From contig NZ_VEEP01000010.1 of the NCBI RefSeq assembly GCF_007678455.1, positions 148,858 to 212,857 of the forward strand: DNA of 64,000 nt, given 5' to 3'. The stretch's first letter is position 1. Every line of letters begins with the position of its first letter. Source of the stretch: Cytobacillus oceanisediminis 2691. GTDB taxonomy: Bacteria; Bacillota; Bacilli; Bacillales; Cytobacillaceae. The notes below the pieces were generated by a model, which was not told the DNA's origin, searched no databases, and saw only the letters and a list, made by a program, of their open reading frames with translations. Shown here piece by piece: positions 1-64,000 of this stretch. A program made the position numbers and the translations under genes.

Positions 1-1829
<1,829 letters not shown>

Positions 1830-2076
1830 GGAATTTATTCATAGGGGATTGGACTATTTATGCAAAAACAGGAAGCGTTGGGGAAATTCCACTTATGCCT
1901 TAGTTGGAATCTTTAAGGGAGGAAAAGTTTTATAAACAATCTTCAAATAAATTTATTTAGAAATATCGTTATTTCACATAACATGAAAAAACGTAAAAAA
2001 TAACCCGTTCCTTTTTTCCTTGGGATATAAATGATATCTTTATTCACATTACAGTTTTATAAATTTTTTAAAAAGT

Positions 2077-2115
2077 AAAAAAGGCAACTCCCACACTGGG
2101 TCAGTTGCCTTTTTT
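2077..2115. terminator. Bidirectional intrinsic terminator
   Basis: A perfect 13-bp stem pairs AAAAAAGGCAACT (2077-2089) with AGTTGCCTTTTTT (2103-2115), with A/T runs on both sides. It would end the sigma/anti-sigma operon reading leftwards. Confidence 0.9.
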
Positions 2116-2188
2116 GTATAATGTTTTGCTACATATTTCACCTGTGCTGATATAATATGACAATACATGGAATGCAAATGAAGTTTAC
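2077..2188 (-). repeat. Decayed rlmCD 3'-end copy A with terminator
   Basis: Reading leftwards, a segment starting GTAAACTTC (2188) and containing TGTATTGTCATAT leads into a tail resembling the last codons of rlmCD: GTGAAATATGTAGCAAAACA, then AAGGCAACTGA. It runs directly into a 13-bp perfect hairpin (2077-2089 with 2103-2115). The same arrangement recurs at 4.35, 6.8, 9.8, 11.4 and 12.8 kb. A short open frame across it (2049-2267) is a relic of this tail rather than a gene. Confidence 0.6.
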
Positions 2189-2229
2189 ATGCTCTAGAAT
2201 GGCCATTCTTGTTTGTATGGTGTCGGCTG

Positions 2230-3675
2230 CTATTGACGAAGATCAATCCACCAACGATCTTTCGCATTCATATTTTCAGTACTGCCAACTCCACTATAAT
2301 GGAAAGCATCAAGGAAGATTGAATCCAGTTTATCCTTATCAACAAAATACCCTAAATTTATCTTCTTCGTTTGGCCTGGTTGGATAATGCCAATATTGTA
2401 AAAGCTTTTTCCTCTTCCGTGAGGTTCCAAATAATCAACTTCGCCCGTCATAATACTTTCTTCGTTAATTCCAGTTTTTCCATCATAGTTCCATGCATTG
2501 TTTTCAGATCGAAGTATTCGTAAAGACGGGTGCATGTAGATTTCTTCGGTTGCCTGTTTACCGGTATTTTTCACTGTTGTGGTCAAGTAAACAAATTTAG
2601 GGTTAACTAATTTTGACTCTATTATTTCGTCAATTGAATCTTTACCATCTCCAACTTTATAAACATCCCGCTTGTAAGGCAAGAATGTCTTAGTTTCATC
2701 AATAGCCTTATTCTTACTCAGAACTTGTAGTCCTACCTCATTAAAGTTACCTTGTTTTAAATCCTTAATTGAATCAAAGACTTCAACTTTTTCTATAACA
2801 TATTCAATCCTGTCTTTCTTGCTTGTGGAACCAGTAACTATCTGTTCTATTGTTACCGGAACCTTTTGTCCTACACGAAACAGTTGCTTGCTGTCCTTTT
2901 TCAAAGGAATTACCCTAGGTTCGGTTGAATCCTCCAATTTGTTTAAATGCGAACTATCATAATCTGCTATATATGATGCCAATTCTTTTGAAGTTGTCTC
3001 AAGAGAAATATTCTCAATGACCTTCACCATCTGTTCTTCGCTTACATCTTTTCCTATATAACTTTCTAACATGATTCCCTCTTTCTTAAATAAGAGAAAT
3101 ACCTGCCTGTTAAAGGCTAAATTGTCGTTTCCAGTGTCCTTATTAACAATCACAATTTTCCTGCCATTGATCTCTTTTTCTTCGTAGTTGTTTGAGTACA
3201 AAGTTTGAAAATCTGACTTTTCTCCCAACCTCCAAAGGATGAATGAAAACCCACCTTTGGCATAGTTATCTTTAAAAGAGTATTTCATTGCAGTCTCATC
3301 GATTGCCTCCATATTTTCCGGCAAATAATTGAGTTTTAATTTGTACCAATTGTTATTCTTTGAGGCATTATTTGTTACTGATAAATTTACTTCATAATTT
3401 TGTTTTTGCACAATCATATCATAGACTTTAACTGCCCCAAATGCGGTAGTTGGAATGCCAATCAATAAGCAGGCTACGGTGATTAAAATACGATTCCTTT
3501 TGCGCCTGGCCTGCGGCTGTTCACCTTTCATCTTGATTTCCTGCATAAACAACCTTTTCCTGCGCAGGTATGTATGTGAAAATTCATGATGTTCTTCCAG
3601 TTGTTTTTCAAAATCGTCCATAGCAATTTTTTCAGCTACTTCATCCATTCTTTTTAAGTTTTTTGAATTCATCAC
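2230..3675 (-). CDS. Membrane-anchored anti-sigma factor-like protein (DUF4179-like)
   Basis: 481 residues. The N-terminal ~60 residues are charged and cytoplasmic in character (FSHTYLRRKR), followed by one membrane segment at about residues 62-82 and a ~400-residue extracytoplasmic part. This is the layout of single-pass anti-sigma factors of the RsiX/RsiV/DUF4179 type. The first ~35 bases overlap the end of the sigma-factor gene, so translation is probably coupled. A GTG at 3675 and an ATG at 3672 both follow AGGAGG (8 and 11 bases); GTG is better spaced. The C-terminal part contains beta-rich segments and may sense an envelope signal. Role as the antagonist of the upstream sigma factor is inferred from position and topology; the stimulus is unknown. 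Confidence 0.75.
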   Translation of the reverse strand: MMNSKNLKRMDEVAEKIAMDDFEKQLEEHHEFSHTYLRRKRLFMQEIKMKGEQPQARRKRNRILITVACLLIGIPTTAFGAVKVYDMIVQKQNYEVNLSVTNNASKNNNWYKLKLNYLPENMEAIDETAMKYSFKDNYAKGGFSFILWRLGEKSDFQTLYSNNYEEKEINGRKIVIVNKDTGNDNLAFNRQVFLLFKKEGIMLESYIGKDVSEEQMVKVIENISLETTSKELASYIADYDSSHLNKLEDSTEPRVIPLKKDSKQLFRVGQKVPVTIEQIVTGSTSKKDRIEYVIEKVEVFDSIKDLKQGNFNEVGLQVLSKNKAIDETKTFLPYKRDVYKVGDGKDSIDEIIESKLVNPKFVYLTTTVKNTGKQATEEIYMHPSLRILRSENNAWNYDGKTGINEESIMTGEVDYLEPHGRGKSFYNIGIIQPGQTKKINLGYFVDKDKLDSIFLDAFHYSGVGSTENMNAKDRWWIDLRQ

Positions 3676-4198
3676 TCTGTCTACCTCCTAAAATAGTCAG
3701 TATACTTTTTCGAGCCCGTTCAAATTGCTTGCGGACATTCGCTTCAGTGATTCCTATTAACTCGGAAATTTCATGATAACTCAGGTCATAGAAGACTTTG
3801 TATTTAAAAACAAGTTTGTAAGGATTCTTTAAAGTTGTTAACAACGTATCAATTTGGGCTTCAGAGATTACACCCTGTTCCCAATCTTTAATATTCTCAT
3901 TTGCTGCTTCTGTCGTCTCTTTTTGATATTCATCCAAGATTATTCCAAGCCGTTTGTTTTTCCTATAGCTATCAATTGCCTTGTTTTTTGCAATTCTCAA
4001 TATATAACGTTTAAGCTCTAGCTTGTTCAAACAGTGGACTTTATCTATATGCTGATAGAGAGTAATGAACGTTTCTTGAACGGTGTCTTCCGCCTGCTGA
4101 ATATTATTCAAAACCGAATATGCCAAATAATAAATTTTCTGTTCATAGAGGTCGTATAACTCTTCCATCTTTTCATAATCCTTGTTGGGATCATTCAT
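3641..4198 (-). CDS. ECF-type RNA polymerase sigma factor
   Basis: 185 residues from the ATG at 4198, which sits 9-10 bases after AAAGGAGG. An earlier in-frame ATG at 4219 would place the ribosome site inside the coding region and is rejected. Region 2 is seen at about residues 13-75 (LYEQKIYYLAYSVLNN, AEDTVQETFITLYQHI, then RYILRIAKNKAIDSYRK), and region 4 near residues 115-170 (VFYDLSYHEISELIGI, ANVRKQFERARKSI). Regions 1 and 3 are absent, as in group 4 sigma factors. The overlapping downstream gene encodes a single-pass membrane protein, the expected partner anti-sigma factor. The target genes cannot be told from this window. Confidence 0.9.
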   Translation of the reverse strand: MNDPNKDYEKMEELYDLYEQKIYYLAYSVLNNIQQAEDTVQETFITLYQHIDKVHCLNKLELKRYILRIAKNKAIDSYRKNKRLGIILDEYQKETTEAANENIKDWEQGVISEAQIDTLLTTLKNPYKLVFKYKVFYDLSYHEISELIGITEANVRKQFERARKSILTILGGRQSDEFKKLKKNG

Positions 4199-4341
4199 GT
4201 TACTGCTCCCTCCTTTCACTCTTTATAACGAATGCACCTAAGCTTTTGTGACACTCTATAATAAGAAAAGAAAAAAACGGTTCTTCCCTCCAACCCAGGG
4301 GCAGAAGTATCAGATCAAATAGCGGAATTTCTTGCTGCTGA

Positions 4342-4374
4342 AAGAGCCTTATCCCACCAAAGGATAAGGCTCTT
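4342..4374 (-). terminator. Intrinsic terminator of the HAD/DUF429/Nif3 group
   Basis: AAGAGCCTTATCC (4342-4354) pairs perfectly with GGATAAGGCTCTT (4362-4374). On the minus strand it is downstream of the Nif3-like gene. Confidence 0.75.
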
Positions 4375-4440
4375 CTATTATTCCAGACTATTTTCGCCAC
4401 CGCTTACAATGAAGGTAGATGGTATATGTGCACGTATATA
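4342..4440 (-). repeat. Decayed rlmCD 3'-end copy B with terminator
   Basis: Reading leftwards, ATTGTAAGCGGTGGCGAAAA at about 4390-4410 matches the rlmCD tail CACTGTGAAGCTGTTGCGAA at most positions. It is followed by a 13-bp hairpin. The open frame at 4200-4400 crosses this relic and is not a gene. Confidence 0.5.
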
Positions 4441-4496
4441 CGATGACAAAATCACTTTAGGCTCCCTTTGGATATAGGTCGGGGATGGCTTTTGTT

Positions 4497-5258
4497 TTAT
4501 TCTATATTCGCTTCATAATGCTCTTCATTAAGTCTAACTGCTTCAAGCCCTTTTACGTTTTCAATCAATTTCATGGCCAGGCTTTCAATTCCAAAAAGTT
4601 CTGTAAAAGTATGACTTCCAATGACAAGATTGATCCCTTTAAACTGAGCATATTGAATCGTATACAAATTACACTCACCTGTAATGTAGACATCGCACTT
4701 ATCTTCAACTGCTTCCTTAAGGCAGGCAGTTGGCGCTCCGTTACCACAGACTAAGCCCACTCGCTTTACCTTATTGTCATTAAAGCGCCAGTATTTAACT
4801 GGCTCTTCAAGCAGATTCTCCATATTTTTCACTAAATCATTTAATTCGATTTCTTCTGCGTACTCTGCGACTCTGCCAAAGAATAACCCTTCCCATTCGT
4901 GGGTTCTTTTTACAATTTCTAAATTTAATTTTTCTAATAAACTATCATTTGTTCCAAAGTTACTGTCATCAAGCGGCAAGTGATTATAGTAGTGACTGAT
5001 ACCATATTCCGCTAGTTTTTCGATGCATGCCACTTTTAATCCATATATTTCATCCCAGGCATCGTGGTGTGTCACCATCATATCAACACCATGAAGTCTT
5101 GCTTCCTCTATGGTTTCAAGGGTGAGGTTCACACAGTAGCCTACCTTTTCAACTTTTTTATCTGCATGATATGTAAGCCCGGATTCCATTGAATAAATTT
5201 CATTATTTGTTATATTGAACAGGGCATTAATTCTTTCAGCAACATTTGCAGCATCCAT
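4497..5258 (-). CDS. Nif3-like dinuclear metal centre protein
   Basis: 253 residues, starting 8 bases after GAGGAGG. The family signature is visible as VTHHDAWDEI near residue 62 (metal-binding His pair) and GSHTFTELFGIESL near residue 216 (the GH..TE..G type C-terminal motif). These His, Glu and Asp residues bind two metals in Nif3/YbgI/YqfO proteins. The length resembles the short form (E. coli YbgI, about 247 residues) and lacks the inserted PII-like domain of Bacillus YqfO, so this is a second, shorter paralogue type. It lies at the end of a same-strand run with DUF429 and HAD genes but 156 bases after DUF429, so co-transcription is uncertain. Biochemical role is not settled for the family. 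Confidence 0.85.
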   Translation of the reverse strand: MDAANVAERINALFNITNNEIYSMESGLTYHADKKVEKVGYCVNLTLETIEEARLHGVDMMVTHHDAWDEIYGLKVACIEKLAEYGISHYYNHLPLDDSNFGTNDSLLEKLNLEIVKRTHEWEGLFFGRVAEYAEEIELNDLVKNMENLLEEPVKYWRFNDNKVKRVGLVCGNGAPTACLKEAVEDKCDVYITGECNLYTIQYAQFKGINLVIGSHTFTELFGIESLAMKLIENVKGLEAVRLNEEHYEANIE

Positions 5259-5414
5259 TTACTTTTCCTCCTCAATTCCATCATATTTTTTCTTCATTTT
5301 TTATTAATACCTTGGTTGTAATCTAAGATGGATAAGTTGAAGCAACTGATGAATAAGGAATACCAACTAACAAACCTGGCGTATTTCCAATACATACAGC
5401 CAACTACGCTGAAT

Positions 5415-6074
5415 TTAACAGCAATAGTCATAAGGATGCAGCGGAGGAGAAGCCCGGTAAATCCATTTTGGATTATGGGCAGGATCCTTCCAATGCCATG
5501 CACCTAACGCAGCTGCACATGCATCGATGGAATGGCTTTCTCTTTCGATTTCAATAGGTAATTGAGCAAGTCCCTGCTCCATAAGCCAATTTCGGATATA
5601 ACTTCTAGCTGATTGTTCTTGTTTGTAAGCCAACACAAATTCAATATTTTGTTTGGACAGTCTTGATCCAATTACGGCCCCTGGATGGACTTCTACTAAA
5701 GAAATGGGATTCGCAGTATTTAAATTCTCTATTTCTCTACTAAGCTTTATTCCTCTTAAAGTTAAATACACCATTCTATTAAAGGTTGGCGGCATGATGG
5801 ACCCTGATCTCATCCCTAAATTCACAATAAACTTTCTTAGTTCCCGGTCACTTTTTCTATCTCCGCCACCGTCTTCATAGGATAATGGTGCATCAATTCC
5901 GATTGTTACCTCATCTAATTGACTTTGCTCAAAAATCTCGTTCAATATGTCCTGATCACTCATATTATTTGCCCACTTAACCAATTGCAGGTGGTTTCCC
6001 TTTTGGTTAAAAATAGTGAGGACTGTATCCTTATGATTTCTTGGACCTGATAAGTCAATTCCGATTACTCTCAT
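5415..6074 (-). CDS. DUF429 family protein (RNase H-like fold)
   Basis: 219 residues. The protein opens with MRVIGIDLSGPRNH, a typical DUF429 beginning, followed by TIGIDAPLSYEDGGG near residue 57, SLVEVHPGAV near residue 125 and SIDACAAALGAWH near residue 188. The Asp residues of IGIDLS, GIDAP and DACAAA occupy positions that resemble the acidic sites of the RNase H-like fold. The function of DUF429 is unknown. The gene follows the HAD phosphatase by 30 bases and probably shares its transcript. Confidence 0.8.
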   Translation of the reverse strand: MRVIGIDLSGPRNHKDTVLTIFNQKGNHLQLVKWANNMSDQDILNEIFEQSQLDEVTIGIDAPLSYEDGGGDRKSDRELRKFIVNLGMRSGSIMPPTFNRMVYLTLRGIKLSREIENLNTANPISLVEVHPGAVIGSRLSKQNIEFVLAYKQEQSARSYIRNWLMEQGLAQLPIEIERESHSIDACAAALGAWHWKDPAHNPKWIYRASPPLHPYDYCC

Positions 6075-6104
6075 ACAAAACCCTCACTTTCGTCATTACA
6101 ACTG

Positions 6105-6722
6105 CTAGCATAATCTTAAAAGTTCTTCAAAGCTTTTAACTTTCATATCATATTCACTTACTTGGCCAAATCCGTATTCAGCATATATAAAGGGAATGTT
6201 AGCAAATCTGGCTGCATCTAAATCACCTTGAGTGTCGCCCACATAAACTGGATTTGATAAGTTGTTTCTCTCAATAATTAATTTAATATTTTCACCTTTT
6301 GACAAACCAGTTCTGCCTGGGTTTTCAAAGTCCAAAAAATACTGATCAAGCCTATGATACTTATAAAACGCTTCTATGTAACCATCCTGGCAGTTACTGA
6401 CGATGAATAGTTTGTATTTTCGAGAAAGCTCTTTTAAGACATTCTCTACATTGTCAAAAAGAACCCCTCCGCTTTTTTCTATGACAGAATGTTCTACTTC
6501 GCAACAATCTTTTATTATTTCTTGACGCTCATTATCATTAAGGGTAGGGAAGAACTTCCTGGTTATTTCATTCATCTGTAAACCCATCGTACCTTCAAAG
6601 TCTTTCCGGGTTAATTCACTATTTAAGTGATTACTTTTTCTTATAACGCTGTTCCAGGCACTAAGGACCGTATCTATTGGATCCCAAATAGTTCCATCCA
6701 GATCAAAAATAATGCTATCCAA
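6105..6722 (-). CDS. HAD-family phosphatase (phosphoglycolate phosphatase-like)
   Basis: 205 residues from a TTG at 6722, preceded by GGGAGTGA at suitable distance. Motif I is FDLDGTIWD at residues 6-14 (catalytic Asp pair), motif II is VSNCQDGY near residue 110, the conserved Lys is in LSKGENIK near residue 140, and motif IV is YVGDTQGDLDAA near residue 160. A helical cap lies between motifs I and II, as in subfamily IA phosphatases. The substrate cannot be named. It is first gene of a likely HAD-DUF429 transcript, and the neighbours do not define a pathway. Confidence 0.85.
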   Translation of the reverse strand: MDSIIFDLDGTIWDPIDTVLSAWNSVIRKSNHLNSELTRKDFEGTMGLQMNEITRKFFPTLNDNERQEIIKDCCEVEHSVIEKSGGVLFDNVENVLKELSRKYKLFIVSNCQDGYIEAFYKYHRLDQYFLDFENPGRTGLSKGENIKLIIERNNLSNPVYVGDTQGDLDAARFANIPFIYAEYGFGQVSEYDMKVKSFEELLRLC

Positions 6723-6823
6723 TTCAGATCACTCCCATTTATGTTAACCCTCTCCTTCAAGGGCTTCCAAAGACTCATACCAATATATCACACCAAAAGA
6801 TGGAAATAAAACATACTGCTAAA

Positions 6824-6853
6824 AGAGCCTTATCCTCCAAGGGATAAGACTCT
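6824..6853 (-). terminator. Intrinsic terminator-like hairpin
   Basis: AGAGCCTTATCC (6824-6835) pairs with GGATAAGACTCT (6842-6853) with one imperfect pair. On the minus strand TTTT follows. Confidence 0.6.
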
Positions 6854-6922
6854 CTAATTTCGAAACAGCTTCACAGTAAGTTGATTGTATATGCCAATAC
6901 AAAAGGTGCTTGGTGAGTTTAC
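6824..6922 (-). repeat. Decayed rlmCD 3'-end copy C with terminator
   Basis: Reading leftwards from 6922: GTAAACTCACCAAGCACCTT, then TGTATTGGCATATAC, then ACTGTGAAGCTGTTTCGAAA, the last matching rlmCD (CACTGTGAAGCTGTTGCGAA) with few changes, then the hairpin. Copies A, D and F share the first two blocks in altered form. Confidence 0.65.
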
Positions 6923-7028
6923 ACCTTCATCAAAATAGCACCCTTGCCTTCAGCTAATGGTTTGTATATCCTAACTCCCATAGCGGACTCTTACCGCCAA
7001 GTTAATGAACCTGCCTGGCATACAAAAA

Positions 7029-7051
7029 ACGACGGGAGCATTTCCCGTCGT
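7029..7051 (-). terminator. Terminator of the GDPD gene
   Basis: ACGACGGGA (7029-7037) pairs with TCCCGTCGT (7043-7051); TTTTTTG follows on the minus strand, about 130 bases after the GDPD stop. The stretch 6926-7020 holds no other feature I can support. Confidence 0.85.
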
Positions 7052-7179
7052 GAGTAACAAGAGATTAAAAGTAAAAGATAAATAGATTCAAAACTTTCTA
7101 GCTAGGAGCTCAAATCGCCTTGAATTAAGATATTCAGCACAGGCGCTTTTAAGTAATGGGTTTAGCTAAGATTTTATTT

Positions 7180-8286
7180 TTACTCAAAGTCCTTGGGAGC
7201 CAAGTAGTTCTTAGGCAGTTCCATGCTATGCTGCTCCATGACCTTACGAAGCATGTCCGGGTAGTCGGTGATGATCCCGTCAACGCCGTCATTGATAAGC
7301 TTATTCATCGTCGGCTCGTCGTCTACTGTCCACGGTATAACCTTCATACCGTAATTATGCGCTTCCTGCACCATACTCTTAGTTACATAGGGTTCATAGT
7401 TCTCATCTGTGACTTTGCCATTCTGCGGAAAACCGTGTACAGGGGAGATGGCATCTGCACCGAATGAGTGGGCAGCGGCAACAAGGTCGCCACTAAAGTC
7501 GTCAATATCAATTCCACCCAACCAAGGAGAGGCACCAGGCTGTCCAGGCTGGAGGAACTGCGGACCGTTAGTCAAAGCGACGATAGGCAGGCGAGGCTCA
7601 ACCTCACGCATTCGCATAAGTGCGCCCCAGTCAAAGCTTTGAATTGACACCCGGTTAATCATCCCTGCCTCGCGAACCTCCCGGGCAACAATCTGTACGA
7701 ATTCTTCACGTGGAGCAGTCTCCTCAGGTGCCCCGGCCTCCACTTTCGTCTCGATGTTCATCCACACTTTGTTTGCGTGGTAGAACTTGACAAGATCAAA
7801 CACCTCGCTAAGCAGAGGCATCTTTGCTCCAGGACTCAGCTCCTGCCCCGGGAATTGCTGCAGTTTAAGAGAGCCACAGTCCAATGTACGCACCTGGTCA
7901 AGGGTAAGGTCCTTTATGTATTTTCCTACGTAAGGATATTCAGGATCTCCTTCGATGGCCGGTCCTGTGTCCTGGCACTTGGCACCTGATATCTTACGGT
8001 CGTGCGTGACAACAGCTTGATGATCCTCGGTGATCTGCACGTCGAGCTCAAGGGTACTCACACCGACTTCAAGTGCTTTGGAAAACGAGGCAATCGTTGA
8101 CTCAACAGTTAGTCCAATTCCTCCGCGGTGGGCCTGCAGGTCGAACTCCTTTGGACCAAAGCTCTTTGAGTTATGTGACCAAGTCGGGTTCTCAGCCGCC
8201 GAAACAGACTGTGTTGATACCTGGCTGGCACCTGTACTCACCATCAGAGCAGCCAATGTTGCTAATATGAACTTTTTTTTCTTCAT
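7180..8286 (-). CDS. Secreted glycerophosphodiester phosphodiesterase
   Basis: 368 residues. A Sec signal peptide covers about residues 1-31 (KKKK, hydrophobic core, then VSAA before ENP). The GDPD domain starts at FDLQAHRGG, with the conserved ELDVQITEDHQAVVTHD carrying the metal-binding Glu/Asp and second catalytic His. Later blocks include MNIETKVEAG, VSIQSFDW, VIPWTVDD and GVDGIITDYPD. The enzyme hydrolyses glycerophosphodiesters to glycerol-3-phosphate and an alcohol, here outside the membrane. Its codons look more GC-rich than those of its neighbours and of the AT-rich flanks, suggesting acquisition. It is divergent from another secreted phosphoesterase, so the pair may serve phosphate or lipid-headgroup scavenging; that link is inference. 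Confidence 0.92.
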   Translation of the reverse strand: MKKKKFILATLAALMVSTGASQVSTQSVSAAENPTWSHNSKSFGPKEFDLQAHRGGIGLTVESTIASFSKALEVGVSTLELDVQITEDHQAVVTHDRKISGAKCQDTGPAIEGDPEYPYVGKYIKDLTLDQVRTLDCGSLKLQQFPGQELSPGAKMPLLSEVFDLVKFYHANKVWMNIETKVEAGAPEETAPREEFVQIVAREVREAGMINRVSIQSFDWGALMRMREVEPRLPIVALTNGPQFLQPGQPGASPWLGGIDIDDFSGDLVAAAHSFGADAISPVHGFPQNGKVTDENYEPYVTKSMVQEAHNYGMKVIPWTVDDEPTMNKLINDGVDGIITDYPDMLRKVMEQHSMELPKNYLAPKDFE

Positions 8287-8322
8287 TCTCTCAACTCCCT
8301 TAATCTTGTAAAATAAATAACT

Positions 8323-8349
8323 ATTATAAGTTTAGATAGGAGTTGTAAA
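8323..8349 (-). promoter_or_regulatory. Possible sigma-A promoter of the GDPD gene
   Basis: On the minus strand TTTACA (8349-8344) and TATAAT (8328-8323) are separated by 15 bases, shorter than the usual 17. A GGGAG ribosome site precedes the ATG at 8286. Confidence 0.35.
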
Positions 8350-8680
8350 ATTTCATCTAGTATTATGATAATAAACCGTAAATAAAAACCAGTAAAATCC
8401 TCATAGGTATTTGGTCAATCAAAGAGGAACATAAAATCTCCCAGCACTGATTACTTCGACTTCTTGCACTTTCGAGAATCCTATAAAGCTATCTGTCATT
8501 TTACTCAGCAAAAAAGTAAAGATATAAAAGTACGGTTTTTTTTTAAGATTTTCACTGGATTTCTTTAATAAATCAAAATTTGGTAAAGAGATTGTTAATA
8601 TAGCTTTTTCAAAATTTAAATAGTCTATTATTAGAAAGAATCACACATACTTCTTGCAGGAAAAGGAAAGGGGAATTTTT
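8350..8680. other. AT-rich divergent intergenic region
   Basis: This region between the two divergent phosphoesterase genes is AT-rich. It contains T-rich hexamers that could be Pho-type sites, but no spaced TTAACA-like repeat is clear enough to call. No gene or RNA feature is seen. Confidence 0.3.
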
Positions 8681-9628
8681 ATGTTAAATGGACAAACAAC
8701 AAAGAAGAAACTAGGAATAAACCTAAAAGGCCTGGTAACCGCTTCTGCACTTGCGATTTCCCTTGCTGCAGTCAGCCCCACAACTTCAGCGTTCGCAAAA
8801 ACGGAAGAAAAGCCAAAATTTACATTTGGTATTGTACCGGATATTCAGTACTGTGACTGTACCGATAACAGAACCCGCTTTTACCGCAATTCGATCGACA
8901 AGTTAATGGAGGCTTCACAAACATTTAATAAGCAAGATGTAGATTTCACTGTACAAACAGGTGATTTGATTGACCGCAATATATCCAGCTTTTCAACCAT
9001 TCTTCCATACTTCAACACAATTGAGGGTCCGAAATATCATCTTCTTGGCAATCATGACTTTCCTGTAACAACAGATCAAGTCGTTGATATCCTCGGCATG
9101 CCGAATCAATATTATGATTTCAAATACAAGAACTGGCGATTTATCGCACTAGACACCAATGACCTTAGCCTTTACGCAAATTCAGCAGGATCTGAGAAAT
9201 ATCAGCAGGCTGAAAAAATGTATACCGAATTAAAAGAAAAGAATGCCATCAACGCTCAAACCTGGAACGGCGGGGTAAGCGAAGAACAGCTAAAATGGCT
9301 TCACGATGTGCTTGAAAAGGCTGCGAAATCACATGAAAAAGTCGTTGTCTTCTCCCATATGCCTGTTTACCCTGAAAATGAGCATAATGTGTGGAATTCC
9401 GAAGCAGTAATGGCAGAACTCGAGGCAGCCGGCAATGTTGTTGCATTCTTTAATGGACATAACCATGCGGGAAATTATGAATATAAAAATGGAATTCATT
9501 ATTTAAACCTTAAGGGAATGGTAGAAACCGCTGATACAAATGCATATTCCATATTAAAGGTTTATAAAGACCGTCTGGAAGTAGATGGTTTTGGACGTGA
9601 AACTGATCGCACTCTAACAATCCGATAA
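8681..9628 (+). CDS. Secreted calcineurin-like metallophosphoesterase (ADPRibase-Mn-like)
   Basis: 315 residues from the ATG at 8681, just after GGAAAGGGG; an in-frame upstream start at 8654 has no ribosome site. A signal peptide spans about residues 1-38, ending at SAFA before KTEE. Metallophosphoesterase motifs appear in order: GIVPDIQY, QTGDLIDRN, LLGNHDF, VVFSHMPVYP and FFNGHNHAG. The sequence D-I-Q-Y followed by RTRFYRNSIDKL resembles the ADP-ribose/CDP-alcohol diphosphatase branch (ADPRibase-Mn family), so a nucleotide-diphosphate-linked substrate is plausible but not shown. The gene is divergent from the secreted GDPD. AT-rich codons contrast with the GC-richer GDPD gene. Confidence 0.88.
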   Translation: MLNGQTTKKKLGINLKGLVTASALAISLAAVSPTTSAFAKTEEKPKFTFGIVPDIQYCDCTDNRTRFYRNSIDKLMEASQTFNKQDVDFTVQTGDLIDRNISSFSTILPYFNTIEGPKYHLLGNHDFPVTTDQVVDILGMPNQYYDFKYKNWRFIALDTNDLSLYANSAGSEKYQQAEKMYTELKEKNAINAQTWNGGVSEEQLKWLHDVLEKAAKSHEKVVVFSHMPVYPENEHNVWNSEAVMAELEAAGNVVAFFNGHNHAGNYEYKNGIHYLNLKGMVETADTNAYSILKVYKDRLEVDGFGRETDRTLTIR

Positions 9629-9793
9629 GACAGTAAACCTTTTTATGATTCAACCTTCCCGATTCTTTTTACTTGAGTGGGCATTAACAGTTCTTTCCTT
9701 TCCATAAAACACTGCGCTAAAGAAATAGAGATGGTCTTACGTCTCATTCGGGAAGCGAAATATCATTCCAATTAGTAAAGTATCGCTTCTTAA

Positions 9794-9824
9794 AGAGCCC
9801 TATCCGCCAAATGGATAGGGCTCT
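9794..9824. terminator. Intrinsic terminator between convergent genes
   Basis: AGAGCCCTATCC (9794-9805) pairs perfectly with GGATAGGGCTCT (9813-9824). It lies between the metallophosphoesterase and DUF1203 genes. The rest of 9629-10070 shows nothing supportable beyond copy D. Confidence 0.8.
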
Positions 9825-9905
9825 CTTATTTATGCTAATACAATTTCTACCACAGCTTCACAGTGCACTAAGAGTATATGACAACACAGGATGCTGGTAA
9901 GTTAC
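9794..9905 (-). repeat. Decayed rlmCD 3'-end copy D with terminator
   Basis: Reading leftwards, an open frame ends in VHCEAVVEIVLA and a stop, very close to [15 protein letters not shown] of intact rlmCD. Upstream it has GTAACTTACCAGCAT and TGTTGTCATATAC, shared with copies A, C and F. A 12-bp hairpin follows. Confidence 0.7.
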
Positions 9906-10070
9906 TATCTCGTTTTGTCAAAATCCCCCCTCAACTCCAGGTCATCTCCACTCCCACCTGTCGTCTTTTTGCACCTCCTACATTGCCTTCTAAGCTCTTA
10001 TTTACCTGTTCTCATATGGCAAGGTATAATAATGCTTATAGGATAATAGATATTTGCATTTCCAACTTTA

Positions 10071-10544
10071 TTACACCCTATTAACAAGGCAGTTATAGCA
10101 GCCTGGTTTAGCATTAAGAATGTGAATATATTCTACTTCTTTATTATCAAAAATCCCATCTATATTTTCTCTCAAATTTACCCCTTCTATAACCCTTGCT
10201 TCTACAATCATTGAGTCAGTATTGTAGCCGCGTACGGAAAGATACCTATGGTGTAACATATCCGGAATTTCATTTACATCCAGCTTAGCGGTAGTTGCAC
10301 CTTTTCGTATAAATATAGGCCCACTTGCTTTATAAGGCGAATTAACAGAATGATATTGGTAATTCAGTAAGATTACCTCTTCTCCTACCTCTGCATCCTT
10401 CAAACTTACCCTGCAGGGATATCCGGGCTTTTTTTTTGCGATCATTTTGACTGCCCCGATCCTTTTTAATGCTTCATCATTCAACAAAAATAGGTTATTA
10501 AATTCCTTCTCTGGTAACGCAATAATTTGAAAATTATTTCTCAT
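10071..10544 (-). CDS. DUF1203 family protein
   Basis: 157 residues. The segment GYPCRVSLKDAEVGEEVILLNYQ near residue 55, followed by SPYKASGPIFIRKGA, is the typical DUF1203 core (G.PCR..L.DA..GE...L). The protein ends with KPGCYNCLVNRV. The fold and function are not known to me. The gene begins 45 bases after the Ada-type regulator on the same strand and may be part of the same transcript; in B. subtilis the gene after adaA is adaB, so the partner differs here. Confidence 0.8.
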   Translation of the reverse strand: MRNNFQIIALPEKEFNNLFLLNDEALKRIGAVKMIAKKKPGYPCRVSLKDAEVGEEVILLNYQYHSVNSPYKASGPIFIRKGATTAKLDVNEIPDMLHHRYLSVRGYNTDSMIVEARVIEGVNLRENIDGIFDNKEVEYIHILNAKPGCYNCLVNRV

Positions 10545-10589
10545 ATTATCCCTCCCTAGTTTTATGAAGCACTTCTTGAAATAACTATG

Positions 10590-11141
10590 TTACAGGCTCT
10601 TCATTCTGTATTCTTTTGGGGTCAACCCAGTTCTTTCTTTAAAACTTTTATAAAAGTTAGACATGCTTTTAACTCCTACTTTAAGCGCAACTTCAGTAAT
10701 TTCTATGTCAGCATGTGTCAAAAGTCTGGTTGCTTCTTCCATTCTTAACTCAATAATATATTCAGATATGGTCATACCATAATAATGTTTAAATAATCTA
10801 GCTAGATGATTATTGCTTACACCAAGCTTTTCGGCTATTTTTTTACGATTAAGAGGCTCGTTATAGCTGCTAATAATTATTTCTTTTGCCCTTTCTATTA
10901 ATTCTTTATTAGGTTCATACGTTGTTCCATTAAGATCAGGCCTGCACATTTTGCATGGCCTAAATCCATCTTTCAGTGCATCCTCTATATAATCAAAGAA
11001 AATAATGTTCTTTTTCAAAGGTGTCTTGGCCCTACAGGATGGTCTGCAAAAGATTCCAGTTGTTATGACTGCATAATAAAACAATCCATCATATAAATGA
11101 TTACAGGCACTAACTGCTTTCCATTTTTCTTCGCTTGTAAT
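10590..11141 (-). CDS. adaA: AdaA-type methylphosphotriester sensor/AraC regulator, apparent ATT start
   Basis: The Ada zinc domain is complete: KWKAVSACNHLYDGLFYYAV, then TTGIFCRPSCRAKTP and GFRPCKMCRP, which supplies four zinc Cys including the methyl-accepting one. An AraC-type double helix-turn-helix follows (IAEKLGVSNNHLARLFKHYY; EVALKVGVKSMSNFYKSFKE). In B. subtilis AdaA takes methyl groups from DNA phosphotriesters and activates the ada operon. The conserved N-terminus extends upstream of the first conventional start (TTG, 11084). Between the in-frame stop at 11150-11148 and that TTG no ATG, GTG or TTG exists. An ATT at 11141 follows AGAGGTGA by 6 bases and gives 183 residues. Either ATT is used or the start codon has been lost. 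Confidence 0.75.
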   Translation of the reverse strand: MTSEEKWKAVSACNHLYDGLFYYAVITTGIFCRPSCRAKTPLKKNIIFFDYIEDALKDGFRPCKMCRPDLNGTTYEPNKELIERAKEIIISSYNEPLNRKKIAEKLGVSNNHLARLFKHYYGMTISEYIIELRMEEATRLLTHADIEITEVALKVGVKSMSNFYKSFKERTGLTPKEYRMKSL

Positions 11142-11322
11142 AGACCCTCACCTCTCTATCTCACTTCTATTGTAATTATATATCTACATGTTCAAAAATT
11201 TCTTCCTGTTTTTCACCAACATATTCTCTCTCGAGCATGGCTGTTCTTAATTCGAATTTTATTGAAATGCCATCGCAAATATCCTAGTTTCTTCCTCATA
11301 GCAAGATTCTACAAAACAAAAT

Positions 11323-11345
11323 CCCCCAAACCAACAGTCTGAGGG
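11323..11345 (-). terminator. Weak terminator-like hairpin after the DMT transporter
   Basis: On the minus strand CCCTCA (11345-11340) pairs with TGGGGG (11328-11323), followed by ATTTTGTTTTG. Confidence 0.5.
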
Positions 11346-11399
11346 AACATAAAACATACTTTAATTTTTTAATTTAAAGGCTTAAAACCTTTGATACCA

Positions 11400-11465
11400 A
11401 ACTATTTTAACTCTATTTGCGCAACACACTCTACAATCATTGATTGAATGGCAACACTTTAAGTT
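11400..11465 (-). repeat. Decayed rlmCD 3'-end copy E
   Basis: Reading leftwards, a frame gives MIVECVAQIELK and a stop, matching the RumA-type C-terminus (THVECVAQLILK). It sits just after the DMT transporter gene. Confidence 0.6.
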
Positions 11466-11496
11466 TTTAAAACCCCTTTATAGGAATATGTGATGT

Positions 11497-12411
11497 CTAC
11501 ATTTCATGGGCTAGTATTTCTTTATTAAAAGATTTACACTTCCCTTTGTCACTCTTAATATTTCCACTTACAATCCCAATTAAAATGAGTAATACTCCCA
11601 CCCACTGAGTCCAGCTTATATGCTCCAGCAAAACGAATGAAGACAATGTAACGGCTACCGGAAGTTCAGAAGCTACTAATATGGTGCCAAGTCCTGGTCC
11701 AATATGCGGCATTCCAATTGAAAATAAAAGTGGCGGAAGAGCTACTCCAAACAAACCAAGCAGCAGCCCATATGGTGCCAAGTTCGATAACACAGAAACG
11801 TCGAATAGAAATGTTGGCGGATACAATGCAAAAACAACTATTAATGCACCAGTTGAAAGAAGAGCACTTTTTTGCACTGGCGGAATATCCTTCTCGACTG
11901 AACCACTCAAAAAAACCGAAGCAGTAAATGAAACAGCAGCAAGCAATCCCCAAATTCCCCCTTGCCATGAGGGAACACTTCCCTCTTGTAAAACAATATT
12001 TGCTGCTAAAACTGAACCAATTAAGAGAATGGTTATAGAAACAAGCTTTTCTTTGGAAGGCCTTTTCTTATTAAATATCCAATCAAAAACTGTACCAATC
12101 CAGACAAACTGAAATAAAAAAACGATGGCTAATGCAGCATCAAGTCTTTGAAGAGACTGGTAATAAAATAAAGATGTTAAGCCAAATGGAATTCCGGATA
12201 ATAGCAATTTAGATGTTTGAGTAAAAGTAAATTTTATCTTTTTAGTAAATAGGAAAATGATCCAAATCAATACTGCTCCAAAAAAATATTGTCCACCTGT
12301 AACCTCAGGTGTTGAAAGGTTAGCTGAGTATGCAAATTTGACAAATGTTGATAATACTCCATAACAACTTCCTCCTATAAAAACAATTAATGCATAATGC
12401 CAATGTTTCAA
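11497..12411 (-). CDS. EamA/DMT-family transporter
   Basis: 304 residues from the TTG at 12411, which is 8-9 bases after AAAGGAGGGG; the longer frame from 12465 would include the leader hairpin and is rejected. About ten hydrophobic helices are visible, in the two five-helix EamA halves, with a charged linker near the middle (FNKKRPSKEK). Family members export metabolites or amino acids; the substrate is not evident. A promoter, a 60-90 base leader and a terminator hairpin directly before the ribosome site suggest control by attenuation. The gene is flanked by rlmCD-tail copies E and F. Confidence 0.88.
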   Translation of the reverse strand: MKHWHYALIVFIGGSCYGVLSTFVKFAYSANLSTPEVTGGQYFFGAVLIWIIFLFTKKIKFTFTQTSKLLLSGIPFGLTSLFYYQSLQRLDAALAIVFLFQFVWIGTVFDWIFNKKRPSKEKLVSITILLIGSVLAANIVLQEGSVPSWQGGIWGLLAAVSFTASVFLSGSVEKDIPPVQKSALLSTGALIVVFALYPPTFLFDVSVLSNLAPYGLLLGLFGVALPPLLFSIGMPHIGPGLGTILVASELPVAVTLSSFVLLEHISWTQWVGVLLILIGIVSGNIKSDKGKCKSFNKEILAHEM

Positions 12412-12441
12412 AATCGTCCCCTCCTTTTTTACAAATAAAAA

Positions 12442-12474
12442 GCCACACAACTCCCAAAAAGGCAATTGTGTGGC
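12442..12474 (-). terminator. Leader terminator (attenuator candidate) before the DMT gene
   Basis: GCCACACAA (12442-12450) pairs with TTGTGTGGC (12466-12474), followed on the minus strand by TTTTTATTTG. It sits between the promoter and the ribosome site of the DMT gene, so read-through must be regulated or partial. Confidence 0.75.
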
Positions 12475-12538
12475 GAAAATAGAGTTTCTCTAGAAAAATC
12501 CACAAACTAAAAAAAGTTTTATTATTCAATTCAGTAAA

Positions 12539-12568
12539 AGTATATAATCAGCCAAGTAAAATTGTCAA
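12539..12568 (-). promoter_or_regulatory. Sigma-A promoter of the DMT transporter
   Basis: On the minus strand TTGACA (12568-12563) and TATACT (12544-12539) are separated by 18 bases. A leader of roughly 65 bases precedes the terminator hairpin. It holds a possible small frame from TTG 12529 rich in Phe and Trp codons (NNKTFFSLWIFLEKL). Confidence 0.65.
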
Positions 12569-12602
12569 CAAGTATAATGATGGTAGGATTCTCCGTAACA
12601 TT

Positions 12603-12701
12603 TCATAAAAAAACACACACTCGGCAGCCCAGTTCAGAATACTTTCTAGTCAGCGAAGCACCTAGCCCGCTGCCTGCACCTGAAATAACGACAATAATAA
12701 C
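12603..12701 (-). pseudogene. Fragment of a short-chain dehydrogenase (N-terminal Rossmann motif)
   Basis: Reading leftwards from 12701, 32 codons give VIIVVISGAGSGLGAS then LTRKYSELGCRVCVFL and a stop. SGAGSGLG matches the TGxxxGxG nucleotide-binding motif of SDR enzymes and the rest fits the first alpha helix and second strand. The remainder of the enzyme is missing on both sides, so this is a small relic. Confidence 0.7.
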
Positions 12702-12764
12702 TTCCAATAAAGACGGCGATATTCATATCCATTAAAGCCTCGTTAATCCTTTACAGGACATGTA

Positions 12765-12794
12765 AAGGCAACTCCAGTAAGGGTTAGTTGCCTT
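12765..12794 (-). terminator. Terminator downstream of the S51 peptidase gene
   Basis: AAGGCAACT (12765-12773) pairs with AGTTGCCTT (12786-12794); the 3' arm overlaps the last codons of rlmCD copy F. TTTACATG follows on the minus strand. The stretch 12871-13069 shows no supportable feature. Confidence 0.65.
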
Positions 12795-12870
12795 CTTTTA
12801 AAATGAGTTGTGCCACACACTCCACATGCGTTGAGTGTATGTGGCAACAGTTGAGGTGCCTGGTGAGTTT
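12765..12870 (-). repeat. Decayed rlmCD 3'-end copy F with terminator (best preserved)
   Basis: Positions 12831-12784 encode THVECVAQLILKEGN and a stop on the minus strand, against [15 protein letters not shown] and a stop in the intact gene. THVECV is the standard RumA-family ending, so this copy came from a different allele or species. Further upstream lie TGTTGCCACATAC and ACTCACCAGGCACCT, as in copies A, C and D. The hairpin follows directly. Confidence 0.8.
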
Positions 12871-13069
12871 TTTAATATTTTACGAATATGATCTCCGAAT
12901 ACATCACTGCTAGGTTGTCACCATTCAAGTCGATCAAGTATCAACAAAAACCGAAGTCTTCTATTCTCCGCAACTGTACTTGCACGGAATCTCGATGAAT
13001 ACCTCATTATTGAACTGTAGTACTCGGTGAATTTGGGGGTGCATCCCAGATGCTAGCAGCGTAGTAAGA

Positions 13070-13738
13070 TTATGGCGTAAAAAGTATCCAATTCCCTTCA
13101 GTGACAACTTCGACCTCTCCGTCAATCACTTTGATGGCGGTTTGATCATCAATTGCATATGCCGGCCCCTGCATCCCAGCGGCCCATCTCTCTGCAGCAG
13201 CCATCGTGTTATACGGCAGCATCTCGTGATCCAGATGCGGGAACATTGCAAAATCGACCATACTCAGCGTTTCATCGCCACCGCTCGGCGAAGTCCAGCT
13301 AACGAAGAAGTCCCCAATTCTAGGTGCCATCACCATGCTACCGGCGCTCATCCCCACATAGACTGCGTTGAGTGACGGCAAGAGGTCCGCCAATCCGGAC
13401 TGCTTCATCCAGTAACCCAGGTAGAGGGCGTCGCCTCCCGCGACCAGCAGGACGTCCGTCTCCTGTAACAACGGCACCCAGCGGTCTTCACTAATACTTG
13501 GTAGTGCTGTGAGTTCCAGAATGCCGACAGATTTCCAGCCCAGGTCGACCATAGGATTATCTTCTTTCCCGCTGATGAACTCCCAAGCTTTGACGCCGGG
13601 GCCAACCCAGGGGTGTCCGTACATCGCGGTGGGGATGCACAGGGCGTTAGAGTCGGCGATCGGCTTGTCCAGCATGTCAACCAACGCTTCATGTATACTT
13701 TTGTTATTAATGCCTGCAGATGTAAGCAAAAATTTCAC
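13070..13738 (-). CDS. Peptidase S51 (dipeptidase E-like) family protein, GC-rich
   Basis: 222 residues. The class-I amidotransferase-like fold is indicated by VLLVAGGDALYLG near residue 97 and the nucleophile elbow VYVGMSAGSMVMAPRIGD near residue 128, where Ser lies in GMSAGS. MFPHLDHEM near residue 163 supplies the likely catalytic His. This matches aspartyl dipeptidase/cyanophycinase-type S51 peptidases. Codons are visibly GC-rich (runs such as GCCGGCCCC), unlike the AT-rich surroundings and the rest of the window, which suggests horizontal acquisition. A GGAGGAGTTGA ribosome site precedes the ATG. It is alone on its transcript. Confidence 0.88.
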   Translation of the reverse strand: MKFLLTSAGINNKSIHEALVDMLDKPIADSNALCIPTAMYGHPWVGPGVKAWEFISGKEDNPMVDLGWKSVGILELTALPSISEDRWVPLLQETDVLLVAGGDALYLGYWMKQSGLADLLPSLNAVYVGMSAGSMVMAPRIGDFFVSWTSPSGGDETLSMVDFAMFPHLDHEMLPYNTMAAAERWAAGMQGPAYAIDDQTAIKVIDGEVEVVTEGNWILFTP

Positions 13739-13892
13739 AATTCAACTCCTCCTCTTTGGGTGTGTCTGACCTTTATTTGTTCTGACTTCTAAAATGTGGC
13801 TGCAGACTCTATTAAAACAGTTTTGCCTGGTCAAGAGCCAATCTGAGATTAGGTGACATAGGGACATTTCATCAATAATTTCAAGAATATTC

Positions 13893-13922
13893 TGTACTTA
13901 TTTCAAATAATTAGATTATAAT
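13893..13922 (+). promoter_or_regulatory. Sigma-A promoter of the ABC exporter leader
   Basis: A clear TATAAT (13917-13922) is preceded, 18 bases away, by a poor TGTACT (13893-13898). The leader RNA would begin near 13929 and run about 140 bases to the exporter start. Confidence 0.5.
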
Positions 13923-13952
13923 TTTCTTATCAACCATTAAGGAGGAATTTCA

Positions 13953-14009
13953 ATGAGAAACATCATGAACAAAACCGTACAAACATATAAGGGGGAAACA
14001 CTTCTTTAA
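13953..14009 (+). CDS. Leader peptide of the ABC exporter (18 residues)
   Basis: ATG at 13953 follows AAGGAGGA by 8 bases. The peptide is MRNIMNKTVQTYKGETLL and ends with TAA at 14007-14009, 58 bases before the exporter ATG. Codons 11-14 form the 5' arm of a strong RNA hairpin whose 3' arm can otherwise pair with the exporter ribosome site. This is the architecture of erm-type leader peptides and recalls the leader-controlled bmrB-bmrCD system of B. subtilis. The sequence itself is not a known leader that I recognise. Confidence 0.75.
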   Translation: MRNIMNKTVQTYKGETLL

Positions 14010-14061
14010 TTGTTACGGTGTACTCCCTTATATGTGTTTATTTAAATAACACATAAAGGGG
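13983..14061 (+). promoter_or_regulatory. Leader-peptide attenuator of the ABC exporter
   Basis: Arm 1, ACATATAAGGG (13983-13993, within the leader peptide), pairs perfectly with arm 2, CCCTTATATGT (14025-14035). Arm 2 extended by GT can instead pair with ACACATAAAGGG (14049-14060), which contains the exporter ribosome site AAAGGGG (14055-14061), with one mismatch and one G-U. A third choice pairs ATGTGTT with AACACAT. The mutually exclusive pairings predict that a ribosome finishing the leader leaves the ribosome site hidden, while a ribosome stalled early in the leader frees it. Confidence 0.7.
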
Positions 14062-14067
14062 TAACTC

Positions 14068-15810
14068 ATGGATTCTTCAGTCAAAAAATTTTTCTCTTAT
14101 TATAAACCTTATCAAAAATTGTTTTTGTCCGTATTGGCATGTGCCTTTATCGTCTCCGCCTTGTCTTTGTTGTTTCCACTTCTCGTAAGGTATATTACAA
14201 AGGACGTCCTTGAAGGGAACCTATCAATCGCATTAAATAAAGTGTTTTGGATTGGCGGGCTGATGCTTGTTCTAACCGCAATCCAAAATCTTGCGAATTA
14301 CTTTGTTGACTTTAAAGGACATGAATTAGGCGCTCGCATGGAAAGCGACCTGCGCAGCGAACTGTTTGAGCACATGCAAAAACTCTCTTTCAGTTTTTAC
14401 GATAAAGAAAAAATCGGCAAGCTCATGTCGAGGATTACGAACGACCTGTTGATGCTTTCAGAGCTATACCATCATGCACCTGAAGATTATCTAAAATACC
14501 TGGTTCGTTTAGTCGGGGCGTTTGTCATCTTGTTCTTCATTAATGCCCCCTTGACGATTATTGTATTTTGCTTTTTGCCGTTCTTGGGTTTTTTTATTTT
14601 TCAGCTCAACAAGATTGAAAACAGGATATTAAGAAGAAACAAAGAAAGGATTGCCGACGTAAACGCTCAGGTGGAGGATAGTCTGGCTGGCATCCGCGTT
14701 GTAAAATCGTTCACCAATGAAAAGGTGGAAATTAAGAAGTTTACTCGTGAAAATAACCTCTTCCTTGAAAGCAGGATAGCCTTCTATAAAGCAGAAGCGA
14801 TTTTTTACAATGGGGTACAAACATTTATCCAGCTGATTACGATTGCAGTTATTATTTTCGGCAGTGCCAGTATTGTAAAAAACACACTTGATTTAGCAGA
14901 TTTACTTACTTTTTTGTTGTATATAAATTTTATGCTGGAACCGATTCAAAAAATGGTTCATATGAGCACACAACTCCAGGAAGGCATCACCGGCTTTCAG
15001 CGCTTTATGGAAATTATGAATCTAAAGCCCGCGATCGAAAGCAAACCGAATGCCGTGAGCCTCCAGAAAGTCCTTGGTGAAATTGAATTCAGGCATGTTC
15101 AATTCCGTTATGAAGACCATTTGGATCATGTTTTGGAAAATATGTCGCTTAAAATAAAACCGGGAGAATATGTTGCCTTGGTCGGCCCTTCGGGTGCAGG
15201 AAAAACGACTTTCTGCTCTCTTATCCCCCGCTTTTATGATGTCACTGACGGCAAGGTAATGCTGGACGGAATTGATATCCGTGAAATCGATCTTTATTCA
15301 TTAAGAAAAAACATCGGTATCGTTCAACAGGATATGTACCTGTTTGCAGGAACGGTAATGGAAAATATCCGATACGGGAATCCCAATGCAAGTGATGAGG
15401 AAATTATCTTTGCGGCCCAGTCCGCTAATGCACATGACTTTATCATGAAGCTGCCGAACGGTTACCAATCTGAAATTGGTCAGCGGGGGGTCAGGCTTTC
15501 GGGCGGACAAAAGCAGCGGCTTAGCATTGCCCGCGTGTTCCTTAAGAATCCCCCAATCCTTATCTTGGATGAAGCAACGAGTGCACTAGATAACGAAAGC
15601 GAAAGCATCATTAAGGACTCACTGGAATTGCTCGCAAAAGGGCGAACAACCCTCGTTATTGCTCATCGCCTTTCAACAATTCGGAACGCACAGCGGATTA
15701 TCGTTTTGACTGAGGAGGGTATTGTCGAAGAAGGAACACATGATGTGCTGCTTGAAAAGCATGGAGCATATTCAAACCTCTACTCCAAACAGTTTGAATC
15801 GATATGGTAA
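14068..15810 (+). CDS. ABC exporter, fused membrane and ATPase domains (multidrug type)
   Basis: 580 residues. Six membrane helices lie in residues ~15-310, followed by one nucleotide-binding domain with Walker A GPSGAGKTT near 374, Q-loop at VQQDMYLFAGT, signature LSGGQKQRLSIARV, Walker B LILDEATSALD and H-loop AHRLST. It is a half-transporter of the Sav1866/MsbA type and would work as a homodimer to export hydrophobic compounds or drugs. It is preceded by a promoter, an 18-residue leader peptide and an erm-like attenuator, so induction by ribosome-stalling antibiotics is likely by analogy. A terminator follows. No regulator gene is adjacent. Confidence 0.92.
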   Translation: MDSSVKKFFSYYKPYQKLFLSVLACAFIVSALSLLFPLLVRYITKDVLEGNLSIALNKVFWIGGLMLVLTAIQNLANYFVDFKGHELGARMESDLRSELFEHMQKLSFSFYDKEKIGKLMSRITNDLLMLSELYHHAPEDYLKYLVRLVGAFVILFFINAPLTIIVFCFLPFLGFFIFQLNKIENRILRRNKERIADVNAQVEDSLAGIRVVKSFTNEKVEIKKFTRENNLFLESRIAFYKAEAIFYNGVQTFIQLITIAVIIFGSASIVKNTLDLADLLTFLLYINFMLEPIQKMVHMSTQLQEGITGFQRFMEIMNLKPAIESKPNAVSLQKVLGEIEFRHVQFRYEDHLDHVLENMSLKIKPGEYVALVGPSGAGKTTFCSLIPRFYDVTDGKVMLDGIDIREIDLYSLRKNIGIVQQDMYLFAGTVMENIRYGNPNASDEEIIFAAQSANAHDFIMKLPNGYQSEIGQRGVRLSGGQKQRLSIARVFLKNPPILILDEATSALDNESESIIKDSLELLAKGRTTLVIAHRLSTIRNAQRIIVLTEEGIVEEGTHDVLLEKHGAYSNLYSKQFESIW

Positions 15811-15820
15811 TTTTCTTGTT

Positions 15821-15849
15821 AACTCGGCTCTATAAAAAACGGCCGAGTT
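15821..15849 (+). terminator. Terminator of the ABC exporter
   Basis: AACTCGGC (15821-15828) pairs with GCCGAGTT (15842-15849), followed by TTTTTCC. Confidence 0.85.
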
Positions 15850-15920
15850 TTTTCCAGCTTATAAAGCCTAAGATCTAAAAACGAAAATTTCTTAGTCGGA
15901 ATTCCATTCAACAAACAAAA

Positions 15921-15947
15921 AGACAACGCCCAGAGGGTTAGTTGCCT
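15921..15947 (-). terminator. Terminator-like hairpin overlapping the rlmCD stop
   Basis: AGACAAC (15921-15927) pairs with GTTGCCT (15941-15947) with one mismatch, followed on the minus strand by TTTTTGTTTG. The 3' arm lies in the last codons, the same arrangement as in the decayed copies. Confidence 0.5.
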
Positions 15948-17320
15948 TCTTTCAAAATTATTTTCGCAACAGCTTCACAGTGCGTCGTCTGTGGAAACAT
16001 ATCAACTGGCTGGACTTCAACCGTCATGTACCCGCCATCTTCGAGGATTCGCAAGTCTCTCGCGAGGGTGGCTGGGTTACATGACACATAAACTACTTTC
16101 TTCGGTTTCATGTCGATGATGGTCTGCAGCAGTGCTTCATCGCAGCCTTTGCGTGGCGGGTCAACTACTAATACATCTGCAGAGTTGCCTTCTTCGTACC
16201 ATGCCGGGATGACTTTTTCGGCTTCTCCGACTGCGAATTCAGCGTTTGTGATGCCGTTCAGCTGGGCATTGCGTTTTGCGTCTTCGATGGCTTCGGGAAC
16301 GATTTCCACGCCGAATACTTTTTTTGCTTTTTGCGCTAAAAATAACGAAATTGTGCCAATGCCGCAGTAGGCGTCGATGACAGATTCTTCCCCTGTCAAC
16401 TCGGCGTATTCGAGCGCTTTGTCGTAAAGCACCTTTGTCTGCTCAGGGTTCACCTGATAGAATGATCGCGCTGAGATCGCGAATTTTATGTCACCGATAT
16501 AGTCGTAGATAACTTCACTGCCCCATAATAAGTTCGTTTGATCTCCCATAATTACATTCGTTTTCTTCGAGTTGATGTTATGGACGATTGATTTTACCTT
16601 AGGCAGCTTTGCGATAATCTTTTCAATTAGCTGGTTTTTATGCGGGATTTCATTGGTCCTCGTCACAATAACGACCATCAGCTCCCCAGTTTGGCGTCCA
16701 TAACGCGCCATGATGTGGCGAAGCACCCCTTTATGATTTTCTTCATTATATGGCTGGATTCCCAAATCGCTGGCGATTTCTTTTACTGCCTGGACAGCTT
16801 CGTTAATTTCATGGAGATGCAGCAGGCTTTCATTCGTATCGACAATTTCATGGCTGCGCGGCTTGAAGAAGCCTGCGATCAGCTTGCCATCTTTCTCGCC
16901 AACCGGAACCTGTGCTTTATTCCGATAATGCCACGGGTTGTCCATTCCAAGAATCGGATGCACTACAACATTCTCAAGCTTGCCGATCCGCGTCAGTACC
17001 TGTTTCACCTGGTTTTCCTTATACTTCAGCTGGCCTTCATAGCTGATATGCTGCAGCTGGCAGCCTCCATATTTATGGGCATCCTCTGCCGGACACTCAA
17101 CACGGAAGGTGCTTATTTCAAGAATCTCCATCAGGCGTCCAAAACCGTAGCCCTTGTTCACCTTGGTCACTTTAATTGTTGCCTTTTCGCCAGGGAGTCC
17201 GCCCTGGACGAAAATAGGGTAGCCATCAATTTTGGCCACACCCGCACCGTCATGCGTTAAATCCTCAAATTCTACATCTATATAATCATTCTTTTTAACA
17301 GGGATTGTTTTGCTCATCAT
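15938..17320 (-). CDS. rlmCD: 23S rRNA (uracil-C5)-methyltransferase RlmCD/YefA
   Basis: 460 residues. A TRAM domain occupies about residues 1-65 ([19 protein letters not shown]). Cys residues in [18 protein letters not shown] fit the 4Fe-4S site of RumA-type enzymes. The methyltransferase part contains [27 protein letters not shown] and the catalytic-Cys motif [13 protein letters not shown], and ends [19 protein letters not shown]. In B. subtilis the orthologue makes m5U at 23S rRNA positions 747 and 1939 using S-adenosylmethionine. A GGACTTGA ribosome site precedes ATG-ATG. Six decayed copies of its 3' end lie downstream in the same orientation, which marks this gene end as a recombination hotspot. 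Confidence 0.93.
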
Positions 17321-17465
17321 TTCAAGTCCTTTGCTGTGAATTAGCTAAGTCAGATTTTATCATATTGAAGGAGTGATTGCGAAACGCCGGCCCACAACTT
17401 TCATACTTTGCATTCAGACCAAGACCCATTCGTCACTCATTGATATCAAATTTAACACCTAAGTA

Positions 17466-17503
17466 AAAAAGCACAACGAATGGGAATAGATTCGCTGTGC
17501 TTT
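17466..17503 (-). terminator. Terminator of the Gly/His-rich protein gene
   Basis: AAAAAGCACAACGAAT (17466-17481) pairs with ATTCGCTGTGCTTTT (17489-17503) with one wobble. A/T runs lie on both sides. Confidence 0.85.
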
Positions 17504-17545
17504 TCTTCAGGGTTTACACCTAATCTCTATTGGAAAGTTTTTAAA

Positions 17546-17872
17546 TCAATATCGACCATGCCAATGGCCGCCAAACCACGGCTGATCCCCATGCCATGGT
17601 CCTCCAGGGTAACCGGGACCTCCTCCATGCCAAGGTCCTCCATGCCAATGGTGGTGGTGTCCAAATCCGCCGTGCCACGGCATTCCATGGTATGGACCCC
17701 ATCCTCCATATTGGCCATATCCCGGATAGCCGAATCCGCCACCATAGCCTGGTCCTCCTTGGTAACCGTATCCTCCAGGCTGCATTAACCCAGTTAACGA
17801 TCCCAGTCCACCACCAGCTCCGAAGGTTCTCACCTCTGGTACAAAATGGGCATTCATTGTATCTGTATACAT
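17546..17872 (-). CDS. Gly/His/Tyr/Trp-rich small protein
   Basis: 108 residues, with GAGAGGAG seven to eight bases before the ATG. After a short N-terminal part (MYTDTMNAHFVPEVRTFGAG) the chain becomes Gly-Tyr-Pro rich (GYGYQGGPGYGGGFGYPGYG) and then His-Trp-Gly rich (FGHHHHWHGGPWHGGGPGYP), ending in WHGRY. Twelve or more His suggest metal binding, and the low-complexity aromatic composition recalls spore-coat or structural proteins. No family is recognised. Only the frame given has a ribosome site; overlapping frames on both strands are artefacts of the repetitive codons. It stands alone with its own terminator. Confidence 0.75.
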   Translation of the reverse strand: MYTDTMNAHFVPEVRTFGAGGGLGSLTGLMQPGGYGYQGGPGYGGGFGYPGYGQYGGWGPYHGMPWHGGFGHHHHWHGGPWHGGGPGYPGGPWHGDQPWFGGHWHGRY

Positions 17873-17925
17873 GCAAGCACTCCTCTCAGTGGGTCTTAAA
17901 TATGTTCCCTTTACACCTTATGTAG

Positions 17926-17981
17926 ATTTAGGCAAATCACATAGTGCAATCGCCTAAATTTGTTGGAATTGGGCACTATGT
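17926..17981. other. Interleaved inverted repeats (A-B-A'-B')
   Basis: ATTTAGGC (17926-17933) pairs with GCCTAAAT (17952-17959), and ACATAGTGC (17939-17947) pairs with GCACTATGT (17973-17981). The arms interleave, so as RNA they could form a pseudoknot and as DNA two overlapping operator-like sites. The element lies between divergently transcribed genes. Confidence 0.6.
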
Positions 17982-18113
17982 TGTAATTATGAATTTGCTT
18001 TCTTCCTGCTCCTTACTGAACACGCATTACCTTTTAGGCACTTCCCTATATAGCCGATTTCCTTCATATGAATATAATTGAGTATCCGCACGATGGACTG
18101 GAGGAAATGCAAA

Positions 18114-18494
18114 ATGGATTACTTTTATAAAGAGAAGAGCGATTTGAGCAAAGAGGAGTTGATTGCCCAAATTGAAAAGCAGATTTCTATCTCCCTCTGC
18201 ATTCAGGCAGCAGCCCAAATTACAGAAGCGGTTTTATTATCCAGGTTATATGCCCTGAAAGCCGACAGAGATGGAGAAAGCGAAATTGTTGCTGGTGTAT
18301 GGATCCAATCAATCGGCCAGACAATCGAAGCTTTAGCTGTCAGCAAAGAACTGTCTACCTTCAATCAGGATGAACTGAGAGAATTGCAGAAAATCATCAT
18401 CTCTTCGGACTTTATACAATCCATCGGTGCAGCAATAGAAGGAGCGGGCGGAATCAAAGTCCTGACAAAAACAACTGAATCTTTCATCCCATAA
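18114..18494 (+). CDS. Hypothetical small protein, conserved-looking
   Basis: 126 residues from the ATG at 18114, which follows GGAGG by 9 bases; an upstream in-frame ATG lacks a site. The protein is mainly helical, with an acidic N-terminus (MDYFYKEKSDLSKEELIAQIEKQI) and repeated Ile/Ala/Gln-rich helices (WIQSIGQTIEALAVSKEL and FIQSIGAAIEGAGG), which look like an internal duplication. No signal or strong membrane helix is seen. I do not recognise the family. Confidence 0.65.
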   Translation: MDYFYKEKSDLSKEELIAQIEKQISISLCIQAAAQITEAVLLSRLYALKADRDGESEIVAGVWIQSIGQTIEALAVSKELSTFNQDELRELQKIIISSDFIQSIGAAIEGAGGIKVLTKTTESFIP

Positions 18495-18499
18495 AAAAA

Positions 18500-18525
18500 G
18501 AAAGCCAACTTTTTGATCAGCTTTC
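18500..18525 (-). terminator. Weak hairpin terminator of the DUF3221-like lipoprotein
   Basis: GAAAGC (18500-18505) pairs with GCTTTC (18520-18525); CTTTTTTTATG follows on the minus strand, just after the lipoprotein stop. Confidence 0.5.
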
Positions 18526-18536
18526 GATTTCACATC

Positions 18537-18872
18537 TTATTTATGTTCTTTTTTCTTTGCAATGGCTTGCTCTGGATAGCTTTCCCTGATATTGCCTTTA
18601 ATCCAGAACTCAATATGGTCGCCTTTTTGTAACCTATCCGCTGCCTCATATTCCAGCCAGATTAACTCCAATCCTCCTTGGTCGATTAATGAGTCACCGG
18701 GAACATCTTTGATTTCATTATATCTTTCCTGATTTATGTTTTTTACGACTAGAATTGCCTCATCGCTTACCTCTAAAATAAAACCCTCGCCAGATATCAG
18801 CTCATTCGAGCAGGCTGCAAGGCTTAAAGCCAGCAGAAACAGCATTAGAATCCCCTTTTTTATTGTTCTCAT
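18537..18872 (-). CDS. Small lipoprotein, DUF3221-like
   Basis: 111 residues. A lipoprotein signal peptide ends at LSLAAC (Cys 21). The rest is a small beta-barrel-like domain (GEGFILEVSDEAILVV; LIWLEYEAADRLQKGDHIEFWIKGNI), which resembles DUF3221/YobA-type lipoproteins whose function is unknown. It would be anchored on the outer face of the cytoplasmic membrane. Confidence 0.7.
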   Translation of the reverse strand: MRTIKKGILMLFLLALSLAACSNELISGEGFILEVSDEAILVVKNINQERYNEIKDVPGDSLIDQGGLELIWLEYEAADRLQKGDHIEFWIKGNIRESYPEQAIAKKKEHK

Positions 18873-18995
18873 TTCGATTCTCCCTTTTTATCTGAAGGCC
18901 GCAGTTTGGGCATTTCTAAAACGGTTCGATTAGGTACAAGCCCCGTCTTTATCTCTTTTTACGAATAGAATATGGAAAAAGCAAAGGATGATACT

Positions 18996-19271
18996 ATGGA
19001 TAATTTAAAGCTTAAAATAAAAGAACTAGAGTTAAAAATAGAGGAACTGGAAGCCTTGATCGATCATATTCAAGACTCCTCACAACCACAATTGAATCAT
19101 GATGATGTTCGGGCCCTGGTAAACCAGATCCTGGCTGATAAAGAAGTCGTAGCCGCTGCAGACCTTGAAAAAAGACTGAGCCAAAACCAGATCCAATTGA
19201 TCAAATGGATTGTTGGAACTGGAATTAGCATCATCTCCATCACATTCGCCATGATTCAATTTTTAATGTAA
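18996..19271 (+). CDS. Coiled-coil protein with C-terminal membrane anchor
   Basis: 91 residues from the ATG at 18996, nine bases after AAAGGATG; the upstream ATG at 18972 has no ribosome site. Residues 1-25 are a heptad-rich coiled coil (NLKLKIKELELKIEELEALI), the middle is charged, and residues ~70-90 form a single membrane helix (WIVGTGISIISITFAMIQFL). The topology suggests a tail-anchored protein with its body in the cytoplasm, similar in layout to XhlA-like proteins, although no phage genes are nearby. Confidence 0.65.
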   Translation: MDNLKLKIKELELKIEELEALIDHIQDSSQPQLNHDDVRALVNQILADKEVVAAADLEKRLSQNQIQLIKWIVGTGISIISITFAMIQFLM

Positions 19272-19283
19272 CTTGGAGATTCA

Positions 19284-19736
19284 TCACTCAACAGAAAATT
19301 CCTTTGTCACCCTGAACTTTTTTCTTTCCTTCGGCGTCATCCAGACAGAAAGGATATAGTCACCTTTATCCAGGGATAGCTCATGAAGGTCGATTTCATA
19401 GCTCAACGTCTCCCCCTGCTTTACTTTTTCTTCTCCTAAAGCCTGTAAGAAGTTGGCGACACTTGAGAATAGGAAGATTTCCTTTCCATCCTTTGTCTCG
19501 ACCGAATAATCGTAACGTTGGGAACTCGTAAATTCCAGGGTCACTTCCTGTTCCGTCTGATTTTTCACTTCATATTGAAAAACCAGCGGACTATCCTCTT
19601 TTATACTTGCAGCCATTTCTCCTGCCACGATTCCGGCACCTCCTTTTTCTTCATTATTGTTATTCGATACCTGGTTTCCTGTACCACAGCCGGTCACCAG
19701 CAAACCCATCAGCAATATTATCCATAACTTTCTCAT
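19284..19736 (-). CDS. Lipoprotein with BsuPI-like (proteinase inhibitor) domain
   Basis: 150 residues. The lipobox LVTGC places the lipidated Cys at residue 17, followed by an Asn-rich linker. The immunoglobulin-like domain (VFQYEVKNQTEQEVTLEFTS, RYDYSVETKDGKEIF, LSYEIDLHELSLDKGDYIL) matches the pattern of BsuPI, the intracellular proteinase inhibitor of Bacillus, here on a surface lipoprotein. Whether it inhibits a protease is unknown. Confidence 0.75.
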   Translation of the reverse strand: MRKLWIILLMGLLVTGCGTGNQVSNNNNEEKGGAGIVAGEMAASIKEDSPLVFQYEVKNQTEQEVTLEFTSSQRYDYSVETKDGKEIFLFSSVANFLQALGEEKVKQGETLSYEIDLHELSLDKGDYILSVWMTPKERKKFRVTKEFSVE

Positions 19737-19836
19737 TGTCCGATCCTCCTGTTGATGAAACTCTTTATTTATTTGTCAGGAGAACGGTTAAAAAGGTTAC
19801 ACTTTTTGATTAACTTAATGAATCCTTTTTAAACAA

Positions 19837-19932
19837 GGCTCTTTTCTCAAACTTTGTTGTTTTTGGCAACAAAATTGGATTGAATGATATATATTTCTGC
19901 ACAAAATTAAAGCCAATTAAGAGAAAAGAGCC
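19837..19932. repeat. Palindromic MITE-like element
   Basis: Perfect 12-bp terminal inverted arms GGCTCTTTTCTC (19837-19848) and GAGAAAAGAGCC (19921-19932) enclose smaller hairpins (TTTGTTG with CAACAAA; AATTGG with CCAATT). No coding frame is inside. Terminator use is possible for neither flanking gene specifically. It fills much of the gap 19737-20059. Confidence 0.6.
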
Positions 19933-20031
19933 TGCACACTTAATTCCGAACTATAAAATGACTTATTATCACGTTAAAATCGGCTTGAAGATTTTAACAA
20001 CAATCATTACGAAAACAGACTTAAACAAAAA

Positions 20032-20053
20032 GAGAAGTGCATTTGCACCTCTC
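20032..20053 (-). terminator. Terminator of the ABC permease operon
   Basis: GAGAAGTGCA (20032-20041) pairs with TGCACCTCTC (20044-20053) with one mismatch, followed by TTTTTGTTT on the minus strand. Confidence 0.75.
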
Positions 20054-20059
20054 CCTCGT

Positions 20060-20950
20060 TTAACCTCTCTTATATTTTTTGTCAAAATACTTCTGGAGCC
20101 CGCTGCTGGTCATGGAGAATGCAAAAATGGTAATCCCAATGGCGACGGTTCCGGTAATCGGCAGCCATGGATGTGACCAGATATGGTTGGTAATGTTCAC
20201 GAAGTAGGTTGGCCAGACATTGGACGTGTTCACCGCCTGATAGGCACCATCGAGCTGGGAAACGAATTTGACACTAAGAAAAATTCCGACGATGCCCAGC
20301 TGGCCGATGAGAAACAATGTTCTTCCAAGGTCAGAGAAAAACTGGACGATAAAAAAAGGTCTTAACGGCGGCCAGTAGTATTTTTTCAGCATCGTCAACG
20401 GTGAAGAGCCCGAGACGATCCCCGCTTCGACATAAGGTTTCTTCGAGATATCCACCATGCCCTGATAAAAAATATCAGCAACCCGCCCTACTTCAATTAC
20501 CGCGAGAACGAGCAAGATCCAAAGATATCGATTACCTGAAAACACAATGAACGGAGTGCCGAGAATAAGAATCACAAAGAAAATCGGCGGCATGAAGGAG
20601 AATAACCGATTCCAAAGAATCAGGACCCTCCGGAAAAACCTCGAATAAAAACTCGCCATCGCCAGCGGAACCGCGATGATATAACGAATCAAGACAATCG
20701 CCAGGATCGTTAACAGCGTTTCTTTCGTACCCAGCAGCACCCTGCTCAATAAATCCACGCCATTCGCATCCGAGCCGATTGGATGATCCTCAGATGGCGC
20801 GAACGGAGGAAGCTCAAACCCTCCTCCTTCCTTCTGCCTCATCACTGTTTCCTTTAACGAGGTATCCACGAACGGAAGATATGGAGCGATAAATGAAATG
20901 ACCACTAGAAAAGACAAAATGAATAAGCCAAAAAGTAATGATCTATTCAT
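20060..20950 (-). CDS. ABC transporter permease, peptide/nickel (OppC) type
   Basis: 296 residues from the ATG at 20950, after AGAGGTGG, overlapping the preceding permease gene by 8 bases. Five to six membrane helices are present. The N-terminal extracytoplasmic loop contains HPIGSDANGVDLLSRVLLGT, the hallmark of OppC/DppC permeases, and the cytoplasmic coupling region carries VEAGIVSGSSPLTMLKKYYW. It would pair with the upstream OppB-type subunit. No ATPase or solute-binding protein gene is beside it, so these would have to come from elsewhere. Confidence 0.85.
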   Translation of the reverse strand: MNRSLLFGLFILSFLVVISFIAPYLPFVDTSLKETVMRQKEGGGFELPPFAPSEDHPIGSDANGVDLLSRVLLGTKETLLTILAIVLIRYIIAVPLAMASFYSRFFRRVLILWNRLFSFMPPIFFVILILGTPFIVFSGNRYLWILLVLAVIEVGRVADIFYQGMVDISKKPYVEAGIVSGSSPLTMLKKYYWPPLRPFFIVQFFSDLGRTLFLIGQLGIVGIFLSVKFVSQLDGAYQAVNTSNVWPTYFVNITNHIWSHPWLPITGTVAIGITIFAFSMTSSGLQKYFDKKYKRG

Positions 20951-21896
20951 GGTCCACCTCTTGCGAAACCGGAGTGACCAGACTTTTAAAGAGCTGGGTG
21001 ACCAGATTCGAGACCAAAATGATGGAGGCAAAAAAGACTGTGTAACCTGCGGCCGAGATCCCGTCCACCATGATTTCCATCCCGACCTTGAAGCCTGTGC
21101 CCCTCAGGACAGCATTAAACAGGCCATCCGCCGCCCCTTGAAAATTCATCAATTTTTCTACAATAAATAGATTCGATAATACATAGAGTGTAATTGTATT
21201 CGCATGCGCCAGAATCCTTGGAAACGAATTTTTCAGAATATGTATGAACAATATTTTCACGTCGGATGTCCCTTTGGATCTCGCAGTCCGGATATAATCA
21301 TTCCCCGACTGCTCCTGTAGGCTCACATTCGTGATATTCGCAAGGTAGAATACAGGATAAATGAGCAAAAATAGAATGCCAACAATATAGGTTTCCAGCT
21401 TTTCACTTCCATATAACGTTACATGGAAAAACAGACCTTTTTCATATAAAAACATCAATCCAATCTGGATGATGATGATGAAAAAGAGATCCGGCATGGA
21501 GATGAACAGCCAAGTCGTCCCATTCCCAAGGAAGTTCAGCTTCTTTTTTTGCATCCGGAAATCAAAAATCCCTTTTAGGATGCCAAAAATATAAGCAAAA
21601 ATCAAAGTCGGAACAATCAAAAGCAGGCTTTTCCAGGCCTTGCCCGCAATCCGGTGGCCATACGATTCGCCAGGGACAAACTCTCCAAGGTCAGGGTTTT
21701 CTTTTATATACGTAAAGAAACCTTTGATATTAGCAATGTGCTTGTCCAATTCATACTGATAGCTTGCGGATTCAAACTGTCCGCCCTGACCAGTCTGGTA
21801 TTCCGTCGTAACCGGCATAAACAAAATCCCGATGAACAAAAATACACAGACAATCCACAATACAAACTGCTCGATTGCCTTTTTAAAATAAACCAT
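20943..21896 (-). CDS. ABC transporter permease, peptide/nickel (OppB) type
   Basis: 317 residues. One N-terminal helix, a ~70-residue external loop (YQTGQGGQFESASYQYELDK) and then five membrane helices are visible. The coupling motif RTARSKGTSDVKILFIHILK near residue 215 corresponds to the EAA loop of OppB/DppB. The second permease overlaps its 3' end, indicating tight translational coupling. The upstream membrane protein ends 48 bases before it. The substrate is unknown and the energising ATPase is missing locally. Confidence 0.85.
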   Translation of the reverse strand: MVYFKKAIEQFVLWIVCVFLFIGILFMPVTTEYQTGQGGQFESASYQYELDKHIANIKGFFTYIKENPDLGEFVPGESYGHRIAGKAWKSLLLIVPTLIFAYIFGILKGIFDFRMQKKKLNFLGNGTTWLFISMPDLFFIIIIQIGLMFLYEKGLFFHVTLYGSEKLETYIVGILFLLIYPVFYLANITNVSLQEQSGNDYIRTARSKGTSDVKILFIHILKNSFPRILAHANTITLYVLSNLFIVEKLMNFQGAADGLFNAVLRGTGFKVGMEIMVDGISAAGYTVFFASIILVSNLVTQLFKSLVTPVSQEVDHE

Positions 21897-21943
21897 GAAG
21901 CCTCCTGATGGACTTTATTTTTATATATTCCACTATCTTTCTC

Positions 21944-22372
21944 TCAATCTCCCAAATCCTCATAGTGATCGCCTTCTTCCGGCAGCTCCACATCGGGAAC
22001 CCCAATATCCACCTGCTTGATTTCATCCTTATTGACAAAATAAGAGTAAATCCAGCCTGGCTCATTGGCGAACCTGACTTGCATCTGATATGGACTATAG
22101 CTCCTGCTGGTCGGATAACTGATCTCGAACTTTTCCCCCGGATACCTTTTGTTTAGATATTCAGACAGCTGCTCCGTCTTGATCTCACGATGATAGTCAA
22201 TCCATAATGGACGGACTCCAAAAAAGGCCAGCTCTAGCACTATTACAATCAAGACAATCTTGATTACAGTTTTTCTCCTGTTCCGCGGCAAAAAATAACC
22301 TACACCTAAAATCAGCAAAAGCAGACCCAATGCCAACAAAATCTCAATAACCGTAATCGGATGCATTCTCAC
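21944..22372 (-). CDS. Small membrane protein of unknown function
   Basis: 142 residues with two hydrophobic segments (about 7-29 and 38-56) and an ~85-residue soluble C-terminal domain (TEQLSEYLNKRYPGEKFEIS, QVRFANEPGWIYSYFVNKDE), which is acidic at the end. The soluble part resembles DUF3139-like small domains, but this is uncertain. It is first in a probable operon with the two ABC permeases, so it may be an accessory part. Confidence 0.65.
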   Translation of the reverse strand: MRMHPITVIEILLALGLLLLILGVGYFLPRNRRKTVIKIVLIVIVLELAFFGVRPLWIDYHREIKTEQLSEYLNKRYPGEKFEISYPTSRSYSPYQMQVRFANEPGWIYSYFVNKDEIKQVDIGVPDVELPEEGDHYEDLGD

Positions 22373-22538
22373 ACCAGCCCTATATTAGTCATCAGTTATA
22401 TTTTACCATTTTTAATTTTTCTGAAAAGTGTTATTTTCGTTTGACCTTGTTAGAGTAATAGGATTCTTGCTGTTGGAGAGTAGGTTTGACTGGAAATCAA
22501 CTGTATTTTATTTGCATTATTTTGACCTGTTTTTCTTC

Positions 22539-22848
22539 ACCTAAATGAACACATATCGTTTCTTTATGTGCCCCGTTTCTCCTTTCCACACCTAACCGGG
22601 CACATATCCAGCATTTATGTGCCCCGTTTTCCCTTTTCCTCCCCTGACCGAGCACATATCCGGCATTTATATGACCCGTTTCTCCCTTTCCTCCCCTGAC
22701 CGGGCACATATCCGGCATTTATATGACCCGTTTCTCCCTTTCCTCCCCTGACCGGGCACATATCTGCTTTTTATGTGACCCGTTTCCTATTCTCCTCAAT
22801 TAACGGGGAACATTTCACTTCTTTATGTTACCGAACTGACAACAAAAC
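22539..22848. repeat. Phased array 1: six 52-bp units
   Basis: Units start at 22539, 22591, 22643, 22695, 22747 and 22799, exactly 52 bp apart. A typical unit begins CCTGACCGGGCACATAT and carries the inverted partner TATGTGCCCCG 10 bases further, followed by a pyrimidine-rich part (TTTCTCCCTTTCCTCC). Units 3 and 4 are nearly identical and the outer units are diverged. The array lies between the recQ terminator and the start of the membrane-protein gene. Confidence 0.9.
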
Positions 22849-22877
22849 CCCTGGATAAAGTGGATAACATGAAAAAA

Positions 22878-22899
22878 GACGAAGCCCCCTGGCTTCGTC
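22878..22899 (-). terminator. Terminator of recQ
   Basis: GACGAAGCC (22878-22886) pairs with GGCTTCGTC (22891-22899), then TTTTTTC on the minus strand. Confidence 0.9.
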
Positions 22900-22904
22900 T
22901 CATC

Positions 22905-25037
22905 TTAATGTACCTTCTTTTTGGACATATACAAAAATGCCTTGATCATAAAATAACTGACCTCTTCTGGAAGCAGTTCCTTGATTGGCTTTAATCTGTC
23001 GCGGCCGGCTTCTGCCACGGCTTGCTCCAGGTCAGCTATAAACTCAGCAGGAATCAGCACGTCATAGTCGACTTCCATTCCCTGCTGGATGCATTGAATC
23101 AAGTGATTTTCGACCGTGCTTTCCACCAATTCACGCTTGGCGGCAATTTCAGCCACTGACAGTCTCTCCTGATGCAGCTTGTAGGTTTCAAGATGGGAAT
23201 CGCCAACAGCTTTTTTCGCCGGTTTCTTCACCGGCTCAGCTACTGCATTCATCACGGGCTGACGCTCTGGGTGCTCCTCGCAGAACTCGATGATCCGCTG
23301 AATGAATGGTGCGCCATACTTCTGCAGCTTATGCTCTCCAACTCCAGCCACACTAAGGAATTCTCCATCCGTCAGCGGCAGCTTCAGGCACATATCCTTC
23401 AGTGAGGAATCTGAGAAAATCACAAATGGCGGCACTTTTTCAGCAGAAGCAATCTCTCGCCGCAATTCCCGCAGTTCTTCAAATAACGGATCATCATTTG
23501 AAACCTGCTTGACCCGGACGGCTTCCTTCCTGAACACCTTGGTCTTGCCGAGCAAAACATCCTTCCCCTTTTCCGGGACATAAATCGTCGGATAAGTTCC
23601 GTGCTCTACACCAATCAGTTCCTGCGAAATCAGGAACTCGATCAGGTCATTCACCTGCTTCGTGCTCTTATTCTTCATCAATCCGTACGTCGGCAGTTTA
23701 TCTAGCCGGAATTCGAGCACCTTCTTATTTCGCGAACCGGTCAAAACATTCGCCGTCATTGCCTTGCCGTATTTCTGGCCCATCCGGATGATGCACGACA
23801 GCACCATTTGCGCATCCTTCGTGACATCCTCCGTTTCACGGGAGTCGGTACAATTGCCGCAGCGACCGCACGGCTCCGCATCACTCTCGCCAAAGTAATG
23901 GAGGATATAGGATTGCAGACATTCCTCCGTATGGCAGTAGCCGACCATTTGCTGCAGTTTTTCCAGTTCAGGCGCAATCCGTTCACGATCCGCAGACTGG
24001 TCAATCAAAAAGCGCTGCACCTGGACATCCTGGGACGAATACAGCACGACACATTCACTGTCCAGGCCATCACGACCGGCACGTCCAGCCTCCTGATAGT
24101 AGCTCTCCATATTTTTCGGAAGCTGAAAATGGAGGACATAGCGGATATTGCTTTTGTCGATGCCCATCCCGAATGCCGACGTCGCGACCATCACAGTGGC
24201 TTCATCCTGTAAAAAACGCTCCTGTTCTCGGTTCCGGTCTTCATCATTCATTCCTGCGTGATAGCGGGCGGCATTGAAGCCTTCCTTCTGCAGCCACTCA
24301 TAAAGCTGGTCGACATTCTTCCGTGTCGCTGCATAGATGATGCCTGCTTCCTTCTCATTCTTTTTGATAAAATCCCTTAAATAGGCCTGTCGGTCCTGGC
24401 CCTTTACGACAGAAAAACTCAGGTTGCTGCGCTCGAACCCTGTAATCACTGTATTCTCAGGGTTTATTTTCAGCGAGGCGCAAATGTCTTCCCTTACCTT
24501 TGGTGTCGCGGTTGCCGTCAAGGCGAGCACAATCGGTTTTCTAGGCAGGCGGTCAGCCAGGCCAGAAATCTGCAGATAGCTCGGTCGGAAATCGTGTCCC
24601 CACTGGGAAATACAGTGCGCTTCGTCGACAGCGATCAGCGGGATTTCCATGTCCTGCAAGTCATCGATGAACTCCCAGGATCCAAGCCGCTCTGGCGCGA
24701 TATATAACAGCTTGTACTTTCCGTTCCTGGCGTCATCCATCCGGCTGGCGGCTTCGCCGGCAGTCAGCGAACTGTTGATATACGTCGCCGGAATTCCGTG
24801 CTGGATGAGTGTGTCCACCTGGTCCTTCATCAAAGAAATCAACGGAGAGATGACAATGGTCGTCCCTGGCAGCACGAGTGCCGGGATTTGATAGACGATC
24901 GACTTGCCTCCACCGGTCGGCATGACGCAGACCGTATTCTTCCCTTCCAGCACCGAGGTGATTGCCTGGTCCTGTCCTCGGCGGAATGAGGAATAGCCAA
25001 AATGGTTTTGCAATAATTCATGGGCTTTTTGCAGCAT
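22905..25037 (-). CDS. recQ: RecQ-type ATP-dependent DNA helicase
   Basis: 710 residues, with AAAGGAG before the ATG. Helicase motifs are in order: PTGGGKSIVYQIPAL (Walker A), AVDEAHCISQWGHDF (DEAH box), LTATATPKVREDI, then AFGMGIDKSNIRYV and QEAGRAGRDG. The zinc-binding RQC part has CHTEECLQSYILHYF and CGRCGNC. An HRDC domain follows near residues 530-610 (PPFVIFSDSSLKDMC, GVGEHKLQKYG) and a helix-turn-helix tail (LSVAEIAAKRELVESTVENH) extends the C-terminus. It unwinds DNA 3' to 5' in recombination and fork repair. The extra tail makes it longer than the basic ~590-residue form. Confidence 0.93.
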   Translation of the reverse strand: MLQKAHELLQNHFGYSSFRRGQDQAITSVLEGKNTVCVMPTGGGKSIVYQIPALVLPGTTIVISPLISLMKDQVDTLIQHGIPATYINSSLTAGEAASRMDDARNGKYKLLYIAPERLGSWEFIDDLQDMEIPLIAVDEAHCISQWGHDFRPSYLQISGLADRLPRKPIVLALTATATPKVREDICASLKINPENTVITGFERSNLSFSVVKGQDRQAYLRDFIKKNEKEAGIIYAATRKNVDQLYEWLQKEGFNAARYHAGMNDEDRNREQERFLQDEATVMVATSAFGMGIDKSNIRYVLHFQLPKNMESYYQEAGRAGRDGLDSECVVLYSSQDVQVQRFLIDQSADRERIAPELEKLQQMVGYCHTEECLQSYILHYFGESDAEPCGRCGNCTDSRETEDVTKDAQMVLSCIIRMGQKYGKAMTANVLTGSRNKKVLEFRLDKLPTYGLMKNKSTKQVNDLIEFLISQELIGVEHGTYPTIYVPEKGKDVLLGKTKVFRKEAVRVKQVSNDDPLFEELRELRREIASAEKVPPFVIFSDSSLKDMCLKLPLTDGEFLSVAGVGEHKLQKYGAPFIQRIIEFCEEHPERQPVMNAVAEPVKKPAKKAVGDSHLETYKLHQERLSVAEIAAKRELVESTVENHLIQCIQQGMEVDYDVLIPAEFIADLEQAVAEAGRDRLKPIKELLPEEVSYFMIKAFLYMSKKKVH

Positions 25038-25118
25038 TTTGCGGACTCCTTTCAGTGAGAAAAAGTGGGGGAGTGATGAGGAAATACTCTTTCATTGTAA
25101 CAGATATACAGCAAAAAT

Positions 25119-25143
25119 GCCCTGCCCCAAAAAGGAGCAAAGC
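25119..25143 (-). terminator. Terminator of the sensor kinase gene
   Basis: On the minus strand GCTTTGCTCC (25143-25134) pairs with GGGGCAGGGC (25128-25119) using three G-U pairs, followed by ATTTTTG. Confidence 0.7.
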
Positions 25144-25153
25144 ACTTTTTATT

Positions 25154-26212
25154 TTACGATTTTCCATCCAGTGACCTTGGTAAACAAATCCTGATGGTTG
25201 TGCCTTCGCCAAGCTTGCTCTTGATATCAATACGGCCCTGGTGGAGGTCGATGATTCTCTTGCAGGTGATCAGCCCTAGCCCAGTCCCTTTTTCTTTTGT
25301 TGAATAAAACGGTTCGAATAACCGGTTGAACCTTGAATCTTCAATTCCGCAGCCCTTATCGATGATTGTTACCGAAACAGAATCCGTGCCCATTTCTTCG
25401 AGCCTTACTTCGATAAAATGTCCGTTGTCCTCTGTCGCCTCGATCGAGTTTTGCAGCAAATTAATCAGCACCTGTTTCATTTGCTTGCGGTCGCAATTCA
25501 AGAAAACTTCGGAATCGGAATTCAGCTCTATTTCAATACTTTTAAGGTTGGCCTGAGGTGCCATAAAGTGAATGCATTCCTGTAATAGCTTATTAAAATT
25601 TGTTTGCTGAAAATTGACATGTTCACTTGGTTTCGCAATGAACATGAACTCATTGACGATTTCATTGATCCTGTCCATCTCATCCAGCATGATGTCCAGG
25701 TACGGCAATAAAGTTTGGTCCGACACACTTTCTTTGATGATTTTCGTAAAACCTTTCAGTGATGTGAGAGGATTCCGGATTTCATGAGCGATGCCTGCCG
25801 CCAATTCACCAACTACGGAAAGCTTCTCCATCTGCTGGACCTGCTTTTCTCTCGTTTTTTCCTTGGTAATGTCGATCGACGTCCCGATTACCTCCACCGT
25901 CACTCCGTTTTGCAGGACAGGATTCAAGACAGCCAAGTAGTGGATTCCTCCTATGCTCCCTTCATAGTTGACATGCTCCCCGTTCCAAGCTTTTTCATAA
26001 AAAGCTGCCTTACGGAGAGCATGTTCAGCCGGAAGGAACTCAAATAAAGTTTTTCCCTCAATTAATTCTGGGCAAAGACCCATTTTTCCGAGAAGTTTGC
26101 CTTCAATAAACGTATGGATGAAGGTATTGTCTTTCTTTTCGAACTTGAAAATAAAGCCCGTTTCTCTTGGAATGAACTGTTCGTAATCCACCTTGCACTT
26201 CTGGTCATTCAC
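25154..26212 (-). CDS. Soluble PAS-domain histidine kinase (sporulation-kinase-like)
   Basis: 352 residues from a GTG at 26212. A PAS-like sensor covers about residues 15-115, ending in the typical VIGTSIDITKEKTREKQVQQ linker. The dimerisation/phosphoacceptor motif is AAGIAHEIRNPLTSLKGF near residue 140, with phosphorylated His. The ATPase domain has N box NLLQNSIEATED, G1 IIDKGCGI, F box FEPFYSTK and G2 GTGLGLITCKRI. No membrane segment or response-regulator gene is present, which is typical of cytoplasmic Kin-type kinases that feed the Spo0F phosphorelay. That assignment is inferred. It is between recQ and pncB. Confidence 0.88.
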   Translation of the reverse strand: MNDQKCKVDYEQFIPRETGFIFKFEKKDNTFIHTFIEGKLLGKMGLCPELIEGKTLFEFLPAEHALRKAAFYEKAWNGEHVNYEGSIGGIHYLAVLNPVLQNGVTVEVIGTSIDITKEKTREKQVQQMEKLSVVGELAAGIAHEIRNPLTSLKGFTKIIKESVSDQTLLPYLDIMLDEMDRINEIVNEFMFIAKPSEHVNFQQTNFNKLLQECIHFMAPQANLKSIEIELNSDSEVFLNCDRKQMKQVLINLLQNSIEATEDNGHFIEVRLEEMGTDSVSVTIIDKGCGIEDSRFNRLFEPFYSTKEKGTGLGLITCKRIIDLHQGRIDIKSKLGEGTTIRICLPRSLDGKS

Positions 26213-26300
26213 ACGGCAACACCCTTAGCAGAAGATTCGTTCTCTAATAATTCTTTATTCCTAGGGGAAATCCTTCATATTCGCAGGATATATTTAAAAA

Positions 26301-26324
26301 GCTGCCTCCCCCTCAGGAAGCAGC
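26301..26324 (-). terminator. Terminator of pncB
   Basis: GCTGCCTCC (26301-26309) pairs with GGAAGCAGC (26316-26324) with one wobble; TTTTTAA follows on the minus strand. Confidence 0.8.
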
Positions 26325-26332
26325 CCTCACCA

Positions 26333-27808
26333 TTACATTTTCTCTCCAGTCATCTCCATGACCTTTTCTCTCACTTCTTCTATATTGCGCATCTTGTTGT
26401 CCCAGCATTTCTGGCTGAGGTCCACTGGGTATTCTTCAGGATTAAGCATGCGTGTGTATTCTTCCCAAAGAACGCCGAGGCAGTATGTTGAATGCTTGCG
26501 GACTTCATCCAGGCTTGGCTGTTCATACACAAGCTTGCCCTCCTTAAAAATATCATGATGCAAATCTCTTGCATCAAAATTGGTGACAAACTTACTGATG
26601 AACGTGTGGACCGGGTGGAACATCTTCAAGCGCTTTTCCTGCTGCGGATTTTCGCCTTCAAGTGTGATGTAGTCCCCCTCAGAACGATTATTGGCTTTGT
26701 TGATGATTCTGTACACATTTTTGATTCCAGGCGTTGTCACTTTTTCAGGATTTGAGGAAATCTTGATGGTGTCCTCCATTCTTCCATCAGACTGCTCGAC
26801 TGAAACGATTTTATAAACAGCGCCGAGCGCAGCTTGTTCATAGGCGGTAATGAGCTTTGTGCCCACTCCCCAAATATCGATTTTTGCGCCCTGGGCTTTC
26901 AGGTTCATGATTGTGTATTCATCCAAATCGCTGGAGGCCACGATTTTTGCATCCTTAAATCCTGCTTCATCCAGCAATTTGCGTGCTTCCTTGGAAAGAT
27001 ACGCAAGGTCACCGCTGTCGAGGCGGATCCCGATAAAGTTGATTTTGTCGCCAAATTCCCTGGCAACCTTAATTGCGTTTGGCACACCGGACCTTAGAGT
27101 ATCATACGTATCAACAAGGAATACGCAGTCCTTATGCGTTTCGGCGTATTTTTTAAAAGCGGTATAGTCATCCTTGTAAGCCTGAACCATGGAATGCGCA
27201 TGAGTCCCAGCGGTTGGAATTCCAAACAGCTTGCCGGCACGTACGTTACTGGTCGAATCAAAACCTCCGATATAGGCAGCGCGAGTGCCCCAGAGCGCCG
27301 CATCCAGTTCATGCGCCCGGCGTGTACCGAACTCCATCGCCACTTCATCCTTCACCACCTGCTTGATACGGGAAGCCTTTGTCGCGATCAATGTCTGGTA
27401 GTTGACAATGTTCAGCAGCGCAGTTTCAATCAGCTGCGCTTCAGCAAGCGGAGCATCCACCCGAATCAGCGGCTCATTGGCAAAAACAATCTCCCCCTCC
27501 TGCATAGAACGGATCGAGCCAGTGAATTTCATATCTTGTAAAAAAGCAAGGAAATCTTCTCCGAACTTTCCTTCCTCTCTTAAATACTGAATATCATCCT
27601 CTGTGAAGCCAAAGTTCTCGATGTACTGGATGATTTTTTCTAGGCCTGCAAAAACGGCATATCCATTGCCGAAAGGAAGCTTGCGGAAAAACAAATCAAA
27701 CACCGCGCGGCGATTATGGACGCCGTCACGCCAGTAAGTTTCCATCATATTTAACTGATATAAGTCCGTATGGAGCATTAAACTATCATCTGTGAATTTC
27801 GTACTCAT
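26333..27808 (-). CDS. pncB: Nicotinate phosphoribosyltransferase
   Basis: 491 residues from the ATG at 27808, seven bases after GGAGG (a TTG codon directly before it is also in frame). Family blocks include MLHTDLYQLNMMETYW at the N-terminus, KLPFGNGYAVFAGLEK, MEFGTRRAHELDAALWGTRA, GTHAHSMVQAY (His phosphorylated in the reaction cycle), VDTYDTLRSGVPNAI and IRLDSGDLAYLS. The enzyme makes nicotinate mononucleotide from nicotinate, PRPP and ATP, a step of NAD salvage. The upstream neighbour encodes nicotinamidase, which supplies its substrate, so the two form a functional cluster. Confidence 0.95.
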   Translation of the reverse strand: MSTKFTDDSLMLHTDLYQLNMMETYWRDGVHNRRAVFDLFFRKLPFGNGYAVFAGLEKIIQYIENFGFTEDDIQYLREEGKFGEDFLAFLQDMKFTGSIRSMQEGEIVFANEPLIRVDAPLAEAQLIETALLNIVNYQTLIATKASRIKQVVKDEVAMEFGTRRAHELDAALWGTRAAYIGGFDSTSNVRAGKLFGIPTAGTHAHSMVQAYKDDYTAFKKYAETHKDCVFLVDTYDTLRSGVPNAIKVAREFGDKINFIGIRLDSGDLAYLSKEARKLLDEAGFKDAKIVASSDLDEYTIMNLKAQGAKIDIWGVGTKLITAYEQAALGAVYKIVSVEQSDGRMEDTIKISSNPEKVTTPGIKNVYRIINKANNRSEGDYITLEGENPQQEKRLKMFHPVHTFISKFVTNFDARDLHHDIFKEGKLVYEQPSLDEVRKHSTYCLGVLWEEYTRMLNPEEYPVDLSQKCWDNKMRNIEEVREKVMEMTGEKM

Positions 27809-27874
27809 CAAAAAACCTCCAAATTAACTGCATCTAATTCATCATGGACATTGCACGGATGCTTTTAAAAACAC

Positions 27875-27905
27875 GGAAAACCGACTTACCTTTTTACCGT
27901 TTTCC
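27875..27905 (-). terminator. Possible terminator between pncA and pncB
   Basis: GGAAAAC (27875-27881) pairs with GTTTTCC (27899-27905), followed by GTGTTTTTAAAAG on the minus strand. Its presence suggests pncB may have partly independent expression. Confidence 0.55.
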
Positions 27906-27930
27906 CTGCCAAAACCACGTATTCAATATC

Positions 27931-28482
27931 CTACCTGACCTCTGCCCCAATCGTGTTCTCAAAATGACGAAGTGACCATTCATGCCCGACCTGGTCAAAA
28001 GAAGCCACCGCATTCTTATACACAATAACCTTAAATCCCTTATTGTAAGCATCGACCGCTGTATGCAGCACGCAAATATCCGTACATACCCCGACAAGAT
28101 GGACTTCCGTGATGCCCCGCTCGCGCAGCTTTATTTCCAGGTCCGTACCGGCAAACGCAGAATACCTTGTCTTGTCGATATAATACACATGGTCCAGATG
28201 TTTGTTCTCGTCATAAACTTCTTGAAGGCTGCCGAACAAATCTCTGCCCTTTGTGCCGCGGATATTATGTGGCGGGTACAATTTTGTTTCCGGATGGAAC
28301 TCGTCCCCCTCATCATGGACATCAATCGCGAAAACAACATAATCGCCATTTTTGATGAATTCCTGCGTCACGCCAACCAGATTCTCTTCAATTGCCTGGC
28401 CAGGCACACCGCAAGTCAGCCGCCCATCATCCGCCACGAAGTCATACGTATAGTCGATATTGATCAACGCTTTCTTCCCCAT
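27931..28482 (-). CDS. pncA: Nicotinamidase (isochorismatase-like)
   Basis: 183 residues from the ATG at 28482, downstream of AAAGGATGTGG; the longer in-frame start at 28554 is less likely. The catalytic triad is visible: Asp in ALINIDYTYDFVADDG near residue 9, Lys in YYIDKTRYSAF near residue 104, and Cys in LVGVCTDICVLHTAVDA near residue 140. AIDVHDEGDEFHPET matches the metal/substrate loop. It hydrolyses nicotinamide to nicotinate, which pncB then uses. Confidence 0.93.
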   Translation of the reverse strand: MGKKALINIDYTYDFVADDGRLTCGVPGQAIEENLVGVTQEFIKNGDYVVFAIDVHDEGDEFHPETKLYPPHNIRGTKGRDLFGSLQEVYDENKHLDHVYYIDKTRYSAFAGTDLEIKLRERGITEVHLVGVCTDICVLHTAVDAYNKGFKVIVYKNAVASFDQVGHEWSLRHFENTIGAEVR

Positions 28483-28676
28483 TATGTATCCACATCCTTT
28501 TATCTTATTATCTTTTATTTTCATCCAAATATGATTTTCAGGCAAATTTTTCATTTCGAATGGCGGGCTTTTGGTACATCTATATTAGCTTGCCTGATTT
28601 AGTTATCAGAGGTTGTCAGTAAAAATGGTTGATCACAGCTAAATATTGATCAGCATACATCGATTTATTTTGATAT

Positions 28677-28787
28677 AGGAATAAAACCAAAATCTAAGGA
28701 ATATATCCTGCTTTCTCAGGAATAAATCGATAGGTTTAAGGAATATATTTTCATTTTTAAGGAATATAATCATTTTCCAAGGAATAT
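28677..28787. repeat. Phased array 2: six AGGAATA boxes, 20-21 bp apart
   Basis: AGGAATAWA begins at 28677, 28697, 28718, 28739, 28760 and 28780. The bases between the boxes are AT-rich and not conserved. The array lies between the dagK terminator (28818-28840) and the pncA start. Confidence 0.85.
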
Positions 28788-28817
28788 CCTCCTATACCCT
28801 ACTCCAAACCACAAAAA

Positions 28818-28840
28818 AACCACTCCAACCAGGAGTGGTT
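28818..28840 (-). terminator. Terminator of dagK
   Basis: AACCACTCC (28818-28826) pairs perfectly with GGAGTGGTT (28832-28840), followed by TTTTTTG on the minus strand. Confidence 0.9.
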
Positions 28841-28845
28841 TCCAA

Positions 28846-29787
28846 TCATTCTGCTTTAAAGTTCAATTCCAGGTTCTCCGGACGGTCTTCTGGACGGATT
28901 TCGTCGAGCGGCACGTAGACTTCGATGTGCCTGAACAGGTTTTCGAATTCGGCTGGAAGGTTTCCGCCGTATTCTCCGTCGAGATTCAGCTGGACTGTTT
29001 CCTTCGAATGCACCTTGATCCGGTTGGCTTGTGTGTATATTACACCCGGGTCATTGATGTGCTCGCCACGGACTGCAAGTGAAGCAATCCTGATAAAATC
29101 AGCCAGGTTAGTCTTTTTCAAAATCAACAGCGAGAACATCCCGTCATTGATTGATGAGTTCGGTGCCAGGCGCTCAAATCCGCCGACAGAGTTCGTCAGC
29201 CCGACGAGGAACATCATGACCTCGCCTTCATACAGCTTGCCATCATACTCGATGGTCACTTCAGATGCTCTGATCGATGGCAGCATCTCGATTCCTTTTA
29301 AATAGTATGCGAGCTGGCCGAGCATCGTCTTGAGCTTGCTTGGAACTTCGTATGTCAGCTCAGTCAGCCTGCCGCCGCCTGCGATATTTATGAAATATTT
29401 ATCGTTGATCCGGCCAACGTCGACCGGGATCGTTTCGCCTTTTATAATGATGTCGACCGCTGCCTCGATATCCCGCGGAATATGCAGTGCGCGGGCAAAG
29501 TCGTTCGTTGTGCCAACTGGAATGACGCCAATTTTCGGGCGGTATTCCTGCTCGGCGATTCCATTGACCACTTCATTGATCGTTCCATCGCCACCAGCCG
29601 CAATCACGAGGTCATATTTCCGCTCGACTGCAATCCTGGCAGCCTGCGTCGCATCACCCTCGCATGTCGTTGCATGGCATGATGTTTCATAGCCGGCATT
29701 CTCCAGCTTCACCAGAACTTCCGCAAGATGCTTTTTAAAAACTTCACGGCCAGAAGTCGGATTATAAATGATTCTTGCTCTTTTCAT
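28846..29787 (-). CDS. dagK: Diacylglycerol kinase (YerQ/DgkB type)
   Basis: 313 residues from the ATG at 29787 (MKRARIIYNPTSGRE), which matches the start I recall for B. subtilis DgkB; upstream in-frame starts lack a better ribosome site. The kinase signature is LVIAAGGDGTINEVVNG near residue 60 (GGDGT), followed by IGVIPVGTTNDFARAL and FINIAGGGRLTELTYEV. The C-terminal beta domain carries NLDGEYGGNLP. The enzyme phosphorylates diacylglycerol released by teichoic acid synthesis to phosphatidic acid. It is monocistronic with its own terminator. Confidence 0.94.
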   Translation of the reverse strand: MKRARIIYNPTSGREVFKKHLAEVLVKLENAGYETSCHATTCEGDATQAARIAVERKYDLVIAAGGDGTINEVVNGIAEQEYRPKIGVIPVGTTNDFARALHIPRDIEAAVDIIIKGETIPVDVGRINDKYFINIAGGGRLTELTYEVPSKLKTMLGQLAYYLKGIEMLPSIRASEVTIEYDGKLYEGEVMMFLVGLTNSVGGFERLAPNSSINDGMFSLLILKKTNLADFIRIASLAVRGEHINDPGVIYTQANRIKVHSKETVQLNLDGEYGGNLPAEFENLFRHIEVYVPLDEIRPEDRPENLELNFKAE

Positions 29788-30066
29788 ACCCATCATCCTA
29801 CTTAATATGGTTTTTGATTCCATCATTTTACATCATAGCTCATATTTCTCATCCAGGCAATCTCCCGGATACTACCGGATATATCATAAACTACTTTACA
29901 CCTATTTGCCAAAAAGAAACTCAGTATTTAATCAAAGTGTTAACTATCGTATTTTTCAGAAAAACTCTTTCAATCATACCATTTATTTTTTACAATACAG
30001 AAAGGATGGTTACATAATTTTACAATACACCAGAACCTCTAATCTTGACTAAAAGGGTGACTTTTT

Positions 30067-30681
30067 ATGATCTGGCTGATTCTCCTGGCTGCTTATTTAA
30101 TTGGCTCGATTCCGACCGCATTATTGGTCGGCAAATACTTTTTCCATGTGGATATCAGGGATCACGGCAGCAAAAATCCCGGCGCCACCAATACACTGCG
30201 GGTAATGGGCAAAAGAGCTGCTATCATTGTCCTGCTGATTGATGTGGCAAAAGGAATGCTGGCGGCCTCACTTCCGCTGACTTTCAATGTACCGATTGAA
30301 CCTTTGTATGCGGGATTGATTGCGGTAGTTGGCCACTGTTTCCCCATCTTCGCCGGATTCCGCGGCGGCAAGGCAATCGCCACGACAGCTGGTGCCCTGC
30401 TGATTGTTAATATCGGGATGTTCCTGGCCGTCTATGTGACATTTTTTGCCGTTATTTTCCTTACCAAATATGTATTTATGGGCTCTATTTCAGTTGGAAT
30501 CGCGATGCTGATTTATTCGTTCTTCTCTCCCGATATCAATGAGCCGCTTCTTTTCACTGCTTTTATTATTTTATTAATTTTCCTGCACCGTTCAAACTTG
30601 CAGAACTTCTTTAACGGCATAGAACCAAAGATCAATGATAAAAAAGTGAAGGGAGACCGCATTACCCCTAAGAACTTTTGA
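30067..30681 (+). CDS. plsY: Acyl-phosphate:glycerol-3-phosphate acyltransferase PlsY
   Basis: 204 residues with five membrane helices. The three PlsY loop motifs are present: GSKNPGATNTLRVMGK (GS.N.GA.N), VAVVGHCFPIFAGFRGGKAIATT-type segment (GH..P.F..F.GGKA.AT), and HRSNLQNFFNGIEPK (H..N..R/G.E). It transfers the acyl group from acyl-phosphate to glycerol-3-phosphate, the first membrane-lipid step in Gram-positive bacteria. It is alone on its transcript, divergent from dagK, which recycles phosphatidic acid in the same pathway. Confidence 0.94.
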   Translation: MIWLILLAAYLIGSIPTALLVGKYFFHVDIRDHGSKNPGATNTLRVMGKRAAIIVLLIDVAKGMLAASLPLTFNVPIEPLYAGLIAVVGHCFPIFAGFRGGKAIATTAGALLIVNIGMFLAVYVTFFAVIFLTKYVFMGSISVGIAMLIYSFFSPDINEPLLFTAFIILLIFLHRSNLQNFFNGIEPKINDKKVKGDRITPKNF

Positions 30682-30688
30682 CGAAAGG

Positions 30689-30708
30689 CCATGGTTGTCC
30701 AACCATGG
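30689..30708 (+). terminator. Terminator of plsY
   Basis: CCATGGTT (30689-30696) pairs with AACCATGG (30701-30708), followed by TCTCTTATTTTTT. Confidence 0.9.
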
Positions 30709-30868
30709 TCTCTTATTTTTTAAATATATTAATAAAGTAAATTACTATTTATGGAATAACTTTTTTAGCGAAAAAATAGATTGTTAATCATTTACGTAAA
30801 ATGATAGAATATTAATTGTATTAGCAATATTTTTTTAATATTTTCTCAAAATAACAAAGGGGGAAAAG

Positions 30869-32347
30869 ATGATGTCCAACGATATGTATCAAATCATTTC
30901 TATCGGGATTTACATGGCCGCGATGCTTTATATCGGCTGGTATTCCTACAAAAAGACAAGCAATCTGACTGATTACATGCTTGGCGGCAGATCGCTCGGT
31001 CCGGCAGTCACAGCGCTAAGCGCCGGTGCGGCTGATATGAGCGGCTGGCTTTTGATGGGCCTTCCTGGGGGAATTTATGTAAGCGGTTTAGCAAGTGCAT
31101 GGATTGCCATCGGATTGACCGTAGGCGCGTATCTCAACTGGCTTTATGTAGCACCTCGACTCCGCTCATACACACATGTTGCGAATGACTCCATCACGAT
31201 TCCAAGCTTCCTTGAAAACCGTTTTAAAGATGATACAAAGCTTTTAAGAATCGTATCCGGTATTGTTATTCTTCTATTCTTTACTTTCTACGTTTCCTCC
31301 GGAATGGTCGCCGGGGCTGTTTTCTTCGAGAGTTCGTTCGGCCTTAATTATCATACCGGCTTATTGCTTGTTTCTGCGGTAGTTGTGGCGTACACACTAT
31401 TCGGCGGATTCCTGGCTGTAAGTTACACAGATTTCATCCAGGGTATGATGATGCTTCTCGCCCTGCTGCTAGTGCCGATTATCGGTTTCACGAAAACAGG
31501 GGGACCTGCAGAAACGTTCGATACAATCCGATCGATCGACCCTGCATTGCTTGATTTATTTAAAGGTACAACTCTGCTGGGCATCATTTCAACGGCAGCA
31601 TGGGGGCTTGGCTATTTTGGTCAGCCACATATCATCACCCGTTTCATGGCAATCACATCAATAAAAGAAACAACAAGTGCAAGAAGGATCGGAATGAGCT
31701 GGATGATCTTCTCCTTAATCGGAGCAATACTGACAGCTTTAATCGGTCTTGCATATTTCACCCAGAATCCTGATGTCAAACTTGATAACCCTGAGGCAGT
31801 CTTCATCGTGCTCGGGCAAATCTTCTTCCATCCATTGTTTGCCGGACTTATGCTCGCAGCCGTCCTTGCCGCAATCATGAGCACGATCTCGTCCCAGCTG
31901 ATCGTTACGTCCAGCGCACTGACGGAGGATTTATACAAGATCTTATTCAAAAAAGAAAAATCTGATAAACAATACGTATTTTTCGGACGTATCGCGGTAC
32001 TGGTTGTAGCGATTATCGCTGCTGCCCTTGCCTGGGTTCAGAACGATACAATCCTTGGGCTTGTTGCATACGCATGGGCAGGCTTCGGTGCAGCGTTTGG
32101 ACCGATTATCCTGCTAAGCCTCTACTGGAGAAAGATGACCAACTGGGGCGCAATCTTCGGTATGGTTGCCGGTGCAGCAACAGTAGTTATCTGGAGTAAT
32201 CTCGGCCTGAGCGATGTCATGTACGAAATCGTACCGGGCTTTATCATCAACCTGGTTATTTCCGTAGTCATCAGCCTTGTTACTTATAGACCAAACCCTG
32301 AAATCGAAAAAGAATTCGATATGAGTGTTGAAAATTTAAAGTCGTAA
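30869..32347 (+). CDS. putP: Sodium/proline symporter
   Basis: 492 residues, with AAAGGGGG before ATG-ATG. Thirteen hydrophobic helices of the SSS family are visible. The N-terminal block ISIGIYMAAMLYIGWYSYKK, then LTDYMLGGRSLGPAVTALSAGAADMSGWLLMGLPG, is split by the diagnostic ADMSGW motif of PutP, and GYFGQPHIITRFMAI matches the conserved GLG.FGQP region. It takes up proline with sodium, for nutrition or osmoprotection. In B. subtilis the osmoregulated relative OpuE lies near gatCAB; this gene occupies a similar place. Regulation is not evident. Confidence 0.92.
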   Translation: MMSNDMYQIISIGIYMAAMLYIGWYSYKKTSNLTDYMLGGRSLGPAVTALSAGAADMSGWLLMGLPGGIYVSGLASAWIAIGLTVGAYLNWLYVAPRLRSYTHVANDSITIPSFLENRFKDDTKLLRIVSGIVILLFFTFYVSSGMVAGAVFFESSFGLNYHTGLLLVSAVVVAYTLFGGFLAVSYTDFIQGMMMLLALLLVPIIGFTKTGGPAETFDTIRSIDPALLDLFKGTTLLGIISTAAWGLGYFGQPHIITRFMAITSIKETTSARRIGMSWMIFSLIGAILTALIGLAYFTQNPDVKLDNPEAVFIVLGQIFFHPLFAGLMLAAVLAAIMSTISSQLIVTSSALTEDLYKILFKKEKSDKQYVFFGRIAVLVVAIIAAALAWVQNDTILGLVAYAWAGFGAAFGPIILLSLYWRKMTNWGAIFGMVAGAATVVIWSNLGLSDVMYEIVPGFIINLVISVVISLVTYRPNPEIEKEFDMSVENLKS

Positions 32348-32355
32348 AATCTGGT

Positions 32356-32379
32356 ACCACAGAGATCTTTCTCTGTGGT
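32356..32379 (+). terminator. Terminator of putP
   Basis: ACCACAGAG (32356-32364) pairs with CTCTGTGGT (32371-32379), followed by seven T. Confidence 0.92.
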
Positions 32380-32463
32380 TTTTTTACATTCCGATAAAAT
32401 CTTACAGGAAATTACATATTCTTAATAGAATTCATATAGTGACCACTTAAGCTTGAGGGGAAA

Positions 32464-33204
32464 ATGATGAAGAGAAAGCTGCTATTCTATGGAACATCAA
32501 CCATATTGCTTTTGACCGTATTGATCGCCATGGACCGCTACAAATTATATAAAGAGGAAAAGCCGCCTGTACCAATCGTAACGGTGAATGGACAGGAGAT
32601 TCCACAAATTCTCGGCCAATATGATTGGCATGGCACCAAGACGGAGAAAATGGATCCGCTCAAAGCCATGGCTGGCATGAATCCATCAAAGGTCAAGGAA
32701 AGAGAAACACTCGAAGTCTCATTTCCTCCAGAAATAGAGCCTGATTCTATTTTAATCAGCCAGATAAATACATTACCAGGCATGGAAAAGAAGATTGTTA
32801 AAGGGACCAGCATTCCCATTCCAAAAAACCCGTACATGGAAAGAACCTATTTTAAGATAAAAGCAATATGGAGAAAGGAATTTAGTACTTACTATGTGAA
32901 GCTAGATATCGAAGAACTTCCACCCCTATATGATTTTTTATCAAAGGATCCTGAAAAACTTGCTGTCCTTGCAATTGTTCCACGTGGAGAGTCAGAAAAG
33001 TTCGACATTCCTGAAGAGGTAAAGGAAAAGCTTGATTCCTTTCAGATATCAGATAATATGGAGGAATTGAAGAAGACACATTATCAAGAGCTTCGAATAT
33101 ATACAGCACCAATATACTTGATCTTTAATACAGAATTTCTTCAGCAGACAGTCGAGGATAAGGAATCTTTGATCAGAATATTGACGCATGGTGACCGGCA
33201 ATAA
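32464..33204 (+). CDS. Membrane-anchored extracytoplasmic protein of unknown function
   Basis: 246 residues. A single N-terminal hydrophobic helix (about residues 6-24, LLFYGTSTILLLTVLIAM) anchors a soluble outer domain. This begins with VPIVTVNGQEIPQILGQYDWHG, a pattern seen at the start of several small Bacillus lipoprotein-like proteins, and continues with beta strands (LEVSFPPEIEPDSILISQIN). No lipobox Cys is present. I do not recognise a named family. It follows putP by 116 bases after a terminator, with GAGGGGAAA as ribosome site. Confidence 0.6.
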   Translation: MMKRKLLFYGTSTILLLTVLIAMDRYKLYKEEKPPVPIVTVNGQEIPQILGQYDWHGTKTEKMDPLKAMAGMNPSKVKERETLEVSFPPEIEPDSILISQINTLPGMEKKIVKGTSIPIPKNPYMERTYFKIKAIWRKEFSTYYVKLDIEELPPLYDFLSKDPEKLAVLAIVPRGESEKFDIPEEVKEKLDSFQISDNMEELKKTHYQELRIYTAPIYLIFNTEFLQQTVEDKESLIRILTHGDRQ

Positions 33205-33212
33205 TCTAAATC

Positions 33213-33232
33213 AGGCCCTGATTGAAGGGCCT
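33213..33232. terminator. Bidirectional hairpin between convergent genes
   Basis: AGGCCCT (33213-33219) pairs with AGGGCCT (33226-33232), followed by TATGTTTTCTT on the plus strand. Confidence 0.65.
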
Positions 33233-33241
33233 TATGTTTTC

Positions 33242-33784
33242 TTATTCAAAATCCAGATATTCTTTGTTAATAACCAGCCTCTCGCCTGCCTCGTATACTG
33301 CTTCAAGCAATTCCATCAGAGTTTGATAGGTATTAATAGGCTTAAAGGTCCTTAATTCTAATTGAAGTATCTGACCTTCTTCGTTATATGCGAAAAATGT
33401 GCCTGTGAGCATCGAATCCGCAAATACAAATAAGCCATCCAGGTGTTTTGTATTGCGTGAGTAAGGCGAAATATTCCGAAATGAGATTGGCTGATGAATC
33501 TGTTCCTCAATGGTCATACCTCTATAACCATTCTGTTTACCAGCGACCCTTAAAATATCAAACAAGTAGCATCCATTCGACGTTAACAGGAATTCTTTAA
33601 AGTCATTCGGCATATTGCCTATTTCGTCTTCGAGTGAATGTAATTCTTCAAGATTCAAAGGCTTTTGGATATTTGTTTGCCACCGGTCTTCATACAGATT
33701 TCCATACAGAATCGTGCCAGTCCATAGTTTTTTCCGGTCATCATTATAAAGCTTGTCTATTTTTTGCAGAAATACCTTATACAT
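33242..33784 (-). CDS. SMI1/KNR4-like protein
   Basis: 180 residues from the ATG at 33784, eight bases after AGGAG. The segment LNLEELHSLEDEIGNMPNDFKEFLLTSNG, then CYLFDILRVAG, matches the SMI1/KNR4 core (E..LP.DY..FL...NG). These domains often act as immunity proteins to polymorphic toxins, but many stand alone. No toxin gene is near. A degraded reading frame lies directly upstream. Confidence 0.75.
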   Translation of the reverse strand: MYKVFLQKIDKLYNDDRKKLWTGTILYGNLYEDRWQTNIQKPLNLEELHSLEDEIGNMPNDFKEFLLTSNGCYLFDILRVAGKQNGYRGMTIEEQIHQPISFRNISPYSRNTKHLDGLFVFADSMLTGTFFAYNEEGQILQLELRTFKPINTYQTLMELLEAVYEAGERLVINKEYLDFE

Positions 33785-33888
33785 GAGCACAACTCCTGAA
33801 CTTTAATCAACGTTATTGAACCGGCCCAATGACTTTTCCAGACTGCTTTTCTTAAAATATTCCATAGACCACTTCATTCGGAACCTCT

Positions 33889-34150
33889 TCAACCAAAATC
33901 TTCTGTAATATCATCGTCAAGCACCAGACCGGCTTCCCACGTTTTATCATCAATGAACTCGAATAATTCTTCACGTTCCAGTGTTTCTATGAAATGATCG
34001 TATTCGTCGTTGAGCCTGTTAAATTCGATTACGACTTCTTTTACCTTCTTCAGGATGGTCTTTGATCCAGCTCAACATTAGTAATCTTTTCTTTTTTTAT
34101 GTAAGGCAGATCAAGGTCAATATCTCTTAATAAAATAACGGCCAGCACCT
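33889..34150 (-). pseudogene. Frameshifted gene remnant
   Basis: On the minus strand one frame gives VILLRDIDLDLPYIKKEKIT, NVELDQRP and then stops, while an adjoining frame continues as ILKKVKEVVIEFNRLNDEYD, HFIETLEREELFEFIDDKTW and EAGLVLDDDITEDFG to a stop at 33889. The acidic, regular amino-acid pattern over about 85 codons with a single frame change looks like a broken small gene. No start codon with a ribosome site is visible. The family is not recognised. Otherwise 33785-34240 shows nothing else. Confidence 0.55.
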
Positions 34151-34240
34151 GTTGCGTTCTTATACTAATATTAGCATCAGTGTATTTATAGGACTATTTT
34201 TCGGTGTACATTTCCCTTTTTCCCGGGAAATATCGACAAA

Positions 34241-34267
34241 AAAGCTGGCGATTGGTTCGCCAGCTTT
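34241..34267 (-). terminator. Terminator of the gatCAB operon
   Basis: AAAGCTGGCGA (34241-34251) pairs with TCGCCAGCTTT (34257-34267), then TTTGTCG on the minus strand. Confidence 0.9.
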
Positions 34268-34272
34268 CGCTA

Positions 34273-35700
34273 TTATCTCTTATTCAATTCCTCAACAAGC
34301 AATTTGTTTACTAACGGCGGATTCGCCTGGCCTTTGGTTGCTTTCATGATCTGGCCGACAAGGAAGCCCTTTGCCTTGTCCTTCCCGCCCTTGAAGTCTT
34401 CGACGGATTGCGGGTTGGCGTCGATAATTTCGGTGATGATTTTTAGCAGTGCACCTTCGTCGGAAATTTGGACGAGTCCCTTTTCCTTGACGATTTTCTC
34501 AGGGTCGCCGCCTTTTTCAACCAATTCCTTGAATACCTGCTTGGCGATCTTGGAAGAGATTGTGCCGTTCTCAATCAGCTTGATCAACCCGGCAAGCCCT
34601 TCAGGAGTCAATGCTGTTTCATGCAGCTCTTTCGATTCAGCCTTCAGGTAGGCAGAGAATTCACCCATAAGCCAGTTTGACGCCTGTTTAGGGTCTGCTC
34701 CTGCCTTCACAGCCGATTCAAAGAAATCAGCCATTTCCTTAGAAACAGTTAACACTTCAGCATCATAAGCTGGCAGTCCCATCTCTTCAACATATCGCTT
34801 CTTGCGCTCGTCCGGTAGTTCTGGAATCTCCGCACGGACTCTTGCTTTCCACTCTTCATCAATGTAAAGGTCAGGCAGGTCCGGTTCAGGGAAATAACGA
34901 TAGTCATCCGACCCTTCTTTTACACGCATTAAGATCGTAGTGTTTGTTGACTCATCATATCGCCTTGTTTCCTGCTGAATTTCACGTCCAGCAAGGATTT
35001 CCTCTTCCTGACGCTTTTCTTCATACTCGAGGCCCCTGCGAACGAAGTTGAAGGAGTTCAGGTTCTTCAGCTCGGTTTTCGTGCCGAATTCCTCCTGGCC
35101 AACCGGCCTGATGGAAATATTCGCATCACAGCGGAGTGAACCTTCTTCCATCTTGCAATCCGATACGCCCGTATACTGGATGATGGACTTAAGCTTTTCA
35201 AGATAAGCATATGCCTCATCCGGAGTGCGTATATCGGGCTCCGATACGATCTCCACGAGCGGCGTTCCCTGGCGGTTGTAGTCCACTAGTGAATAGCCAT
35301 TGCCGTGTGTCAATTTGCCGGCATCCTCTTCCATATGGATGCGGGTGATGCCGATTTTCTTTTTATAGCCATTTACCTCAATCTCAATCCAGCCGTTCTC
35401 ACCGATTGGCTTATCGAACTGGGAAATCTGGTAGGCCTTCGGGTTATCCGGGTAAAAATAGTTTTTGCGGTCGAATTTCGTGTGCTCTGCAATTTCACAA
35501 TTCAGAGCCATAGCGGCTTTCATAGCGTAATCGACTGCTTTCTTATTCACAACCGGCAGTACTCCAGGATAGCCAAGGTCGATCACGGTTGTATTTGTAT
35601 TCGGCTCGGCACCAAAATGGTTCGGACTCGCCGAAAAGATTTTCGAATCTGTTTTTAATTCAACATGGACCTCAAGCCCAATTACCGTTTCAAACTTCAT
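34273..35700 (-). CDS. gatB: Aspartyl/glutamyl-tRNA amidotransferase subunit B
   Basis: 475 residues from [20 protein letters not shown], after AAAGGGGTG; the longer in-frame upstream start lies inside gatA and is rejected. Family blocks include [73 protein letters not shown] and [14 protein letters not shown]. The C-terminal YqeY/GatB tail domain ([20 protein letters not shown]) binds tRNA. GatB activates Glu- or Asp-tRNA for transamidation with ammonia from GatA. It is the third gene of gatC-gatA-gatB, 13 bases after gatA. Confidence 0.96.
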
Positions 35701-35713
35701 CATTTTCACCCCT

Positions 35714-37171
35714 TTACAATTCAGGTTGTTGTTTATGGAATTCTGTTGCCTGCTCGAACGCATGGGCAACCTTATATACTGTGCTTTCATCAAAATGGCG
35801 TCCGATGATTTGCAAACCTAGCGGGAGCCCTTTATCAAGTCCGCATGGAACCGAAATGGCCGGCACACCTGCCAGGTTGACCGGGATCGTTAAAATATCA
35901 TTTACGTACATTGTCATCGGGTCTCTTGTATTCTCGCCAAGTTTGAAGGCTGGAGTTGGTGTTGTCGGTCCAACAATGACATCATATTGTTCGAATACTT
36001 TTTCAAAGTCCTGCTTGATCAGTGTACGGACCTTTTGGGCCTTTTTATAGTAAGCATCATAATAACCAGAGCTTAGCGCAAAAGTACCAAGCATAATCCG
36101 GCGTTTTACTTCCTCACCGAAGCCTTCTGCACGAGTCTTTTTATACATTTCAATCAGATTCTCAGCATTTGGTGTACGATAGCCATAGCGGACACCATCA
36201 AAGCGCGCCAGGTTAGCGGACGCTTCGGATGAAGATAAAAGATAATAAGTAGCCAGAGCATACTTGGAGTGCGGCAGGGATACCTCTTCCCATGTAGCTC
36301 CAAGGCGCTCAAGTACTTCAAGTGCGTCCATGACAGATTTGCGCACCTCTTCATTTACGCCCTCGCCGAGATATTCCTTTGGAACGGCGATCCTTAACCC
36401 TTTTATATCGCCAGTCAGGGAACCGATATAATCCGGGATATCCACTTTTGCAGAAGTTGAATCCATCTGGTCGTGGCCCGCGATCGCTTTTAACAGAAAG
36501 GCATTGTCTTCAACATTTCGTGTGATTGGGCCAATTTGGTCCAAAGATGACGCGAAGGCAATCAATCCGAAACGGGAAACAAGTCCGTATGTTGGCTTCA
36601 TGCCGACCACACCACAGAATGATGCCGGCTGCCGGATTGATCCGCCTGTATCAGAACCCAAAGAGAACAGCACTTCACCTGCTGCAACCGAAGCAGCGGA
36701 AGCGCCCGAAGATCCACCTGGAACACGCTCAAGATCCCAAGGGTTGAGCGTTTTTTGGAAGCCAGAGTTTTCATTCGATGATCCCATCGCGAACTCGTCC
36801 ATGTTCAGCTTGCCGATAGTCACCGTTTCAGCCTGCTTCAGCTTCTGGATGACAGTTGCATCGTAAATAGGATTGAAGTTTTCGAGAATCTTGCTCGCTG
36901 CCGTCGTGCGCAATCCGTTCGTGACGATATTATCTTTAATGCCGATTGGCAAGCCGTATAATTTATTGGCTGGAGCGTTTTTCACGGCTTTCTCATCCAA
37001 TGCCTTCGCTGTTGCCCTTGCATTGTCTTCATCCAATGTCAAGAACGACTGTACCTTGCCTTCAACCTCGCCAATCCGCTTGAATGATTCATCGACCAGG
37101 TCGGAAACACTCAGGTCTCTCTTATGTAAAAGCTCATGAAGCTCCGAAATCTTATGTTCAAATAAACTCAT
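35714..37171 (-). CDS. gatA: Glutamyl-tRNA(Gln) amidotransferase subunit A
   Basis: 485 residues. The amidase signature is intact: catalytic Lys in [17 protein letters not shown] near residue 78, and Ser-rich [20 protein letters not shown] followed by [19 protein letters not shown], which provide the Ser-cisSer-Lys triad. GatA releases ammonia from glutamine for GatB. It follows gatC by 11 bases, with GAGGATC as ribosome site. Length equals that of the B. subtilis protein. Confidence 0.97.
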
Positions 37172-37182
37172 CGCCGATCCTC

Positions 37183-37473
37183 CTACTCCATAATTCCAGG
37201 TACTTTGATCTGCCCACCCTGGTGTTCAGGCGCATTCTTTAAAACTTCTTCGCGCGGAAGGCCCTTTTCGGCACGGTCCTCGCGCATAACATTCTTTATT
37301 TCAAGCACATGAGCAGTCGGCTCAACATTATCCGTATTCAGTTCATTCAACTGTTCTGCATATGTAATGATTTTATCCAGCTGGTCTGTCAGCATTTGCG
37401 CCTCTTCCTCAGTAATCGCCAGTCTCGCCAGGTGTGCGACATGCTTCACCTGATCTTCTGAAATCCTTGACAT
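37183..37473 (-). CDS. gatC: Glutamyl-tRNA(Gln) amidotransferase subunit C
   Basis: 96 residues. It begins [20 protein letters not shown] and contains [20 protein letters not shown] and [16 protein letters not shown], characteristic of GatC, which wraps around GatA and stabilises the complex. It is the first gene of gatCAB, with GGAGGTGC before the ATG. Confidence 0.95.
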
Positions 37474-37687
37474 AATAGCACCTCCATTTTTAAATCGTCA
37501 GACAATAATAATGATCATAGCAAAGTTTTCCGCGTTAAAGCAATACAAGCCTTGCTTTTTGTACTATTTTAACAGAAGTGAAGGAAGATCGCAGATATAT
37601 AATGTCATTTTGCAAATGTGTTCTTCTTTTCATAGTTTGCGGCTGATTTACAGAGGGAAGGAAAAGCCTAAGGAGGGTAAAAAAAAC

Positions 37688-38386
37688 TTGGCTATTTTGA
37701 CTTTTTTTCTGGTAATCCTGTTAGCAGGAGTCCATCTATCTGTAAAATACTACTCCAAATTGATGGAGCAGCCGCGAAAACCAATTCTAAGCTTTGCCGG
37801 CGGTGCATCCGTTGCCTATGTCATCATTCATCTTTTACCTGAATTCCAAAAGATCCAGAAGGAGTTCAATATCCTTATCCCCATCCCAAAAAAATTTGAA
37901 GATTATAGTTTGTACTTAGTTGCGACTGTTGGCTTTATTGCCTTTTATTCTATAAATCATTTTGTGAAATCATCAAAACCGGATACAACCGTCTTTACTT
38001 TTCATATAGGAGCCTTCGTTCTCTATAACTCATTTATAGGCTATTACCTGATTAAAGGGTTGAAGCAGGAGCCTAAATCCTTAATCATTTTCACGGTCGC
38101 TTTCATTCTACACCTGATGGTTAATGATGTGGGGCTTCGGCTGGACCATCAAAAGCGATATGACCCATGGGGTTCGCTGCTACTGGCTCTTTCTGTTTTT
38201 GCGGGTTGGCTGCTCGGCTTCTTCGTCACACTCCCTACCACCTTGTTTGCTCTTTGGTTCAGTTGGCTCGCAGGAGGCATCTTATTAAACACCGTTAAGG
38301 AAGAACTGCCAAAAGAACGCAAAAGCAAGCTGCTTCCGTTTATTTTAGGAGTTGGCATTTCTACATTATTGTTCATTTTTATTTAA
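37688..38386 (+). CDS. Polytopic membrane protein (ZIP-like layout)
   Basis: 232 residues from a TTG at 37688 that follows AAGGAGG; the longer frame from 37511 adds a poorly structured stretch and no ribosome site. About seven membrane helices are visible. The block LSFAGGASVAYVIIHLLPEF resembles the helix-IV motif of ZIP metal transporters (G...H..PE), and DVGLRLDHQKRYDPWG contains further His and Asp. This may be a ZIP-like transporter, but the similarity is short. It is divergent from gatC. Confidence 0.6.
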   Translation: MAILTFFLVILLAGVHLSVKYYSKLMEQPRKPILSFAGGASVAYVIIHLLPEFQKIQKEFNILIPIPKKFEDYSLYLVATVGFIAFYSINHFVKSSKPDTTVFTFHIGAFVLYNSFIGYYLIKGLKQEPKSLIIFTVAFILHLMVNDVGLRLDHQKRYDPWGSLLLALSVFAGWLLGFFVTLPTTLFALWFSWLAGGILLNTVKEELPKERKSKLLPFILGVGISTLLFIFI

Positions 38387-38431
38387 AACTTTTTGATTAT
38401 TGCTGCCGCATCATCCAGCGTCCACACAACA

Positions 38432-38461
38432 AACGGGATGGAATCCATCTCCACCCCGTTT
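38432..38461. terminator. Hairpin between convergent genes
   Basis: AACGGGATGGA and TCCACCCCGTT form an imperfect 10-11-bp stem (38432-38461), with ATCTTTTAT on the plus strand and GTTGTG on the minus strand. Confidence 0.55.
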
Positions 38462-38467
38462 ATCTTT

Positions 38468-38541
38468 TATAATTCCATAAAGCCAGAAGCCCTCTAAAAT
38501 ACATTATAATTCCATAAAGCCAGAAGCCCTCTAAAATACAT
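38468..38541. repeat. Exact 37-bp tandem duplication
   Basis: A 37-bp unit starting TATAATTCCATAAAGCCAGA occurs twice, at 38468-38504 and 38505-38541, ending at the TetR stop codon. It appears to be a recent duplication, as the copies are identical. Confidence 0.9.
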
Positions 38542-39170
38542 TATTTTCTATCCTCGGCAATTCCAAGTGCCATTTTTAAATAGTCCACAAACAATATCGA
38601 TTGCTCCTTGATTTTCAGGTCTGCCCTCGATAACATGGCATCGTCTACAGCTAAGCCGTCGATAAACGTAATGATTGAACGCGCAATAATTTCATGACCA
38701 AACCTCGAGCTGAATTCACCGCTTTTTTGGCCATGTTCAATGATATGCGCAAATATCTTCAAACCATTTTCATATCGAGCGGCCCCGTATTCTCTCCTGT
38801 GTTCATCATTTCTTCCAATAATAAAATACTCAAGTTTTGCCGGCGCTAAAGGATCCATTTCATCATCAGGTTCCCCATCGTTCCCAAACATGGTTTTCAT
38901 CAGCATATTCCAATAAGAGGTAGCATGTTGTTTTACCATATCCAGCGTTACCTCTAATTCTATATCTAAAGCTTCTTCAAGGATTGTTTCAAACACATCT
39001 TCTTTACTAGAAAAATATTGATACAGACCGCCTCTGCTGACACTCGCAGCATCCATGATGTGCTTCATCGTGGCCCGCTCGTAACCATGCTCAATGAACA
39101 CCTCCTTGGCCGCCTGCAGTATCTCAGCTCGACGCTGTTTCATGTGCTCCTGACTTACTTTCGGAGACAT
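38541..39170 (-). CDS. TetR/AcrR-family repressor
   Basis: 209 residues. The N-terminal DNA-binding domain is clear: AEILQAAKEVFIEHGYERAT, then MKHIMDAASVSRGGLYQYFS. The C-terminal ligand-binding domain is long and helical. Its gene overlaps the end of the upstream MFS gene by 47 bases and is the second gene of the operon. Two palindromes with TGTCGTT half-sites in the operon promoter are the likely operators, so the protein represses its own transcript and the efflux pump. The pairing resembles B. subtilis yfiR-yfiS. Confidence 0.88.
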   Translation of the reverse strand: MSPKVSQEHMKQRRAEILQAAKEVFIEHGYERATMKHIMDAASVSRGGLYQYFSSKEDVFETILEEALDIELEVTLDMVKQHATSYWNMLMKTMFGNDGEPDDEMDPLAPAKLEYFIIGRNDEHRREYGAARYENGLKIFAHIIEHGQKSGEFSSRFGHEIIARSIITFIDGLAVDDAMLSRADLKIKEQSILFVDYLKMALGIAEDRK

Positions 39171-40392
39171 TCGTTCTCCCCCGTTCTATGCTGCTTTTAA
39201 AGATTAACCCAACGATTGAGACTGCAATCAGCAAAAGGCCGGTAATCACAAATGTCGGGACAACTCCGAGCACCGTTGCAAGCAAGCCTCCAGCCAATGG
39301 GCCAATGATCGTTGCCGTTGTGGTCACGCTATTCATAACGCCGAATACCCTGCCTGTCATGTGGACAGGAGTTTCAGTCTGGACAGCAGCCTGAAACGGA
39401 ATAAAGACGAAACCGGCTGAAAACCCCGCTAACAACCCCAGCCCTGATCCCCATAAAGCTGGCAGTGCTAAATCAAATCGTGTCAATACAGCCATCATAC
39501 TAAAACTGACGCCAATTCCGCAAACCCCAATAAACAACAGGATTAGCGCATTATAGTCCGTTTTTTTAGCCAAAAGCAGTCCGGTTAAAAACATCCCGAC
39601 CCCAGATGCTGTAACAATATAACCAAACAAATCGGGAGAGGCATTCGGTAATTCCCTCAATAAAACGATGATTTGAGAGTCAGACAGTTGCAAAATCAAG
39701 AGGCTGACCCCTAAAACAATCATACCAACGATTAAGTAACGACTTCCTTTGATGAACCTGATTCCTTCCATGAAATCCTCTTTAAATGTAGAAGCTTCCT
39801 TAGTTTCCGATTCAGTCGGCTTTGCGATTGACTTTGGCAAAGCAAACAGCAGCAGCGCCGAAATGATAAAGGTACCTGAATCGATAAAAAACACTAGCTG
39901 TGTTCCAAAAGCCGAGACCAGCAGGCCGCTTAACAATGGGCCCAACACCTTCGTCCCGGAATCAATCATGGAGGTGATGGACATTGCGCTTTTCATATTT
40001 TCCTGGTCGACCAGTTCTTTAAGCTTGCCATTCTTTGCCGGTACAAATACCGCCGAGAGCATGCCGACGATGAACAAGCATGTATAAACAGTCCATAAAG
40101 ACTCAGCAAAGGCAAGCGCAAGAATAAGTCCGGCCCTAATCAAATCCGAAAATATCATTAATGACTTTCTGTTAAACCTATCAGCAATCGTTCCAGTAAA
40201 TGGCCCAAGAAGCGCCATCGGGACTGCCAAACACAGAATGATAAGAGAAACCTCCATCGGCGATGCTTCCCACTTCAATCCAACCATCGTGATGATCGCC
40301 ACAACACTTAACCAGTCACCAATGCTAGAAATTAACTGTGTCACCATTAATGTGATAAAGCCTTTATTTTTTAAAAGACCGTCCATTGTCAT
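39124..40392 (-). CDS. MFS efflux transporter
   Basis: 422 residues with twelve membrane helices. The N-terminal VTQLISSIGDWLSVVAIITM, then GPFTGTIADRFNRKSLMIFSDLIRA, carries the MFS motif A (G...D....R). It belongs to the MFS_3/MefA-like drug-efflux group. AGGAGGGATGACA precedes the ATG. It is translated ahead of its TetR repressor with a 47-base overlap. The substrate is unknown. Confidence 0.88.
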   Translation of the reverse strand: MTMDGLLKNKGFITLMVTQLISSIGDWLSVVAIITMVGLKWEASPMEVSLIILCLAVPMALLGPFTGTIADRFNRKSLMIFSDLIRAGLILALAFAESLWTVYTCLFIVGMLSAVFVPAKNGKLKELVDQENMKSAMSITSMIDSGTKVLGPLLSGLLVSAFGTQLVFFIDSGTFIISALLLFALPKSIAKPTESETKEASTFKEDFMEGIRFIKGSRYLIVGMIVLGVSLLILQLSDSQIIVLLRELPNASPDLFGYIVTASGVGMFLTGLLLAKKTDYNALILLFIGVCGIGVSFSMMAVLTRFDLALPALWGSGLGLLAGFSAGFVFIPFQAAVQTETPVHMTGRVFGVMNSVTTTATIIGPLAGGLLATVLGVVPTFVITGLLLIAVSIVGLIFKSSIERGRTNVSESKSGAHETASS

Positions 40393-40403
40393 CCCTCCTA
40401 ATT

Positions 40404-40425
40404 AAAACGACATCGGTGTCGTTTT
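40404..40425. promoter_or_regulatory. TetR operator O1
   Basis: Arms AAAACGACA and TGTCGTTTT flank a 4-base centre; the site lies between the promoter and the MFS ribosome site. Confidence 0.75.
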
Positions 40426-40435
40426 ACTTGTTTTT

Positions 40436-40464
40436 ATTATAACGACAACATTGTCGTTTTTCAA
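40436..40464 (-). promoter_or_regulatory. MFS-TetR promoter with operator O2 in its spacer
   Basis: On the minus strand TTGAAA (40464-40459) and TATAAT (40441-40436) are 17 bases apart. The spacer is filled by the palindrome AACGACAA-CA-TTGTCGTT (40441-40458). Binding there would block RNA polymerase. O2 and O1 centres are 35 bp apart. Confidence 0.8.
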
Positions 40465-40507
40465 TGTTATTTTTGTGAATTTTTTGAAAAGTATGATGGT
40501 CATAAAA

Positions 40508-40538
40508 AAATGAGCTAACCCTGCAGGGCTGCTCATTT
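40508..40538 (-). terminator. Terminator of the YueI-like gene
   Basis: AAATGAGC (40508-40515) pairs with GCTCATTT (40531-40538), with TTTTTATG beyond on the minus strand. Confidence 0.85.
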
Positions 40539-40985
40539 CCTAAATAACTTACCAAATCCAGATAAGAAACCCTTTTTCTTGGCCGGTGCCGCTTGGATAA
40601 CAGGTTTCTTTTTACCGAGATAAATTTCCTCCTTATCGATTGCATGGTCATGCGCTAAAACAAGTCCCAACTCGGAATCATAATCTTTATTGGTCACGAT
40701 TGTAAACTCGATACCCCGTTTTTCTGCTGCTTTAATGTATTCTGATAAATATCGATATGATATATTGCCATTTAAAAAAAGATGGGCATTGCGATTTTCA
40801 TCCATCAGCTGCTCAACTTCCGGTTCAACGCCTTTCCTCATGACCTCTCCCTGTGTAAGCGCGATAACAACCCTTTCACGCAAAGTCGTCAGGAACCTTC
40901 TTCTTTCATCAGGCTTCGTCTGCTTCGCACCATGGATCCCCTGCTGCAAATAATCGTCCAACTTGCTGTTGCTCAATCGGTTCAC
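40533..40985 (-). CDS. YueI-family (DUF1694) protein
   Basis: 150 residues. The chain begins with SKLDDYLQQGIHGAKQTKPD, then ERRRFLTTLRERVVIALTQG and HLFLNGNISYRYLSEYIKAA, a pattern of the DUF1694/YueI family, whose fold resembles ribosomal L7Ae-like or related alpha/beta domains. Its C-terminus is basic (KKKGFLSGFGKLFRK). The function is unknown. The gene is alone, with phased array 3 upstream. Confidence 0.8.
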   Translation of the reverse strand: MNRLSNSKLDDYLQQGIHGAKQTKPDERRRFLTTLRERVVIALTQGEVMRKGVEPEVEQLMDENRNAHLFLNGNISYRYLSEYIKAAEKRGIEFTIVTNKDYDSELGLVLAHDHAIDKEEIYLGKKKPVIQAAPAKKKGFLSGFGKLFRK

Positions 40986-41081
40986 CCCTAACTTATTGTA
41001 ACTTCCGTTTAACTTTTCATGGTATCCTTTATATTACTCCTTCGTCCTCACTTGGGCTAACCTTCTACCTTCCCAAGCATC

Positions 41082-41500
41082 GATGATGGACAGTTCTTTC
41101 GCTTTTCCCTCAATTTTTGTCCATCATAGGCTCGATGACGGACACTTTTTTCGTATTTCCTTCGATTTTTGTCCGCATAGCCTTGTTGACGGACACTTTT
41201 TTCGATTTTCCTTCGATTTTTGTCCATCATAGCCTCGGTGACGGACACTTTTTTCGATTTTCCTTCGATTTTTGTCCGTCATAACCTTGATGACGGACAC
41301 TTTTTTCGTGTTTCCTTGGATTTTTGTCCATCATAGCCTTGTTGACGGACACTTTTTTCGTATTCCCTTCGATTTTTGTCCATCATTGCCTTGATGACGG
41401 ACAGTTCTTTCGTGTTCAGCACTATTTTTGTCCCTCATTGCCTTGATGACGGACAGTTATTTCTTTTTCCACAGTTTTTTTGTCCGTCATTACCTCAATG
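41082..41500. repeat. Phased array 3: eight 52-bp units
   Basis: Units beginning GATGACGGACA start near 41082, 41134, 41185, 41237, 41289, 41341, 41393 and 41445, spacing 51-52 bp. Each continues with CTTTTTTCGNNTTNCCTTCG-type sequence and then TTTTTGTCCRTCAT, which forms a 10-bp inverted repeat with the next unit's ATGACGGACA. The array is between the aceA terminator and the YueI-like gene. Confidence 0.9.
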
Positions 41501-41645
41501 ACACTCAAAAACCATAAAACCATGCTGATCCTTCATTTTCTGTCTATGATGGCAAAAAACAGCGGCATCTTTCCACTAATACTATGTATGTTCCCGCCCA
41601 TTTGTCTGTGCTAGTTTAAGGTTAACCTATTTTGAGCAAAAAAAA

Positions 41646-41670
41646 CCTTCTCTTCGCAGCGAAGAGAAGG
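41646..41670 (-). terminator. Terminator of aceB-aceA
   Basis: CCTTCTCTTCGC (41646-41657) pairs with GCGAAGAGAAGG (41659-41670; the innermost pairs open to give a loop), followed by TTTTTTTGC on the minus strand. Confidence 0.9.
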
Positions 41671-41798
41671 ACACAAATAGGAGAATGCAAGGTAAAAAAA
41701 ATCAAAAACTAATATGGTAAATCCACGCCTGAGTTGGAGGGCCCAGGCATGGAGAAAACCCGTTAAGCTCAGCCGATGGACCTGGCTGACAGACTAGT

Positions 41799-43079
41799 TT
41801 AAGAAGCGGTGAACTGTGCTTCTTCCGTAGATCCTTTCAGGGCAGTAGTTGAGGAAGTTCCTCCGGAAATGACCATTGATACATCATCGAAATAGCCTGT
41901 TCCGACTTCACGCTGGTGTCTTGTTGCTGTGTAGCCGTGCTGCTCGCTTGCGAACTCAGCTTGCTGAAGCTCGGAGTATGCAGCCATGCCGCGCTCTTTG
42001 TAGCCGCGAGCCAGTTCGAACATGCTGTGGTTCAGTGCATGGAAGCCTGCAAGTGTAACGAATTGGAACTTGTAGCCCATTTTGCCAAGCTCGACCTGGA
42101 ACTTTGCGATGGTTTCGTCATCCAGCTTCTTTTTCCAGTTGAATGATGGTGAGCAGTTGTATGCAAGCAGCTTGCCAGGGAACTTTTCATGGATAGCTTC
42201 TGCAAAGCGGCGAGCTTCTTCTAGATCAGGCTCGGACGTTTCACACCAGACAAGGTCAGCATATGGAGCATAAGCAAGGCCGCGGGCGATTGCCTGGTCA
42301 AGGCCAGCCTTCACGCGGAAGAAACCTTCAGGCGTCCGGTCACCTGTGATGAACGGTGCATCATATGGATCGACATCGCTTGTGATCAAATCTGCTGCAT
42401 TCGCATCAGTACGGGCAACTATCAGGGTTGGCGTACCCATGACATCTGCCGCAAGTCGGGCGGCAATCAGGTTACGTACAGCTGTCTGTGTCGGAAGAAG
42501 TACTTTTCCGCCAAGGTGTCCGCATTTCTTTTCAGAAGAAAGCTGGTCCTCAAAGTGTACGCCTGCTGCTCCGGCTTCAATCATGCCCTTCATTAGTTCG
42601 AACACGTTCAGCTGGCCGCCGAAGCCTGCTTCTGCATCTGCCACGATCGGTGCGAACCAGTCGATTGAATCGTCTCCCTCACCATGAGTGATCTGGTCAG
42701 CACGCTGCAAAGCTTGGTTGATGCGCTTAACTACCGCCGGAACACTATTCGCAGGGTACAAGCTCTGGTCAGGATACATATTCCCGGAAAGGTTCGCGTC
42801 CGCTGCAACCTGCCATCCACTCAGGTAGATTGCCTTCAAGCCTGCTTTTACCTGCTGGACTGCCTGATTCCCAGTTAACGCGCCAAGTGCATTGACGAAG
42901 TCTTCTTCATTTACAAGCTTCCAAAGCTTCTCTGCGCCGCGGCGTGCCAGTGTATATTCAATATCAATCGAACCGCGAAGCTTAATTACATCCTCCGCAG
43001 AATACGTTCTCTCTACTCCAGCCCATCTGTTATCCATTTCCCAGCTTTCCTGTAATTGCTTTACACGATCTTGAGTCAT
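41799..43079 (-). CDS. aceA: Isocitrate lyase
   Basis: 426 residues. The catalytic motif [11 protein letters not shown] is present near residue 185, with Mg-binding blocks [15 protein letters not shown] and [16 protein letters not shown], and the substrate-contact segment [11 protein letters not shown]. The enzyme splits isocitrate into glyoxylate and succinate. It follows aceB by 46 bases, so both glyoxylate-shunt genes form one operon allowing growth on acetate or fatty acids. Strong GGAGG ribosome site. Confidence 0.96.
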
Positions 43080-43125
43080 TTTTTGTTCCTCCTTATGGTT
43101 GTTTTATATGAAATCTATCAATCTA

Positions 43126-44721
43126 TTAAGCTAAAGCCTGATAGCCAGGCAATGTTAAAAACTCAACAAAATCATCATTTAATATCAGCTGATCAAACAG
43201 CTCTGCTGCCTGCTCGAATTTTCCGTTTGCAAATACCGCTTCGCCGACTTCCAGCTTAATTTTTTCAAGTTCTTCTCCCTTTAGTTCATGGTACATTTCA
43301 ACTGTCACTTTGCGCCCATCGTCGAGAACGCCTTTTGGATGACGGATCCATTGCCATAGCTGGGCCCTGGAGATTTCTGCTGTAGCTGCGTCCTCCATGA
43401 GGTTATGGATTGGAGCTGCGCCTCTTCCATTCAGCCAGGAGGCTACATATTGGATGCCGACATTGATATTCATGCGCACGCCCGCTTCTGTTATAGTGCC
43501 TTCTGGTACAGCAAGCAGGTCAGCTCCTTTTACCTCAATATCCATTTGCTTTCCAGAATAAATCTGGTTCGGCTGCGGCATCTCTTTATTGAAAGCCTCC
43601 ATGGCTACAGGTACCAGCCCTGGATGTGCGACCCATGTGCCATCATGACCGTCGCGGGCTTCGCGTTCTTTGTCGGCCTGTACCTTTGCGAATGCTTCAG
43701 CATTTGCTTCCTCATCGTTTTTAATCGGGATTTGCGCCGCCATGCCGCCCATTGCCGGTGCCTTGCGGCGGTGGCAAGTCTGGATGGTCAGCAAGGAATA
43801 CGACCTCATGAATGGTACTGTCATCGTGACCTGTGAGCGGTCCGGTAAAATCACATCATCTTGTGAACGCAGTTTTTTCAGATAGCTGAAAATATAATCC
43901 CATCGTCCGCAGTTCAAACCAGCGGAGTGCTCTTTCAGTTCATATAAAATCTCATTCATTTCGAATGAAGCCAAGATCGTTTCGATCAAAACAGTTGCTT
44001 TAATCGTTCCCTGTGGAATGCCGAGGTGATTCTGTGCATAAACGAACACATCATTCCATAGGCGCGCTTCAAGGTGGCTCTCCATCTTAGGAAGGTAAAA
44101 GTATGGGCCTGTGCCCTGCTTCACCAGCATTTTCGCATTATGGAAAAAGTACATCGCGAAATCGAATAATCCGCCGGAAATCGGGTTGCCATCGAGCAAT
44201 ACATGTTTTTCCTCCAGGTGCCAACCTCTTGGGCGAACCATTAAAACAGCTGTTTTTTCGTTCAGTTGATACTTTTTTCCGTTGGGATTTTCAAAAGAGA
44301 TTGTCCGGTTGACTGCATCTCTTAGATTGATCTGGCCTTCCACAATCGCTTCCCATGTCGGCGAAGTTGAATCTTCACAGTCTGCCATGAAAATTTTTGC
44401 TCCGGAATTAAGTGCGTTGATGACCATCTTTCTGTCAGTTGGGCCTGTGATTTCTACCCGCCGGTCCTGCAGGTCTTTCGGCAGCGGCGCGATTGTCCAC
44501 CCGCTTTCCCGAATATGCTTTGTTTCTGGCAGGAAATCCGGAAGCTTGCCGGAAATGATTTCTACCTGGCGCTTTTGCCGTGCCGCCAGAAGGTCCACCC
44601 GACGTTCACCGAAGTGCCGTTCAAGCCGCTCTGCAAAATCAAGAGCCTCTGGTGTCAAAATTTCTTCGTATCCGCTTTTCATGGTGCCAACAATTTCAAT
44701 CCCTGTAGTTTGTGTCGGCAT
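43126..44721 (-). CDS. aceB: Malate synthase A
   Basis: 531 residues, typical of the A form. Motifs include IFMADCEDSTSPTWEAIVEGQINL, MVRPRGWHLEEKHVLLDG, PYFYLPKMESHLEARLWNDVF, CGRWDYIFSYLKKL and the C-terminal NGRGAAPIHNLMEDAATAEI. The enzyme condenses glyoxylate with acetyl-CoA to malate. It is first in the aceB-aceA operon, with AAAGGGGTGA before the ATG. Phased array 4 is about 70 bp upstream of the promoter. Confidence 0.96.
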   Translation of the reverse strand: MPTQTTGIEIVGTMKSGYEEILTPEALDFAERLERHFGERRVDLLAARQKRQVEIISGKLPDFLPETKHIRESGWTIAPLPKDLQDRRVEITGPTDRKMVINALNSGAKIFMADCEDSTSPTWEAIVEGQINLRDAVNRTISFENPNGKKYQLNEKTAVLMVRPRGWHLEEKHVLLDGNPISGGLFDFAMYFFHNAKMLVKQGTGPYFYLPKMESHLEARLWNDVFVYAQNHLGIPQGTIKATVLIETILASFEMNEILYELKEHSAGLNCGRWDYIFSYLKKLRSQDDVILPDRSQVTMTVPFMRSYSLLTIQTCHRRKAPAMGGMAAQIPIKNDEEANAEAFAKVQADKEREARDGHDGTWVAHPGLVPVAMEAFNKEMPQPNQIYSGKQMDIEVKGADLLAVPEGTITEAGVRMNINVGIQYVASWLNGRGAAPIHNLMEDAATAEISRAQLWQWIRHPKGVLDDGRKVTVEMYHELKGEELEKIKLEVGEAVFANGKFEQAAELFDQLILNDDFVEFLTLPGYQALA

Positions 44722-44774
44722 TTACTGTCTTCACCCCTTTTTGTTATAGTACAGTATCAATAACTCTAATATGT

Positions 44775-44802
44775 ATTATATAACAGACTTTTAAGATTGC
44801 AA
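44775..44802 (-). promoter_or_regulatory. Sigma-A promoter of aceB-aceA
   Basis: On the minus strand TTGCAA (44802-44797) and TATAAT (44780-44775) are separated by 16 bases, about 54 bases upstream of the aceB ATG. Confidence 0.6.
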
Positions 44803-44872
44803 CTATTTTGCGGGATTTTTCTGAAAAATTTTTAAAATAGGTCTATAGTCCTTATCCATAAATAGGTAAACA

Positions 44873-44985
44873 GTGCAATTTTGCTTATGAAGCGTGCGAT
44901 TATGTAGTCTTATCGTGCAATTCGTCCTCTTTTCGGTGCAATTAATAGCGGGGATAGTGCAATTCCTGGTCTTTACCGTGCAATT
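44873..44985. repeat. Phased array 4: six GTGCAATT boxes, exactly 21 bp apart
   Basis: GTGCAATT (one variant GTGCGATT) begins at 44873, 44894, 44915, 44936, 44957 and 44978. The 13 bases between boxes are not conserved. It lies between the rocA terminator and the aceB promoter. Confidence 0.95.
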
Positions 44986-45003
44986 AATGTTTCCAACACA
45001 AAA

Positions 45004-45032
45004 AATCCCCCTCTCTCAACGAGAAGGGGATT
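45004..45032 (-). terminator. Terminator of rocA
   Basis: AATCCCCCTCTC (45004-45015) pairs with GAGAAGGGGATT (45021-45032) with one wobble, followed by TTTTTGTG on the minus strand. Confidence 0.88.
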
Positions 45033-45043
45033 CCAAATCTGTA

Positions 45044-46591
45044 TTAGTACATCTCAGAAGTAGTCTTTGCTTGCATGTGAAGCGTTAGATAGTCAGGTCC
45101 GCCAGCTTTTGAATCTGTTCCTGACATGTTGAAGCCGCCGAATGGCTGGTAGCCGACGATTGCGCCTGTGCAGCCGCGGTTGAAGTAAAGGTTTCCGACA
45201 TGGAAATCTTCGCGTGCCTTCTGGATGTTTTCACGGTTGCGCGTGATAACAGCTCCAGTCAGGCCGTATTCAGTGTTGTTTGCGATTTCAAGCGCATGGT
45301 CGAAGTCCTTCGCTTTTGCGAATGCGACAACTGGTCCGAAGATTTCTTCCTGCATGATGCGAGCCTTTGGATCGACATCAGCGAAGATGGTCGGCTTGAT
45401 GAAGTAGCCTTTAGAGCTGTCTCCTTCGCCGCCAGTCATCAAACGGCCTTCTTCCTTGCCGATTTCGATGTAGCTCATGATCTTGTCGAAAGCACCCTGG
45501 TCATTAACAGGACCCATGAATGTGCTCTGATCTGTAGGATCATCAAGCTTAAGCTCATTTGTAAGTTCAACGACACGGTTAAGAACTTGATCATAAACAT
45601 CTTCAACGATTACTGCACGTGAACATGCAGAGCATTTTTGTCCAGAGAAACCGAAAGCTGAAGCAGTGATCGCTTGGGCTGCTAACTCAAGATCAGCATC
45701 TTTGTCGACAACCATAGTATCTTTTCCGCCCATTTCAGCGATTACACGCTTTAGCCAGATTTGGCCTTCGCTCAATTTTGAAGCGCGCTCGTAAATGCGC
45801 AGACCCACGTCACGTGAACCTGTGAAGCTTACGAAGCGAGTGTCCTTGTGGTCAACAAGGTAGTCGCCCACTTCTGCGCCGCTTCCTGGCACGAAGTTAA
45901 GAACACCTGCAGGAAGACCTGCTTCTTCCATAACTTCGACGAACTTAGCTGCAACTACTGGAGTAGTTGAAGCTGGCTTCAATAGAACTGTGTTCCCTGT
46001 TACGATTGCTGCTACCGTTGTACCAGCCATGATTGCTAACGGGAAGTTCCATGGAGAGATGATGATACCAACTCCAAGAGGAATATAGTCATAACGGTTA
46101 TATTCATTTGGACGGCTTTCTACTGGTACACCGTCTTTGATTCGCAGCATTTGGCGAGCATAGAACTCAAGGAAGTCGATTGCTTCTGCTGTATCAGCAT
46201 CTGCTTCGTTCCAAGGCTTGCCTGCTTCTTTGGTTAAGAGTGCTGAGAACTCATGCTTGCGGCGGCGAATGATCGCTGCAGCTTTGAATAATACATCTGC
46301 ACGTGTTTCAGGCTTTACTTTCTTCCAAGTTTTGAACGCTTCAACAGCAGCCTGCATCGCTTTTTCAGCTAAATCGCGGTTTGCCTTTGAAACGCGACCA
46401 ATAACTTCTTCTTTATTGGATGGGTTATAAGATACAATCTTGTCTTCAGTTGAGATCCTCTCTCCGCCAATTACCAAATCGTAATCCTGGCCAAGATAGC
46501 CCTCTACAGTTTTCAGTCCTGTTAAGTATCCTTCACGGTTTTCATCAACTTTAAAATTCGTGAAAGGCTCGTGTTTGTATGCCTGAACCAT
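45044..46591 (-). CDS. rocA: 1-pyrroline-5-carboxylate dehydrogenase
   Basis: 515 residues, the same length as B. subtilis RocA/PutC. The aldehyde dehydrogenase fold is clear: [69 protein letters not shown] (general-base Glu) and [18 protein letters not shown] (catalytic Cys). It oxidises P5C/glutamate semialdehyde to glutamate, the second step of proline and arginine breakdown; the putP gene in this window could supply proline. GGAGGGG precedes the ATG. A sigma-A promoter and a cre-like site suggest carbon catabolite repression instead of the sigma-L control known for rocABC. Confidence 0.94.
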
Positions 46592-46609
46592 TCTATCCCC
46601 TCCTATGTA

Positions 46610-46623
46610 TTAAAACGTTTTCA
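46610..46623 (-). promoter_or_regulatory. cre-like site in the rocA leader
   Basis: On the minus strand TGAAAACGTTTTAA differs from the catabolite-responsive element consensus (TGNAANCGNTTNCA type) at one key base. It lies just downstream of the expected transcription start, a position at which CcpA would block elongation. Confidence 0.55.
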
Positions 46624-46633
46624 TTCCTTTCCC

Positions 46634-46663
46634 ATTCTATCATGAGAATCTCATAGTGTTCAA
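46634..46663 (-). promoter_or_regulatory. Sigma-A promoter of rocA
   Basis: TTGAAC (46663-46658) and TAGAAT (46639-46634) are 18 bases apart on the minus strand; a TG at the extended -10 position supports it. Confidence 0.6.
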
Positions 46664-46748
46664 TGCCAACGTACTAGCAAGTATTGGATTGCGAATTTTC
46701 TTGATATTTATTATGGCAATATTGTAATTTGGGTAGATTTACGGACTT

Positions 46749-46862
46749 GGTCGATATATTTTGGAAAGTGGTCGATATAATCGTAAATGTGGTCGATATA
46801 TCTCATTTTCCGCTGATATATTCAAAAATGCGGTCGATATAATCTGATTTCCGCCAATAAAA
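46749..46862. repeat. Phased array 5: GGTCGATATA boxes, 20-21 bp apart
   Basis: Boxes start at 46749, 46770, 46791, 46811 (CGCTGATATA) and 46832, with a weak sixth (CGCCAATAA) near 46852. The array lies between the divergent rocA and DinB-like genes, the only array without a terminator next to it. Confidence 0.9.
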
Positions 46863-46947
46863 AGGATTAACTACACTAACTCCCAGCAGGGAATCCCCAA
46901 AATCTAGCGAATAATTATCTATCTTTCAAAAAAGGGGTCTATTTTAC

Positions 46948-47406
46948 ATAAAAAAACGTCATGAAGTGTTGTTCAATCAACTCGAATCCTATCGCAGCGA
47001 GATTTTAAGCGTGGTGGATGCCGTTTCTATAGAAGATGCGGAGAAAATTCCCGCTGGATTCAAAAATAATATCCGCTGGAACCTCGGACATATCTACCTT
47101 GACCAATATTTATGGATTCAGGCAGTGACAAAGGAGACAGCTGATGTTCCGGAAAACTTCAATAAGTGGTTCGGCTATGGCACCTCACCAGCCAATTTTA
47201 CCGAAGAGACACCTTCCGTCACTGAGCTGAAAAAATTGCTCAGAATACAGCCTGCAAGCATTAAAGAAACATATGGCGAGCGTCTTGAAGAGGAATTCCC
47301 GCAAACCGAGATGGGCATGCACACCATCGAACAGGTACTCATCCGGACGATTTTCCATGAAGGAATGCATCTTCAAACGATACTTGATCTAAAGAAATAC
47401 ATGTAA
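46948..47406 (+). CDS. DinB-superfamily protein, start codon uncertain (ATA?)
   Basis: About 146-152 residues. The four-helix DinB fold is indicated by WNLGHIYLDQYLWIQ near the N-terminus (first metal His), and the C-terminal RTIFHEGMHLQTILDLKKY with two further His. Bacillus DinB-like proteins are presumed metal-dependent thiol transferases or hydrolases, mostly uncharacterised. AAAGGGG at 46931-46937 points to the codon ATA at 46948 (giving IKKRHEVLFNQLESYR); the first conventional start, GTG 46966, is 28 bases from that site, which is too far. A rare ATA start or loss of the original start is possible. A terminator follows. Confidence 0.7.
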   Translation: MKKRHEVLFNQLESYRSEILSVVDAVSIEDAEKIPAGFKNNIRWNLGHIYLDQYLWIQAVTKETADVPENFNKWFGYGTSPANFTEETPSVTELKKLLRIQPASIKETYGERLEEEFPQTEMGMHTIEQVLIRTIFHEGMHLQTILDLKKYM

Positions 47407-47434
47407 AAAGCAAAGAGCTGCCTCTTTGCTTTTT
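47405..47434. terminator. Bidirectional terminator
   Basis: AAAAAGCAAAGAG (47405-47417) pairs perfectly with CTCTTTGCTTTTT (47422-47434), between convergent genes. Confidence 0.92.
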
Positions 47435-47436
47435 CC

Positions 47437-47916
47437 TCACCACTCTCCAGCTACCTCTGCTTCAATTTTCTTAATCAATTTATCTACATAGATTGAGGGA
47501 TAATCAAGGGCTTTTATCTCAGCAAAGTAAGGAAACATGTCTTTTATATCATTCGCATAATAGCTTCCATCCCTTGGAATTGAGTGGCTGATGACTTGCA
47601 GGGAATCTTCTGTCTGATCCACCTAGAGAACCATCGGAACTGACATACCTGTGCCCTGCTCTATTTTGGAATCTTCCTTATAGTACTCCTCGATTAACGC
47701 CCAGATGTATAATTCACCTTTCTTCTCGTTAGATCCCAGTATCTCATGTGCACTAAAAATCTCACCCCTGAAGTTTGGCGACATCACTTCTTCCCGGATG
47801 TACTTTTCAATCTCCTGTTGACTTTCCGCAGTGAAAGAGATTGAACCGGACGACCTCGCATAGCCCGCCAATACTAAAATAAGGAGCAGTCCTCCCACAA
47901 CCCATAGCCTCACCAT
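47437..47916 (-). pseudogene. Membrane/secreted protein gene split by an in-frame TAG
   Basis: The gene reads from an ATG at 47916, after GGGGAGGAAA, as MVRLWVVGGLLLILVLAGYA (signal anchor), then SGSISFTAESQQEIEKYIRE, EVMSPNFRGEIFSAHEILGS and YIWALIEEYYKEDSKIEQGT. It reaches SVPMVL and an amber stop at 47625-47623. The same frame continues for 62 codons (VDQTEDSLQVISHSIPRDGS to EAEVAGEW) to TGA-type end at 47437. The continuation is in phase, has protein-like composition, and completes a secreted domain, so one point mutation explains the break. The family is not recognised. Confidence 0.75.
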
Positions 47917-48063
47917 GTATTTCCTCCCCAAAGTGTTTCTCATTAAGACGATAATCAGAGACTGATAGATACAACTTTTTTTTCGGTAATTTTTGAAACA
48001 CCTAGGTTTCACGAAACTGCAAGGCACTTTAATAACTCCACACAGCTGATGAAGAATGCAAAA

Positions 48064-48091
48064 AAGCAAAGAGCCAGTATGCTCTTTGCTT
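48064..48091 (-). terminator. Terminator of the pcrB-pcrA-ligA-camS group
   Basis: AAGCAAAGAGC (48064-48074) pairs perfectly with GCTCTTTGCTT (48081-48091), then TTTTTTGC on the minus strand. It resembles the terminator at 47405. Confidence 0.9.
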
Positions 48092-48096
48092 CGCTT

Positions 48097-49314
48097 TTAC
48101 TCATAAATATGGACAAATGGTTCATCCTGATCCGGCTTCTTGACAATCAGCGCTTCCTGGCCAAGAACGGAGGAGACGCTGACCTGCACGGAGATATAGT
48201 TAGGGAAATGCTCCATGACGAGACCGGTTACATACTGGGTGAACCCGATTGCTTCTGCTTTTCCGTAAAATTGGATAGGGATCTCAATGTTCAGTTCCTG
48301 CAGCTGGCCATCGACATAAAAGCCTTTGCCGATGACGCCGTTGAAGTTAGGGAAATATTCTTCGACATCCTGTTTGAAGTTCTCGAAGAATGTCAGGTCA
48401 TCCCTGTGTTCCTTCTCGGCTTTGCCGGATGGGAATAGAATATACTCTTCTTTAACATCTTTCCAGCTGCCGATATCGTTGCTGCCCTGGGAAACTTCGG
48501 TATATGCGAAGAAATTCCCTGGTACAACCGAAGAACGGCTTTCCTGCTCAAACAATCCGACGGTGATCGGCACATTCTTCAACTCGTCAATGTTCCGGAG
48601 CCTGCTTACGACTTGCTTGGCGATTTTCTTCCCTTCTGCCTCCAGGACGGAACGGGGAATATTTTTCTCGAACACAGCCCCAAATGCTTCTTCACGATAA
48701 TAGTGGACGGAATTCAACGCCAGGCCAATGGCAATGCCGCCAAGCTGGTACGTATCCTTTTTCCCGGATTGGACCAGATAATCATGCTCGATAATATGAG
48801 CCAGATAAATAGGATTCTTTTCGTTCCGTTTGTGGACATCTCCCTTGCCTGTGTCGATTGGGTTCAGTCCAAGATTCTTTACTGTGACCTTCTTATTGCT
48901 TTTTTCTTTTTTAGCCTTTGCCTGCAGCTCTTCTTCCTTTGCCTTTACCTGCGCCGGAGTCATTTCACGTTCCAGCCAGGCTGACACAGTGCCTCCATCA
49001 AGGTACTGGCCTTCCTTGAACACATACTTGTCGGTTGGAAAAGAATTTTGCGCAATCCGCATCAGTCCAGTTTCGAACTCTGTGATGTCGTAGCGCGTAT
49101 TCAAATTATTGACGACCATGCCTCTGGCTTCCCCTGGCTCAAATGGCATGATGGTACGGTAATATTTTTCCGAAATTTTATATTTCGGGATAATCGCTTT
49201 TTCTTTTGTATCATCATCCTTTTTCTGGACGACCTCTTCCTGTTTTTGAAAATTAGGGGCACAGGCCGTCAGCAAAAGGACAAGAGAGAGAGCGACCATT
49301 GAGAGTTTTCTCAT
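48097..49314 (-). CDS. camS: CamS-family sex-pheromone-precursor lipoprotein (YerH)
   Basis: 405 residues. The lipobox LLLTAC marks Cys 18. The mature domain contains YYRTIMPFEPGEARGMVVNN, TEFETGLMRIAQNSFPTDKY and LSPIDTGKG-type segments, as in CamS/YerH lipoproteins. In staphylococci and enterococci the signal peptide of CamS is processed to a pheromone; in Bacillus the role is unclear. It starts 14 bases after ligA, and the order pcrB-pcrA-ligA-camS is conserved with B. subtilis. Confidence 0.92.
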   Translation of the reverse strand: MRKLSMVALSLVLLLTACAPNFQKQEEVVQKKDDDTKEKAIIPKYKISEKYYRTIMPFEPGEARGMVVNNLNTRYDITEFETGLMRIAQNSFPTDKYVFKEGQYLDGGTVSAWLEREMTPAQVKAKEEELQAKAKKEKSNKKVTVKNLGLNPIDTGKGDVHKRNEKNPIYLAHIIEHDYLVQSGKKDTYQLGGIAIGLALNSVHYYREEAFGAVFEKNIPRSVLEAEGKKIAKQVVSRLRNIDELKNVPITVGLFEQESRSSVVPGNFFAYTEVSQGSNDIGSWKDVKEEYILFPSGKAEKEHRDDLTFFENFKQDVEEYFPNFNGVIGKGFYVDGQLQELNIEIPIQFYGKAEAIGFTQYVTGLVMEHFPNYISVQVSVSSVLGQEALIVKKPDQDEPFVHIYE

Positions 49315-49328
49315 GGCGTGTACACCTC

Positions 49329-51503
<2,175 letters not shown>

Positions 51504-53756
51504 TTAAGCCTTAGTAATCGGCGCGAACTTGGCCAGCAATCGCTTGATTCCTGTTGGGCTTGGGAAGGCTATATCCAGCTCGGTTCCTTCACCGGAGCCT
51601 TTCACGCTGACTACCGTTCCTGTTCCCCACTTGCCATGCTGCGCTTTGTCTCCAACCTTCCAGTCAATGCCTTCACCGCCGCTTGCAGCTGCGACTGGAC
51701 GGGTAACAGCGCCGCGGGCTGGCATGGACGGTCTTGCAGAAGCGCCTGGTCTGCCGCCGCTGGCTGATGCTGGTCTGCCGCCGCTTGTTGGAGCAGGCCT
51801 TCTGACTTTCGGCACGGCATCTTCAATTAAATCACCAGGAATTTCTTTGATAAAACGTGATTCCGGGTTCATATTCGTGCGGCCGAAAAGCGTACGCATC
51901 TGTGCATTCGTGATGAATAACTCTTCTTCAGCACGGGTGATTCCCACGTAGGCAAGACGGCGCTCTTCCTCCATCTCATCCTCTTCCATCAAGGAGCGGC
52001 TATGCGGGAAGACTCCTTCTTCCATACCGATCAGGAAGACAACCGGGAACTCAAGTCCCTTGGCTGAGTGCAGGGTCATCAGTGTGACAAAATCGGTTTT
52101 TTGTTCGCCATCATCGTCAAGACGGTCGATATCGGCAACAAGTGCCAAATCCGTCAGGAATGCAACGAGGCTCTTATCTTCACTGCTTTCTTCAAAGCTT
52201 TTTGTTACGGTTAAAAATTCATCTATGTTTTCAAGTCTGCTTTGTGATTCCAGCGATTTTTCCGCCTTAAGCATATCGCGGTAGCCTGTCTTATCCAGGA
52301 CTTCCTCCACCAGCTCAGTGACCGACAGGTATTCCTGCTGGTGTGTGTAATTGCTGATCAGATTGCGGAACTCGGCCGCAGCTTTTTCTGCCTTCGGGCT
52401 GAGTCCGATCATTTCAATCGTCTCGAGCGCCTGGAACATCGATAGATCATGCATCGTCGCGAAGTTGGCGATTTTATCTATCGATGTTGAACCGATCGCG
52501 CGCTTCGGAACATTGATGATCCTCTGCAAGCTGATATCATCATCCGGATTCGAAATCAGGCGCAGATAGGCCAGGATGTCCTTGATTTCTTTTCTGTCAT
52601 AGAACTTGATGCCGCCGACAATCGAGTAATCAATGTTCGATTTCAGGAATGATTCCTCGATCACACGCGACTGGGCGTTCGTCCGATACAGGATTGCGAT
52701 ATCGGACAGCTTGCGGCCCTGGCGCATAAGCTCCTGGATTTTGCCGATCACGAACTGAGCTTCGCCCTGCTCACTATCGGCACGATAATACATTATTTTG
52801 TTGCCGTCGGCATTTTCCGTCCAGAGATTTTTCGGCTTCCGGTTCATATTGTTCTGGATGACCATATTCGCTGCCAGCAAAATCTTCTTTGTTGAGCGGT
52901 AATTCTGCTCCAGCAAAATCACACTCGCTCTTGGGTAGTCCTTTTCAAAAGAAAGGATATTCGCTATGTCAGCACCGCGCCAGCGATAGATCGACTGGTC
53001 GGAGTCCCCGACGACACAAAGGTTCTGGAAGCGCTGCGCAAGCAGTTTTACCAGCATGTATTGTGCCCTGTTCGTATCCTGGTACTCATCGACGTGGATG
53101 TACTGGAACTTGCGCTGATAGTACTCAAGCACTTCAGGCACGCGGATGAACAGCGTGATTGTCGACATGATCAGGTCATCGAAATCAAGCGCGTTATTTT
53201 TGCGAAGCCTGCGCTGATACTCTTCGTACACATCGCTTACCTTCTGTGAAAAATAATCCCCGGCTGTTTTTGCATACTCTTCCGGCGTGATCAATTCGTT
53301 CTTCGCCGAGCTGATCGTTCCTAAAATCGCACGAGGGTCGAACTTTTTCGGATCCATATTCTTGTCCTTCAAAATCGACTTAATGACCGATTGCTGGTCT
53401 GTTGAATCAAGGATCGTGAAGTTCCGGTTATAACCGAGACGGTCAATGTCTCTGCGCAAAATCCGCACACACATCGAGTGGAACGTTGAAATCCAGATAT
53501 CATCTGCCGCTCCGCCCATCATTTTCTGAATCCTTTCGCGCATCTCGCGTGCCGCTTTATTCGTAAATGTGATCGCCAGGATGTTATAAGGATTTACCCC
53601 TTTTTCCACCATTAAATACGCAATCCTGTGTGTCAAAACTCTTGTTTTACCAGAGCCTGCCCCTGCCATCAGAAGCAGCGGTCCGTCGACTGTCTTGACA
53701 GCCTTCTGCTGCTCCGGATTTAGGCCGTTCAATAATTTATCCGTTAAAAATTGCAC
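51504..53756 (-). CDS. pcrA: ATP-dependent DNA helicase PcrA
   Basis: About 750 residues; the GTG at 53756 (then [20 protein letters not shown]) is the likely start, while ATG 53771 is also possible. Walker A is [20 protein letters not shown], and further motifs are [62 protein letters not shown] and [19 protein letters not shown]. The C-terminal Gly/Ala/Pro-rich linker ([12 protein letters not shown]) leads to a Tudor-like domain ([20 protein letters not shown]) that binds RNA polymerase. PcrA is an essential 3'-5' helicase in repair and in removing RecA and stalled polymerase. Confidence 0.96.
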
Positions 53757-53821
53757 ACTCTTCACCACCATACAAACATTTGTTCTTATTTTATCTTATA
53801 ATATATTTCCATACAACTGGA

Positions 53822-54508
53822 TTATTGCTTTACTGAAGCAACTGTCTTCAATGCCTCGTCCAGGTTGCTGTAGATTACATTCCCAACAACGATGACATCG
53901 GCATGTGCAGCCATTTCCGCTGACTGCTGCGCCGTTTCGATCCCACCACCGTAAAAGAGGACGGTTTGATCGAGAACTTCTTTTGCAGCTTTTACATATT
54001 CAGGATTGCCGTACGTGCCGCTGTATTCCAAATAGAAAATTGGCAGGTTGAACATTTTTTCCGCCATCATCGCGTAGGCTTGTACATCTTCGACTGAAAG
54101 CTCGGTCTTCGCCTCGGTCAATCTGGCTGCCTTGCAATCCGGATTGAGGATGCAATAGCCTTCCATTTTTAGCTCGTCCCAATCCATCAGATCGCCATAT
54201 TCCTTGACTGCTTTATGATGCAGCCCGATAATCCACTCCGGATTGCCGCTGTTCAGCACCGTCGGGATAAAATAAAAATCAAAACCCGGCGTAATCGAGT
54301 CGATTGTCGAAACCTCGAGAATGCACGGAACCGTATAGCGGCGGACGCGGGCCATTAAATCGAGGACGCCTTCTAGCGTGACTCCATCCGTTCCCCCAAC
54401 CAGGATTGCGTCGGTTCCAGACTCGCAAATTCTTTCTAATTCTTCATCAGTGATCTCTTTATTTGGATCGAGTTTGAACACATGTCTCCACTCGCGAACA
54501 TCGTACAT
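53822..54508 (-). CDS. pcrB: Heptaprenylglyceryl-phosphate synthase PcrB
   Basis: 228 residues. The TIM-barrel contains [18 protein letters not shown] (Lys/Asp for phosphate and metal), [49 protein letters not shown] and [20 protein letters not shown], as in bacterial PcrB/archaeal GGGP synthase homologues. In Bacillus the enzyme joins heptaprenyl diphosphate and glycerol-1-phosphate. It lies just upstream of pcrA, a conserved order. Confidence 0.95.
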
Positions 54509-54670
54509 CCCAGAATTGCCCCCATTCTATCTATCCATTCCACCATTATAGCATTTGTTGCCGGTATATAAAAAAGGAAACATAAGGTTGTTTGCGAGAA
54601 ATCCGCAAGCGCTGACGCCAGGCTTTTTTCAAAGCGAAAAATAGATGAATGCTCCTAAATATGCGCAAAA

Positions 54671-54695
54671 AAGCGTCCCGCCTTCCGGAACGCTT
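54671..54695 (-). terminator. Terminator of the SSS symporter gene
   Basis: AAGCGT plus CC (from 54671) pairs with GG plus ACGCTT (to 54695) in a mostly paired GC-rich stem; TTTTGCGC follows on the minus strand. Confidence 0.7.
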
Positions 54696-54706
54696 TCAGC
54701 AATTTT

Positions 54707-56137
54707 TTACAAATCACGGTGTTCGTATTGCTCTTTGAACAATTTTGAAAAAACATAGAAACTGATTCCGCTCACAACCAATGCGAGATAAATAGGATCA
54801 AGCCCGAAGAAGCTGATGAACTCCTTTTCGCCAAGATAGACTGCGAGACTCCCAAGGAACAAGGACGCCAGGCTGCCTGCCGGGGTCGCTTTTTCCCAGA
54901 CATGCCCGAGCACATAAGGAATGAACGCGCCTCCCGCTCTCAATGTAAAAGAGAACATTAATAGCGTGATAATATCCGAAACATTCCAGATTGCTGTCAG
55001 CAAGGCGAAGCCGGAAACCACATACATCGTGTAGCGGACCATTTTTAACAGCTTACCATCCGCTGCATCCTTGTTGATATATTGATGGTAAATATCATTT
55101 GTGAAAATGGATCCAGCCGCCAATAGATTACTAGATGCGCTCGACATCGTCGCCGAAATCAGTGCGGCGAACAGGATACCGGTCACGACATCCGGCAGCA
55201 CCTCCATCGCCAACACTGGCAATGCGTACTGCGCACCTCTTTCCATCAGCATCGCCCCGTCAATCTGGCCGTTCTCGACCATTCCGTACATGAATAGACC
55301 GATCATCGCAGGGATGAATGCGAACAGCACGTAGACGAAAGAAGTAATATAGGAAGCTTGCTTCGCTGCCTTGCCGTCCTTGGCGGAATAATAGCGCTGG
55401 ACCGCCTCCTGGCCAACCGTGAAGGAAGCGATATACATAACGACCAGTGCAAGAATCGTCCCCCAGCCAGCACCATCCACGAGACTCCACTTCGCATCCG
55501 GTATATTGGCCGTCACTTGCTCGAAACCACCGCCTGCCTGAAGCGTGAATGGAATGATCAGCCCCATCCCGACGATGATGAAGATCCACTGGACCACATC
55601 GGTGTAAACAACACTGTACATGCCGCCCATCACACTATATAACGTAACAACAACGGTGACGATGATGACAGAAACAGTGTAGCTCCAGCCGGTCATGACT
55701 GACAGGATCGTCGCCGATGCGATGAACTGAACCGCCGTCAGACCGACCATCGGCAGCAGCATGATAATGGATGTTACCAGTGAAATCGCTTTCCCGTACC
55801 GCCTGCGAAAGTATTCAGGTACCGTTTTTACAGCAGCTTCCCGCAGCATAGGCGCGAGGAACGCCAGCACGACGAAGGCAATCGCCATTGTGATGACATA
55901 CCAGACTGCCGACAGCCCCCAATCTCCATAAGCTTTTTCAACCACCCCGAGTGACGACCCGCCGCCAACCTCAGTCGCTGCAAGGCTTCCCGCCAGCAGC
56001 CACGGACCCATCTTACGGCCCGCAACCAAAAAGTCCTCATTATCATTGATTTTTTTCGAAGATATGTACCCAATCATGATCATAATACCTAAATAAATAA
56101 TCACAATCGCAATGACCGTCAAGCTTGCCCCCATCAA
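54707..56137 (-). CDS. Sodium:solute symporter (SSS family)
   Basis: 476 residues with about thirteen membrane helices. The N-terminal part shows FLVAGRKMGPWLLAGSLAAT, then EVGGGSSLGVVEKAYG, and GGMYSVVYTDVVQWIFI matches the conserved SSS helix VI region. It differs from the window's PutP in the motif after helix II (no ADMSGW), so the substrate is not proline with certainty; pantothenate, short organic acids or similar are possible. The gene occupies the stretch between pcrB and yerC where B. subtilis has yerD. Phased array 6 lies upstream. Confidence 0.88.
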   Translation of the reverse strand: MMGASLTVIAIVIIYLGIMIMIGYISSKKINDNEDFLVAGRKMGPWLLAGSLAATEVGGGSSLGVVEKAYGDWGLSAVWYVITMAIAFVVLAFLAPMLREAAVKTVPEYFRRRYGKAISLVTSIIMLLPMVGLTAVQFIASATILSVMTGWSYTVSVIIVTVVVTLYSVMGGMYSVVYTDVVQWIFIIVGMGLIIPFTLQAGGGFEQVTANIPDAKWSLVDGAGWGTILALVVMYIASFTVGQEAVQRYYSAKDGKAAKQASYITSFVYVLFAFIPAMIGLFMYGMVENGQIDGAMLMERGAQYALPVLAMEVLPDVVTGILFAALISATMSSASSNLLAAGSIFTNDIYHQYINKDAADGKLLKMVRYTMYVVSGFALLTAIWNVSDIITLLMFSFTLRAGGAFIPYVLGHVWEKATPAGSLASLFLGSLAVYLGEKEFISFFGLDPIYLALVVSGISFYVFSKLFKEQYEHRDL

Positions 56138-56201
56138 CTCACTCCAAAGTTTATATTTTACCTACCCCCTACCCTTTTAAAATAACTGGTAACCTGGTTT
56201 A

Positions 56202-56449
56202 TTGGCGATTTTAGATTTTTATTGGCGATTTCACCCTGTTTTTTGGCGATTTTTCATTTTTTTGGCGAAAATACCTGCTTTTTTGGCGATAATCAGATTT
56301 TATTGGCGAACTGGAAAATAACCTGGTTTTTTTCCATCTTATTTAGCGACAATTTCTTTATATAGCGAAAAATCCATTTTTATAGCGACTTTCTGATTTT
56401 TATAGCGAAAAGTTCATTTATATAGCGACTTTTTCATTTTTATAGCGAA
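56202..56449. repeat. Phased array 6: TTGGCGAT boxes then TATAGCGA boxes, 20-bp period
   Basis: TTGGCGA begins at 56202, 56222, 56243, 56262, 56283 and 56303. After one empty period, (T/A)TAGCGA begins at 56343, 56362, 56382, 56402, 56422 and 56442. Interboxes are T-rich. Two related motifs in one array with shared phase suggest fusion of two six-box arrays. It lies between the yerC terminator and the symporter gene. Confidence 0.92.
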
Positions 56450-56504
56450 TTGGGAATTATCCGTAGTTTTTACCAATTTACCAGCCAGCCCCAAAAAAAG
56501 AACA

Positions 56505-56520
56505 GAACCAGATCTGGTTC
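56505..56520 (-). terminator. Terminator of yerC
   Basis: The palindrome GAACCAGATCTGGTTC (56505-56520) is followed by TGTTCTTTTTTT on the minus strand. Confidence 0.8.
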
Positions 56521-56536
56521 CGTCCCATGTCATAAA

Positions 56537-56851
56537 CTAATTCGCTTTTTCAGCATTTTCCTGTTCTTTCAATCTTTCGAGCGCCATTTCGTAGGCGTCG
56601 TTTCCATAGTTCAGGCAGCGCTTGACACGGGAAATCGTTGCCGTGCTTGCGCCTGTTTCTGTTTCGATTTTATGGTAGGTCTTGCCTTCGCGAAGCATGC
56701 GGGCTACTTCAAGACGCTGTGCGAGTGACTGGATTTCATTCACCGTTGCCAGGTCATCGAAGAATCGGTACGCTTCATCAAGGTCCTTCAGCGATAAAAT
56801 CGCCTTGAACAATTGGTCTAGTTCCTTGCCTCTTAATTTATCAATTTGCAT
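56537..56851 (-). CDS. yerC: TrpR/YerC-family DNA-binding protein
   Basis: 104 residues. The YerC/TrpR-like helical fold is seen in RGKELDQLFKAILSLKDLDE, DLATVNEIQSLAQRLEVARM and the helix-turn-helix TYHKIETETGASTATISRVK, RCLNYGNDAY. YerC is related to TrpR by fold but does not bind tryptophan in a known way; it is a presumed transcription regulator. It is 29 bases downstream of yerB, the same order as in B. subtilis. Confidence 0.93.
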   Translation of the reverse strand: MQIDKLRGKELDQLFKAILSLKDLDEAYRFFDDLATVNEIQSLAQRLEVARMLREGKTYHKIETETGASTATISRVKRCLNYGNDAYEMALERLKEQENAEKAN

Positions 56852-56880
56852 ATATTCTACCCCTTAATTCACTCAGAATT

Positions 56881-57930
56881 TTATTGTTGAGAGTCGAATG
56901 AGACATCGCTGATTGATGGGACAATGTTGATCCATGTTTTCCCGGGAACGAAACCAGCTTTTGCTCCATCCTTATAAGGGACGATCCTGCCAGCTTCATT
57001 TTTCCATTGTATCTCATTCACTTTGCCTTTTTGGAACAAATATCCCTTGCCGCCGGAATTCATGTCGATTACCCTGCGCCCGGCATCATCAACGATCTTG
57101 TGGTTCATTTGCACGACAAGGACGTTGTCGAGCAGAACAGATTCCTTCGATTCAAGGTCAACTGTTTCTTCGCTTCCATTGAAACGGTGATATTTCTGCT
57201 TGTCAGCATCATACTCGTAAATTACATCGAACGACGGCGAACCATAGGATACCATGAAATCTTCCGCCGAAGTTCCCTCCAGCCGATCGGCTTCCTCACC
57301 GCTCAAGAATACAGCAGGTTCAGGAGCTTTGTCCATTCCGTAGCCTTTCATTTCCGCACCCTTCACGATATTCTTATAAGTGATATACGAATTATGAGGT
57401 GCCTTACGGAAATCAGCACGCTTGAACAATGTTCCGTCATATTGCATTCCGTTGATGTTATCAATTTCGCCGTGTTCAAGCATTTCCTTTGCGTCAGGAC
57501 TATATCCATGGGCGACGAAGAAGCTGTTAAACCCGGATGCCAGCCCGATGAAGTATTCACGCGCACTGCGGACCGGTCCAATCTTTTCAGGCTTCTCGCT
57601 CTGGAAAATCGCCACGAATCTTGTTACGTCGCCTTCAGCCAGAACTTCGTGAACAACGTCTGCTTTATTAAGCCCAGATTGCGGTCTTGCTTTCGGGTGG
57701 TTATTGACAACCACTGCTACTGCCCTATCTGAGGATTCCTCTTTGGTGCCCACTCCAGTAAGCGGAAATTGGAACTGAAACTCTTCTGTTACCTTTCCAA
57801 CCGTTTCCACTTCTTTTTCTTTATGTTCTTTAACTGATTCTTTTTTCTCTGTCTCTTTACTGCTGCACCCGCCCGCAAGCACGATTGCCGCAACCAGCAC
57901 AGCGATCCATGTTTTTCTCATTTTCGCCAC
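56881..57930 (-). CDS. yerB: YerB lipoprotein (DUF3048)
   Basis: 349 residues. The lipobox IVLAGGC marks the lipidated Cys near residue 22, followed by a Lys/Glu-rich linker. The DUF3048 domain includes AVAVVVNNHPKARPQSGLNK, then ADVVHEVLAEGDVTRFVAIF, PEKIGPVRSAREYFIGLASG and YITYKNIVKGAEMKG. It would act at the outer face of the membrane. The function is unknown. It precedes yerC. Confidence 0.92.
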   Translation of the reverse strand: MAKMRKTWIAVLVAAIVLAGGCSSKETEKKESVKEHKEKEVETVGKVTEEFQFQFPLTGVGTKEESSDRAVAVVVNNHPKARPQSGLNKADVVHEVLAEGDVTRFVAIFQSEKPEKIGPVRSAREYFIGLASGFNSFFVAHGYSPDAKEMLEHGEIDNINGMQYDGTLFKRADFRKAPHNSYITYKNIVKGAEMKGYGMDKAPEPAVFLSGEEADRLEGTSAEDFMVSYGSPSFDVIYEYDADKQKYHRFNGSEETVDLESKESVLLDNVLVVQMNHKIVDDAGRRVIDMNSGGKGYLFQKGKVNEIQWKNEAGRIVPYKDGAKAGFVPGKTWINIVPSISDVSFDSQQ

Positions 57931-57983
57931 CCCTTGAACCTAGTTCATTCATGGCTGTCTATCTCTAGATGCACTTTTATATT

Positions 57984-59723
57984 TTAACGCATTATCGTTG
58001 GAAAGAGTACCGTTTTTTTCATCACGTCATAGATGCCCTGCTGGGTGATGCGGATGTATGGCAAGTGCGTTGATGAGAAGAATAGCAGGGAATAGATCGG
58101 ATCAGCAAATTTGTAACCCTTATCCTTCAGATATTCCAGTAAATGCTTTTCCTCCGCCATCAGCTCCGTCACAGGATGGCTCGACATGATCCCCTGAAGT
58201 CTCAGCGGGATTTCCCTGACAGGAACCCCATTTTCACAGGCAACAATTCCGCCTCCAAGCTCTTTCATCCTGTTAAAAGCAGCCATCATATCCTGTTTGT
58301 TTTTACCGATTAAGATGATGTCACCGGTATTTGAAAACGAGCTCGCAAGCCCCTGCAAACCAGTGGCGAAGCCCTTTAGGACTGTATTGATGCGCCAGTT
58401 TCCATGGCGGTCGATCAGAGTGAAAAAACATTCATCATGTTTTGAGGACAATTGATCTTCAGACACATCGATCGAGATGGAATAAGGTTTCGTGATCACC
58501 GAATTCTCCATCTTGATTCCAAATGGCATTGAAAACTGCAGATCGTCCATCGTTAAATCCCAGTCCATTTTTAGCGGGGCGAAACCCATCTCGGGCCAAT
58601 TCAATTCTTTCGCTGCATCAATTGCCTCACCATCGCGCTTTACCCACTGGCCCTTCGCCAGCACTGAAACAGGAGTCGGATTCAGTTCATCGCTCAGGAT
58701 ATTGATATTCGCGATTCGTCCGGTGGCGATGTTCCCATGCAGATGCTCGAAATTATAATAACGCGCCACATTGATTGTCGCCATATTGTAGGCATCAATA
58801 ACCGGTACGCCATGATCGATGGCAATCCGGATCAATTCATCAATGACACCATTTTCATAAAACGCCGTCGATGCCCCGTCCGTTGTCATCATAAACCGGT
58901 CATACACTGCGATGTCCAGCTCATGGATTTCATCAAGCAGCTTCGGTAAATCAGGACGGATTGAGGAATGCCGCAGTGACACCATATATCCCTGCATCAA
59001 CCTTCTTCTGACTTCCTCGCCTGTCATCGCCTCATGGTCGCAATCCGCGCCGAACAGCATCATTTTTGCCAGTGTTTTCTCTGATGCACCCGGGAAATGC
59101 CCTTCGATTTTCTTGTGCAGCCGCTTCGTTTCCTGCATCCAATGAAGGATCATGTCATCGCCATTCATCAGCTTCGGCCAGCAAGTCAACTCACCGCCCT
59201 GGACAACATTCTCATGCTCAAGCCATGACCTGACATTGCTGTTGGAGAATACCTCCTCCTCATGCTGGATTTCCGTCTGAGCGTCAAAACGGCTCCACCA
59301 GTACATGGTGACCGGGTTGTCATTCAGCTCATTGATAAAAGAAAACGCTTTCTTTTTACCCAATTGTAAAGCAAGCACCATATTATCATTGATCAGTGTC
59401 GTCGTCCCCGTCTGTGATGCATAGGCAGCGAAAGAATGGGGATTATAAAGTTGAAATGGGTGGGCGTGAGGTTCAATATAACCTGGCACCAGCTTCATTC
59501 CGGTGCAATCCACTATTTCGCACCGCTTCGTGTTTTCCGGCAGGTTTTCACCAACATACACAATCCTGTCATTGTAAATCCATATGTTCGCAGTCATCCA
59601 CTTGCGGAATGTCTGGTTCAAATACGTTGCATTTTTCAATAAGATCGTCGGTGAAAGGGTGCCGTCCAAAACAGCAGCATGGTTGCGCAATTGTTTGTTT
59701 TTCCATCGATAACGTTGTTCCAT
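57984..59723 (-). CDS. Adenine deaminase-like amidohydrolase (YerA type)
   Basis: 579 residues. The amidohydrolase fold has the metal motif GYIEPHAHPFQLY near residue 80 (HxH), later GDCDHEAMTG, and an adenine-deaminase C-terminal domain (ISIDVSEDQLSSKHDECFFT; GFATGLQGLASSFSNTGDII; RMKELGGGIVACENG). YerA is a paralogue of AdeC found beside yerB; its substrate has not been established, so a purine or related ring is only a guess. AACGTTGTTC gives a weak ribosome site and a MITE-like repeat lies in the upstream region. Confidence 0.88.
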   Translation of the reverse strand: MEQRYRWKNKQLRNHAAVLDGTLSPTILLKNATYLNQTFRKWMTANIWIYNDRIVYVGENLPENTKRCEIVDCTGMKLVPGYIEPHAHPFQLYNPHSFAAYASQTGTTTLINDNMVLALQLGKKKAFSFINELNDNPVTMYWWSRFDAQTEIQHEEEVFSNSNVRSWLEHENVVQGGELTCWPKLMNGDDMILHWMQETKRLHKKIEGHFPGASEKTLAKMMLFGADCDHEAMTGEEVRRRLMQGYMVSLRHSSIRPDLPKLLDEIHELDIAVYDRFMMTTDGASTAFYENGVIDELIRIAIDHGVPVIDAYNMATINVARYYNFEHLHGNIATGRIANINILSDELNPTPVSVLAKGQWVKRDGEAIDAAKELNWPEMGFAPLKMDWDLTMDDLQFSMPFGIKMENSVITKPYSISIDVSEDQLSSKHDECFFTLIDRHGNWRINTVLKGFATGLQGLASSFSNTGDIILIGKNKQDMMAAFNRMKELGGGIVACENGVPVREIPLRLQGIMSSHPVTELMAEEKHLLEYLKDKGYKFADPIYSLLFFSSTHLPYIRITQQGIYDVMKKTVLFPTIMR

Positions 59724-59749
59724 ACCATGTTCCCCTTTTCTCTATGTTA

Positions 59750-59993
59750 GGCTCTGTTATACTTGGCTGTTGATTTTCGTTCCAGGCGCTTCGCTTTCCG
59801 CGAGGCCGGCGCTGAGCCTCCTCGTCGCAAGCTCCTGCGGGGTCTCACCTCCCGGCTGATCCCGCAGGACACTGAAATGCTTCTGCGAATTGACCCACGC
59901 ACGAGGAAATTGCGTTAGCATTTTCCGAGGAGTCTACGCGCCTTCCACTACAATCAACAGGGTGATTAAACAAGATGTGGATTGAACAGAGCC
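59750..59993. mobile_element. MITE-like repeat with nested inverted ends
   Basis: Outer arms GGCTCTGTT (59750-59758) and AACAGAGCC (59985-59993) enclose inner arms CTGTTGATT..AGGCGC (59767-59789) and GCGCCTT..AATCAACAG (59938-59960). The core is GC-rich (GAGGCCGGCGCTGAGCCTCC, TCCTGCGGGGTCTC), unlike its surroundings. From memory the inner part is a common Bacillus intergenic repeat. It has no coding frame and separates yerA from the small plus-strand gene. Confidence 0.8.
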
Positions 59994-60126
59994 TTATATT
60001 TAAATTCAAATTCTTTACCAAAAAGAAAGCCCTTACATTATTGTACTATCGTAACATATTTCACTGTTTAACGCATTAAAGAATTTCAAAATTATTGTAA
60101 ATAGCTGTATAAAGGAGCGATGGAAA

Positions 60127-60399
60127 ATGAAGGTGCGTCCGAATATCGGTATCATCAATGCACTTGTGAGAATTACGGCGGGGTTGACGATCCTGGCATG
60201 GTCGACTTCCAAAATGGTGAAGCGTCCTTGGAAGGATTCCTACCTTTTCATTGCGATGTTTGGCGCGATGAAAGTCGGGGAAGGAATCGTCCGCTACTGT
60301 CCGCTCACTGCTGCCTATGAAAAAGGCCAGGACATGATGGAGCAAAAGAATTCTGAGGATGAGGACTCTGAGGGATGGATCCAGTATAACCCTAGTTGA
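60127..60399 (+). CDS. DUF2892-family small membrane protein
   Basis: 90 residues, with AAAGGAGC before the ATG. It opens MKVRPNIGIINALVRITAGL, then TILAWSTSKMVKRPWKDSYL and YCPLTAAYEKGQ, which match DUF2892/YgaP-type small proteins with two membrane helices (ITAGLTILAW; FIAMFGAMKVGEGIVR). The C-terminus is acidic. It is convergent with the pur operon end. Confidence 0.85.
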   Translation: MKVRPNIGIINALVRITAGLTILAWSTSKMVKRPWKDSYLFIAMFGAMKVGEGIVRYCPLTAAYEKGQDMMEQKNSEDEDSEGWIQYNPS

Positions 60400-60427
60400 T
60401 TGTTGTATGGTTCAAAGCAATAAATTA

Positions 60428-60449
60428 AAGCCCCCAGACCCGGGGGCTT
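60428..60449 (-). terminator. Terminator of the purine operon
   Basis: AAGCCCCC (60428-60435) pairs with GGGGGCTT (60442-60449); on the minus strand TTAATTTATT follows. It is 110 bases past the purD stop, with a small plus-strand gene between. Confidence 0.75.
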
Positions 60450-60468
60450 CCAAAAAGGAGATGATTCA

Positions 60469-61873
<1,405 letters not shown>

Positions 61874-61888
61874 TCAATTCACACAAAA

Positions 61889-63427
61889 TTAATGCCTGAA
61901 ATGTCTTACACCGGTAAACACCATTGCAATACCGTATTCATCGGCCTTTTTAATTGAATCCTCGTCACGGACTGATCCACCCGGCTGAATGATGGCAGTG
62001 ATCCCTGCTTTAGCCGCTGCTTCGACAGTGTCATCCATCGGGAAGAACGCATCAGATGCAAGCGCCGCTCCCTCCGCTTTCGAACCAGCCTGTTCAAGTG
62101 CGATTTTTGCAGCTCCGACACGGTTCATCTGCCCGGCACCGATCCCCAGTGTCATATCCTTATCGGTTACGACTATTGCGTTCGACTTAACATGCTTGAC
62201 AACCTTCCAGCCCAGCTTAAGCGCTTCCCACTCAGCATCCGTTGGTTCGCGTTTCGTCGGCACAGAAATATCAGCGTTTTCGAATCCAAATGCATCCTGC
62301 TCCTGGACAAGCAAGCCGCCCTCGATTGAGGAAAGGGTATTTTCCCCCGCTCCATTGCCATCGAATGATACCTTCAATAAGCGAAGGTTCTTTTTCGCCG
62401 TCAAAATCTCAAGAGCTTCGTCGCTAAAAGAAGGCGCAATGATGATTTCCAGGAAGATTTCATACAGCTTGCGTGCCGTCTCTCCATCGACCTCGCGATT
62501 CAGCGCGATGATGCCGCCAAAGATTGAGACAGGATCCGCTTCAAACGCTTTTCCAAAAGCATCAAAAATATCTTTTCCAGTGCCGACACCACATGGGTTC
62601 ATATGCTTGACTGCAACCGCAGCAGGCTCAGAGAATTCTTTTACAATCTGCAAAGCCGCATTGGCATCATTGATATTATTGTAAGATAGCTCTTTCCCAT
62701 GAAGCTGTTCAGCAGCCGCAACCGAAAATGCTGAACCAAGCGGCTTCTGATAAAAAGCAGCTTTCTGATGTGGGTTCTCGCCATATCGAAGGCTTTGCTT
62801 CAACTCGTAAGTAACCGTCATTTTTTCCGGCTGTTCCACGCCTGCGAGATTCGTCATGTATTCTGCAATCAGCGCATCGTAGGCAGCCGTATGGCGGAAC
62901 ACCTTCGCTGCAAGGGTGCGGCGGGTTTCCAGAGTGGTTTCATTGTTATTTTTGTATTCTTCGATCACCTGCTGGTAGTTGGCAGGATCGACGAGCACGG
63001 TTATGTATTGATGGTTTTTCGCTGAGGCGCGCAGCATAGCCGGACCGCCAATATCGATATTCTCTATCGCATCTTCCGGTGTCACGTCTGGCTTTGAAAT
63101 GGTTTCTTTGAAAGGATACAAGTTGACGCAGACAAGTTCGATTTTTCCAATTTCATTCTCAGACAGCTGAGCCTGATGGGAGGGATCATCATACTTTGCC
63201 AGCAATCCGCCATGTATTTTTGGATGGAGAGTCTTGACGCGCCCTTCAAGGATTTCAGGGAATCCGGTTACGTCGCTGATGCCGATGACAGGAACTCCGC
63301 CTTCTTTCAAGGCATTCTTCGTACCGCCGGTCGAGATGATTTCAAATCCAAGCTCAACAAGCTCCTTTGCTAATTCAACAATTCCTTCTTTATTCGAAAC
63401 ACTGATCAGTGCACGCTTTTTTCCCAT
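61889..63427 (-). CDS. purH: Bifunctional AICAR transformylase/IMP cyclohydrolase
   Basis: 512 residues. The N-terminal IMP cyclohydrolase domain (about 1-190) has [40 protein letters not shown] and [17 protein letters not shown]. The AICAR transformylase domain shows [32 protein letters not shown] and the C-terminal [20 protein letters not shown], then [20 protein letters not shown]. It makes the last two steps to IMP. The start overlaps the purN end by 22 bases, so translation is coupled. Confidence 0.97.
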
Positions 63428-64000
63428 TGTACTGCCTCCTCTTTTCCGTTCAGCAGCTCCTCCAGAACTTCTGGATATAAGCTGTGTTCGATCCGCTGTA
63501 TTTTCTTCTGGAGTGACTCGTGTGTCTCACCAGCAATGATGTTCACTGCCGCACTTGCAATGACCGGGCCTGTATCCATCCCTTCATCAACATAGTGAAT
63601 CGTCACTCCCGTTGTCTTGACTCCCGCTGCCAGCGCCTGGCCGATTGCATCCTTTCCGGGAAAGGCAGGCAGCAGCGACGGGTGGATATTGATGATTTTT
63701 CCTTCGTACGCATTCAGCAATGTCGGCCCAATCAGGCGCATATAGCCTGCAAGAACGATCAGGTCTACCTCCAGGCTGGTTAGTTTTTGTAAAATTTCTT
63801 CCTCATATGCTTCCTTGGATGGATAACTCTTCGGGCTGATGACCAGGGCAGGAATCCCCAGCATTTCAGCACGGTCAACTGCAAACGCACCCGGCTTGTC
63901 GCATACAAGCAGGCTGATTTCAGCATTCAGGATTCCAGACTGGGCAGCAACCGCAATCGCCTGGAAATTGCTCCCGCTTCCAGATGCAAACACCGCGATT
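63406..64000 (-). CDS. purN: Phosphoribosylglycinamide formyltransferase, partial (start outside window)
   Basis: At least 197 residues are in view. The frame continues past the right edge as [20 protein letters not shown], so the true start is outside; a GTG at 63993 is an internal Val. [20 protein letters not shown], then [20 protein letters not shown], carries the Asn-His-Asp catalytic residues of GAR transformylase. It transfers formyl from 10-formyl-tetrahydrofolate. It is followed by purH, purD in the conserved order. Confidence 0.96.

Follow-up and report, generated by a model that had tools for sequence, protein, structure and literature searches.

Described repeat systems and the arrays of the window

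Plasmid iterons are direct repeats of 17-22 bp spaced at about two helical turns, and iteron arrays and partition centromeres each hold a handful of repeat copies with an array-specific motif, often with an inverted repeat nearby. Pneumococcal BOX elements have a modular build, boxA-boxB(n)-boxC, in which the middle units are repeated. In the account cited here they are described as small interspersed chromosomal repeats with extensive secondary structure, nearly confined to one species group and judged parasitic by the authors (PMC3049150). The BIME/REP elements are likewise described as regularly spaced units of alternating orientation, many per genome, that serve as binding sites for several proteins (PMC2817692). 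The abstract on the TAACTGA direct repeats of Beggiatoaceae gives 169 intergenic sets in one genome, all of one heptamer, which in most cases directly precedes a start codon and for which a function in translation is proposed (PMC4679880).

The window analysed here, a stretch of 64,000 nucleotides from a genome counted among the Mesobacillus genomes in this analysis (G000), carries intergenic arrays of short boxes for which no prior description was found in one open-access literature library. Sixty such arrays of two kinds could be placed in 846 kb of this 4.9 Mb genome, which extrapolates to about 350 arrays per genome. Type A arrays are made of direct 8-10 bp boxes recurring every 20-21 bp, and type B arrays of 52-53 bp units that in most cases carry a pair of inverted boxes. 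The arrays of the window, their terminal elements and their settings are as follows, genes being ORF calls and not annotation.

22549..22829, no strand: type B array of family B6 (TTATGTGACCCG / CGGGCACATA, inverted boxes), 6 units of 51-52 bp, between a recQ-like gene (22905-25037, minus strand) and a gene without a family match (21944-22372, minus strand)
28676..28788, plus strand: type A array of family A4 (TAAGGAATATA), 6 boxes at 20-21 bp, between a dagK-like and an isochorismatase-like gene
41084..41490, no strand: type B array of family B3 (GAYGGACA / TGTCCRTC inverted boxes), 8 units of 51-52 bp, past the terminator-like hairpin of isocitrate lyase
44873..44985, plus strand: type A array of family A3 (GTGCAATT), 6 boxes at exactly 21 bp, between the P5C dehydrogenase and malate synthase genes
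46749..46862, plus strand: type A array of family A5 (GGTCGATATA), 5-6 boxes at 20-21 bp, with an inverted A1-like box (CGCCAATAA) at its end
56198..56310, plus strand: type A array of family A1 (TTATTGGCGA), 6 boxes at 19-21 bp
56306..56336, plus strand: terminal dyad of the A1 array (GCGAACTGGAAA...TTTTTTTCCA)
56342..56449, plus strand: type A array of family A2 (TATAGCGA), 6 boxes at 19-20 bp
56445..56479, plus strand: terminal dyad of the A2 array in a variant form (GCGAATTGGGAA...TTTTTACCAATT), which folds more weakly than the A1 dyad (z -1.5)

The direct boxes of type A, at about two turns, resemble plasmid iterons; unlike these, the arrays are chromosomal and number tens in 846 kb, and no replication initiator gene was found among the typed neighbours of the window arrays. 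These neighbours encode recQ-like, lipid kinase, isochorismatase-like, DUF1694, isocitrate lyase, malate synthase, P5C dehydrogenase, DinB-like, sodium/solute symporter and Trp-repressor-like products. The abundance of the arrays and the alternation of boxes in most type B arrays recall BIME/REP as described in the account cited above, but type A boxes are direct and non-palindromic, type B boxes alternate with family-specific gaps inside a fixed direct period of 52-53 bp, box families are many, and the genome has a single PF01797 match. The palindromic, alternating unit of BIME/REP or REPIN is thus absent from the arrays. The arrays resemble BOX elements as small interspersed chromosomal repeats of narrow taxonomic range, and the A1 array is analogous to them in its modular build, by layout and not by sequence, but differs in having 8-10 bp boxes conserved at fixed spacing. 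With the TAACTGA repeats the arrays share a short word recurring in many intergenic direct-repeat sets; those repeats, however, consist of a single heptamer near start codons, and helical phasing is not mentioned in their abstract. By repeat layout the arrays also differ from the long repeats of CRISPR, the shared part being only 8-11 bp with 10-13 bp between.

Detection of the arrays

The first-pass annotation had placed six arrays at 22.5, 28.7, 41.1, 44.9, 46.8 and 56.3 kb, and all six are found there. A box-chain detector (8-mers, at most one mismatch, at least four boxes; decayed arrays escape it) reported, over positions 1101-64000 of the window, 20-21 bp arrays at 28.7, 44.9, 46.8, 56.2 and 56.3 kb for periods of 14-34 and 52-bp arrays at 22.5 and 41.1 kb for periods of 35-64, with no further arrays in either range. 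The detector's box numbers (6, 6, 8, 6, 5-6 and 6+6) agree with the unit counts claimed. Three shuffled windows at each of two thresholds gave no array for periods 14-34; when the six intergenic regions that bear the arrays were dinucleotide-shuffled, one of 600 shuffles gave an array for periods 14-64. The position of all six arrays upstream of a minus-strand gene also holds and merely reflects the majority of genes on that strand, while a terminator-like hairpin, judged by eye, precedes five of the six, as had been noted; the 46.8-kb array is flanked by divergent genes. Thus, as an observation the annotation is partly confirmed. Its claims that each motif is private and that the arrays share no sequence do not survive beyond the window: the 22.5-kb array alone has nine further matches at six other places of its own genome, and motif families recur genome-wide.

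Two geometries and many box families

The outside-ORF arrays in 1.65 Mb of Mesobacillus DNA (n=101, including some orthologous arrays of G000 and G006) have median periods of 20 (22 arrays), 21 (22), 52 (41) and 53 bp (11), with single arrays at 26, 27, 30, 45 and 97 bp. The reading of 52 bp as five turns is right as to period, though the unit usually contains, in addition, a pair of inverted boxes: of the 33 type B arrays tested, 26 have a consensus whose 9-letter arms are complementary at 8 or 9 positions. The spacing of the inverted boxes is specific to the family (25/28, 22/30, 20/32), and the unit stays at 52-53 bp. A [GT]GAC[AC] core, spotted post hoc and counted over same-family arrays that are not independent, occurs on both strands in 14 of 49 type B consensus units (shuffles: mean 0.9, maximum 5) and on either strand in 29 of 49 (mean 14.5, maximum 24).

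About a dozen box families were seen, most of which recur. For example, arrays of TTATTGGCGA, TATAGCGA, GTGCAATT, AAGGAATA, GGTCGA and GAYGGACA boxes are each present elsewhere in the same genome. Single boxes outside arrays exceed shuffles for five of seven motifs, and the row may therefore not be the sole working unit.

Phased tracts might bend the helix without a dedicated protein, and in a calculation from wedge parameters 10 of 29 type B arrays indeed exceed the bend of 95% of controls in which the unit columns were permuted. The same holds for only 3 of 29 type A rows, one of the 29 being an in-ORF row, and the conserved part of the arrays is the box letters and not the tracts. Intrinsic curvature was rejected as a general cause on these counts and appears extremely improbable as an explanation.

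Distribution among genomes and modular build

The arrays are a frequent feature of Mesobacillus and also occur in some other Bacillaceae and near relatives. Some relatives have the same periods with different boxes. No array outside ORFs was present in stretches of 120 kb from each of three further family members (G050, G083, G186). The pattern GTGCAATT x3 was found in 14 of 21 Mesobacillus genomes, and A1 x3 in 8 of 8 Mesobacillus genomes and in none of 340 other genomes drawn.

Such genus-restricted families would be expected if the arrays were BOX-, REPIN- or MITE-like parasitic or mobile cassettes, composed of n boxes flanked by a start and an end module and spread into tolerant intergenic places without a host function. 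The modular build agrees with this: one terminal dyad is common to A1, A2 and A7 arrays (15 pattern matches in the genome, two of them both strands of one copy), the spacer GAGTTCACAA occurs six times in the G000 DNA read, always within an A1 array and three times as its first spacer, and A5 arrays at three loci have the same box order. Parasites should, however, decay evenly, and arrays kept at orthologous places have conserved boxes and drifting spacers. The finding of a single match to the Y1 transposase family PF01797 in the genome speaks against a REPIN/RAYT identity. A phage or plasmid source gained no support either: the 56-kb and 41-kb arrays gave no blastn match among phage and plasmid records, although blastn has little power when boxes are short and spacers vary freely, and among viral contigs the GTGCAATT x3 pattern, the only one searched, hit one contig, at its end. 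We regard a mobile or parasitic origin as unlikely.

Genomic setting

The 60 arrays lie between codirectional (43), convergent (13) and divergent (4) genes, the corresponding counts for intergenic regions of 200 bp or more without an array being 104, 26 and 54. For the 43 codirectional arrays the median distance is 76 bp to the upstream stop and 152 bp to the next start. In an uncontrolled count, the stop-to-array interval has a terminator-like hairpin in 24 of 34 codirectional cases and none in 10. Array orientation relative to transcription is mixed, with a skew in A2 (9 opposite, 2 same).

Phased multi-box operators are well known, and a median of 152 bp between array end and next start codon in codirectional pairs would suit local multi-site operators, each for a regulator of the gene downstream. 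The 13 convergent and only 4 divergent arrays are nevertheless the reverse of what operators would lead one to expect, and sister species have different families before the same gene, so that an operator role seems quite improbable.

The boxes could alternatively work at the RNA level, as hairpins repeated along the transcript or as sites for proteins or small RNAs. Two of four stretches fold better than shuffles as single DNA strands (z -4.6 and -2.8; the others -1.5 and -1.7), and the best conserved array, between purF and purM, is probably co-transcribed. Mixed orientation to transcription speaks against action in RNA, as does the lack of compensation among interior units of 21 type B arrays, in which 1359 paired cells were counted against 1358.6 expected for the short gap and 1354 against 1355.3 for the long gap. 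A type B hairpin compensation of z 9.7 had come with units overrunning the array ends and was gone with interior units only. Rfam also gave no match at gathering scores in window positions 22300-57000. RNA-level elements are thus very improbable.

Evolution of type A arrays

A comparison of species supports, for type A, the earlier proposal of selection on phased boxes. Over six orthologous type A slots, boxes differ at 148 of 1159 positions (12.8%), spacers at 618 of 1633 (37.8%) and flanks at 1133 of 3046 (37.2%), counts that cover only species keeping the family, favour conserved arrays and rest on non-independent species pairs; boxes are less divergent than spacers in all six slots, and the box difference expected from a neutral simulation in which boxes were chosen in the same way is 31.6%. 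Rows with another family, a shortened or decayed array or none were left out (28.7 kb: G005, G008, G010; 44.9 kb: G010; 56.2 kb: G005, G010; 56.3 kb: G003, G010; purF-purM: G000, and G010, which was not examined there), and G006, near-identical to G000, was unused at the first five slots. A period-20 row inside an ORF (C11:67857) that has no counterpart in G006 was dropped from the type A comparison. Conserved boxes at fixed spacing point, on these alignments, to selection on the boxes of type A.

The purF-purM array is the best conserved, with boxes differing at 16 of 288 positions (5.6%) and spacers at 245 of 468 (52.4%) in four genomes, at a spacing of exactly 21 bp. It is probably inside an operon, and thus fits a post-terminator role poorly. 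It is kept in G006 and absent from G000 of the same species.

The first-pass annotation had also offered replication slippage, kept by chance. Minisatellites arising by slippage or recombination, with a period set by the copying mechanism and not by a bound protein, are unlikely for type A: G000 and G006 have the same number of boxes in 6 of 6 comparisons and the same interval length in 5 of 6, and GTGCAATT arrays pair identical boxes with unrelated spacers. The spacers of A1 and A2 arrays are AT-rich and partly alike.

Evolution of type B arrays and exchange of families

Slippage may account for how many units a type B array has. Between G000 and G006, 8 of 12 type B intervals differ by approximately whole units, for example 5 versus 14 boxes, and the unit length stays at 52-53 bp despite inner box spacing that varies with the family. 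Slippage would not, however, predict inverted boxes or recurring families, and for the arrays as a whole we consider it rather unlikely.

Sister species may hold a different family at the same slot. At the aceA slot (the 41084..41490 array), 20 genomes comprise nine with B3, three with B6, one with a B2 fragment, two with B3 remnants and five without an array. The 28.7-kb slot has A4 also in G003 and the type B family B5 in G008; at 44.9 kb, A3 persists in G003 and G005, has decayed in G008 and gives way to a 52-bp array in G010, and the array was not seen in L009-L012. The 46.8-kb array is degenerate in L009 and was not seen in L011 and L012. Given that the aceA slot is empty in 5 of 20 genomes and the purF-purM array is absent from G000, both arrays are dispensable. 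Random occurrence of the periods is not borne out in the sample scanned, in which they cluster at 20-21 and 52-53 bp and kept orthologous boxes are conserved, though some close relatives are indeed without the array at a given slot.

Proposed explanation

The reading we lean towards, with slightly less than even confidence, is that the arrays are DNA-level platforms for putative sequence-specific proteins and act as nucleoprotein blocks or topological insulators between transcription units; the bound protein and its effect are what we infer. The double-stranded boxes of each family would be bound by a cognate protein that sits box after box on one side of the helix, and the whole row would then form the block or insulator that separates neighbouring transcription units. 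If the row acts as a whole, as proposed, geometry would outweigh letters and families would be interchangeable. The cooperative binding on one face of the DNA suggested in the first-pass annotation is compatible with the arrays, and its interpretation as a whole is partly supported. Points against the platform proposal include the array-free stretches of G050, G083 and G186, the dispensable arrays at aceA and purF-purM, the probable operon setting of the latter, the codirectional arrays with no preceding hairpin, the excess of single boxes and the orientation skew of A2. Moreover, the family-specific inner spacing of type B suits a simple dimer model poorly, and helical phasing alone leaves the missing three- and four-turn arrays unexplained.

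More broadly, and with more doubt than belief, some Bacillaceae may possess helically phased, putative protein-binding arrays that form a chromosome-wide system not described before. Its geometry would be fixed across genera, at two turns between direct boxes and five turns per unit of inverted boxes, whereas its words would differ from genus to genus and be exchanged at a locus; a cognate protein family with a fast-changing DNA-recognition code would coat intergenic DNA, insulating transcription units or organising the nucleoid. The box families, their presence or absence in 21 Mesobacillus genomes and the one-slot family swaps provide handles for testing. If true, roadblocks, insulation and nucleoid structure could be studied on a naturally occurring set of phased arrays that are orthogonal and have been tested by evolution. 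By extrapolation, an as yet unnamed DNA-binding system with conserved geometry and unconserved words would then occupy a few hundred intergenic regions in each genome, and much of the intergenic DNA of these bacteria would be accounted for.

Geometry and periods of the arrays

The window (G000:C11:148858-212857) belongs to a 4.9 Mb draft genome, and its P5C dehydrogenase shares 97% identity with the proteins from Mesobacillus subterraneus and from Bacillus sp. ISL-45; the genus was sampled with this genome and 20 further ones. All six intergenic arrays of the window were found as the first-pass annotation had described them. A detector of chains of at least four 8-mer boxes, with at most one mismatch and spacings at most 2 bp off a period, gave five arrays of 20-21 bp and two of 52 bp in window positions 1101-64000, and no other. 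It gave none in six shuffled windows (periods 14-34), and among 600 shuffles of intergenic regions that bear arrays it fired once (periods 14-64).

A scan for periods of 10-130 bp covered 1.65 Mb from Mesobacillus (G000, the own genome, with 846 kb; G006, from the same species, with 400 kb; and G008, G010, G003 and G005 with 100 kb each), and arrays contained in ORFs of at least 120 aa were set apart. The 101 arrays outside ORFs, among which G006 and G000 overlap and some orthologs are counted twice, have median periods of 20 (22 arrays), 21 (22), 52 (41) and 53 bp (11), besides single cases of 26, 27, 30, 45 and 97 bp; inside ORFs, the period is a multiple of three in 19 of 23. Sixty arrays (periods 20, 21, 26, 27, 52 or 53) were placed in the 846 kb of the own genome, which extrapolates to about 350 per genome.

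Type A arrays are direct repeats of one box of 8-10 bp. In type B, with units of 52-53 bp, two inverted nine-letter arms matching at 8 or 9 positions occur in 26 of 33 arrays tested, the chance expectation being about 0.17 per random unit by our own arithmetic. The period is a trait of each family: among neighbouring exact boxes at most 120 bp apart, the spacing is 20 bp for TAGCGA (53 of 63 pairs), 21 bp for GTGCAATT (19/25), 53 bp for CCCTTAT (110/131) and 52 bp for TTGACAG (85/102). Since the spacings of inverted neighbours vary with the family (25/28, 22/30 and 20/32) and their sums are constant at 52-53, what is constrained is the direct period of about five turns rather than the inner spacing. 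No compensation between the arms of type B hairpins was seen in interior units of 21 arrays, a first positive result having come from array ends, and curvature was not general among the arrays.

A core [GT]GAC[AC] is common to several type B families: of 49 consensus units (from G000, G003, G005, G008, G010 and further loci), 14 contain it on both strands (shuffles: mean 0.9, maximum 5), a post hoc count on arrays that are not independent.

Other features of the DNA read:
Window 1-1818 (-): an open reading frame whose unique N-terminal part is followed by a long Gly-Pro-Thr triplet tail, suggestive of a collagen-like surface protein.
Window 38467-38544: a 37-bp unit, not among the phased periods, stands twice in perfect tandem at the gap separating ORFs 37511-38386(+) and 38541-39170(-).
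G000:C221:60917-62135 (locus L092): 750-aa ORF with a mostly 15-bp coding repeat (CTGAAGA...).

Box families

The earlier view that each array repeats a private motif did not hold, as the motifs are recurring families. Of 193 genomes in the GTDB family, 15 contain three copies of GTGCAATT (family A3) at 21 bp: 14 of the 21 Mesobacillus genomes and one from another genus. The reversed control matches once, in a different genome. Likewise, three copies of TTATTGGCGA (A1) were found in 8 of 8 Mesobacillus drawn and in 0 of 340 others of the order, the reversed control matching two other genomes. The half GCGA is common to A1, A2 (TATAGCGA) and A7 (TTCCGCGA), as is a terminal dyad GCGAAYTGGNAA...TTTTTYCCA, which has 15 matches in the own genome, two being both strands of one palindromic copy. 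A common order of GGTCGA-type boxes, one CCGCYGATA box, GGTCGATA and an inverted A1-like box is seen in three A5 arrays:
Window 46749-46862: A5 array.
G000:C11:117359: A5 array.
G000:C221:302574: A5 array.

Conservation of boxes and spacers

Selection on phased boxes with free spacers, as first proposed, is supported by six orthologous type A slots (the same intergenic place in different genomes). Differing positions amount to 148/1159 in boxes (12.8%), 618/1633 in spacers (37.8%) and 1133/3046 in flanks (37.2%); picking boxes by motif match biases the box figure, for which a neutral simulation with the same picking expects 31.6%, and the 12.8% applies to kept arrays, because a species was counted at a slot only where it has the same family there.

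Fraction of differing positions at the six slots (boxes, spacers)
28.7 kb: 0.075, 0.286
44.9 kb: 0.155, 0.279
46.8 kb: 0.142, 0.376
56.2 kb: 0.145, 0.396
56.3 kb: 0.185, 0.323
purF-purM (six-slot count): 0.056, 0.503

At the purF-purM slot, whose genes were named by family search, six GTGCAATT registers lie at exactly 21 bp in four genomes, and over their six pairs 16/288 box positions (5.6%) and 245/468 spacer positions (52.4%) differ:
G006:C1, about 325820: purF-purM slot, GTGCAATT array, kept in G006, G008, G003 and G005.
G000:C11, about 213935-213994: the slot in G000, without the array, one altered box remaining.

Single boxes, counted outside arrays against three shuffles, are not absent: GTGCAATT 17 (shuffles 40-53), TATAGCGA 14 (12-18), TTATTGGCGA 12 (2-6), AAGGAATA 77 (43-61), GGTCGATA 21 (9-14), GACGGACA 22 (11-14) and ACCCTTATG 7 (3-5). 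Some may be decayed arrays.

Turnover at orthologous slots

Between G000 and G006, type A arrays have equal box numbers in 6/6 and equal interval lengths in 5/6 (an in-ORF row at C11:67857 being left out), and of the 12 type B intervals 8 are unequal by roughly whole units, the largest difference being 5 against 14 boxes. Type B may be an expanding minisatellite, in addition to or instead of a binding platform.

Past the isocitrate lyase gene (aceA slot, 41.1 kb), 20 genomes with the gene carry B3 boxes in at least two units in nine (only two units in G002 and G004, by eye and exact boxes), a B3 remnant in two (G007, G018), a B6 array in three (G005, G014, G015), an inserted stretch with two B2 boxes 52 bp apart and an inverted one between in G017, and no array in five (G001, G011, G013, G016, G019). 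The 28.7 kb slot has type A in G000 and G003, type B family B5 in G008 and, by eye, about 1.5 B5 units in G010. At 44.9 kb, G000, G003 and G005 have the type A GTGCAATT array and G008 a decayed form of it. G010 has a 52-bp array there instead, ISL-45 one such unit by eye, and no GTGCAATT array was seen in L010, L011 and L012. The 46.8 kb array is degenerate in L009 and was not seen in L011 and L012. A slot can thus change its family or even its class of array, or have none. Extra sequence like inserted genes, by eye presumably IS200-like and CPBP-like, lies beside or replaces the array at 28.7 kb in G005 and at 44.9 kb in G003 and G008.

Distribution beyond the genus

Around the P5C dehydrogenase gene of other genomes (80 loci, periods 14-64, nearest relatives L009-L012), 17 loci have an array of period 19-22 or 51-55 outside flagged ORFs. 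With multiples of one array counted once, 22 of 24 distinct outside-ORF rows have these periods, two of them (L057 and one in L058) with a weak-looking consensus; the box words are unlike those of Mesobacillus. Stretches of 15 genomes beyond the genus gave 12 outside-ORF arrays, all but one with period 21 or 52. Ten of the 12 lie in G025, part of whose stretches were picked for holding GTGCAATT arrays, one in G091 and one in G197, which belongs to another family in the order. The other 12 genomes had no outside-ORF array in the stretches scanned, nor had a 50-kb stretch of E. coli K-12 any array.

PF01797 (Y1 transposase family) has one match in the own genome, Rfam gave none at gathering scores for window 22300-57000, and blastn with two arrays found none in phage/plasmid records. 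The nearest known systems are BIMEs, BOX elements, iterons and TAACTGA repeats, none of which was shown to fit, and no description of such arrays in Bacillaceae was found in searches of one open-access library; we therefore file them under intergenic phased repeats and claim nothing beyond.

Gene setting and possible role

The 60 placed arrays lie between codirectional (43), convergent (13) or divergent (4) genes; for intergenic regions of 200 bp or more that hold no array, the counts are 104, 26 and 54, respectively. Between codirectional genes, the median distance from the upstream stop to the array is 76 bp and from the array to the next start 152 bp, the stop being the nearer of the two in 29 of 43. 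Of the 34 such arrays at most 200 bp from the stop, 24 have a terminator-like hairpin in between, a count without a control set. Orientation relative to these genes is mixed (same/opposite: A1 4/8, A2 2/9, A3 6/2, A4 1/1, A5 1/2), with one slot, purF-purM, supplying four of the six same-orientation A3 cases from four genomes.

An essential role, or a purely post-terminator one, fits poorly with the purF-purM array, the single boxes, and the slots and genomes that lack arrays. Platforms for sequence-specific proteins at the DNA level fit the narrow set of periods, the conserved boxes with spacers free to vary, the mixed orientation, the scarcity of arrays between divergent genes and the exchange of families at a slot. 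Given their position and the exchangeability of families, the arrays might act as barriers to read-through, or insulate the supercoils of one transcription unit from the next.
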